The notes under the pieces are model-generated. The model saw only the letters and a list, made by a program, of their open reading frames with translations. It did no database searches and was not told the DNA's origin. 38,695 nt of DNA from Corynebacterium sp. (GTDB taxonomy: Bacteria > Actinomycetota > Actinomycetes > Mycobacteriales > Mycobacteriaceae), in assembly GCA_030527885.1 (NCBI GenBank), contig JAUMZY010000019.1:1-38695 (forward strand). Direction: 5' to 3'. The number at the start of each line of letters is the position of its first letter. Positions within the stretch are counted from its first letter, which is position 1. Below, piece after piece: positions 1 to 38,695 of this stretch. The translations under genes were made by a program, and so were the position numbers.

Positions 1-1
1 C

Positions 2-2524
2 ACCCACATTACGGACACCCACATTAAGGAGTGGGAATCCGGGGAATCCAAGGACGAAGCGTTTTTCGCTCCGGTGGGCCGTGGGGAGAATATACCCGGG
101 GTGGATCTCACCGGCCTGCCGCCAGCCACCATGCTCACGCCACTTGACCGCTTTCAACTGCGGCTTTCTACTGTCACGGCGGCGCAGCCCACGACGCAAA
201 CCAGCCCGTGCGGCATCCTCAACGGCCAGCATGTGACCATTGTGCACCGCGACGACACGACGTATCACCTGTGGAGCCCGTTGGGGGATTTTCGGTCGCA
301 GCATGCCATCACGGTGACACTTCGACGCCCCGGCGGCGGGACATGGCTGATTGCCAGCGACCCCAAGGCGGGCAACAGCATCATTGACGCGGAAACAGAT
401 CAGGTGATTTCGCAAGCATTATCGGTTTATGTTGATTCCCGGCCCGCCGACTACATCCATCACCTACCACCGAGTGCTTTCCACCAGCTGCACCCCCGGG
501 ACCTGGCAATGAGCACAAAACTGCGGGCCACCACCTGGGAACAAGCCCTAACACTACTGAGCAACCCAACCCTGGAAACCATCGCACAATTATTCGGATC
601 AAATGCTGTGCTGGGCAAGAGCATCCTCAACATTGTTACGAGCGTGCAGGAATTACGCGGGCAGATACAGAAAATCACAGCGCTGCACACCACCACACCC
701 CACAACATGCTCAGCACTGCAGCCCTGGAACTCCTCAGCCTAGCCAGCAGCAGCAGCACCCGCTGGAGCCCAGAAGGACAATTGCACGACAACATTCTGC
801 CGCAGCTGCTGGCCACCCCCGGCGTGGTGACACTCAGCCGGGCAGAAACCCAACTGTTCAACGGCTGGTGGGAACTCCTAGGGCAAGAAAAAGCAATCGT
901 GGCCACCATTTCCGCCCCGATGCACAACCCGGAAACCGTTGTGGAACTGTGCGAATGGTTGCTCAAAGCGGCAGCTAGCGGCACGTTTGGCTCCGGGTGG
1001 CGCCACCACGTTGTGGATCGTGCCGCCGTCCCTGATGCTCCCACTTGCGAGTGGTGGCATGGCGCGTGGTTTTACGGTGGCTCCAGCACGTTTAGTTGCG
1101 TGCTAGTGCATCCTGAACACACTGATTATGCGCACATTCCGCTTCACACCCATCCGTATGAGCCGGATATGTTTCTACCACAGGCAGAATTTGTGGCGTG
1201 CATTACTGCCATCATGCGGTGGGCGCAGCAGCGCAGCGAAAACCCACCGGCGGAGCTTATGCTTTTCGACGGCGCGGCGTCGAACGCGGTGCCGAGCTTG
1301 GTGGGGCCAGCCGATGCAACGCTGGACAACACAGCGCCGGACAATGCAGCGCCGCGCGGCCGATCATTGGCCGCAGCCGCGCAACAGCTGGCCACCGGCA
1401 CCATTTTCCTCCCAGAGACCGCCCAGTATTTCCTCGCAGGCCTGAAGAAAAACACCTATTACAACTGGGGTGTACTAGACACAGACTACCGGGAAGCATT
1501 AGGGCTGGGCACAGCAGAGGCCACAGCCGCCTTAAACCAGCTACGCGGCATCCACCACATAGAATGGTTGCAGGCAATTGGTGTGGATTCGGATTTCCAC
1601 ACAACCGGATTCAACATAGATGCGCTGGTCACGTACCTACAAGAACGCTACTCCCAACCGTTCATGCACATCACCACCGCACAATTCAACCATGCCGTGC
1701 GCCACGGACAATGGCCCTCGTTGGTCAACCATGCGATTGGCTCCGCCACGCACGCCCCCAACCACATGGATGCCCAAGACGCCGGCAACTACCTGGCCAT
1801 CTTGCTGTACTTGGTCAACCTCCTAGATTTGGGTGATACGCGCCGGAACATACTTGCCTGCAAACTCACGGCACTGAAAGCATTCAGCCGCACCCAACAG
1901 TGGACGGGGCTTGGTGCCATGGATCTGGGCTGCAACTACGGCAACCGGTATTTCAACCAGCGGATCACCCATGATGCACAAGTCATTCGGGCCTTAACAG
2001 AAGGACTGCTAGATTCCCTGATCATCAACCTGGAACAGCAACCCACACGAACCGGAAACGCCTTCGACCCGGTTGCCGCCGCCCCGGATGTGGTACATGA
2101 TGCTGCAGAAACCTTAAAAGTCCCGCACGAGAGCGCTCGGTATTTCTTGCAAATCTTGGCGCTAGCACGCCCCACGGACGCCAACGTCCGGGAATGGAAT
2201 GACTGGAAGAAGAAAGACATCGACCGGGCAGCCACCCCATTGGTAGAGAAAAAACTACTCGTGATGGCGAAACGCGCCGGCGCCGGCCGAACCCGGTTTC
2301 TCCCCGGCGGGTGGGCAGAAAAAGCACCCGGCTCGGTACCCATGGAAGTATGGAAAGCACCACACTATTTACTGTGGCAGGACGCCAAAATCCGGCCCAT
2401 TATCAAAGGCTGTCCGCCGATACTTCCCACCGCAGAACTCTTCGCCACCACGTGGGAGCGCTACAAAAATGGTGGCACCCCAGGCTACGAAAAGTTACGA
2501 ACCCAATGCTACCGCCGACCCTAA
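2..2524 (+). CDS. Large protein of unknown function, first of three tandem paralogues (5' end outside window)
   Basis: The frame is open from the left edge, so the true start is probably outside the window; a GTG at 74 is an internal candidate giving 816 residues. I do not recognise the function. The last ~160 residues form a well-conserved block (TGNxFDP, then APDVV, ESARY, PTDxN, WKKKDID, RFLPGGW, MExWKAPHYLLW) shared with the next gene. From memory this 'FLPGGW...EAWK' block resembles the C-terminus of large actinobacterial proteins often annotated as DNA-binding; that is a weak inference. A second shared block starts about residue 265 (WWELLGQEK, then VELCEWL and a GSGW motif). No signal peptide or membrane segment is visible, so it is probably cytoplasmic. 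The gene contains one copy of the CGTCGAAAAGC word (reverse strand, 1261-1271). Confidence 0.75.
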   Translation, partial: THITDTHIKEWESGESKDEAFFAPVGRGENIPGVDLTGLPPATMLTPLDRFQLRLSTVTAAQPTTQTSPCGILNGQHVTIVHRDDTTYHLWSPLGDFRSQHAITVTLRRPGGGTWLIASDPKAGNSIIDAETDQVISQALSVYVDSRPADYIHHLPPSAFHQLHPRDLAMSTKLRATTWEQALTLLSNPTLETIAQLFGSNAVLGKSILNIVTSVQELRGQIQKITALHTTTPHNMLSTAALELLSLASSSSTRWSPEGQLHDNILPQLLATPGVVTLSRAETQLFNGWWELLGQEKAIVATISAPMHNPETVVELCEWLLKAAASGTFGSGWRHHVVDRAAVPDAPTCEWWHGAWFYGGSSTFSCVLVHPEHTDYAHIPLHTHPYEPDMFLPQAEFVACITAIMRWAQQRSENPPAELMLFDGAASNAVPSLVGPADATLDNTAPDNAAPRGRSLAAAAQQLATGTIFLPETAQYFLAGLKKNTYYNWGVLDTDYREALGLGTAEATAALNQLRGIHHIEWLQAIGVDSDFHTTGFNIDALVTYLQERYSQPFMHITTAQFNHAVRHGQWPSLVNHAIGSATHAPNHMDAQDAGNYLAILLYLVNLLDLGDTRRNILACKLTALKAFSRTQQWTGLGAMDLGCNYGNRYFNQRITHDAQVIRALTEGLLDSLIINLEQQPTRTGNAFDPVAAAPDVVHDAAETLKVPHESARYFLQILALARPTDANVREWNDWKKKDIDRAATPLVEKKLLVMAKRAGAGRTRFLPGGWAEKAPGSVPMEVWKAPHYLLWQDAKIRPIIKGCPPILPTAELFATTWERYKNGGTPGYEKLRTQCYRRP

Positions 2525-2882
2525 AATTGTGCGAAATTCTAATAGGTATTGGTTCGGTAACAGTGCACCATCCACAGGAGTTTCACCAGCAGAGTAAACC
2601 ATCAAAACCACCCATGTGGCTGCCGAATCGTAGAAATAAGGTGGTGCGACAAGCAGCTTTTCGACGCCCCCAGCGTACATGACATTTTCCAGTGATACAT
2701 GCCTGGGGTGGCATCTAAACTCGTAGCTATATTCCATACAGAATGAGGATCAGGCCACAGAACCACACAGCACCATACTACGTAACCCACATAAAATAGG
2801 GTATGCCGCCAGCATGACAAACGCCAATGCTTGACCACATCTTCACAACAAACCCCCCGACACTACTTGAGGAGAAACACAC
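2525..2882. other. Intergenic region between paralogues 1 and 2
   Basis: No convincing gene is seen. The stretch carries one reverse-strand copy of the repeated word (GCTTTTCGACG, 2656-2666). This lies inside a 19-bp sequence identical to one found just after the gatA terminator at 9287-9305. No clear promoter can be named. Confidence 0.5.
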
Positions 2883-2972
2883 ATGTTGAAGCCGGCAGGC
2901 GTCGAAAAGCAAGAAACCCACCGTACTCACCTCAGCCACGCAGCATCATATCTACTTATCGACAACACGTGA
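2883..2972 (+). CDS. Possible 29-residue small ORF upstream of paralogue 2
   Basis: An ATG at 2883 is preceded by a good ribosome-binding site (GAGGAG at 2870-2875, about 7 nt spacing). It is followed by 29 sense codons and a TGA at 2970-2972, ending 15 nt before the start of the next gene. The peptide begins MLKPAGVEKQETHR and matches nothing I know. The CGTCGAAAAGC word at 2900-2910 lies inside it. It could be a translated leader that feeds ribosomes to the poorly preceded start at 2988, or a remnant of a duplicated gene start. Confidence 0.3.
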   Translation: MLKPAGVEKQETHRTHLSHAASYLLIDNT

Positions 2973-2987
2973 TGGGGACCACTCGCC

Positions 2988-4580
2988 ATGAAAGCCGCAC
3001 AAGCAACCTTCACCTGGGCCGGTGGAGAAATACCACAACTACTCACCAATGCCGAAGTACACACCATTTCCGCAGAACCTACCACCAATGTGTGGCGGTA
3101 CCTCCTGGGCAAAGAGAAACTCATCATCGCCACCCTGACAGAAATACAACATGACCCACAGATCATCCTGGAATTATGCGAATGGCTCACCCACCTCACT
3201 GAACAAGGTGTATTCGGCGCCGGGTGGGTTTACCACAGCGACAGCACAGAGTGGATGTTGAAATACCCCACCCCAGAGCACGGTGCCTTTGTGCGCGGTG
3301 GTGAAGAAACCCCAGACATGGCATTGCCGCGACACGAGTTTCTGCAGTGTATTTCCGCCATTGTGCACTGGTCACAGCGTCGCCTGACAGGTGATGTACC
3401 AGCTGATACACTCTTCGGCGGCACCCCTACCGCTACGGCTGTGCAGCAGCTGGCGGAGTCGATCATTTTCCGCCCCGAGTCCTGCCGTAAACTCCTAGGT
3501 GTGCCCATGGCCGCCACCACACAACGCGGTATTAAACAAGAAACACTCATCAAAAAACAGCAATTCCAATACAATGATTCGCTTCGCATCGAGTCGGTCA
3601 AAGCCGCCGGCGTCAACCCCACTTTTGCCACGACCGGCCCTAGCATCACAGCCATGATTGACTGCATTCGGCACGTCTACGGTGACCCCATCATGCACCT
3701 GACCGCGGCAGAATTTGTGGAATTAGAAACATACACCAATGGCCAAGGATTCCTCCTCAACTGGGCCACCAGCGCACTAACCACCGTGCCGACAGAAATC
3801 ACAAATACCATCCGCTACACCCACACCAAACGGACACTCGCCGGCCTATACATGGGGGTGATACTGCAGCTCATCACCAAACTGGAACTCTGCGACCCCC
3901 GCCGAAAAATCTTCGCCCAAAAACTCGGCATCCTCTACGACCATGCCTGCAATGAATCCTGGGCAGAACTCGACGAGATGCTCGCCCTCGGCGACAGTTA
4001 CAACAGCTTCACACATGCATGGCACCGCGACGAACAGGTTATTCGCGTCCTCACCGAAGAACACCTCAATGAACTCATCACCCAACTGCGCAAGGACTAC
4101 CCCCAAACCGGTAACCCTTTCGACCCATGTGTTTCTGCCCCCGACGTGGTGGCGGATGTTGTCAACACCCTGAACCTTCCCCCAGAAAGCGCCCGCTATT
4201 ACCTACAAATCCTGGCGCTCGTATACCCCACCGACGTCAACATTCGCACCTGGAACGGGTGGAAAAAGAAAGACATCGACCACGCCGCTACACCCCTCGT
4301 CGAAGTCGGACTCCTGCTGGAAGCCCAACGCCCCGGCGCCGGCCGCAGCCGCTTCCTTCCCGGCGGCTGGCTGGAAAAAGTACCCCGCATCATGCCCATG
4401 GAAACGTGGAAAGCACCCCACTACCTGCTGTGGCGCAGCACTACATGCCGGCCCATTGTACGAGGTTGCCCACCACTGCAATCCCTCGACCAACTTTTTG
4501 CCACCGTGTGGGAACGCTACAAAACCGGCGACATTCCCAAATACGGGGAACTCGCCACACGTCCCTACCGGCGGCGCTAA
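2988..4580 (+). CDS. Paralogue 2 of the unknown-function family (530 aa, N-terminally shorter)
   Basis: This protein aligns with the C-terminal two thirds of the preceding gene. Its residues ~35-75 (YLLGKEK, ELCEWL, GAGW) match residue ~265 onwards of paralogue 1. Its last ~160 residues carry the same block (TGNPFDP, APDVV, ESARYYLQILAL, WKKKDID, RSRFLPGGW, METWKAPHYLLW). It therefore lacks about 260 N-terminal residues but is otherwise open and intact. The ATG at 2988 has only a weak GGGG-type ribosome-binding site. The gene ends 2 nt before a candidate ATG of the third paralogue, suggesting an operon. Function unknown; no membrane or signal segments seen. Confidence 0.75.
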   Translation: MKAAQATFTWAGGEIPQLLTNAEVHTISAEPTTNVWRYLLGKEKLIIATLTEIQHDPQIILELCEWLTHLTEQGVFGAGWVYHSDSTEWMLKYPTPEHGAFVRGGEETPDMALPRHEFLQCISAIVHWSQRRLTGDVPADTLFGGTPTATAVQQLAESIIFRPESCRKLLGVPMAATTQRGIKQETLIKKQQFQYNDSLRIESVKAAGVNPTFATTGPSITAMIDCIRHVYGDPIMHLTAAEFVELETYTNGQGFLLNWATSALTTVPTEITNTIRYTHTKRTLAGLYMGVILQLITKLELCDPRRKIFAQKLGILYDHACNESWAELDEMLALGDSYNSFTHAWHRDEQVIRVLTEEHLNELITQLRKDYPQTGNPFDPCVSAPDVVADVVNTLNLPPESARYYLQILALVYPTDVNIRTWNGWKKKDIDHAATPLVEVGLLLEAQRPGAGRSRFLPGGWLEKVPRIMPMETWKAPHYLLWRSTTCRPIVRGCPPLQSLDQLFATVWERYKTGDIPKYGELATRPYRRR

Positions 4581-4582
4581 AC

Positions 4583-5616
4583 ATGGTTTTCGACGCAACC
4601 TCAGCCCCCAAGCAGCCCACCTACTCCCCACAACCCACCCCAGCGACACCATTCCCTGGGATGGTGGGAACCTGCCGCACTTACTGAGCACCAACCCAGA
4701 AGCCGCCCACATTCCGGAACCTTGGTGGAACCTCCTCGGCCAGGAAAAACGCATCATCGCCACCCTCGCCGGACCCTATAACCACCCAGACGCAGTCACA
4801 GAACTCTGCGAATGGTTACTCCACGCCACAGACCAGGGCCTCTTCAGATCCGGGTGGTGCTACTACCAACAAGAAGGAAGCGACCAACGCATCTGGGTGC
4901 ACGGGCGCCTCACCACCCAGCCCGTAGAAATCTCCTACCTGGAAGACTCCGGCCTCTACGACCCCGCCCTCACAACAGCACAATTTCGGGATTGCCTCAC
5001 CACCATCACAACCTGGGCCACACAACACCACCCAACCCCCACCCTCGTCGGCGGCACCCCACTGGCCGACGCCACCCAGCACCTCGCAGACCACACAGTC
5101 CTACAACCCTGCACCTGGCGTTACCTCCTCGGCGGATCACCCCACACCATCAGCAACCACTTCACCCAGGAAGAAAAACACATCATCACCACCCAACCCA
5201 GCGACGGCCCCTGGGCTGCCGCACTACCCGCCATCAGCATCGACCAACGCTTCACCACCACCGGCCCCAACCTCACCAACCTCATCGAGCACGTCCACTT
5301 CTGGGCCTACCCCGAACCCCTCCTGCAGCTCACCCCACCCCAATTCCACACCGCATTGCACCACGCCAACAACAACATCACCCTCCTGCACCGCGCCCTC
5401 ACCACCGACACCCAACTACCCCTAGAACTCCGACCCAACAAATACCGCACCCGCCACCAGCAGCAACACGACGCACACACCTACCTCACCATCCTGCTGC
5501 ACCTTGGCACCCACATCGCCCCCAACCACCCCAACCGAACACTCTTCGACCAAAAACTCACCACCCTGAAACAACGCTGCACCAAACTCCACATCACCGC
5601 CCCACCGCAAACCTAA
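4583..5616 (+). pseudogene. Paralogue 3, frameshifted near the start and lacking the conserved C-terminus
   Basis: The reading frame from about 4650 to 5616 matches paralogues 1 and 2 (IPWDGGNLPHLL, WWNLLGQEKRIIATL, TELCEWLL). It has no ATG or GTG upstream in that frame before the end of gene 2; only TTG codons at 4456 and 4498 are available. The ATG at 4583, 2 nt after the gene 2 stop, is in a different frame that stops at 4687. A single-base deletion between 4583 and about 4655 would join the two. The protein stops at 5616 exactly where paralogue 1 continues toward the conserved FLPGGW block, so that block is missing. If the TTG at 4456 is really used, it would be a 386-residue CDS overlapping gene 2. 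Third codon positions are extremely rich in C and A. Confidence 0.6.
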
Positions 5617-5676
5617 AAACCCATCTTCGCTATCCTGGGAAAGAGCCACCCCACCCCCAAAGCAAAGAGCACACCT

Positions 5677-6486
5677 ATGAAAATCGCCATCGGACAAATC
5701 AGCACCGGCCCCAACAAAACCGACAACCTCGAACTCGTCACCCACGCCACCACCGTCGCAGCCCAAAACCAAGCCCAACTCATCGTCTTCCCCGAAGCCA
5801 CCATGCAAGCTTTTGGCACCGGGCGCCTCGATGAAACCGCAGAACCCCTGGACGGCGCCTTCGTCGACAAGCTCACAACCCTAGCCCACGACCACAACAT
5901 AGCCATCGTCCTCGGCATGTTCCGCCCCGCCGACCAAATCACCACCGACGGCAAAACCATCAACCGCGTCTTCAACACCGCCATTGTCGTCCAACCCGAC
6001 GGCACCCGCATCCACTACGACAAAATCCACACCTATGACGCCTTCGGCTACCGCGAATCCGACACCGTCAAACCCGGCAACCAACTCGTCACCTTCACCT
6101 ACGACAACCTCACCTTCGGCCTCGCAACCTGCTACGACCTGCGCTTCCCCGAACAATTCCGGCAATTAGCGCGCCGGGGTGCTGAGGTTATTCTTGTGCC
6201 GATTTCGTGGGCTGGTGGTCCGGGGAAGTTGCAGCAACGCCAATTGCTTATTCAAGCCCGTGCCCTGGATTCCACCAGTTGGCTGGTGGCTGCGGATCAA
6301 ACGCATTACGAAAACACCACCGCCCCCCGCGGTGTTGGGCACTCGGCTTTTGTCCGCCCGGATGGCAGCATCGCCATGGAGGCCGGTGAGGACACCGAGG
6401 TTCTCCTTTTCGACACTGATCCGCATCTCGTCCACCACATGCGCACCCAAATTCCCGTGCTTGTGGCCGACGAAACCTACGATTAA
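5677..6486 (+). CDS. Carbon-nitrogen hydrolase (nitrilase superfamily amidase)
   Basis: A 269-residue nitrilase-fold enzyme of the usual length for Nit/omega-amidase-like members. The catalytic triad is visible as Glu40 (FPEA), Lys116 (HYDKIHTYD) and Cys152 (TCYDLRFPE). Such enzymes hydrolyse small amides such as deaminated glutathione, alpha-keto acid amides or N-carbamoyl compounds; the substrate cannot be told from sequence. It is cytoplasmic, with no signal peptide. The ATG at 5677 lies 60 nt after the upstream paralogue, with a purine-rich AAAGCAAAGAG stretch in front. Codon usage changes abruptly near 6165: the first half uses mostly C/A-ending codons, the second half many G/T-ending codons. 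It is convergent with the ACT-domain gene, whose coding end overlaps its stop by a few bases. Confidence 0.88.
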   Translation: MKIAIGQISTGPNKTDNLELVTHATTVAAQNQAQLIVFPEATMQAFGTGRLDETAEPLDGAFVDKLTTLAHDHNIAIVLGMFRPADQITTDGKTINRVFNTAIVVQPDGTRIHYDKIHTYDAFGYRESDTVKPGNQLVTFTYDNLTFGLATCYDLRFPEQFRQLARRGAEVILVPISWAGGPGKLQQRQLLIQARALDSTSWLVAADQTHYENTTAPRGVGHSAFVRPDGSIAMEAGEDTEVLLFDTDPHLVHHMRTQIPVLVADETYD

Positions 6487-7145
6487 TGCCGCAGCATCCT
6501 AGACAAAATCGTCCCTAAAAACCCAATGTGCTCCACCTCAGAGGGAAGATAATCCGGGCCGCCCACCCGGCCCATAATCAACACCAATCCCGAATCGCTC
6601 AGTGGTGCGGCCGCCAACGAGGAATCCAACAACGCCCAGCTTTCTGGGATCCATTCATCATCCTCGGGGTTAAGGATTTGGGCTGCCGTGATATTGATCA
6701 GCTCTGGCGTGGAACCATCATCTTTGGGCGCCCCATAGGACGCAGTGATGCGTCTTACCGGGCTGCCGTCTTCCAGCAGGATGGCCCACGACGACGTGAG
6801 CGCCTGCGGAATATTGTCGATCAACTGTGCGATTTTATCTGAATGCGACGATGACCCAGCCACATTCGCAAGCATTTTTATTTGCCCACGTCGATCCACT
6901 GTGCCCGAAAATGGCCGGATGGAATCAACCACCACGCCTTCCACCATGTGGGCAGCAGAAATAAGCACATCAGCCATAGTATTCGCCGGCAGACTAATCA
7001 CCATGTCATCCATGACCGTACCGTCAGGAAACGATTCCACCACATCAACGCTTTTGATGTCACCCCCGACCGTTCCGATTGCCTCGGCCAATTTTCCTAA
7101 ACTACCTGGGGCATCGGGGAGCAAAACACGAATTAGATAAGACAC
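6483..7145 (-). CDS. ACT-domain (amino-acid-binding) protein
   Basis: I place the start at the GTG at 7145 because the ACT fold begins immediately (SYLIRVLLPDAPGSLGKLAEAIG) and an AGAAAGG ribosome-binding site lies upstream. The 42 extra codons of the longer open frame (to 7271) read like non-coding sequence. The product is then 220 residues. The first ~75 residues form a beta-alpha-beta-beta-alpha-beta ACT module with the typical DAPGSL turn. The remainder is less characteristic, with a possible sensory domain at the C-terminus. ACT proteins bind amino acids and regulate enzymes; no enzyme domain is attached here. It is divergent from gatC across a ~300 bp region. Confidence 0.82.
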   Translation of the reverse strand: MSYLIRVLLPDAPGSLGKLAEAIGTVGGDIKSVDVVESFPDGTVMDDMVISLPANTMADVLISAAHMVEGVVVDSIRPFSGTVDRRGQIKMLANVAGSSSHSDKIAQLIDNIPQALTSSWAILLEDGSPVRRITASYGAPKDDGSTPELINITAAQILNPEDDEWIPESWALLDSSLAAAPLSDSGLVLIMGRVGGPDYLPSEVEHIGFLGTILSRMLRH

Positions 7146-7448
7146 CGTACGAAAACCCGCCTTTCTGATGTTATTATTCAAGCGAAATGATCGCCGCTTC
7201 TCCCACGACCATAAGGGCACGTCATTACAAACAACTGCCATCCGCCATATTCTACGAGCAAAACCCACCATGAGTGCCGGGCGCTGACAGTAGTTATAAA
7301 ATTGTCACCTATGGTTGGCATTCTAACCCCAATATGAAAAAGATGGAGTCAACAAGGGGTTACAAACAAAAAATTTGAACTACTCAGCATTGCAGTAAGA
7401 TATCTTCAGAGATTAAACTACCAACCCCACGATGAAGGATAAAAGCAC
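7146..7448. promoter_or_regulatory. Divergent regulatory region between ACT gene and gatCA
   Basis: This 303-bp region must hold the promoters of both flanking genes. For gatC a candidate is TTGAAC (7375-7380) with TAAGAT (7396-7401), but the 15-bp spacing is short, so this is tentative. The gatC start is a GTG at 7449 preceded by a GAAGGA-type ribosome-binding site. No repeats of the CGTCGAMAAGC family are present. Confidence 0.35.
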
Positions 7449-7742
7449 GTGCCTGAGATTTCGCGCGATCAAGTCGCACATTTGGCCAAACTGTCCCGCT
7501 TGGCATTAACCGACGACGAACTCGACCGCTTCGCCGACCAAATCAAAGACATCGTCGACAATGTCTCCGCAGTGCGACAAGTAGCAGCCGAGGGCGTCGA
7601 ACCCATGAGCCATCCACACTCCATTCACACCAGCATGCGGGAAGACACCGTTGACAATCTCCTCACGCCAGAACAAGCACTAGACCAGGCACCAAAAGTC
7701 GCACAACAACGATTCGTCGTTCCACAAATCTTGGGGGAGTAG
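7449..7742 (+). CDS. gatC: Aspartyl/glutamyl-tRNA amidotransferase subunit C
   Basis: A 97-residue protein with the typical GatC pattern: an N-terminal helix [22 protein letters not shown], a central helical segment ending in VRQV, and a C-terminal [14 protein letters not shown]...FVVPQIL. GatC clamps GatA to GatB in the amidotransferase that converts Glu-tRNA(Gln), and in some bacteria Asp-tRNA(Asn), to the correctly charged form. The start is GTG at 7449 after ATGAAGGATAAAAGCAC. It lies 8 nt upstream of gatA and is clearly co-transcribed with it. gatB is not in the window, as in other corynebacteria where it lies further away. Confidence 0.95.
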
Positions 7743-7750
7743 TCACAACC

Positions 7751-9244
7751 ATGACAAACAAATACCTAGTAGGCGCACCAGAGTCACACGAGCTCACCCA
7801 CCTCACCGCCGCTGAACTCGCAGAGAAAATCCACAACCGCGAAGTAACTTCCGTCGAGGTGACCCAGGCCCACCTCGACCGCATCGCTGACATTGATGGC
7901 GACCTTAACGCGTTCCTGCACGTTGGCGCCGACGAAGCCCTGGCAGCAGCCCACGCCGTTGATGAGCAGTTAGATTCCGGCGCCGCCCCGACCTCGGCGC
8001 TCACTGGTGTGCCACTCGCGCTCAAAGATGTTTTTACCACCACAGATGCCCCCACCACCTGCGGATCCAAGATGCTCGAAGGCTACATGGCGCCTTACGA
8101 CGCCACCGTAACCACCCGCATCCGCCAGGCCGGTATACCCATCCTGGGCAAAACCAACATGGATGAATTTGCCATGGGGTCATCCACCGAGAACTCCGCT
8201 TACGGTCCCACCCATAACCCTTGGGACCTAGAGCGCACCGCCGGTGGCTCCGGTGGTGGCTCCTCAGCAGCACTGGCCTCCGGCGAAGCCCCGCTCGCCA
8301 TCGGCACCGACACCGGCGGATCCATCCGCCAGCCCGCAGCACTCACCAACACTGTGGGTGTGAAACCCACCTACGGCACGGTTTCCCGCTACGGCCTCGT
8401 GGCCTGCGCTTCCTCCCTCGACCAAGGCGGCCCAACCGCCCGCACCGTCCTCGACACCGCGCTGCTCCACGAAGTCATAGCTGGCCCCGATAAGTTCGAC
8501 GCCACCAGCGTGGATAAGCCCGTGGCCCCCGTTGTAGCCGCCGCCAAAGAAGGTGCGCGGGGGGATCTCAGCGGCGTACGCATCGGCATCGTCAAGCAAT
8601 TCGACCGCGACGGCTACCAAGACGGCGTTCTTACACAATTCCACAAAGCAGTAGACCAACTTCAGGCACTCGGCGCCAACCTGGTTGAAGTCGACTGCCC
8701 CCACTTCGACGACGCCCTCGCCGCTTACTACCTCATCCTGCCCTGCGAAGTTTCCTCCAACCTCGCACGTTTCGACGGTATGCGCTACGGTCTCCGTGTC
8801 GGCGATGATGGTACCCACTCCGCCGAAGAAGTCATGGCGCTCACCCGTGCCGCTGGCTTTGGGCCCGAAGTCAAACGCCGCATCATTCTCGGCACCTACG
8901 CTCTATCCGTCGGCTATTACGATGCCTACTACCTCCAAGCTCAACGAGTTCGCACCCTCATTGCCCAAGACTTTACTAACGCCTATCAGCAATGTGATGT
9001 GCTCATTTCCCCCACAACCCCCACCACGGCCTTCAAACTCGGCGATAAAATCTCCGACCCCATGGCCATGTACAACTTCGACTTGTGCACTCTGCCCCTC
9101 AACCTCGCGGGACTGTGCGGCATGTCCCTGCCCGCCGGACTTGCCGACGACACCAACCTCCCCGTTGGCCTGCAAATCATGGCGCCGGCCTTTGCCGACG
9201 ACCGGCTCTACAAAGTAGGCGCAGCCTTCGAAGCCACGTTCTAA
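7751..9244 (+). CDS. gatA: Aspartyl/glutamyl-tRNA amidotransferase subunit A
   Basis: A 497-residue amidase-signature protein. The Ser-cisSer-Lys catalytic set is intact: Lys92 (LALKDVF), Ser167 in the glycine-rich [10 protein letters not shown] motif and Ser191 in [10 protein letters not shown]. The spacings of 75 and 24 residues are the same as in characterised GatA. It generates ammonia from glutamine and passes it to GatB. The ATG at 7751 follows gatC by 8 nt, with GGGGGAG as ribosome-binding site at the gatC end. A strong hairpin follows the stop codon (9258-9289). Confidence 0.96.
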
Positions 9245-9257
9245 CCCAACAACCATA

Positions 9258-9289
9258 AGCACCCCGTTACCCTGAGGTAACGGGGTGCT
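9258..9289. terminator. Intergenic hairpin terminator between convergent gatA and rtcB
   Basis: Perfect 14-bp arms AGCACCCCGTTACC / GGTAACGGGGTGCT with a CTGA loop. Convergent gene ends on both sides suggest a bidirectional terminator. There is no T-run on the plus strand; on the minus strand the hairpin is preceded by GCTTTTCGACG, one copy of the repeated word. Confidence 0.75.
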
Positions 9290-9308
9290 GGGGGCGTCGA
9301 AAAGCAAC

Positions 9309-10550
9309 TTACGTGCCTTTTACATTCAAGACCTGCCGCAACTTGTGTTTGATCTCCACCAAATCCTTGGAGTCCTCCATGACCTGATCGATGTCCTTAT
9401 AGGCGTCCGGAATTTCATCAATCCATTCCTCACCCTGCCGGTACACAATGCCCGTCATGCGGTGTGCCAAATCATCAACCGTGAACCGGCGCCGGGCCTC
9501 CGTGCGGGAGAACCGGCGGCCCGCCCCATGCGGCGCCGAGCGCAAGGAAGCAACATTGCTCTTGCCCTCAACCACATAAGAAGCAGTACCCATGGAACCC
9601 GGGATCAGCGCAAACCGACCCTCATCCGCATGCACGGCACCCTTGCGGGTCAACCACACGGTACGGCCGCAGTGCTCTTCCCGCTCGGTGTAGTTGTGGT
9701 GGCAATTGATCCGCTGAATTTCCTGCACCTCTTCGCCCATGAACTCAGCCAAACAAGCGTTAAACCGATCCATCATTTCCTCCCGATTGAGGAAGGCAAA
9801 GCGCTGCGCCCAGTGCAAATCCCGAATATAACTATCAAATTCCGGAGTGCCCTGCACGAAATACGCCAAATCATTATTGCCGATGGGGATCCACCACTTC
9901 GCCATTAATGCTTGCGCAATATCAATGTGTTTCCGGGCGATCTTATTACCCACACCCCGGGAACCCGAGTGCAGAAACATCCACACGGTATCAGTTTCAT
10001 CCAAGCACAATTCAATGAAGTGGTTACCGCCACCCAACGACCCCAATTGCTGCCGCCACTTGGGCGAATGTGACAAATCAACATCGTTTTCCTCCGCCAA
10101 TTTCGCCAATTCGCGGCACCGCTCATCGGCAGAACCCGGCAGGATCCATTCATCGTTGTAGTTACCCGGCGACAAGGGAATAGCAGCTTCGATGGCATCG
10201 CGGAGCTGCGTCAGATCCTTGCCCTCCAGGTCAGCGGCGGTAAACTGCGTGCGTACCGCAATCATGCCGCAACCAATATCCACACCCACGGCCGCCGGAA
10301 TGACGGCATCAATGGTGCCGAACACAGTGCCCACGGAGGAACCAAGTCCAGTGTGCGCATCGGGCATCAGCGCCACATGCGGGTAGATGAATGGCAATTG
10401 TGCCAGCTCTTCGGCCTGTGCCAGGGTGGATTCCTCCAACACAGAGGCGAACGAAATGACCTTCTTGGGATCAGTATTCAAGTGACGATTGAGGTAAGCA
10501 ATGTCCTTACGGCTCTTGCGCTTATTCTTACCTCGAAACTTGCGTGTCAT
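9309..10550 (-). CDS. rtcB: RtcB-type RNA ligase (3'-phosphate/5'-OH ligase)
   Basis: A 413-residue protein with the hallmark RtcB motifs in order: MPDAHTGLGSSVGTV, VGVDIGCGM (metal-binding Cys), SLGGGNHFIEL, HSGSRGVG, CHHNYTE, IPGSMGTASYVVEG and SAPHGAGR (the His that becomes guanylylated). RtcB seals RNA ends bearing 2',3'-cyclic phosphate or 3'-phosphate to 5'-OH, in RNA repair or tRNA splicing. I choose the ATG at 10550 because AGGAG lies ten bases upstream; the ATG at 10559 is too close to it, and the extra codons to 10622 look non-coding. No archease or rtcA is adjacent. It is convergent with gatA. Confidence 0.93.
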   Translation of the reverse strand: MTRKFRGKNKRKSRKDIAYLNRHLNTDPKKVISFASVLEESTLAQAEELAQLPFIYPHVALMPDAHTGLGSSVGTVFGTIDAVIPAAVGVDIGCGMIAVRTQFTAADLEGKDLTQLRDAIEAAIPLSPGNYNDEWILPGSADERCRELAKLAEENDVDLSHSPKWRQQLGSLGGGNHFIELCLDETDTVWMFLHSGSRGVGNKIARKHIDIAQALMAKWWIPIGNNDLAYFVQGTPEFDSYIRDLHWAQRFAFLNREEMMDRFNACLAEFMGEEVQEIQRINCHHNYTEREEHCGRTVWLTRKGAVHADEGRFALIPGSMGTASYVVEGKSNVASLRSAPHGAGRRFSRTEARRRFTVDDLAHRMTGIVYRQGEEWIDEIPDAYKDIDQVMEDSKDLVEIKHKLRQVLNVKGT

Positions 10551-11540
10551 TGCACGCATTCTCCTTTCTTCAACATCCCACAATGTGGGAAGGGAGAGTT
10601 GGTTAATAATTCCGGTGCACATGCACCATAGGGTTCATGCTTGCGTATGGCATTCGCCCGCAACCCAATCGGCTTAGTGCCCGATGGGCCCGATGGGTTA
10701 GTAGCTGATGAATTAGTGGCTGATATGAACCGAAATACAAAAAATGCCGCTCATGTTGCTTAGATGTACGAGGCGGCGGCGAAAATAGAAAGAAATTTCA
10801 GATATCAGCGTTGATGTTCTCGCTGATGCTGAGGTGAAATCTCTCCACCACGACCTGGCAGCAACCTCAAGGATGGGGTTCCGGGCAGATGTCCGCCACG
10901 TGCAATACGTGGTTCTATCAGCAGTAATCCGAGTAGTCGCATTGCCTAACCATCCTTTCGTTCGTTGTGGCCAATTTTATGGCGGGGAAAAATTTTCTGT
11001 TGGCTTTTGTCGCCACTAACCAGTAGTAGTTCACCACCCGGCAGGCCGCAAGGGTTAACCCCCGAAAAGGCCACCGCAACTACCCCCGCAGTTGTGGGGC
11101 GTGGGGGTGCGGCTCAGTGGGGGTTTGCGCCTTGATTGAGCAGGCATGATGTGGAAAATGGTGGGGTGGTTTTTCTGGGAGTTTGTGCCGGATGATTCCG
11201 CAGGTTGGTGGGGGTAGTGTTGCGGGGGTGGTTGGAGGTGCTGTTGTCCTTGGGTGTGGTTTTGGTGGCGGGGTAGCTGGCCGCGGGTTGATGCCTATGG
11301 GTGGCCGCCATGGGTAAAAGGCCAGGGTGTGCGGGGTTTGGCGGTCGGGTGGAGGGCTAGATGCTATCCATTAGAAAAAATTTATGAATAGCGTGCGCTG
11401 CTGTGCTGCGGTGTTGTTGCGTTGCTGTGGAGCGGGGTGGGGTGGGGCGTTGCGGGGGCGTTAACAAACAACCTTGTTTGTTAGTTCGTGGTCCGTCGAT
11501 AGTGTGCTAACAGTGAACTCTGGGATTCGTGGCGGGGGGA
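10551..11540. other. Gene-poor region upstream of rtcB
   Basis: About 1 kb without a convincing coding frame. The first part holds the rtcB leader, with a perfect small hairpin TCCCAC-AAT-GTGGGA (10576-10590). Further out are ATCAGCG/CGCTGAT arms (10804-10827) and CCACGT-GCAAT-ACGTGG (10896-10912), possibly parts of a structured RNA. From about 11040 to 11460 the plus strand is very G-rich. A short open frame at 10834-11019 lacks a ribosome-binding site and recognisable features. Confidence 0.4.
11462..11483. repeat. Perfect 22-bp palindrome, candidate operator
   Basis: Arms TAACAAACAA and TTGTTTGTTA are perfect inverted repeats separated by only CC. A 2-nt loop disfavours an RNA hairpin and favours a dimeric repressor site. 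It lies about 60 bp upstream of the TATAAT of the riboswitch transcript. No regulator gene is adjacent. Confidence 0.5.
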
Positions 11541-11542
11541 GT

Positions 11543-11550
11543 GCTATAAT
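11543..11550 (+). promoter_or_regulatory. Extended -10 promoter element of the riboswitch transcript
   Basis: TGCTATAAT (TGN plus a perfect TATAAT) lies about 10-15 nt before the predicted 5' end of the cobalamin riboswitch. No strong -35 box is visible at 17 bp, which is compatible with an extended -10 promoter. Confidence 0.55.
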
Positions 11551-11559
11551 GTTCGTGCA

Positions 11560-11742
11560 CTCAGAAGTGAGCTGGTGAAGCCAAATGTGTGTAATGGCTT
11601 CATGGGAATCCGGTGTAAAACCGGAACTGGCGCGCAGCGGTGAGTGGGGACCGCCCCATCCAAAGGCCACTGGCTAATCCAAGCTGGGAAGGCGTTGGGG
11701 GCTACGGGATGATCCACAAGTCCGAAGACCGACCAGCTCTGA
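11560..11742 (+). ncRNA. Cobalamin (B12) riboswitch
   Basis: The conserved core is complete and in order: the GAAGCC/GGCTTC stem (about 11577-11600), GGGAATCCGGTG (11604-11615) with its pairing CCGG, AGCGGTGA (about 11636), GCCACTGG (11666-11673) and the 3' B12 box AAGTCCGAAGACCGACC (11718-11734). These match the adenosylcobalamin riboswitch consensus, which normally lowers expression of the downstream gene when B12 is plentiful. Unusually, no B12-related coding gene follows directly. The next plus-strand protein gene, an ABC permease, starts 1.07 kb downstream, beyond a strong terminator and an opposing gene. Confidence 0.92.
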
Positions 11743-11749
11743 CCATCAT

Positions 11750-12213
11750 TGTGGCCCTCGCGTCCAGGCGCCGCCTGATAACAACATGGTGTTACTGGTG
11801 CTGGTCTTCGTGACGGCCAGCAGCATAACCATGGGGGAGTGGACGACTATCGCCCGAACTCCAAGCATCAGCTAGGTCCGCCGATGGATATCACTTGTGG
11901 TGTTTATCGGTGCTCCTGCGTGCTGTCTTGTATATGACGTACCAACGAGTAGCACACGTTGTTGGCTGTCAGTGACAACGTTCGGTCGTACCCATATCAA
12001 GGCACAAACATATGGCACGGTTTGCCTGTCACACAGGTGAGGGCCGTGGCGCATCGCCTAATGGGACTTTCCCACTCCCTGTTCCAGGGGGCGAAGCTTG
12101 CACCACGGTTCGTGGCCGGCACACCAGCCATGCGGATGCCCAAGCCCACCTGCGGCGATTGGTGAATGTGAGCACCAATATTGCATTGTCGCAGGTGGGC
12201 TTGGTTTATTTTT
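11750..12213 (+). ncRNA. Candidate structured non-coding RNA downstream of the B12 riboswitch
   Basis: No frame here looks like a real protein: the open frames (for example 11786-11875 and 11959-12165) lack ribosome-binding sites and familiar motifs. The stretch is dense in perfect short hairpins: CCGAT/ATCGG (11881-11910), CGTTGT/ACAACG (11957-11980), CCTGT-CAC-ACAGG (12025-12037), GGCG-CAT-CGCC (12048-12058), TGGGA-CTT-TCCCA (12062-12074), CCCTG-TTC-CAGGG (12077-12089) and CCACG-GTT-CGTGG (12103-12115). It ends in the terminator at 12140-12213. I infer a B12-regulated RNA of about 650 nt including the riboswitch; a decayed gene is the main alternative. Confidence 0.4.
12140..12213 (+). terminator. 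Strong intrinsic terminator ending the riboswitch transcript
   Basis: Perfect 15-bp arms CCAAGCCCACCTGCG (12140-12154) and CGCAGGTGGGCTTGG (12190-12204) are followed by TTTATTTTTA. The intervening loop contains its own 7-bp hairpin (ATTGGTG/CACCAAT, 12158-12179), giving a branched stem. Just downstream lies a copy of GCTTTTCGACG (12216-12226). Confidence 0.85.
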
Positions 12214-12268
12214 ACGCTTTTCGACGTGCTTATCGACGCCGGTTGCGGCGGCATTTCAGTCCGCTAAA

Positions 12269-12598
12269 TTAATCCTTGAGGTCGCTGAGCACGCCGGCGG
12301 CCCCCGCCGCCAGAGCCGTGACCGTGAGGACGGAAGGCCAAGCGCCAATCTTCTTAGCCAAGGGGTGCGATAGGCCGAAAGCAGTGATGTACGTGGCGCC
12401 CAAACCAGCTGCCAAAGGTGCCCCACCCTTGGCCAACCAGGAGCGGCCAGCCCACAGTCCGGCGGCCCCAAGAACCACCCCGCCCAAGGGGCGGATGCCT
12501 GATTCCCGGGCGGTGAGCCAGCCGCCAATCAGGCCGGTGGTGATGATGGCTGCGGTGTTCACTTCTTTAGCGTCTTTTAATGCAAAACTCATAGTCAT
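12269..12598 (-). CDS. Small hydrophobic protein of unknown function
   Basis: A 109-residue protein (MTMSFALKDAKEV...) rich in Gly, Ala and Leu, with three or four short hydrophobic stretches (AAIITTGLIGGWL, GGVVLGAAGLWAG, APLAAGLGATYITAFG, VLTVTALAAGAAGVL). It is therefore probably a small inner-membrane protein. The ATG at 12598 has an AGG ribosome-binding site at good distance; the ATG at 12592 is an alternative. It is convergent with the riboswitch transcript and divergent from the ABC importer. I do not recognise a named family. Confidence 0.7.
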   Translation of the reverse strand: MTMSFALKDAKEVNTAAIITTGLIGGWLTARESGIRPLGGVVLGAAGLWAGRSWLAKGGAPLAAGLGATYITAFGLSHPLAKKIGAWPSVLTVTALAAGAAGVLSDLKD

Positions 12599-12812
12599 AA
12601 CGCTACCTCGAAGTGGTGGGAAAAAACAGAGACCCCAATATAGGTCAACCAAACGATGGAAATCAAAGAGGAAAACTGGATATGATTTCCAGTTTCAATG
12701 CGTTTTCGATAGGCTTCATGACCAGGTGTATTGACAATAATATTTCGTTTCGCGCATCTCATTTCCACCAGGCGGGGGTGCGTCGAAAATAATTGCGAAC
12801 TCAAGGAGTTTT
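12599..12812. promoter_or_regulatory. Divergent promoter region of the small membrane gene and the ABC importer
   Basis: An AT-rich stretch ATTGACAATAATATTTC (from 12730) contains a TTGACA -35-like hexamer (12731-12736), but the matching -10 is weak. The same core ATTGACAAT recurs at 17311 in the leader of the VbhA-like gene. A near-copy of the repeated word (CGTCGAAAAT) lies at 12781. No clear 19-bp DtxR-type box is seen. Confidence 0.35.
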
Positions 12813-13859
12813 GTGGTTACATCACATCGCAAAATAGTAGCTCCCGTACTCTTCGTGCTGTTGGTTGTGGCAGCCGCGGCGAGCTTCGTCATTTCCTTGA
12901 CGTTCGGATCTGTTGATTACGCCGCCACCGATGTGTGGCAGGTGGTCGCAGCACATCTTGGGCTAGCAGAAAACACCGCCGGCAAAACCATTGACTCCAT
13001 CGTGTGGGAACTACGGGCACCCCGCGGAATCCTGTCACTCATCATCGGTGCCGGCCTCGCACTCGCGGGCGTCACCATGCAAACATTAGTGCGAAACCCC
13101 TTGGCGGATCCCTACTTGCTGGGCGTGTCATCTGGCGCCTCTGTGGGTGCCACGGCAGTGATCACCATTGGAATTTTTTCCTCCTTCGGACTGTACGCCC
13201 TATCGGCGGGGGCACTCGTGGGGGCACTAGGCGCCACCGCCACGGTGTACCTCATCACGCTGGCCCAAGGCGGACTCACACCACTGCGCCTCATTCTCAC
13301 CGGGGTGGTGGCATCCTCCGCGTTCTCCGCACTATCAAGCTTCCTAGTATTCAAATCCCCCGACGCCCGGGCCGCCCAAGGCGTGATGTTCTGGATGCTA
13401 GGCTCCGTCGTGGGTGCACAGTGGGACAGATTATTGCTACCAGCATTGGTGGTGCTGGTGGCGTTCATCGCCTTGATGCTGCTCTCTAACCCCCTGGACG
13501 CCATGGCGGCCGGCCCCGATACCGCAGCAGCCTTGGGCATTCACGTGGGTCGACTGCGGCAAGTCCTGTTCTTCATCCAAGCGCTGCTGGTGGGCGCCAT
13601 GGTGGCGGTCGCCGGCGGCATCGGATTCGTCGGTCTGGTGATTCCCCACCTGGCCCGCATGCTGGTGGGATCCTTGCACCGCAGATTATTGCCAATATCC
13701 ATGGTGCTAGGCGCATTATTCGTGGTGTGGGTGGACGTGATCGCCCGCATCGCAGCACCCCCGCAGGAGATCCCACTGGGCGTGGTCACCGGTGTGCTTG
13801 GTGCCCCCTTGTTCCTGCTGCTCATGGGCCGGGGCAGCTACAAGTTTGGGGGTAATTAA
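12813..13859 (+). CDS. FecCD/BtuC-family ABC importer permease
   Basis: A 348-residue polytopic membrane protein with about nine or ten hydrophobic segments and BtuC/FecCD hallmarks: LRAPRGILSLIIGAGLALAG near residue 70, VRNPLADPYLLGVSSGASVGA (about 93-113) and GFVGLVIPHLARMLVG (about 271-286). This class moves vitamin B12, haem or ferric siderophores across the cytoplasmic membrane as a homodimer. The GTG start at 12813 has AGGAG 4 nt upstream. The ATPase gene begins 3 nt after the stop, so they are an operon. Substrate specificity is not decidable; the B12 riboswitch upstream is separated from it by a terminator. Confidence 0.9.
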   Translation: MVTSHRKIVAPVLFVLLVVAAAASFVISLTFGSVDYAATDVWQVVAAHLGLAENTAGKTIDSIVWELRAPRGILSLIIGAGLALAGVTMQTLVRNPLADPYLLGVSSGASVGATAVITIGIFSSFGLYALSAGALVGALGATATVYLITLAQGGLTPLRLILTGVVASSAFSALSSFLVFKSPDARAAQGVMFWMLGSVVGAQWDRLLLPALVVLVAFIALMLLSNPLDAMAAGPDTAAALGIHVGRLRQVLFFIQALLVGAMVAVAGGIGFVGLVIPHLARMLVGSLHRRLLPISMVLGALFVVWVDVIARIAAPPQEIPLGVVTGVLGAPLFLLLMGRGSYKFGGN

Positions 13860-13862
13860 CCC

Positions 13863-14630
13863 ATGAGCCATGTGGTCGTGCGGAATGTGTCAGCCGGCAT
13901 CAATAACGTCACCATCGTCCGCGACATCAATTTTGAAGTGCAGCCGGGCACCATGACCGCCCTCGTGGGCATCAACGGCGCAGGCAAATCCACCTTACTG
14001 CGGGCACTCGCCGGCATCAACAAACTCCATGATGGCGAGGTGCTCCTGGATAATGTTTCCGTGCATTCAATGCGAGCCTGCCAGCGCGCCCAATTACTCA
14101 CCCTGGTGGGGCAGGAGGAAAGCCCACCCGGCGACTTAACCGTGTCGGAAATGGTGGCACTAGGAAGGCTACCGCACCTCAAATCCTGGCAAATCGGCGG
14201 CAAGAATGAACAAGAAATCGTCGCCCAATCCCTGGCATTGGTGGGGCTGACGGACGTGGCCGACCGGTCATGCGAGCAACTGTCTGGCGGCCAGCGCCGC
14301 CGCGCCCTGCTGGCCCGCGGGTTTGCCCAAGGCACAGACATGGTGATGCTGGATGAGCCAACCAACCATTTGGATGTACACCATCAATTGCATTTGCTGA
14401 ATGTGCTGCGGCAATCGGGCCGCACCATCTTGGCAACCATCCATGATTTAGATTTGGCCGTGTCGCATTTTGACCAAGTCGTGGTGCTGCATGAAGGCAC
14501 CATGTTGGCGGCCGGCAAACCAGAAAACGTTCTCATTCCCGAGAATCTGCGCACCGTTTTTAACGTGCAAGCCTATATTGCGCGACTACCAGAGACCATC
14601 AGTCCGCACTTGATTATCGACAGTTTATGA
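13863..14630 (+). CDS. ABC importer ATPase (FepC/BtuD type)
   Basis: A 255-residue ATP-binding subunit with Walker A GINGAGKST (about residues 38-46), Q-loop VGQEE, signature LSGGQRRRALLARG (about 140-153), Walker B MVMLDEP, D-loop NHLD and H-loop TIHD. It energises uptake through the preceding permease. The ATG lies 3 nt after the permease stop. Two substrate-binding protein genes follow, completing a type II importer operon. Confidence 0.92.
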   Translation: MSHVVVRNVSAGINNVTIVRDINFEVQPGTMTALVGINGAGKSTLLRALAGINKLHDGEVLLDNVSVHSMRACQRAQLLTLVGQEESPPGDLTVSEMVALGRLPHLKSWQIGGKNEQEIVAQSLALVGLTDVADRSCEQLSGGQRRRALLARGFAQGTDMVMLDEPTNHLDVHHQLHLLNVLRQSGRTILATIHDLDLAVSHFDQVVVLHEGTMLAAGKPENVLIPENLRTVFNVQAYIARLPETISPHLIIDSL

Positions 14631-14682
14631 CGCAGCTGGAAGCGTCGACAAGCAAGAACGCACAAAAAGGAGCACACACCTT

Positions 14683-15753
14683 ATGCTCTGGAAGCCCATG
14701 CTTACCACTCTTACCCTGGTCAGCTTGACCCTTGTGGGTTGCACCCAAGACTCATCGTCACCCAGCAACTCCACGGTAGCCGGCGCCGGGATTACCGTCA
14801 CCAACTGTGGTGCCAACGTCACATACTCGGCTGGGCAGAACCTCATGGTCAATGATGGTAATATCATCGCCATGGTGCTTGCTGCCGGCGGGCGAGAAAA
14901 CATCAAATGGGTTTCGTCGTTTACGGAACACGCCGATATTTTGAAAGCCAAGTATGGTGCAGAAACTGATGGCCTTGCGGAGATCAACCTCACGGATGAC
15001 TACCCCTCGCTGGAAGAAGTGGTGGCGAAGAAACCTGATGTGCTGGTGGCCGGCTGGAATTACGGTTTCAGCGATGGCACAAACCTCACCCCTGAAAGCC
15101 TGAAACAGCACGACATTGGGGCTTACGTGCTCACCGAATCATGCCGTCAGGAGGACACAAGCAAACGCGGGCTCGTTGATCCATGGAAAGCCGTCAGCGA
15201 TGACATTACCAACCTTGGCAAGATAACTGGCCATGAAGATACCGCCGCAGCTGTGGTGAAGGATCAGGAAGAACGCTTATCGACACTCCAGGCCGCGCCA
15301 AAAACAGAGAAAAACCCTGTCACCTTCGTGTTCGCCCCGTTGGAGGGATCCATTTTCACGTCAGATAAATTCGGTGGCCTACAGGCGATCATTGAGGCCG
15401 CCGGCGGGAAGAACGCTGCTGATTCCATCGAAGACATCTGGACAGATGTGGGGTGGGAATTCCTGGCGAAGCAAAACCCAGAAGTATTCGTATTTGTAGA
15501 CTACGGTAAAGGTTTCGAAGACAAGGTCAAGATGTTGAAGGAAAACGACGTGGCCAAAGACCTACCTGCAGTGAAGAAAAACCGGTTCATCAACCTGCCG
15601 TACGCCATGTGGACCTCCAGCCCACTCAACATTGATGCGGCGGAGTACGTGCGCAAGGCTTACGAGAAGTTTGGCCTGGCGCCGCAATCCGATGTGGCCA
15701 CGCATTTGACGTTGCCGGAATCTTCGGCAGGACAGGAGTACTTCACCGGGTAA
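14683..15753 (+). CDS. ABC substrate-binding lipoprotein 1 (siderophore/haem/B12 class)
   Basis: A 356-residue lipoprotein: a signal peptide with lipobox LTLVGC (Cys about residue 20), then the two-lobed PF01497-type fold. Segments include VNDGNIIAMVLAAGG, KKPDVLVAGWNYGFSDGTNLTPESL and the C-terminal LNIDAAEYVRKAYEKFGLAP. It would deliver the ligand to the permease in the cell envelope. The start has an AAAAAGGAG ribosome-binding site. A CGTCGACAAGC copy (14643-14653) lies in the gap before it. The next gene encodes a close paralogue. The ligand is not known from sequence. Confidence 0.88.
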   Translation: MLWKPMLTTLTLVSLTLVGCTQDSSSPSNSTVAGAGITVTNCGANVTYSAGQNLMVNDGNIIAMVLAAGGRENIKWVSSFTEHADILKAKYGAETDGLAEINLTDDYPSLEEVVAKKPDVLVAGWNYGFSDGTNLTPESLKQHDIGAYVLTESCRQEDTSKRGLVDPWKAVSDDITNLGKITGHEDTAAAVVKDQEERLSTLQAAPKTEKNPVTFVFAPLEGSIFTSDKFGGLQAIIEAAGGKNAADSIEDIWTDVGWEFLAKQNPEVFVFVDYGKGFEDKVKMLKENDVAKDLPAVKKNRFINLPYAMWTSSPLNIDAAEYVRKAYEKFGLAPQSDVATHLTLPESSAGQEYFTG

Positions 15754-15758
15754 GATAC

Positions 15759-15813
15759 TTCTTCGGGGTGGTGCTACACCGGCATCATGGTTGCCGTCCG
15801 ACACCCCGAAGAA
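15759..15813 (+). terminator. Hairpin between the two binding-protein genes
   Basis: Perfect 12-bp arms TTCTTCGGGGTG and CACCCCGAAGAA flank a 31-nt loop directly after the first binding-protein gene. There is no T-run, so it may be a partial terminator, an mRNA 3'-end stabiliser setting the ratio of the two genes, or an attenuator. Confidence 0.5.
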
Positions 15814-15984
15814 CACCATGAGCACGGGGTGCGGCGCGGTTTCACCAACCATCCACATATTGCTGCACCAGCGTGGTCATTAATGGCATGTCAAGAACCC
15901 GATTGTGCCTTTTGGCGCTGGTTTACGCACACTGGCGGCGTCGAAAAGCGGGATCGGTGACAAGTAATAATCAAGGAAAAAATC

Positions 15985-17061
15985 ATGCGCTGGAAACAAA
16001 CTCTTGCGATTCTAAGCCTGAGCGCCATCACCATCACTGGTTGCGCCAACAACTCCACGGGCGGGAGTAGTACCACCGAAGCAATGGCTGCGGGGGAGGG
16101 CATCACGCTCACCAACTGTGGCGAGGAGAAAACCTACATGGCCACCAATAACCTCATGGTCAACGATGGCAACATCATCGCCATGGTGCTTGCCGCTGGC
16201 GGGCGGGAGAACATCAAATGGGTGTCCTCGCTGGATGACGACGCCGATATTCTGAAAGCCAAGTACGGCCAGGATGCCGAAAACCTCGAAAGTGTGTCGG
16301 ATAATATGCCGTCGCTGGAGGAAATAGTGGCCAAGCACCCCGATGTCATGGTTGCGGGCTGGAACTATGGCTTCACAGAGGGCAAGAACCTCACCCCGGA
16401 TGCGCTGAAGCAGCACGACATCAATTCCTATATTCTCACCGAGTCTTGCCGGCAACCTGGTACGACCAAACGCGGCGTGGTGGACCCTTGGAAAGCCGTG
16501 GAAGATGACGTGACGAATTTCGGCAAACTCACCGGCCACGAAGACACTGCGGCCGCAGTGGTGAAGGATCAGCAGGAGCGGCTGGCCGCCCTCAATGCCG
16601 CGCCGAAACCAGAGAAAACCCCCGTGACCTTCGTGTTCGACTCCGCTAAGGATTCCATTTTCACGTCCGGTAAATTCGGCGGCCCGCAAGCCATCATTGA
16701 GGCCGCCGGCGGGAAGAACGCCGCCGATTCCATCGAAGATACTTGGACGGATGTGGGCTGGGAATTCCTCACCGAGCAGAACCCGGATGTGTTCGTGATG
16801 GTGGATTATCCCGGCCAAACTTTCGAAGAGAAGGTCAAAATCCTGAAGGAACGGGAAACCACCAAGGACCTGCCGGCGGTGAAGGAAAACCGGTTCATCA
16901 ACCTGCCGTACGCCATGTGGACCTCCAGCCCGCTGAACATTGACGCGGCGGAGTACGTGCGCAAGGCTTACGAGAAGTTTGGCCTGGCGCCAAGCTCGGA
17001 TGTGGCCACCAAGCTCACTCTGCCGGAGTCGTTGCAGGGGCGGGAATACTTCGTTGAGTAG
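15985..17061 (+). CDS. ABC substrate-binding lipoprotein 2, close paralogue of lipoprotein 1
   Basis: A 358-residue lipoprotein with lipobox ITITGC and the same fold and segment order as its neighbour (NLMVNDGNIIAMVLAAGGRE, VAGWNYGFTEGKNLTPDAL, INLPYAMWTSSPLNIDAAEYV). Near the 3' end, a ~105-bp stretch (about 16884-16990) differs at only about three positions from 15576-15682, pointing to recent duplication or gene conversion. The ribosome-binding site is AAGGAAA before the ATG at 15985. A CGTCGAAAAGC copy (15939-15949) lies in the gap. Having two receptors for one permease may broaden the ligand range. Confidence 0.88.
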   Translation: MRWKQTLAILSLSAITITGCANNSTGGSSTTEAMAAGEGITLTNCGEEKTYMATNNLMVNDGNIIAMVLAAGGRENIKWVSSLDDDADILKAKYGQDAENLESVSDNMPSLEEIVAKHPDVMVAGWNYGFTEGKNLTPDALKQHDINSYILTESCRQPGTTKRGVVDPWKAVEDDVTNFGKLTGHEDTAAAVVKDQQERLAALNAAPKPEKTPVTFVFDSAKDSIFTSGKFGGPQAIIEAAGGKNAADSIEDTWTDVGWEFLTEQNPDVFVMVDYPGQTFEEKVKILKERETTKDLPAVKENRFINLPYAMWTSSPLNIDAAEYVRKAYEKFGLAPSSDVATKLTLPESLQGREYFVE

Positions 17062-17545
17062 GCGGTTGGTTTAGTGACCTATCAACCAGCGGTTTTATCG
17101 TGGCCACCCTGTGGATTTTTATTGTGGCATTAATCTAGTAGACTTCCACAGCGGTGGCTCTAACCGGTAATAAACCAGGCGTACAATAAAACGACATGGG
17201 AAATAGGGGGAGCCGGGGCATTTCGGGGGATTCTGAATTAATTCGACCAACGCCACTTTTTTCAGTTTTAGTGCTAAATTACACTCGATGTAATATTAGT
17301 GAAATATGTCATTGACAATTATTAAAACTGCACGGTAGCAGCTATTTGATGAAAAAATATGATCAGATCTTTTGCGATTATCGTGTGGCAAAAATTACGA
17401 AAAAATAATTATAGAAAATGTGCTTCGCATGCGGCTGGAAAAACCCAGGGGGTAATACGCACATTTGATAAATGCTTGTTCGGTGGTTTTGGGTAATAAT
17501 TGCTGAAAACCTGATGCATAAATAATGACCAGAAAGGCGAATACC
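17062..17545. other. AT-rich intergenic region after the importer
   Basis: About 480 bp with no coding frame. It is markedly more AT-rich than its surroundings. ATTGACAATTATT at 17311 has a TTGACA -35-like hexamer (17312-17317) and shares ATTGACAAT with the importer leader at 12730. No convincing -10 or terminator is identified. Confidence 0.4.
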
Positions 17546-17746
17546 ATGTACACCCTAGAAAATGCGCCGCTGACCCCCGACACATTGGAATCACTCAAAC
17601 TTATCGTCGGCAGCATCCAATTCTCTGGCCAAGAAGTTCCCCCAGAGACCATCCACGAATTTGTACTACTGGCCCTAGGCGAAATGAGCCAAGAGGAAGT
17701 ACTAGCCCGATTCAACGACCGAATTAAAGCCGGCGCCGCCGACTAA
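17546..17746 (+). CDS. VbhA-like small antitoxin-family protein, solitary
   Basis: A 66-residue protein; ATG 17546 is chosen because AGAAAGG lies about nine bases upstream. Its pattern, one helix (TLESLKLIVGSIQFSG), a turn with PPETIHEF, then GEMSQEEVLARFNDRI, matches my memory of the VbhA antitoxin domain, which inhibits Fic AMP-transferases. In VbhA the inhibitory helix carries S/T-x-x-x-E-G/N. Here the matching residues are Ser23...Ser27-Gly28, so the inhibitory Glu appears replaced by Ser. No Fic gene is in the window. It may be a housekeeping or solitary homologue rather than an active Fic inhibitor. Confidence 0.6.
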   Translation: MYTLENAPLTPDTLESLKLIVGSIQFSGQEVPPETIHEFVLLALGEMSQEEVLARFNDRIKAGAAD

Positions 17747-17941
17747 TTACCACCCACCACCAAAACCAGCCCTGCCGCCGTTAATCAGCACGGCAGCACC
17801 CCATTCCTGCCCCATTCTCATCCCTATTGTCACTCTTATTGTCACGGGCATTATCACCAGCCACGGTTAGAATTTTAAAAAGTATATATGTATATATGAT
17901 GGACTGTTGTATCAGTGATAAATCAAAAAATGAGTGGCAGC

Positions 17942-19183
17942 ATGACAATAGAAAAAACTGACGAACAGGTCAAACATCCCAGCGCAGCAACGCTTTATTT
18001 AGCATCAGTATTGTTTTCCGCACTAGGCAATGCCGTCGCAAATGTCGTGTGGCCCTGGATGGTGCTGCAACGCACCGGCGACGCCGCCACCGCAGCGTTT
18101 GTATCCACCATCATCGCCATCCCCTCCGCAATTTTTGCCTTCGTTGGCGGGCAACTCATCGACAAGTTCGGCCGCAAACGCATAAGCGTTATTTCCGACG
18201 TCATTTCCGCCACCTCTGTGGTTGCCCTCATCCTCGTGGATACCAGCTTGGAAATCACCGTGGCGTGGTTCATCGCCATCGGTATTTTCGGCGCCATCGG
18301 CGACGTGCCCGGCATGGCGGCCCGCACAGCCTTGATTGGCGATATTTCCCGCCGCTCCGGTAAAAGCGTGGATTGGCTATCCGGCGCCAGCCAAGGCGTG
18401 GGCGGCATTAGCTTCCTCGTCGGCCCGGCCATCGCCGGTGGCATGCTGGCGCTTTTCGATATGACATCCATACTGTGGATCACCGCGGCTTGCTCTGGGT
18501 TGGCAGCACTGCTCACCTTGCTGATCCGCCTTGGCGCCAGCACCGATGATTCCCACGCTGCCGATAAGGACTTCAGCTTGCGCGCTTGGCGGGAAATTCT
18601 TTCCGTGCGCGTGATCCGGCTGTTCCTGTGGACGATGCTGCTCATGCAGATCCTCATCGCCCCATTCATGTTGGTGCTCCTGCCGGCGCATTTCGAAAAA
18701 ATCAACAACCCCACCGCCATGGGCATCGCCATGTCCGGCTTCGCCGTCGGGATGATCATCGGCAGTGTGTTCATCGCTCGCATCGGCATGGATCGCCGCC
18801 GCCTCCTGTGGGCGTACGCCATTGGCCTGGAAGCCATAGCGTTTTTCAGCATAGCCTGGTTGAACGTCACCCCGATAATCATCGTTGGCATGTTCATCGC
18901 CGGCATCAGCAGTGGCCTGGGCCAACCACTGGTTACCGTGTTCATCACCGAAAAAATCCCCGAGCATCAACGCGGCCGGGCGTTCTCCATCTTCAGCATG
19001 ATTGGTCTGCTGGCCAGCCCCGTTGGGTTGGCGTTGAGCACCGGCATCTTGCAATTCAGCAGCATTTACCAAGTGGCAATCATTTTGGCAGTCGTCGGCG
19101 TCATCGGCATGATTGGTTCCATCATCATGGGCTTCCGGGTCCTGGAAGACCGCGACCCAACAGAGTCGGCGCCGTCTGCTTAG
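17942..19183 (+). CDS. MFS exporter (DHA3-like, 12 TM)
   Basis: About 413 residues with twelve hydrophobic segments and an MFS motif A in the first loop (GGQLIDKFGRKR). It resembles the DHA3/MFS_3 class (macrolide efflux, EntS-like siderophore export). ATG 17942 follows GAGTGGCAGC; ATG 17930 and GTG 17915 are in-frame alternatives and none has a strong ribosome-binding site. Placement after an iron/B12-type importer makes siderophore or drug export possible, but the substrate is unknown. An alternating A/T tract (17883-17900) just upstream could be an operator. It is convergent with the SGNH hydrolase. Confidence 0.85.
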   Translation: MTIEKTDEQVKHPSAATLYLASVLFSALGNAVANVVWPWMVLQRTGDAATAAFVSTIIAIPSAIFAFVGGQLIDKFGRKRISVISDVISATSVVALILVDTSLEITVAWFIAIGIFGAIGDVPGMAARTALIGDISRRSGKSVDWLSGASQGVGGISFLVGPAIAGGMLALFDMTSILWITAACSGLAALLTLLIRLGASTDDSHAADKDFSLRAWREILSVRVIRLFLWTMLLMQILIAPFMLVLLPAHFEKINNPTAMGIAMSGFAVGMIIGSVFIARIGMDRRRLLWAYAIGLEAIAFFSIAWLNVTPIIIVGMFIAGISSGLGQPLVTVFITEKIPEHQRGRAFSIFSMIGLLASPVGLALSTGILQFSSIYQVAIILAVVGVIGMIGSIIMGFRVLEDRDPTESAPSA

Positions 19184-19190
19184 ACGAGGG

Positions 19191-19227
19191 TTTTAGCTTG
19201 TCGACGCGGGCCCGTCGACAAGCTAAA
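19191..19227. terminator. Bidirectional terminator made of an inverted pair of the repeated word
   Basis: 15-bp arms TTTAGCTTGTCGACG and CGTCGACAAGCTAAA with a CGGGCC loop sit between two convergent genes. Each arm contains one CGTCGACAAGC word (19196-19206 reverse, 19213-19223 forward). The right arm runs into the stop codon of the minus-strand hydrolase. Confidence 0.75.
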
Positions 19228-19876
19228 GCAAACCCGCCACCACTTCGGCAACCGCAGCACCCAAAACAGCATGCTGCTCCTTATCCAAATGCACCCCATC
19301 CACCGTGCTGCTCGTGGTGACGGAATTGGCGTCAAAGAACACGCAACCGTATTCCGCCGTGATCTGCCGCAACGCCTCCGCCAACCCGGCCGACGCAGTG
19401 TCGCCGCCGGTGAACTTCGGCCCAATCGGGCCCCGCGGCCGATCCAGCGCTGGGGGAGCGATGATGAGGATCTGTGGCATGGGCATGTCGGGTTCCAAGG
19501 GGGTGGCGCGGATGGCATCAATGATCGCCGCGATGCCCATGGCGGAATGCCACGGAGTGTGCCGATGCATGGACTGAAAATCATTGGTGCCCAGCATGAT
19601 GATCATGACCTCCACTGGTGATTGCGCCTCAATGACCTGCCCAATTCCGATCAAACCGCTGCGGCCCGGCTTGTACGGATCCTCGAAAGCGGTGCGGCGC
19701 CCATTGAGACACTCCTCAGTCACATGCACAACCATGTCCGGGGTGCGCTCGTTGAGGGCGCGCATCATGACTTGCGGCCAGCGGGCGGCGTAATCCAACC
19801 GGCGGCGCGTGAGAGGAATGATGCCCCACGATAAGGAATCACCATACACCACTACATGCTTGAATTCTGTCATCAT
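19223..19876 (-). CDS. GDSL/SGNH-family hydrolase
   Basis: A 217-residue SGNH hydrolase: block I YGDSLSWG with nucleophile Ser14, a block III-like LGTNDF, and block V DGVHLD supplying the catalytic Asp and His near residue 195. Members hydrolyse acyl or acetyl esters; the absence of a signal peptide suggests a cytoplasmic esterase or lysophospholipase-like enzyme. The start ATG at 19876 (or 19873) has only a weak GGTGG ribosome-binding site. It is divergent from the DHA2 exporter and convergent with the MFS gene. Confidence 0.85.
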   Translation of the reverse strand: MMTEFKHVVVYGDSLSWGIIPLTRRRLDYAARWPQVMMRALNERTPDMVVHVTEECLNGRRTAFEDPYKPGRSGLIGIGQVIEAQSPVEVMIIMLGTNDFQSMHRHTPWHSAMGIAAIIDAIRATPLEPDMPMPQILIIAPPALDRPRGPIGPKFTGGDTASAGLAEALRQITAEYGCVFFDANSVTTSSTVDGVHLDKEQHAVLGAAVAEVVAGLL

Positions 19877-19954
19877 CTACCACCGCATTCATCTCGTATT
19901 GCACGACGTTTTGCTCTCCAGCGTAGTGAATTGAGTTCTTATAAGTAGTGGTGT

Positions 19955-21400
19955 ATGATTTTTGCGGTGACTGATAAACCTACCCCAGAATCTACCCCAA
20001 ATCCGACGCCAGAAGTAAGCGAAAAACAAGCCTGGCGTGCATTAACAGCTTTATGCGTTGGGTTCTTTATGATCCTATTAGATCAAACAATCGTAGCGGT
20101 TGCTACCCCCAACCTTTTAACAGAATTACACGCGGACCTGAACCAAGTCGTATGGGTCACCAGTATTTATCTTCTCTTCTTCGCCGTGCCGCTGCTCGTC
20201 ACCGGCCGGCTGGGGGATAGGTACGGCCAACGCAATATTTACCTCATCGGCATGGTGATCTTTACATTAAGCTCCCTGGCCTGTGGATTATCCCCCAATA
20301 TTGAGAGCCTGATCGTCGCCCGCGCCGTTCAAGGCATCGGCGCATCGCTTATCACCCCGCAAACTATGAGTGTGCTTAACCGTATCTTCCCCCGCGATAA
20401 ACGCGGCTCTGCCATGGGCGCGTGGGGTGTGGTTGCTGGGCTTGCCTCCTTCACCGGCCCCATCCTGGGTGGTTTCCTCGTGGGAGCTGCCGGGTGGGAA
20501 TCAATCTTCTTCATTAATGTTCCCTTCGGAATACTGTCCATCATCATGGTGTGGTTCATGGTGCCGGACCTACCAAAACTTGCGCGTAGTCTCGATGCTA
20601 TGAGTGTACTGGTATCCATCATTGCCATGAGCGCCGTGGTGTTTACCATTCAGCAAGGCCCAGACCTAGGATGGCCATGGTGGCTGTGGGTAGTGTTGGT
20701 GATTGGGCTGGTGCTGGTAGCCGTGTTCATCAAATTGCAAGCCACCGCCCAACGCCGCAAAACCGAAGCCTTGGTGCCGTTGGATCTGTTTTCTATTAAG
20801 AATTTCTCCCTGGGTACCATCTCTATTACTGCCATGGGTTTTGCTGTCGGCGGCACCTTGATTCCCGTCATGCTCTTCCTCCAAGGCAGCCACCACTTCA
20901 CAGCCGAACAAGCCGGCTTGTTCATGGTGCCCATGGCGTTATGCTCCGGGTTGCTTTCACCATTTGTGGGCCGCATGAGCGATACCGTTAACCCACGGAT
21001 CCTCTCTATCACGGGGTTTTCATTCATGATGGTCGGCACTGTGGTATTCGTGGTGGTCATGCGTGACGGGGTATCCGTGTGGTGGCTGCTGCTGCCTATC
21101 GTCCTGATCGGCATCGGTAACGGATTCGTATGGTCGCCGAATTCCTCCACTAGCCTGCGGGACGTACCCATCGCACAAATGGGTGCTGCCTCTGGAGTGT
21201 ATAACGCGACACGCCAGGTGGGGTCTGTGGTGGGCGCCGCCATGGTGGGTGCTGCCATGCAAATCGGGGCCATCTACACCAGTACCACCACAGCTATGGG
21301 AAATTCGCTTATTCCGGTGGCAATCGCCCTTGTCGTTGGTCTGATTGCGGTATCAAAATTTGAGTTTAAACCCTATATGCGAGAAAGTTCACACTCCTAA
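19955..21400 (+). CDS. MFS drug exporter (DHA2, 14 TM, EmrB/QacA type)
   Basis: A 481-residue, 14-segment MFS protein with DHA2 signatures: LDQTIVAVATPNL in TM1, motif A GRLGDRYGQRN, and GPILGGFL in TM5 (antiporter motif C). It is likely a proton-driven multidrug or toxic-metabolite exporter. ATG 19955 is used; GTG 19967 is an in-frame alternative. Neither has a clear ribosome-binding site, so translation could be leaderless. No regulator gene is adjacent. Confidence 0.9.
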   Translation: MIFAVTDKPTPESTPNPTPEVSEKQAWRALTALCVGFFMILLDQTIVAVATPNLLTELHADLNQVVWVTSIYLLFFAVPLLVTGRLGDRYGQRNIYLIGMVIFTLSSLACGLSPNIESLIVARAVQGIGASLITPQTMSVLNRIFPRDKRGSAMGAWGVVAGLASFTGPILGGFLVGAAGWESIFFINVPFGILSIIMVWFMVPDLPKLARSLDAMSVLVSIIAMSAVVFTIQQGPDLGWPWWLWVVLVIGLVLVAVFIKLQATAQRRKTEALVPLDLFSIKNFSLGTISITAMGFAVGGTLIPVMLFLQGSHHFTAEQAGLFMVPMALCSGLLSPFVGRMSDTVNPRILSITGFSFMMVGTVVFVVVMRDGVSVWWLLLPIVLIGIGNGFVWSPNSSTSLRDVPIAQMGAASGVYNATRQVGSVVGAAMVGAAMQIGAIYTSTTTAMGNSLIPVAIALVVGLIAVSKFEFKPYMRESSHS

Positions 21401-21492
21401 ACAAAATTGGTTGAAGAAAACCGCAGGTAACACTATTTTGTTGGCAATGTCTGATCGGGCATTAAGCGCAGATTTACATTAGGATTGATGAC

Positions 21493-22521
21493 ATGCGTAT
21501 TGCCACACTGACTTCCGGTGGTGACTGCCCCGGCCTAAATGCTGTTATCCGCGGTATCGTTCGTACCGCAACTGAATATGGTTCCACAGTTGTGGGATAT
21601 GAAGATGGTTGGGTTGGTCTCATGGAAGATCGACGCATACAACTGTATGACGACGAAAACATCGACCGCATCCTGCTGCGCGGCGGCACCATCCTCGGCA
21701 CCGGCCGACTCCACCCCGACAAATTTAAAAACGGCCTCGACCAAATTAAAGAAAACCTCGCAGATGCTGGCATTGACGCACTCATCCCCATCGGCGGTGA
21801 AGGTACCCTCAAAGGCGCAAAATGGCTTTCAGATAATGGCATTCCCGTAGTTGGTGTACCCAAAACTATTGACAACGACGTCAATGGCACCGACTACACC
21901 TTCGGCTTTGACACCGCAGTATCCGTAGCGACCGACGCCATTGATCGACTGCATACCACTGCCGAATCTCACAACCGCGTCATGATCGTGGAAGTCATGG
22001 GCCGCCACGTCGGCTGGATTGCCCTTCACGCAGGCATGGCCGGTGGGGCCCACTACATAGTTATCCCTGAAATACCCTTCGACATCGCCGAAATCGCTAA
22101 AGCCATGGAACGCCGCTTCCAACTTGGCGAAAAATACGGCATCATCGTCGTCGCCGAAGGCGCCTTGCCCAAACCCGGCACCATGGACTTCGAAGAAGGC
22201 GCTGTTGACCAATTCGGCCACCGAATGTTCAACGGCATCGGCCAAGTCATCGGCGACGAAATTAAAAAACGCCTCGGCCACGATGTACGCACCACTGTTC
22301 TAGGTCACATCCAACGTGGCGGCACACCCACCGCCTTCGACCGGGTGCTAGCTACCCGCTACGGTGTGCATGCAGCCCAAGCCTGCCATAGTGGGGACTT
22401 CGGCAAATGCGTGGCACTCCGCGGCGAACACATCGAATTGATTGATCTGGAAGAGGCAGTTGGCAAGCTCAAAACTGTTTCCGAAGGCCGATACCGCACT
22501 GCGCGGGCATTATTTGGTTAA
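21493..22521 (+). CDS. pfkA: 6-phosphofructokinase
   Basis: A 342-residue PFK with GGDCPGLN (ATP/substrate loop), GGEGTLKGA and [20 protein letters not shown] around the catalytic Asp. Gly in GGEGT corresponds to the residue that is Asp in PPi-dependent enzymes, indicating ATP use. The Lys in VPKTIDND is shared with actinobacterial ATP-PFKs as well as PPi-PFKs. It commits fructose-6-phosphate to glycolysis. ATG 21493 follows AGGATTG. A hairpin follows the stop (22547-22586). Confidence 0.95.
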
Positions 22522-22546
22522 ACTTTAAACTACATCACGTTTTATT

Positions 22547-22590
22547 AAGCATCGAAAAGCTAACATACGTGGACTTTTCGATGCTTTCCC
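22547..22590 (+). terminator. Terminator of pfkA built on the repeated-word variant
   Basis: 13-bp perfect arms AAGCATCGAAAAG (22547-22559) and CTTTTCGATGCTT (22574-22586) with a 14-nt loop and a short T-rich tail. The arms are a one-base variant of the CGTCGAAAAGC word as an inverted pair. Confidence 0.7.
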
Positions 22591-22626
22591 TCATGCACCA
22601 CTAACCCAAATGAAGAGGAAAAACTA

Positions 22627-23745
22627 ATGATCATCGGTTGCCCCAAAGAAATCAAACCCAGTGAAGCCCGCGTTGCCCTCATCCCCGCCGGCGTCCGTGA
22701 ACTCATCAAACGCGGACACACCGTCCTTATCGAAACCACTGCTGGCGCCCCATCCGGCTGCACCGACACCGACTATGAGGGCGCCGGGGCCACCATCATT
22801 GATACTGCCGCTAAAGTGTGGGCTGATGCCGACCTCATCGTGAAAGTCAAAGAACCCCAACCCAACGAATACGCACACATGCGCGCCGGGCAGGTACTCT
22901 TCACCTACCTCCACTTGGCGGCAGACCCCACGGGCGCCCAAGCCCTCCTGGACCAACACGTCACCGGCATCGCGTACGAAACCATCACCGGGCACTTCGG
23001 GTTGCCGCTGCTCGCCCCCATGAGTGAAGTGGCCGGCCGGCTTGCCGTCCAAGTGGGTGCGTTCTACCTCATGTACCCAGCTGGCGGCTCCGGCATCCTC
23101 CTCGGCGGGGTTCCCGGAACCGCACCCGCCAACGTGACTGTTATCGGCGCCGGCATCGCCGGGGAGAACGCCGCCCGGGTGGCACTGGGCATGGGCGCCA
23201 ACGTCACCATCATTGACATCAATTTGCAGCGCCTCCGGCACCTCAGCTCAGTGTATGGTGCACAATTAAAAACCTTGGCGTCGAATGAATACAACATCGC
23301 CGCCGCAGTGGAAAGCGCCGACCTGGTTATCGGCTCCGTCCTAATCCCCGGCGCGACCGCCCCGAAGTTGGTGACCAAACCCATGATCGCCGCCATGCGG
23401 GATGGTTCCGTGTTGGTGGACATTGCGATTGATCAGGGTGGTTGTTTTGAGGGGTCACGTCCTACGACGCATGAGCATCCGGTTTTTGATCAGGATGGTA
23501 AGCAAATGTATTGTGTGGCGAATATGCCGGGGGCGGTGCCGCGGACCTCGACGGCGGCGTTGACGAATGCCACGTTGCCGTATTTGTTGCGGCTTGCTGA
23601 TGTTGGTTGGCAGGAGGCGTTGCGGCAGGATCCACATTTGGCTCATGGTTTGAATGTGCATGCTGGTACGGTGGTGCATCCGGGGGTTGCGGAGTCGTTG
23701 GGTAAGGAGTATGTGCCGGTCACGGATGTTTTATTGGCTGAGTAG
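22627..23745 (+). CDS. ald: Alanine dehydrogenase
   Basis: A 372-residue NAD-dependent dehydrogenase, the usual length. Key residues occur at the same numbers as in the well-studied mycobacterial enzyme: Arg15 (SEARVALIP), Lys75 (VKVKEP) and His96 (TYLHLA). The Rossmann glycine motif (VIGAGIAGENAARVA) follows, then DIAIDQGG with the catalytic Asp. It interconverts L-alanine and pyruvate plus ammonia. The ribosome-binding site is AGAGGAAAAACTA before ATG 22627. From about 23400 the codon usage flips from C/A-ending to G/T-ending codons. An intrinsic terminator follows. Confidence 0.95.
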   Translation: MIIGCPKEIKPSEARVALIPAGVRELIKRGHTVLIETTAGAPSGCTDTDYEGAGATIIDTAAKVWADADLIVKVKEPQPNEYAHMRAGQVLFTYLHLAADPTGAQALLDQHVTGIAYETITGHFGLPLLAPMSEVAGRLAVQVGAFYLMYPAGGSGILLGGVPGTAPANVTVIGAGIAGENAARVALGMGANVTIIDINLQRLRHLSSVYGAQLKTLASNEYNIAAAVESADLVIGSVLIPGATAPKLVTKPMIAAMRDGSVLVDIAIDQGGCFEGSRPTTHEHPVFDQDGKQMYCVANMPGAVPRTSTAALTNATLPYLLRLADVGWQEALRQDPHLAHGLNVHAGTVVHPGVAESLGKEYVPVTDVLLAE

Positions 23746-23760
23746 CTGTTAGGGGAGTGG

Positions 23761-23794
23761 GCAGTCACCTGTGGGGTTGGGTGGCTGCTTTTTT
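23761..23794 (+). terminator. Intrinsic terminator after ald
   Basis: Arms GCAGTCACC and GGTGGCTGC (one G-T pair) are followed by six T residues (23789-23794), immediately after ald. Confidence 0.8.
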
Positions 23795-23848
23795 GGTGCG
23801 TGGTAGGGTGGTATTAACCCTGGGCCTATTGATAGTTGGACTATTACT

Positions 23849-24106
23849 ATGCGTATTTCTGAGCCCAGTGCTTTGCTTTTCGCCCAAGGCGTGATAGTTC
23901 TCCGCACACAATTCTCCGAAAGTCTCCTCACCCAGCTTGTCGACGACCACCAAACCGCCATCACGGAACTCAGCCTGTACCTGGGGTTGCAGCTTGATGT
24001 TGGTTCCTGGACTATCCCCACCTGGTTTGCCACCACAACATTGCTGACCATGGCACTTGCATTTAGCCTGCTGGCCATAACCCGGATTCGCGCCCGCATC
24101 GCTTGA
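23849..24106 (+). CDS. Possible small membrane-anchored protein (85 aa)
   Basis: The frame MRISEPSALLFAQGV... ends in one good transmembrane helix (IPTWFATTTLLTMALAFSLLAI) followed by a positively charged tail (TRIRARIA). It sits alone between the ald terminator and a methyltransferase pseudogene. There is no ribosome-binding site and no recognised family, so it could be spurious. It carries a CGTCGACAAGC copy (reverse strand, 23935-23945). Confidence 0.3.
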   Translation: MRISEPSALLFAQGVIVLRTQFSESLLTQLVDDHQTAITELSLYLGLQLDVGSWTIPTWFATTTLLTMALAFSLLAITRIRARIA

Positions 24107-24189
24107 GTGTTGCTTGGATTGCCTTGGAGTGTCTGGGGTGCCTTGGGCGATGCCTCGGATGTTGCCGCGAAGTGGGATAGAGTAGCTGA

Positions 24190-24797
24190 ATGGTGGTTGA
24201 TGGTCTTGAACATGTTCGAACAACATACGGTGCCCGGGCGGGGGAGTACATAGCGGCACCCGGCAGCATTGACCATGCGGCCGCCCCTGACCTTGAATTC
24301 ATCGCACAATGGGCACACAGCATCAACGGACCTGTACTTGATGTGGGCTGTGGCCCGGCCAATGGACCCAGTACCTCTGTGACCTAGGACTTGATGCTTG
24401 CGATCTTGACCCTGTGCCCGAGTTCATTGCGCACGCTCAAGCAACCTACCCCGGTGTGCACTACCAGGTGGGAAGTGCCGAAGCATTAGGCGTTGAAGCC
24501 GAAACACTCGGCGGCATCCTCGCCTGGTACTCACTCATCCATATTCAACCTGCACAACTAGGCACAGTACTCGAAGAGTTCAGGCGCTGCCTACGCCCAG
24601 GTGGTGGTTTAGCCTTGGGATTCTTCACCGGTTCCGCATTGGCACCATTCGAACATGCCATCACCACTGCGTACTACTAGCCCATTGATCTTTTCATCAC
24701 CGAACTGGCAGCGGCCGGCTTCACCACCACTCATACAGAAATCCGCACCGACCCCAACACTCGCCCGCACGCCGCCATCATGGCACGGTGGGCATAA
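24190..24797 (+). pseudogene. Class I SAM-dependent methyltransferase, broken
   Basis: The first frame (from 24190) reads VRTTYGARAGEY...GPVLDVGCGPA, the motif I of SAM methyltransferases, then runs out at 24387. The neighbouring frame picks up at about 24360 with QWTQYLCDLGLDACDLDPVPEFI and continues through motifs RCLRPGGGLALGFF, so one base has been lost near 24350-24360. A TAG at 24678-24680 then interrupts AYY*PIDLFITELAAAGF; it is probably a TGG Trp codon mutated. The natural end is TAA 24795-24797. Two lesions make this a pseudogene unless the sequence has errors. Confidence 0.8.
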
Positions 24798-24799
24798 AA

Positions 24800-26050
24800 C
24801 TACTCAGCGGTTTCTGCTGGCTTCTGCCCAGCGGAATCTTTTTCCGCGGCACCCTTTTCCGCTGCAACTTTCTCAGTAGCAAGCCTCGTCGCCCGGTTAA
24901 ACACAAAAGTCTGCACAAACCCCACTGCCGCCATGCCAGTGCACACCCACATGCCCACCGACAGGGACAAAGCTTTAGAAATATAACTCAACGGTGTCGT
25001 CCAAATACCATCAACACCCGTGACGATTTGCAACTGAATATTCGTCGCCCTGCCAAACGCCTCCTCCGGAATCAACTCATGCATCTTCGCATACACCACC
25101 GCATTTGCCGCCGGCGCAAAAATCACCGCAGCACCCAACGGCAACACCAACCACAAATGCCCACTTAACAGGGCAGTACCAGCCAACGCAACCGCAATGC
25201 ACGCCGCATTCAACAACATCAACACCGGAAACGAAAACCACCGCTGGAAAAGTCCAGTACTCAACGCTCCCACAATACCCACACACCCAATCGCCGCCCT
25301 AGCCGTACCAATGATAAAACTGTCATGCCCACGATCCTCCAGGGCAATCACCGCCAAGAACAACGAACCAGAAATAGCAGCATTAAGAAAAACCTGATTA
25401 GTAATCAAATTACGCACAAACGCACTCTTCGTCACAATGGAAAACCCCTCCACCGTGGTAAAAACACATTCCGCTCCGCCTTCGTCGCCGGATTCAGATT
25501 CGTGCGCAACATCAGGAACAAACAAATCCCCAGCACATCACCCACACCATTAGCCACAAACGGCAACCAACTCGCCACATCCAACAACACCCCACCAAAC
25601 ACCGGTCCCAACAACGCGGCCGTTTGCATCCGTGTCTGCAACAACCCCTCAGCACGTGGCAGCTCCTCAGCACTCACCAACTGCGGAAGCGCTGGGCCGA
25701 CACTCGCACCAGCAAAGGACGAAAACACACATTCCAACGCCAAAAGCAACGTGAACAAACTCATGTTGAAGGAATCACCAGCCAGCAACGCAGCCACCCC
25801 AAACGTGCACGAAGCCGACAACACACTACAGATAACAATGATGCGTTTTCTGGGCCACATGTCCGCCAGGCTGCCACCCAAAATCCCACACCAACGAGAT
25901 AATGGCAATGAGACTAGTCAAAGACCCCGCGGCAAGAAGATCACCCGTCTGCCGATACACCACCAGCGGCAACGCAAAACTAGCCGCCACCCCAGTAATT
26001 TGGCTGGCCACCCCAGAAATCCAGAAAAGACGAAAATCACGATTTTTCAT
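24800..26050 (-). pseudogene. MFS exporter broken by two frameshifts
   Basis: Three consecutive frames on the minus strand together encode one MFS exporter of the DHA3 kind: MKNRDFRLFWISGVASQITG (start at 26050), then GGSLADMWPRKR (motif A) and VGPALPQLVSAEELPRAEG, then VEGFSIVTKSAFVRNLITNQ to the end. The junctions are near 25880-25900 and 25450-25480. The C-terminus has a repetitive EKVAAEKGAAEKDSAGQK tail. It is divergent from the ABC exporter operon. With the adjacent methyltransferase it forms a small decayed patch. Confidence 0.8.
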
Positions 26051-26238
26051 GGCACCTAAGGATTTTCCTGTTCAATCGCCAATACATCTGTTCATAAATA
26101 TACCCGACCCAAACTCATATTTCGCAATTATCATTCAGCAATATCAGGGTTTTCGGGGCATCTCAATCCCAGGGCTGAGAACCAATTTCACGCCCCAGGG
26201 TGACGCCACAACCACACCCCACCAGCAATGATAGAACC
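26051..26238 (+). promoter_or_regulatory. Leader of the ABC exporter-kinase operon with CCCAGGG direct repeats
   Basis: Two direct CCCAGGG repeats (26168-26174 and 26194-26200), 26 bp apart, lie 40-70 bp before the ATPase start. Such a pair could be a response-regulator site for the operon that contains its own sensor kinase. This is an inference; no promoter hexamers are clear. Confidence 0.3.
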
Positions 26239-27150
26239 ATGCACAACAACGAGTACCACATCATCCGCACCCACGGGCTCACCAAAAACTTCGGTACCGC
26301 CTGCGCCGTCAACAACATCGACCTGTTGGTACCCCAAGGATCCGTCTACGGTTTCCTCGGCCCCAACGGCTCCGGCAAATCCACCACCATGAAACTCCTC
26401 CTGGGGCTAATCCAACCCACCGCCGGCGAGGTCTTCCTCATGGGGCAGAAACTCACAAAAACCAGCCGCCCAGAACTCCTGCCCCACATCGGTTCCATGA
26501 TCGAAGCCCCACCCGGGTATGGGCACCTCACCGGGTGGGAAAACCTCAAAATCATCCAAACTATGCTGGGACTCCCAGAACGCAACATCACCTGGGCACT
26601 CGACACCGTACGACTCACCAAAAACAAAGACAAACTGGTCAAAAACTACTCCCTCGGCATGAAACAACGCCTCGGCATTGCCATGGCATTGGCCCGCCAA
26701 CCCCACATCCTCATCCTCGACGAACCCACCAACGGCCTCGACCCAGCCGGCATTGAAGAAATCCGCTCCCTCATCACACACCTAGCAGAACAAGGCATCA
26801 CTATCATGGTATCCAGCCACCTGCTGGACGAAATCGACAAAACCGCCACAGTACTTGGCATCATCAACAACAGCTCCCTCATCTTCCAAGGCAGCCGCGA
26901 AGAACTCTTCGGCCAATCCCTACCAGACCTCATCATCGAAACAGACCACGCCCACCAACTCCACAACTTCTCCGGTGCACACATGCTCAACCCCACCACA
27001 GTGCGCCTACCCAACCTCACTAAACCAGAAGGCGCACAACTACTATGGCAACTCCATAACCAAGGCGCACAAATCTTCGAAGCCAAACGAGCACAACAAT
27101 CCCTCGAAGAAATCTTCATGAACCTCACCGCACAGGGCCAACTCCAATGA
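26239..27150 (+). CDS. ABC-2 exporter ATPase (BcrA/lantibiotic-immunity-like)
   Basis: About 303 residues starting at ATG 26239 (the longer frame from 26200 adds an unlikely extension). It shows Walker A GPNGSGKST, Q-loop MIEAPPGYGHLTGWENL, signature YSLGMKQRLGIAMAL, Walker B ILDEPTNGLDPAG and H-loop SSHLLDE. The sequence resembles BcrA-type ATPases that export or protect against peptide antibiotics. Its TGA overlaps the ATG of permease 1 (ATGA). Codon usage is strongly C/A-ending throughout. Confidence 0.9.
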   Translation: MHNNEYHIIRTHGLTKNFGTACAVNNIDLLVPQGSVYGFLGPNGSGKSTTMKLLLGLIQPTAGEVFLMGQKLTKTSRPELLPHIGSMIEAPPGYGHLTGWENLKIIQTMLGLPERNITWALDTVRLTKNKDKLVKNYSLGMKQRLGIAMALARQPHILILDEPTNGLDPAGIEEIRSLITHLAEQGITIMVSSHLLDEIDKTATVLGIINNSSLIFQGSREELFGQSLPDLIIETDHAHQLHNFSGAHMLNPTTVRLPNLTKPEGAQLLWQLHNQGAQIFEAKRAQQSLEEIFMNLTAQGQLQ

Positions 27151-27881
27151 TTACCCTCGAACTCCAGAAACTCCGCCGCCTGAAACTCAGCATCCTCGTA
27201 GGCGGCATGCTCCTGGCACTATGCCTGTTCAACCTCATGCCCTTGTTCTCGTCGAAAAGTACAACCACCATCGACCTCGCCGGCGAACTCATGGGCATCG
27301 AAACCGCCCAAGCCCTCTTCGTCCCCATCCTCATCGCCATCATCACCACCCGCCTGGTGGAAATTGAGCACTCCGGCAACGGCTGGCAGGTCTTTTCCCT
27401 CGCCGGGGCCGCGCCGGGCACGTTGTGTCGGGTGAAGTTTGCGGTGCTGGCGCTAATCATCACGGTGTTTACGGCGTTGGAGATTCTCATTCCGCTGGGT
27501 GTTTGTGCCGTGGTGGGGGCTGACAACATGAATGTGGCGGCGTGGGTGAGTTACGGCGGTTGCGTGTTGATCATGAATCTGTTGTGCTGCATGTTTCATA
27601 TTGTGGTGGCGCAGCGGTTTGAGAACCAGCTGGTGAGCATTGGGGTGGGTGCGTTGGGTGCATTCATCGCTATGTTTTGTTACCTGTTGCCGCCGGTGGT
27701 GGTGCGGTTTATTCCGTGGGGGTATTACGCCATAGTTTCCACTGTTACCACGAGCCCGGAGGCACACGGAGCTATTTATATCAATCCGGGGTGGAATTAT
27801 GTGTGGTTTGTGGGCTTCGCTGTGCTCGTCACGGCTTGGTTTTATCGCCACACCATTACACTGAATGCAGGAGAGAAGTAA
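27147..27881 (+). CDS. ABC-2 exporter permease 1
   Basis: A 244-residue membrane protein with an N-terminal LELQKLRRLKLS stretch, then about six hydrophobic segments typical of lantibiotic-immunity-type ABC-2 permeases. The conserved cytoplasmic EHSGNGWQ segment follows the second membrane segment. It is translationally coupled to the ATPase by an ATGA overlap. The codon style flips from C/A-ending to G/T-ending near 27410, mid-gene. Confidence 0.85.
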   Translation: MITLELQKLRRLKLSILVGGMLLALCLFNLMPLFSSKSTTTIDLAGELMGIETAQALFVPILIAIITTRLVEIEHSGNGWQVFSLAGAAPGTLCRVKFAVLALIITVFTALEILIPLGVCAVVGADNMNVAAWVSYGGCVLIMNLLCCMFHIVVAQRFENQLVSIGVGALGAFIAMFCYLLPPVVVRFIPWGYYAIVSTVTTSPEAHGAIYINPGWNYVWFVGFAVLVTAWFYRHTITLNAGEK

Positions 27882-27882
27882 C

Positions 27883-28632
27883 ATGTTGTATGCAGAAATG
27901 CTGAAGATCCGTCGCTCGCATATGTGGGTTGTGATCATTGTTTTGCCGCTGCTGGCGGTGGTGACAGGCTCGCTGAATTATCAGGCTAATCAGGGTGTGC
28001 TGAGCCACGGTTGGGATTCCCTCTTTGGGCAGGTGCTGTTGTTCTACTCCTTGTTTTATTTCTCCATGGGGGTGACCATCATCGTGGCGGCGTCGTGGCG
28101 GATGGAGCATCAGGGTTCCAATTTCACCATGCTGCGCACGTCAACCCGGCGCACCGTGTCGCTGATTGCGGCAAAGACCGCCAGCACATTGGTGCTGGTT
28201 GGGGTGATGCAGGTGGTGCTGATTGTGGGCACCGTGGGGGTGGGCATGGTGCTGGTGGGTTCTGGGGCTGGTATGATTGGAAAATACCTGTTCATCGCCG
28301 TGCTTGGTGTCATTGTTGCCATTCCACTCGTGCTCCTGCAATCAGTGCTATCCATGTACCTGACATCGTTCGCCGCACCGGTGGCTTGGTCGTTCCTGGG
28401 CATCGTCATTGGCACTGGCTTGAGCCTGGCACCTGGCGTGTTGGGGAATCTCGCCTTAGTATTTCCGCATAGTTTGGTCACCCGCACGCTCAGCATCGCA
28501 TCTATCACCATGGGTAACGATGCCGCCATCAAGGTGGGGGACATCGCCCAAATCCTCGTGGCAACAATTGTTCTCGCGGCGGCGTTGATGCTGGTATTCG
28601 TCCGCATCTTCAACAATCGAGAACGCTCATGA
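27883..28632 (+). CDS. ABC-2 exporter permease 2
   Basis: A 249-residue membrane protein beginning MLYAEMLKIRRSHMW, with six hydrophobic segments and a WRMEHQGSN motif that parallels EHSGNGWQ of permease 1. The two permeases probably form a heterodimer. ATG 27883 is chosen for the GGAGAG ribosome-binding site; the six-codon longer start is unlikely. Its TGA overlaps the start of the sensor kinase gene. Confidence 0.85.
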   Translation: MLYAEMLKIRRSHMWVVIIVLPLLAVVTGSLNYQANQGVLSHGWDSLFGQVLLFYSLFYFSMGVTIIVAASWRMEHQGSNFTMLRTSTRRTVSLIAAKTASTLVLVGVMQVVLIVGTVGVGMVLVGSGAGMIGKYLFIAVLGVIVAIPLVLLQSVLSMYLTSFAAPVAWSFLGIVIGTGLSLAPGVLGNLALVFPHSLVTRTLSIASITMGNDAAIKVGDIAQILVATIVLAAALMLVFVRIFNNRERS

Positions 28633-29747
28633 TGGCGCAGGTGACGGCATGGGTGGGGCATCCGGTGCGGGCGTTGGTTGTTCTTGCCCTCGGGTTGCTT
28701 ACCATCCTGACATATTTGCCGACCCTTGGGACGCTGGGGTTGGTGTTGCATGCGGTGATTCTGGTGGCACTGCTCATCAACCCGAAATACCCCAACGCCA
28801 CCATGGTGGTGCTTGGGGCGACATTCAGCTTTATTATTGCGTGCAATGTTCCTGTGGATGCTCCCCGCATCATCCTTCCCGTTGGGTATACGATCTATCT
28901 GGCCAGCGCGAATGGTAGCCCCAAGTGGCGGCCTGTGTGGCTGGGGTGGATCCTGCTCGGCACCGGCATTGTGAACTTCATCGAAGTTCCCTTCCTGAAT
29001 TTGAATGCGCAAACATTCACGAATCCCTGGCTGTTTCGCATGGTCAGCACCATTACCATGTGGATGTTCGTGGGCTTCTTTTGGCTGCTGGGTGGCATCA
29101 GTCGGCGTCGACAAGCGGAACACCAAGCATTGCAGGACCGTGCGGAACTCTCCGCCGTTGTTGAACGTACCCGCATTGCCCGCGAAATGCACGACATTGT
29201 CGCACACAATTTATCCGCAGTGATCGCCCTTGCCGACGGCGCCCACTACGCCAACGCCACCAACCCGGACGTTGGCACCGAAGCCCTCAAAACCATCGCC
29301 GACACCGCCCGTGACGCGCTCACCCAAATGCGCGGGCTGCTCAGCGTCCTGCGCGACCAGGAGGCCCGTGATCCCGATGCCATCGTCACCGTTGATGCCC
29401 TCAGGGGGTTGCTTTTCGACGCCCGCCGCGCCGGCCTCAACCTCACCGCCGACGGATTCACCAACTTGCCCGATGACCTGCCGCAACTCACCCAATCCAC
29501 CGTGTACCGTATCGTGCAAGAGCTGCTTACCAACATGCTGAAATACGCCCCGGACAAGCGCGGCCACATCACGGCAACCACAACCAAGAAAACCCTCACC
29601 ATCATTGCGAGTAATAAGAATCCTGAGCGTCATGGGGAACCCGGCTTCGGGCTGATCGGCATGCGGGAACGAGTAGCCGCCCTGGGCGGAACACTAGCCA
29701 TCGACGATGGGGGAGATTTCACCGTGACGGTTGTGGTGCCGAGGTAG
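28629..29747 (+). CDS. NarL-type sensor histidine kinase
   Basis: A 372-residue kinase: four to five membrane segments in the first ~150 residues, a HisKA_3 dimerisation motif RTRIAREMHDIVAHNLSA with phospho-acceptor His188, and a HATPase domain (VQELLTNMLKYA, GFGLIGMRERV). It is coupled by overlap to the ABC exporter, so it probably senses the peptide or envelope stress the pump handles. No response regulator follows; the low-GC ESX-Rhs island begins instead. It contains two copies of the repeated word (29106-29116 and 29411-29421). Confidence 0.88.
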   Translation: MMAQVTAWVGHPVRALVVLALGLLTILTYLPTLGTLGLVLHAVILVALLINPKYPNATMVVLGATFSFIIACNVPVDAPRIILPVGYTIYLASANGSPKWRPVWLGWILLGTGIVNFIEVPFLNLNAQTFTNPWLFRMVSTITMWMFVGFFWLLGGISRRRQAEHQALQDRAELSAVVERTRIAREMHDIVAHNLSAVIALADGAHYANATNPDVGTEALKTIADTARDALTQMRGLLSVLRDQEARDPDAIVTVDALRGLLFDARRAGLNLTADGFTNLPDDLPQLTQSTVYRIVQELLTNMLKYAPDKRGHITATTTKKTLTIIASNKNPERHGEPGFGLIGMRERVAALGGTLAIDDGGDFTVTVVVPR

Positions 29748-30079
29748 GTCATGGTGGGGTTAGGGTGGCGCTAGTTTTTGATAGCAGTGGGGCTTTGGTT
29801 GTCCTACCAGTAAGTTTTATTCACATTTGCTACCTTAAAACGTGGGGTGGGATTGGTGGGAGGTCAGTCATCGTTAGCATCATTGTTAACATGGGGTTTA
29901 TTGCTAATTTTTCATTTATTGCGGACAATGGAATGTTCTATGTTCAATCCGTGAAAACCTAGGGAATAATTATAAAATATATAGAAATTCAAAAAATTCA
30001 CCTTTTACGTGCATTCCTGTGTACATTATGTTGCACATTAGCTTTTGTTGTTTATGCGAATTTGATAAGGAGGAGTTTT
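29748..30079. other. Junction between the exporter-kinase operon and the ESX-Rhs island
   Basis: An AT-rich 332-bp stretch. The open frame 29765-29962 has no ribosome-binding site or recognisable features and is not called. No response regulator remnant is recognised. The end carries the strong AGGAGG ribosome-binding site (30069-30074) of the next gene, and TGTACATTATG near 30020 may contain its -10 element. Confidence 0.4.
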
Positions 30080-30814
30080 ATGAGTGGCAAGATGAATTGA
30101 CAGCCCCAACAATCGCAGTTTTCTCCACGTTTTACAGAGCTCCCTCCTGACGCACCTCGGCCAAGTTTTCTTTGGTTTGTGCGACTGCCATTAGGTTTGT
30201 GGCGATTTATTGGCATTCACCCAGCTCACCGACATGTGCAAGCGAAGCGGTTAGCGGATGACTTTATTCCTGGGGTTTGGTTACGATCTGCAGAAAAACG
30301 TATGATTCGTGAGCGCTTGGAACAAGTTGCAGTGGCTTCAGAGGAAGCAGGGGTGCTATTATCGCTTGTTTTACCAGGTATTTTGGAATCAGGTGAGGTA
30401 TCACCGGCTTCATTAATGTTGCGATGGTTGAGCACATCTCCAGAACGGGTATCTATAGAACCAGCGAAGAAATTGCATGAGGGGCGAAGCCCGGAAAGCT
30501 ACATGAGTTCAAGTGGAGTGGAATATGTGCTGGTGGAATTAGAACGTCCAACCGGCCCTCTGGCAGATAGAAGAATTGCCTATCATGTGGAGGCCTACCT
30601 ACCAATCATTGGTACCACATGGTTGCTTATTATTAGCGCCACAGTTCCATCCAGAGATATGGTGGATGACCTGCGCAATATTGTTACTCGCATGGTGGAT
30701 TCTGTGCGTGCATACCCAGAGGATATCGAGTGTCCAGTTACGCAAGTGAAACAGCTGCATGAGGTGGGTGATGCATACTTCACTCATGATTCTGCGCAGA
30801 TAGCAGATTCTTAG
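30080..30814 (+). pseudogene. Accessory (possible chaperone) protein of the ESX-Rhs locus, interrupted at codon 7
   Basis: AGGAGG followed by ATG 30080 gives MSGKMN and then TGA (30098-30100). The same frame continues without break for about 238 codons (QPQQSQFSPRF...VRLPLGLWRFIG...). The TGA probably replaces a TGG Trp codon; a GTG at 30179 could restart a 211-residue product. The C-terminal half (YHVEAYLPIIGTTWLLIISATVPSRDMVDDLRNIVTRMV) looks like an alpha/beta sandwich of the Mog1/PsbP/DcrB kind. That fold is shared by Eag chaperones of type VI Rhs effectors, but the similarity is my judgement by eye. It heads the operon of ESX proteins and the Rhs gene. Confidence 0.6.
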
Positions 30815-30863
30815 CTTTCTGATGTAATGCCAAAATTGATAGATATGTGGAGGTGAAACAGTA

Positions 30864-31181
30864 ATGAGTGATAATATTCAAGTGCCAATTGCGCAATTAC
30901 AAGAATTGCAGACAAAATTTACCATGATGCGGGAAGAACTTGATGCCGCTGAAAAAGGTGCAACAGAGCTGCAAGGCGTGGACACCAATGACGGGTATTT
31001 AGTTGCTGAGGCCGTAGCTCATTTCTTGAGTGAATGGCAGCAGTCTCGGCAAACCCTGAATAAAAATATCGGGATCCTTGGTGAAGTATCTGGCAAGATT
31101 GCTCTGACAACAGCCGAACATGATGGAACTTTAGCTTCATCAATTAACCAGGCAACTGGGACACTAAAAGGTGGTGATTAA
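30864..31181 (+). CDS. Small helical ESX-type protein 1
   Basis: A 105-residue, almost entirely helical protein (MSDNIQVPIAQLQELQTKFTMM...EWQQSRQTLNKN...). Its size, helix-turn-helix shape and operon position fit an ESX/WXG100-like secretion partner, although no WXG triplet is present at the turn. The ribosome-binding site is GGAGGTG. It is followed by three further genes of the same size class, all upstream of the Rhs gene. Confidence 0.75.
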   Translation: MSDNIQVPIAQLQELQTKFTMMREELDAAEKGATELQGVDTNDGYLVAEAVAHFLSEWQQSRQTLNKNIGILGEVSGKIALTTAEHDGTLASSINQATGTLKGGD

Positions 31182-31184
31182 TCC

Positions 31185-31484
31185 GTGGCTGATGTATTTG
31201 CATTCAGGGATTCCACATCTATAGCTGCGGAATCAGATATTTTAAGCACAATGGAAAATATCAAAGAGACACTCGAAACTAACCGTAAAGCGATCAACAC
31301 ACTCAAACCAGAGTGGGTGGCTGTTGAGGCAGATGCATATTACGCAGCCATTAGTAAGTGGAATGAAGGTGCAGAAGGGTTAGCTTCAGTGCTAAAAAGT
31401 GTTGAACAAACTCTTGCCCATGTCCGGAATGAAACCGGAGACTTAAAACACGCAATCAAGAGCATCTTGGATGCCACCAAATAA
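31185..31484 (+). CDS. Small helical ESX/WXG100-like protein 2
   Basis: A 99-residue helical hairpin (MADVFAFRDSTSIAAESDIL...PEWVAVEADAYYAAISKWNEG...). The turn EWVAVEADAY is a degenerate WXG, with Trp but not Gly. GTG 31185 is 3 nt after the preceding stop, with AAAGGTGG in the upstream gene as ribosome-binding site. It likely forms heterodimers with one of its neighbours for type VII export. Confidence 0.78.
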   Translation: MADVFAFRDSTSIAAESDILSTMENIKETLETNRKAINTLKPEWVAVEADAYYAAISKWNEGAEGLASVLKSVEQTLAHVRNETGDLKHAIKSILDATK

Positions 31485-31510
31485 CTAATTTTGTGAAAGG
31501 ACTATGCATC

Positions 31511-31840
31511 ATGGCTGGTATAGAACATCTCTCAGTGGAACATGGAGCAGTGAGTGCACATGTATCTTCCTTGCAAGCAAATCATGGACAACTACAAGAA
31601 CAATCAAAGAAGTTCATTGCTGCGATTGAGCCACTAAAGAACTCCTGGAAGGGAGATTCTGTCAATGCTTGGGAGCAAATGACCCAGGCGTGGAATGACA
31701 ATATGGAACAGGTCAATTCTGCATTGTAGGAATTAACTGGTCGGGTGGATGAAGCAGGCAAGGCTTATGTGTCCGGTGAACAAGAACAAGCGTCAACATT
31801 GCAGCAGCGCTTTGCTGGTATGCAATTCAACGAAGGCTAA
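31511..31840 (+). pseudogene. WXG100 protein 3 truncated by an amber codon
   Basis: ATG 31511 (AAAGGA upstream) begins MAGIEHLSVEHGAVSAHV with the canonical turn NSWKGDSVNAW. A TAG at 31727-31729 stops the frame after 72 residues, but the same frame continues ELTGRVDEAGKAYVSGEQEQASTLQQRF to TAA 31838-31840, giving the normal ~109-residue length. CAG to TAG (Gln) explains it. The truncated product keeps the first helix and turn but loses most of the second helix. Confidence 0.8.
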
Positions 31841-31870
31841 ATCCTCTAATAATTGAAACTGAAAGGGTGA

Positions 31871-32170
31871 ATGACAGTGAGCGTTTTCGCATACAACAAT
31901 TCAGATGCGGATGCATCAAGTGATGAGATTAAGGCTGTAGTCGGTGGGCTGGAGTCAACCCTATCAGAAATGGATGGGGATGTGCAGAAACTAAGCTCGG
32001 CATGGGAAGGTCGGGAACAAGAACAATACCAACGGATTTACCACAGGTGGTCTTCAGCTGCAGAGAATATGCGCAACATTTTGGAGCAGATTCAGTGCTC
32101 ACTAGATGAAAACACTGCTAGTGTGTGTGAGATGCGCAGTCACGCATCCCGAGCCATTAGTGGAAAATAA
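31871..32170 (+). CDS. WXG100 family protein 4
   Basis: A 99-residue helical hairpin with a classic WXG turn, SAWEGREQEQY, near the middle. AAAGGG lies 5 nt before ATG 31871. It is intact, unlike its neighbour. It is the last small protein before the Rhs gene and a good candidate partner for its N-terminal helical region. Confidence 0.85.
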   Translation: MTVSVFAYNNSDADASSDEIKAVVGGLESTLSEMDGDVQKLSSAWEGREQEQYQRIYHRWSSAAENMRNILEQIQCSLDENTASVCEMRSHASRAISGK

Positions 32171-32333
32171 ATCTCCACTATCCACATGTAAGCGGGGAGA
32201 AGCTAGCTTACTCTAGTAGTTACCATTGGGTACCAGGCAGGTATCTGTTGGGAGCTACTGTGCTGGTGTTTTTATGGCGAGGATCGCCATGAATGATTTT
32301 GGATACTCATTAATTTAATATTTGTGAACTATC
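32171..32333. other. Leader of the Rhs gene
   Basis: A 163-bp gap without a coding frame between the last WXG100 gene and the Rhs gene. The Rhs start has no strong ribosome-binding site. No clear terminator is seen, so read-through from the ESX genes is likely. Confidence 0.35.
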
Positions 32334-34667
32334 ATGCCAGTATTACCATTAAAACCATTTACTTTATATCAAGCGGAAGAATTTCGGATTGGTGGTAATG
32401 CTGCCGTAGTGTACGAATGCGCAGGTCGGTGGCGAGCATTCGGGGATAATGCTGTTGCATCTGCCGGGACACTACGGGCAGTGAACAATGGTGAGTTTCT
32501 TGGTAGCGAAGGGAATCAGTATAAAAACTTGGTTAATAGTGAGTTTCCATCGCACTTAACTACCACAGGTCAGGCCCATAATGGTGTTTCCACTGCCGTG
32601 ACGAACTATGCAGAAGCATTAACAACAGCTACGGCCCATATGGATACCTTGATGGTTGTAGCCCGCGGGAACCATGCCGCAGTGCAGGTAGCAGTGGTTA
32701 ACTACAACACAGCTGAAGCTAACGAGAAACGGGCGCTAGTGACTGCGCAAGCTACAACAGCTGCTGCTGCATCTATGGTGCTGGTGCCTGGAGCTAATGC
32801 CATTGCAATGTCTGCCGCTGTATCTGCACAAGCTGATTTGTCTGCAGCTGAAGCCGCATTTCAGGCAGCGCAAGCTGAGTATGTACGTGCAAAAACTGTA
32901 TTTGATAGTGACGTGGCACAAGGCGCCACGATCAAAAAAACCCTGAGTGGTGAAGTGCAATCAGCAGTTATAATGATCAGAGCGCAGTCAGGCAAACGAT
33001 TTGAGGAAAATCCAGATTTGGTAAAGCAAAGCATCGATCAATTCAACGACTGGATCAACCGTACTGCTGATAAGATTAAACAAATCGCTGATGAATTAAT
33101 GAATATTGGCAATATGCTTATGCTTACACCGCTAATGAAACTGGGTGTGGATTTGCTTCGCGCCGGTGTTTTGTTGAAAAGCATACTAGCAATTTTTGGT
33201 AAAGTACCTTGGTCAGAGATTGCTTTTGATATGTCTAATAGTGCTGTTGGTCGTGTGCTTGCAAAAATACCTGAATATTATAGAAAATTTAAGGATGATC
33301 CTTCGCTCTCAGCAATGTTTGAGATCCTTAAAGAACAACTCGGGGAAAACGCAGCAGAAATTTGTTCTCGCGGAGGCCAGTGTGTGTTGCCTGACCTGGA
33401 GCCCGTGGAAATGGCAACCGGGGAGATGATTGATTTCGTCACTGATGTCAACATTGACGGCATCCTGCCGATGATCATTGATCGTAATAGTAACTCGTCG
33501 AGTTGGGTGAGTAGGGCTTTAGGCCCAGGGTGGAGTTCAAGCCTTGACACCCGCATTGAAGTGCTACCAGATCGGATCTTTATGCTGTCTCCGGATGGAG
33601 CATTATTGCAGTTTCCACCTGCCCCAGTAGATGGGTCTGAAGTGGTTGCCAATGGTCTGCCATGGCGGCTGTCATTTGTTGATGGAGCGTATCGGATACG
33701 AAACATTCAAAAGGGAATCACTTGGATATTTACCGTTGTTGGGGATGAGAATGAGCATCGACCAGATGCACCCGTGGTTGACTTTAACGTGACGGGGGAC
33801 CAACCCACCAATACTATCCACCATTCCGATGGCATCGAGGTGTCTCGGTCATTTGTGAATGCGGTAGCACCAGGAACAGTGGCAGATGTTTATGGGTTGG
33901 GAGTGGAGATTTTCCTATCTGCCACAGTGCATCACACGGGTGCGTGGATTGAATACGATTATGATCAGGCTACGGGTCACATGGTGGCAATGCGGCGCAG
34001 TGACGGTACTACATTAGAACTTAAGTGGCATCGAAAACTGGGTCGGTTGGCGTCGGTGTGGGTGCGTAATGACGAAACACATCCTGAAGACGACGTGCAG
34101 CGCCTCATGTCTTACGAGTATGACGGCCGGGGCAGACTGCTACGAGTGATTAATTCCGCTGCTGGTGCATTGCGGTATTACTACGATGATCAGGATCGGC
34201 CACGGCAGTGGACAGACCGCAATGGGGTTTCCTATTTTTATCGGTACGATGAGAAGGGTCGGGTGATTGCTCAGGTTGGTACTGGTGGCATGTTCCCGAA
34301 TGCTGTTGTTTGGCTTGATGATGAAGCGGATGATGCCCCTGAGGGAGGCACCTTGTGCGTGGCATTAAAGTGTGCAGGAGAATTCCATGGTGACCCGCTG
34401 GACATCGGTAATTCCTGCATCAATGATTATTTCGATCGGTTGGATAGCCTTCCCATCGTGACATCCCTGCGCGTACATGGGCTCGTGGCTACCGGACTCA
34501 CAGGCCGGGGTCGGGATGGGGCTCGTAACGATCAGCCATGGACTGTGCCGGCCGAACTACTTCACGATGATTACCTGGGTGACATTCGCCCCACCGTATA
34601 CCGGGCCACCCCCACGGGAGATGTGTGGCGAGTGATCACTGCCGAAGGAGAAGTAACAGATCGATAA
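32334..34667 (+). CDS. Rhs fragment 1: N-terminal and early YD-repeat region (777 aa)
   Basis: This open segment starts at ATG 32334 and ends at the in-frame TAA 34665. It contains the Ala-rich helical N-terminus, the hydrophobic segment and the first YD repeats (YEYDGRGRLLRVINSAAGALRYYYDDQDRPRQWTDRNG split over short runs). The frame continues unbroken past the stop as FNQYHQVIQEISNTG. If translated alone it would lack the core and the toxin. Confidence 0.75.
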   Translation: MPVLPLKPFTLYQAEEFRIGGNAAVVYECAGRWRAFGDNAVASAGTLRAVNNGEFLGSEGNQYKNLVNSEFPSHLTTTGQAHNGVSTAVTNYAEALTTATAHMDTLMVVARGNHAAVQVAVVNYNTAEANEKRALVTAQATTAAAASMVLVPGANAIAMSAAVSAQADLSAAEAAFQAAQAEYVRAKTVFDSDVAQGATIKKTLSGEVQSAVIMIRAQSGKRFEENPDLVKQSIDQFNDWINRTADKIKQIADELMNIGNMLMLTPLMKLGVDLLRAGVLLKSILAIFGKVPWSEIAFDMSNSAVGRVLAKIPEYYRKFKDDPSLSAMFEILKEQLGENAAEICSRGGQCVLPDLEPVEMATGEMIDFVTDVNIDGILPMIIDRNSNSSSWVSRALGPGWSSSLDTRIEVLPDRIFMLSPDGALLQFPPAPVDGSEVVANGLPWRLSFVDGAYRIRNIQKGITWIFTVVGDENEHRPDAPVVDFNVTGDQPTNTIHHSDGIEVSRSFVNAVAPGTVADVYGLGVEIFLSATVHHTGAWIEYDYDQATGHMVAMRRSDGTTLELKWHRKLGRLASVWVRNDETHPEDDVQRLMSYEYDGRGRLLRVINSAAGALRYYYDDQDRPRQWTDRNGVSYFYRYDEKGRVIAQVGTGGMFPNAVVWLDDEADDAPEGGTLCVALKCAGEFHGDPLDIGNSCINDYFDRLDSLPIVTSLRVHGLVATGLTGRGRDGARNDQPWTVPAELLHDDYLGDIRPTVYRATPTGDVWRVITAEGEVTDR

Positions 34668-34685
34668 TTTAACCAATACCACCAG

Positions 34686-36589
34686 GTGATCCAGGAAATT
34701 TCGAACACTGGTGTGATTACCCGCACCGAATTTGATGAGTACGGGACTGTTACCCACATTGACCATGGGGATGGTACCGCTACCATGATCGAACCAGGTG
34801 CGTGGGGTGAACCGTTGAAAGTAACTGGTCGGGACGGACTGGTTACCGAATATGAGTTGGATCCAGCAGGTTTGGTAACAGCAGTGGTCAACCCACTAGG
34901 AGTCCGAGTTGAGTACGAATACGACTGGCTGGCTTCCGGCTTAGTGCCATTAGCAATGGTAGGGCCCACCGGGTTGGTATACGTCACAGAATGCGATAAT
35001 GCTGGTCGAATGATTGCCAGCGTGGATACGACCGGCCGCAGGTCGAGCCTGATGCGGGACGTCCGAGGACTCGTTGTAGAATTCATGGACCCAGTGGGGA
35101 AAGTAACCCAAGTGGAATATTCCCCCGAAGGCTGGCCCACCAAAGTGGTATTCCCAGACGGTGGACACGGACTGCATCGTATGATGGTGAAGGCAATCAG
35201 GTCGAAGCCATCAACGAACATGGGGTGCGCACAACCACATGTTATACAGTGTTTGACCGGATGCGCGAAGTGGTAGCCGCTGACGGTGGTAAAACACAAT
35301 ATGCATATAACACACAGATGGAAACTATTGCGGTTACGAATGCAGATGGTCACACGTGGCAGTTCATGCGGGACCTGGATGGCCAAATCATCAAAGAGGT
35401 TGACTACAGTGGGCATGTAACAGAAACCAACCGATCTCCTAATAGGCTGAACACGCAAGTCAACGACGGGTTAGGGCCGTATACAGTGGTATCCGATTTG
35501 TATGGGCGGATCACTGAGATTCAAGAAGTAGGGGATACCATCCAGTACCTGCGGGATGAAAAAGGCGAAATTATTCGGGTGGTCAATGCGTGGTCCACGA
35601 TTGATTACTACCATGATCAGTACGGTCGGGTAGTCTCGGAAACATTAACACTGTATTCCGGGGATACCCACACAGTGGAATATGAATATGGCACATTAGG
35701 GTCCCTGCGGAGCGTCACACAGGTGTTACCGGATGGTCGGCGAGTCACTGAACAGCCGCAGAGTAATGAACATGGGGAATTGAGCCATGTTAACCATATG
35801 GTTGATGGTGTGTCGTTAGCGGTTGCTGGGTTCGGTACCGATGAGGCTGGTCGTCGACAATGGTCAAGCGTAGGATCATTGGTGCGGAATTTCACATTTG
35901 ATGACTGCAACCGCATCGTGTCCGACATCACTACGATGATGGGTAATACCATCAGCGATGTGAGTGCGGGCGCTGATGCTCATCATGACGTAGCAAATAG
36001 TCATAGTGCTGGTGGGGTGCAGGTTGTTGGGCGTGCGTTTACCTGGCGGCCAGACGATGCCCTGACGCAGGTGGTAGACACACTACGAGGTACAACAAAC
36101 TATCTGGTTGATGATGCAGGCCGAGTAGTGGGAGTATCTCGTGATCGGCATGCTACAACCCTTGCCCCAGCATCTACTTCAGATCTGTCCACGGTAGGGG
36201 CAGCATCAGGAGGCGGAACATCAGCTGCAGTAGAGTCGTATGGGTTTAGTAAGGCTGGTGTGCTGACGAAGCTACATGCTGATACATCAAGGAGGTGGGC
36301 AGATGATGCAGAGGCATATGGTAGCCGGCCGCATCGGATTGGTCGAACCACATTCACGTATGACAAAGCTGGTCGAGTGATCCAGACGGTGACGAAGCGA
36401 TTGTCGAAGAAACCGCTGGTGAAAACGTTTTATTATGGGTCGCGGACGCAACCCTTAGGGTTTAGTGATTCGGATCATCCTGAGATTGGTTGGCGGTATA
36501 TTTATGATGGGATGAAGCGTCGGGTGGCGAAGGAAAGCATTGATACTGCCACTGGTGAGGTGCTGACTCGGGTTGTGTTTTTCCATTAG
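34686..36589 (+). pseudogene. Rhs fragment 2: YD-repeat core in two frames
   Basis: 34686-about 35178 is in the frame of fragment 1. After a one-base deletion, the frame from about 35180 continues YDGEGNQVEAINEHGV, with repeats such as YLRDEKGEIIRVVNAWSTIDYYHDQYGR, to TAG 36587-36589. The tail after the stop (GNRIYGEQQVYDVSNPAVVG) remains Rhs-like up to a second stop, TGA, at 36662. Confidence 0.7.
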
Positions 36590-36809
36590 GGAAACCGGAT
36601 CTACGGTGAACAACAGGTGTATGACGTGAGTAATCCTGCGGTGGTGGGGAGCGCTCGGCTATGACCGGTTGATCCTGACACTGGTGAAGTGTGCGGGCAG
36701 ATTGAGCTCAGTCCTATGAACATGCCGGTATCAGAATGGTCGCAGGACCAGGTGGATGCGGTTTTCTACTCCATGGTGAGTGATCTCACGGGTGCGCCGA
36801 AGGAATTGA

Positions 36810-37880
36810 TTGATCCTGGCACTGTTGAGATTGTTGGGTATAGTAAACAGACGTTGTTTGGGCAGCGGAAGTGGTATGGGGGAGGCTTCTTCACCGTTGT
36901 TGTTTGCTGGTCAATATGAGGATCAGGAGTCTGGGTGGGTGTATAACCGGTATCGGTATTACAACACTAAGACTGGGGTGTATAATGCCCAAGATCCTTT
37001 GGGTTTGTGGCCTAATCTTGCTAGCTCACAAGCGTATGTTTCTAATCCCACTGTGGCAGTAGATGTATTCGGGCTTAAAGAATGCTCATCAGAAGAAAAA
37101 AGCAGTGGTACTGGTGGTGACATTACTGAAAACCGTGAACAGGGGAAAGAGGCTGAACGGCTGTACGGTGATCGTTTAAGAGATAGGGTTAAACTTATTA
37201 ATAAGGGCAGAAAAGAAGGTCAAGAAATACAGATTGTTGAGCAGGTTGCACTTAAGTTAAGGCTTGGTGGTGTTGATGTTCGAAGCTACGCAGATTTTAT
37301 TCTTTATGACCCTTTGACTGATAAATATGAGATTATTGAGCTCAAGAGCGGAAATGCGCGTAGGTCTTTTGCTCAAAAGGAGATTGAAAAAGCTGTTAAA
37401 CTTGGCAATGAATTCCATGAGTCTGAGGAAGAGCTTGAAAGTACTCAAGATGCATATGAAGATGCGCGTGAGGCCGATGGTGGTAAGAGCCCAGAGCTCA
37501 TGGATGCGGAAAAGAAAGCAGAGGAAGACAGAGTAAGGGCTCAAGAATCTGAAAAAGCTGTTGAAGAACTAAAGCAACGGGATGCTGATAATGGTAGCCC
37601 AGAGCATAAAGCAGCTAAAGAAAAATTGGATGAGGCTAAAAAGAATCACGATGAAAAAGAACAAGCATTGCGTGGATACGACATGGATGAAGAGAAAAAG
37701 ATCAGCATACAGACCAACAACGAGAACTTGAAAAAACTGCGTAAGGAACATGGGGATGAGTTTTTACCGGATCATTATCAAGTTGATCGGGTGCCTGCGA
37801 CTAACGAACCTAAGCCTGTTAATGACATAGTAGATAAGACGTTAAAAGATTTTACCGGTATTGATGTGGGGAAATTATAA
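36810..37880 (+). CDS. Rhs fragment 3: core end plus PD-(D/E)XK-like nuclease toxin
   Basis: From about 36882 this frame carries the end of the Rhs core (SSPLLFAGQYEDQES, YNAQDPLGL) and the pre-toxin VAVDVFGL. The toxin follows: ADFILYDPLTDKYEIIELKSGNA supplies an Asp and an E-x-K about 15 residues later, as in PD-(D/E)XK nucleases. A ~90-residue, highly charged coiled coil (about 37420-37680) is inserted in the domain. It is likely a DNA-cleaving effector. The residues encoded before 36879 are out of frame. RBS AAGGAGG of the immunity gene overlaps its end. Confidence 0.72.
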   Translation: MILALLRLLGIVNRRCLGSGSGMGEASSPLLFAGQYEDQESGWVYNRYRYYNTKTGVYNAQDPLGLWPNLASSQAYVSNPTVAVDVFGLKECSSEEKSSGTGGDITENREQGKEAERLYGDRLRDRVKLINKGRKEGQEIQIVEQVALKLRLGGVDVRSYADFILYDPLTDKYEIIELKSGNARRSFAQKEIEKAVKLGNEFHESEEELESTQDAYEDAREADGGKSPELMDAEKKAEEDRVRAQESEKAVEELKQRDADNGSPEHKAAKEKLDEAKKNHDEKEQALRGYDMDEEKKISIQTNNENLKKLRKEHGDEFLPDHYQVDRVPATNEPKPVNDIVDKTLKDFTGIDVGKL

Positions 37881-37892
37881 GGAGGATTAGTG

Positions 37893-38597
37893 ATGGTGAA
37901 GTGGTTTGATCAGATTGAGCAGTGGTTTACTGATCGGGGGTATTCGCGGCGTGATGTGTGGTATGAGGATACAGAGGAATCGTGGGTGGAGTATTCGCTA
38001 CAGCTTGGTGGTTTGGCGTTTGATTTGTATATCATTCCGCGGAAGGAACAGGCGGGGTGTTATTCTGTGGCTGTCGGGTATCATGTGCGGGTTGTTGGGT
38101 TAAAAGAGTTGCATTATGCGTTAGTTGAGAAGAGTAGCTTTACAGGAGTGCCTCAGGAGAATAATGAGGCGGTGTTTGCGACAAAAGCTAATTATCTGCC
38201 TGATGATGTGCGGCTTGAGTGGTGTGAGGATGTTGTGTGGGTGGAGAAGGATGTGTTGGGGGTGAGGTGGCAGGCGTTGTTGGATCAGTGGGAGCATGAT
38301 TTGCCGATGTTGTGGTCGGCGTTGGCGGATGCGGATGATGTGTGTGTGGCTGTGGATGAGAGTAGGTATTGGGGGTGGTTTAAAGAATGGCGGGGTCGGT
38401 TGTTTGCGTTGTTGTATGAGAAGCGGTGGGATGAGGCGTTGGCGTGTGTGCAGTCGTGGACGAAGAAAAATGTTAATCCACATGGTTCATGGCCGAATTC
38501 TGGTCGGTGGAGTGCGCAGGAGGAGTTGGATAATGCGGTGAAAGTAGTCACGGAGTACGTGAATCAGCACCGGGAACAGGATCAAACTGAGCCTTAA
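37893..38597 (+). CDS. Probable immunity protein for the Rhs nuclease
   Basis: A 234-residue acidic, Trp-rich cytoplasmic protein (MVKWFDQIEQWFTDRGYSRRD...). ATG 37893 is placed 7 nt after AAGGAGG. It directly follows the toxin-coding end by 12 nt, the position normally held by an immunity gene. I do not recognise an Imm family. A second gene with the same N-terminus begins 47 bp downstream. Codons are unusually rich in G and T at third positions, unlike the toxin part. Confidence 0.7.
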   Translation: MVKWFDQIEQWFTDRGYSRRDVWYEDTEESWVEYSLQLGGLAFDLYIIPRKEQAGCYSVAVGYHVRVVGLKELHYALVEKSSFTGVPQENNEAVFATKANYLPDDVRLEWCEDVVWVEKDVLGVRWQALLDQWEHDLPMLWSALADADDVCVAVDESRYWGWFKEWRGRLFALLYEKRWDEALACVQSWTKKNVNPHGSWPNSGRWSAQEELDNAVKVVTEYVNQHREQDQTEP

Positions 38598-38643
38598 ATA
38601 TTCACCATGTGGGCGTTGACATGAATGAGCTTAGGAAGCGGTG

Positions 38644-38695
38644 ATGGTTATGAAGAAGTGGTTTGATCAGATTGAGCAGTGGTTTGTAGAGCGTG
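38644..38695 (+). CDS. Second immunity-type paralogue (3' end outside window)
   Basis: ATG 38644 begins MVMKKWFDQIEQWFVER, nearly identical in protein and DNA to the start of the preceding immunity gene (KWFDQIEQWF shared). An AGGAAGCGG ribosome-binding site lies just upstream. Only 17 codons are visible. Tandem immunity copies are typical downstream of Rhs toxins. Confidence 0.7.
   Translation, partial: MVMKKWFDQIEQWFVER

Follow-up and report, generated by a model that had tools for sequence, protein, structure and literature searches.

The window analysed here is a 38,695-nucleotide stretch of a Corynebacterium sp. assembly (GCA_030527885.1, contig JAUMZY010000019.1), and scattered among its genes for transporters, hydrolases and a histidine-kinase-like protein is a recurrent 11-base word, CGTCGANAAGC, in which ten bases are fixed and one, at position 7, is free. 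A sequence-only reading of the window had claimed thirteen exact copies of the form CGTCGAMAAGC between 1261 and 29421, and a word search recovered all of them, with the same division into seven A and six C at the variable base and into seven forward and six reverse copies. The search also returned a fourteenth exact copy of CGTCGANAAGC that is absent from the earlier list, with T at the variable base (12228-12238, minus strand), and five more copies with one mismatch, giving 19 matches in total against a shuffle mean of 1.68. The over-representation that had been claimed for the window is confirmed, as the 13 observed copies of CGTCGAMAAGC compare with a mean of 0.02 and a maximum of 1 in dinucleotide shuffles of the window, none of 100 of which reached 13 or more. 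The exact copies and the hairpin formed by two of them are as follows.

1261..1271, minus strand: copy of CGTCGAAAAGC, within the reading frame 74-2524
2656..2666, minus strand: copy of CGTCGAAAAGC, in the gap 2525-2987
2900..2910, plus strand: copy of CGTCGAAAAGC, in the gap 2525-2987
5862..5872, plus strand: copy of CGTCGACAAGC, within the carbon-nitrogen hydrolase gene 5677-6486 (scored as gap by the crude gene caller, which picked another frame here)
9295..9305, plus strand: copy of CGTCGAAAAGC, between the convergent genes gatA (7751-9244, plus) and rtcB (9309-10622, minus)
12216..12226, minus strand: copy of CGTCGAAAAGC, in the gap 10623-12275
12228..12238, minus strand: the fourteenth copy, CGTCGATAAGC, adjoining the copy at 12216..12226 in the same orientation
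14643..14653, plus strand: copy of CGTCGACAAGC, between an ABC-transporter ATPase gene and a binding-protein gene
15939..15949, plus strand: copy of CGTCGAAAAGC, between two periplasmic-binding-protein genes
19191..19228, no strand assigned: hairpin from an inverted pair, between convergent MFS (17915-19183, plus) and GDSL-lipase (19223-19876, minus) frames
19196..19206, minus strand: copy of CGTCGACAAGC, left arm of the inverted pair
19213..19223, plus strand: copy of CGTCGACAAGC, right arm of the inverted pair
23935..23945, minus strand: copy of CGTCGACAAGC, within the frame 23749-24318 (minus), which has no Pfam match
29106..29116, plus strand: copy of CGTCGACAAGC, within the histidine-kinase-like gene 28629-29747, for which every NCBIfam match is below its cut-off
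29411..29421, minus strand: copy of CGTCGAAAAGC, within the same histidine-kinase-like gene

The inverted pair at 19196-19223 forms a hairpin whichever strand is folded, with energies of -29.2 and -30.5 kcal/mol and z-scores of -5.3 and -5.0. Its position between convergent frames agrees with the proposal that one inverted pair forms a terminator, but a T-run is absent after the hairpin, which makes the structure non-canonical; the hairpin is thus likely to act as a bidirectional terminator of a kind that lacks a T-run. The genome of the window (G000) contains 10 inverted pairs against about 1.3 expected by our own arithmetic from the sampled copy density. Pairs are more numerous than chance predicts in some other genomes too. 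Among 242 genomes searched for pairs of the CGTCGANAAGC spelling alone, 14 were found in G234 and 11 in G197, and none in 151.

Abundance, sharpness and range of the word

Across the genome of the window, which is placed in Corynebacterium by the best named matches of its GatA, the word stands far above expectation: CGTCGAMAAGC occurs 476 times and the reversed word 18 times. It is not confined to the window, the places listed spanning at least eight other contigs and 241 congeners having also been searched. In 439 kb of this genome, CGTCGAAAAGC alone occurs 71 times where a Markov model predicts 0.68, and position 7 is occupied by A in 71 copies, C in 42, T in 31 and G in 7. The definition of the word is sharp, as only two one-base neighbours outside position 7 exceed three copies in the same 439 kb (T at position 11, 8 copies; A at position 2, 4 copies), and the sequence flanking the 11 bases shows weak preferences only, for G upstream and A/T downstream. 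The earlier description of copies in genes and gaps alike is borne out, with gaps favoured: by crude gene calling, reading frames make up 85.3% of the sample, yet 51 of 151 sites lie outside them (p 3.5e-9). In a separate count, 101 of the 151 lie inside reading frames, where they show a strong frame preference.

The abundant word is a property of the genus Corynebacterium, present in most of the genomes searched. Taking genome sizes to the nearest 0.1 Mb and excluding G000, the pattern CRTCGRNAAGC reaches at least 100 copies/Mb in 179 of 241 congeners (word-rich), stays below 40/Mb in 46 (word-poor) and lies between, at 40-100/Mb, in 16. Individual genomes hold 765 copies (Corynebacterium tapiri), 621 (C. 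lemuris) and 543 (C. sp. HMSC078H07), where the reversed word occurs 15-23 times, and the highest copy number among the searched congeners is 1105. In 149 genomes sampled from 55 other genera of the order the density peaks at about 48/Mb, in G285, with 163 copies in 3.4 Mb against 66 of the reversed word.

The spelling of the word varies by species, with T at position 7 in G009, G or T in G002 and CATCGGCAAGC in G001, so that the dialects keep a core, CGTCGANAAGC with different favoured bases plus CATCGGCAAGC. No clear replacement word emerged in twelve of the sampled word-poor genomes. In G012 a separate word is found, TGACGYCGCG (52 copies in 94 kb), which has GACG and a weak upstream G.TT in common with the genus word and nothing more; the upstream preferences (G in 48% at -6, T in 54% at -4 and T in 79% at -3) align with the G.TT of GCTT. 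We had considered this word a clear dialect, GCTTNATGACGYCGCG, but dropped that description when a recount left GCTT itself upstream of only 9 of the 52 copies. Judged by this partial alignment, kinship between the G012 word and the genus word is plausible.

Orientation was sampled in ten stretches each of G002 (20 plus and 20 minus in the first half, 12 and 15 in the second) and G009 (19 and 20, then 17 and 20), and neither shows a swing along the record that would indicate replichore polarity. An origin-to-terminus polarity suggested by plus matches leading the list for several complete genomes was an artefact of listing order, the sampled chromosomes being balanced. On twelve small contigs (4-145 kb) of six word-rich genomes, treated as plasmid-like on size alone, the 60 kb sampled contained 3 copies where 21.0 were expected. 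Conservation was assessed on the few sites in 60 kb of G015 compared with G016: G015 has a perfect word at all five G016 sites that aligned, and five of seven are perfect in the reverse direction, against 0.43 for control 11-mers; both unshared sites align gap-free, with 2 of the ten fixed bases differing in one and 4 in the other. Between the window and three named species, no aligned word sites were found.

Competence and pilus genes

The genus carries the genes that the sequence-only reading had proposed to look for, as comEA, comEC and tad models are all present at genus level. ComEC and ComEA were each found in 80 of 80 genomes, word-rich and word-poor alike, the TadE-like model TIGR03816 matches in 241 of 242 genomes, and T2SSF (TadB/C) matches in 76 of 80, with no match in word-rich G172 or in word-poor G120 and G216. 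In the window's own genome, which is 53% complete, comEA and comEC were matched and three tad models were not. ComEA, comEC and TIGR03816 do not discriminate between the classes, since word-poor genomes carry them also. The competence genes of another actinobacterium, Micrococcus luteus, include tadA and comEA (PMC6667448).

A narrower TadE profile, type I, follows the word more closely: it is present in 161 rich, 12 intermediate and 10 poor genomes and absent from 18 rich, 4 intermediate and 36 poor ones, 26 of 46 genomes without a match having been assigned by elimination. The correlation is imperfect and confounded by ancestry. Type I is not necessary, because a third TadE type occurs in 11 of the word-rich genomes read, and not sufficient, because G043, G132, G232 and others possess it and are word-poor. 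Type I as the single receptor is accordingly weakened, both by the third type in word-rich genomes and by the genus-wide type I profile.

Explanations for the word

The description of the word as uptake-signal-like fits best with what we observe, namely a sharp, non-palindromic word on both strands, in genes and gaps, free of origin-to-terminus polarity, spelled differently between species, rare on the sampled small replicons and found in a genus with competence genes. Most Corynebacterium probably use a DNA uptake sequence read by a Tad-type competence pilus, and CGTCGANAAGC would be its local dialect. From these genomic patterns we infer that the word is bound by a protein, that it promotes uptake and which pilin is the candidate reader.

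Among the closest parallels is the DNA uptake sequence (DUS) of the Neisseriaceae, read by the minor pilin ComP (PMC3630211; also PMC7371117, PMC3868556), which is likewise a short non-palindromic word of high copy number in genes and gaps, has dialects with a common core and inverted pairs able to form hairpins, and is missing from some relatives, which have no abundant word at all (PMC3630211). The corynebacterial word differs from it in letters and in phylum, its receptor is a candidate and its effect on uptake a prediction, and its inverted pairs are a small minority, the 151 genomes without any being counted for the CGTCGANAAGC spelling. The Neisseria pilus is a classical type IVa pilus, whereas the locus in Corynebacterium is of the Tad type. 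The uptake signal sequence (USS) of the Pasteurellaceae also has a short core of high copy number with dialects, a 9-base core in two dialects with a predicted minor pilin receptor (PMC12616744; also PMC7811141), but next to this core it contains additional elements of lower conservation (PMC12616744), unlike the corynebacterial word with its weak flank preferences. Micrococcus luteus resembles the genus in its actinobacterial Tad-type pilus genes together with ComEA/ComEC, and in the text of the paper on its competence the phrase 'uptake sequence' occurs 0 times (PMC6667448).

Several other explanations would account for parts of this pattern, among them the mobile repeat, nucleoid-protein site and chromosome-organising motif named in the sequence-only reading. 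A nucleoid-associated or chromosome-organising protein dependent on hundreds of sites without polarity, its specificity drifting between clades to yield the dialects, is unlikely; the word is indeed chromosomal, non-polar and placed in genes and gaps, and its rarity on the sampled small contigs would be equally expected, but sites of such proteins are expected to be less sharp than ten near-invariant bases in up to 1105 copies, and absence from 46 of 241 congeners would be odd for a housekeeping organiser. We know of no such protein in corynebacteria. The word could also be a relic, an ancestral uptake sequence that many species now only retain or are losing through drift, as might be read from the sixteen genomes of intermediate density and from the ten genomes poor in the general pattern that retain type I TadE, one of which, G012, has its own word. 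Decay is disfavoured because the rich genomes examined keep the fixed bases nearly perfect and have few one-base neighbours, which makes a relic distinctly improbable.

Signals of recombination, transposition and segregation fare less well. An over-represented, non-palindromic, chromosomal word could be a Chi-like signal recognised by the nucleases RecBCD or AdnAB, and Chi, too, is spelled differently between species; known Chi sites are, however, shorter than this word, the replichore bias is absent, and the RecB model passes its cut-off in none of 31 genomes, so we consider this very unlikely. RecBCD-Chi itself was rejected on the RecB result, the best matches (above 150 bits) being scattered over word-rich G002, G010, G020 and G060 and word-poor G206. 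A short selfish or recombinase-associated repeat inserting through the genome would agree with the high copy number and with the great differences in count between genomes, but it has hardly any probability because the flanks carry weak preferences only, and one base is free while ten are fixed and most sampled copies sit in reading frames with a strong frame preference. As for an FtsK-orienting or other replichore-polar segregation motif, its one favourable sign was the match lists that open with plus copies only, the artefact described above, and the orientation balance throughout the sampled stretches of G002 and G009 refutes it for these two genomes, in keeping with the earlier argument against a polar motif; its probability is negligible. 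The consulted part of a C. glutamicum FtsK paper names KOPS for E. coli only (PMC11898615).

If the word is a DNA uptake sequence, a minor pilin of a Tad-type (type IVc) competence pilus would bind it in extracellular double-stranded DNA, and retraction of the pilus would draw the word-bearing DNA through the mycolate outer layer that corynebacteria possess to ComEA and ComEC, which would pass a single strand into the cytoplasm. Uptake and recombination biased to word-bearing fragments would then spread the copies and keep them nearly perfect, and the preference of the receptor would set the spelling of each clade.

A possible label for DNA in Corynebacterium

Our literature search found no report of this word in corynebacteria, and a text search with six spellings gave no title on corynebacterial repeats among the matches listed; the portion seen of a paper on spaced motifs mentions Corynebacterium for CRISPR (PMC5217627). 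The search likewise found no report of natural transformation in Corynebacterium. To our knowledge, none exists. Labels of this kind are otherwise known to us from two proteobacterial families. On balance we lean slightly towards the wider proposition that the word is a genus-wide label of self and non-self DNA with species dialects, read across a mycolate outer layer by the minor pilin of a Tad (type IVc) competence pilus; such a system would have arisen independently and would set sexual barriers between species of the genus.

If this is true, natural transformation with a species password exists, or once existed, in about three quarters of the searched congeners (179 of 241). Uptake sequences would then have a third, independent origin, in an actinobacterial lineage in which DNA has to cross a mycolate outer membrane, much as it has to cross the outer membrane of Gram-negative bacteria. 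The 179 rich and 46 poor congeners offer a ready comparison for finding the receptor, and adding the word to donor DNA may render intractable species transformable.

A ten-base word in the window and its genome

An exact search of the window recovered all 13 copies of CGTCGAMAAGC listed by the sequence-only reading, with positions, spellings and orientations as it had claimed, against a mean of 0.02 copies in 100 dinucleotide shuffles. Leaving the variable base free gave 14 exact copies, together with five one-mismatch copies. No copy lies in the window past 29421, which leaves the RHS/YD-repeat region (about 32.3-38.6 kb) free of the word. Two side features of the window are as follows.

32334-37880: four RHS/YD-repeat frames in a row, without any copy of the word
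8307-8399, minus strand: ARAGORN selenocysteine tRNA call within gatA, probably spurious

The over-representation extends to the whole genome (1.64 Mb in 25 contigs, 53% complete, the window being contig 15), in which we counted 233 forward and 243 reverse copies versus 6 and 12 of the reversed word, the same letters read backwards. A 439 kb sample of this genome contained 71 occurrences of CGTCGAAAAGC where 0.68 were expected. Any base is tolerated at position 7 (A 71, C 42, T 31, G 7). Variants substituted at any other position numbered 0-3 copies, apart from T at position 11, with 8, and A at position 2, with 4. Five further genomes showed equal sharpness around their own preferred spellings; minor departures included 7 copies with C at position 9 in G009 and 8 with A at position 6 in G001. 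The word is sharp inside, and its flanks carry weak preferences only, for G every three bases upstream and for A/T immediately downstream; it is thus a ten-base recognition pattern rather than one end of a longer repeat.

Range and spellings across Corynebacterium

The best three GatA matches among named records came from Corynebacterium sp. HMSC078H07, C. tapiri and C. lemuris, which hold 543, 765 and 621 copies of CGTCGANAAGC and 23, 15 and 21 of the reversed word, respectively. Across 242 genomes of the genus, including that of the window, CGTCGAMAAGC ranged from 0 to 1105 copies. For the broad pattern CRTCGRNAAGC, 179 of the 241 congeners were rich (at least 100 copies/Mb), 16 intermediate (40-100/Mb) and 46 poor (below 40/Mb). 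The 149 genomes from 55 other genera of the order reached at most about 48/Mb (G285), with word counts about half to three times those of the reversed word. Among named genomes outside the genus, Rhodococcoides kyotonense has 147 copies of CGTCGANAAGC versus 48 reversed, and Gordonia otitidis 92 versus 28. Unbiased k-mer counts returned distinct preferred spellings: CGTCGATAAGC in G009, CGTCGAGAAGC/CGTCGATAAGC in G002 and CATCGGCAAGC in G001.

G012 counts as poor for CRTCGRNAAGC yet carries a distinct word, TGACGYCGCG, found 52 times in 94 kb. It has GACG and a weak upstream G.TT in common with GCTTNTCGACG, the main word's other strand, and so could be either a distant dialect or an independent word. 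G012 (L127-L129, L160, L168) is a small genome of 2.0 Mb whose TadE is short and divergent. In 60-100 kb sampled from each of 12 other poor genomes (G007, G011, G018, G043, G049, G121, G128, G132, G143, G207, G216, G232), no comparable word was prominent, several having words at 5-7 copies; poor G206, at 73% GC, is hard to judge.

Other repeated words were also seen. GGCGTCC-like 8-mers, possibly a degenerate or different label, stand at about two to three times expectation in the poor, GC-rich G121 and G216 (L138-L143). In G018 (L135-L137), CTAGTCGTGCG belongs to a longer repeated word and has 7 copies in 60 kb versus 0.02 expected. The second over-represented word of G002 (L041-L050), GGCAAGGACGG, with 20 copies in 200 kb versus 0.96 expected, has a spelling unlike that of the uptake-like word. 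In G118 (L081-L085), TACCTCCGCAT and TATTCTCCGCG, at 13 copies each in 100 kb versus about 0.1 expected, suggest a longer local repeat family.

Placement of copies and readings of the word

In the sample from the window's genome, 70 copies were on the plus and 81 on the minus strand. Outside reading frames, where only 14.7% of the sequence lies, we found 51 of the 151 copies (p 3.5e-9, with crude gene calling), or 46 under another frame-length limit. Gap type showed no significant preference (convergent 13 versus 8.0 expected, p 0.08; divergent 7 versus 12.2, p 0.10). Copies in frames strongly favour one codon phase (44 of 101), as would be expected of a word that also has to encode acceptable residues. 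Small contigs (60 kb, parts of 12 contigs from six rich genomes) held 3 copies versus 21.0 predicted from genome density.

The sequence-only reading had taken one inverted pair for a terminator, a habit of known uptake sequences. This pair does form a strong hairpin between convergent frames, and terminator use is probably real in some lineages but minor overall. Of 242 genomes, 91 contain inverted pairs of CGTCGANAAGC with a spacing of 3-30 bases and the other 151 contain none, in a search blind to other spellings and including 46 poor genomes. The window's genome has 10 pairs versus an estimated 1.3 or so by chance; G234, G197 and G109 have 14, 11 and 10.

A polar segregation motif, against which balanced orientation had already been argued, is ruled out for G002 (+/-: 20/20 and 12/15 per half) and G009 (19/20 and 17/20); as orientation does not swing between stretches, the position of the origin is immaterial. 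A RecBCD Chi site is rejected as a general explanation: none of 31 genomes reached the cut-off of the RecB model, and its handful of strong matches does not follow word richness. Bare ten-base conservation fits a mobile repeat poorly. A non-polar DNA-binding organiser could possibly read such a word, but the losses of the word, its varied spellings and its sharpness favour an uptake label. Between two congeners, copies were conserved at 5 of 5 sites in one direction and 5 of 7 in the reverse, versus 0.43 in controls, which is suggestive rather than decisive.

Competence genes, Tad pilins and known uptake systems

Competence and pilus genes are widespread in the genus sample. Among 80 genomes (40 poor, 39 rich and that of the window), ComEC and ComEA were each found in all 80 and T2SSF domains in 76, those without a match being the window's genome, G120, G172 and G216. 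The TadE-like pilin model TIGR03816 matched 241 of 242 genomes, the exception again being the window's. In several poor genomes (L172 and others), two T2SSF matches share a single open frame of about 350-390 codons, resembling a TadB-TadC fusion.

By eye, the tad cluster adjoins a helicase gene and topA in G009 and G012, and its TadE minor pilin, named from a below-cut-off NCBIfam match, is of three kinds. The first ends GAAARAHAIG..Y.PPRG...FP.E; the second, with mostly an MNTVEGA start or else with an ARDAARAAAL stretch, was seen in 15 genomes, every one of them poor; and the third, marked by GQ.TVETAF, was seen in 11 rich genomes and poor G206. A first-kind profile matched strongly in 183 of 241 genomes (161 rich, 12 intermediate, 10 poor, including G012), leaving 58 (18 rich, 4 intermediate, 36 poor). 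This association with word richness (Fisher p 2e-19, intermediates omitted) is inflated by common descent and has exceptions both ways, and therefore directs the search for a receptor to the tad minor pilins without singling out TadE of the first kind (type I) as that receptor.

Among the open-access papers listed for Corynebacterium together with uptake sequences, their dialects, competence or Tad pili, none describes the word by its title and abstract opening, nor do the matches listed for six of its spellings, judged likewise. Published accounts describe eight dialects with a CTG core, many inverted pairs and five family relatives without an abundant word for the DNA uptake sequences of Neisseriaceae (PMC3630211), two dialects for the uptake sequences of Pasteurellaceae (PMC12616744), and transformation that uses tad and comEA/EC genes in Micrococcus luteus (PMC6667448). 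In Corynebacterium, CGTCGAMAAGC and its variants form an uptake-signal-like word that spans the genus and is spelled differently between species, and it is fairly likely that the word serves in DNA uptake.
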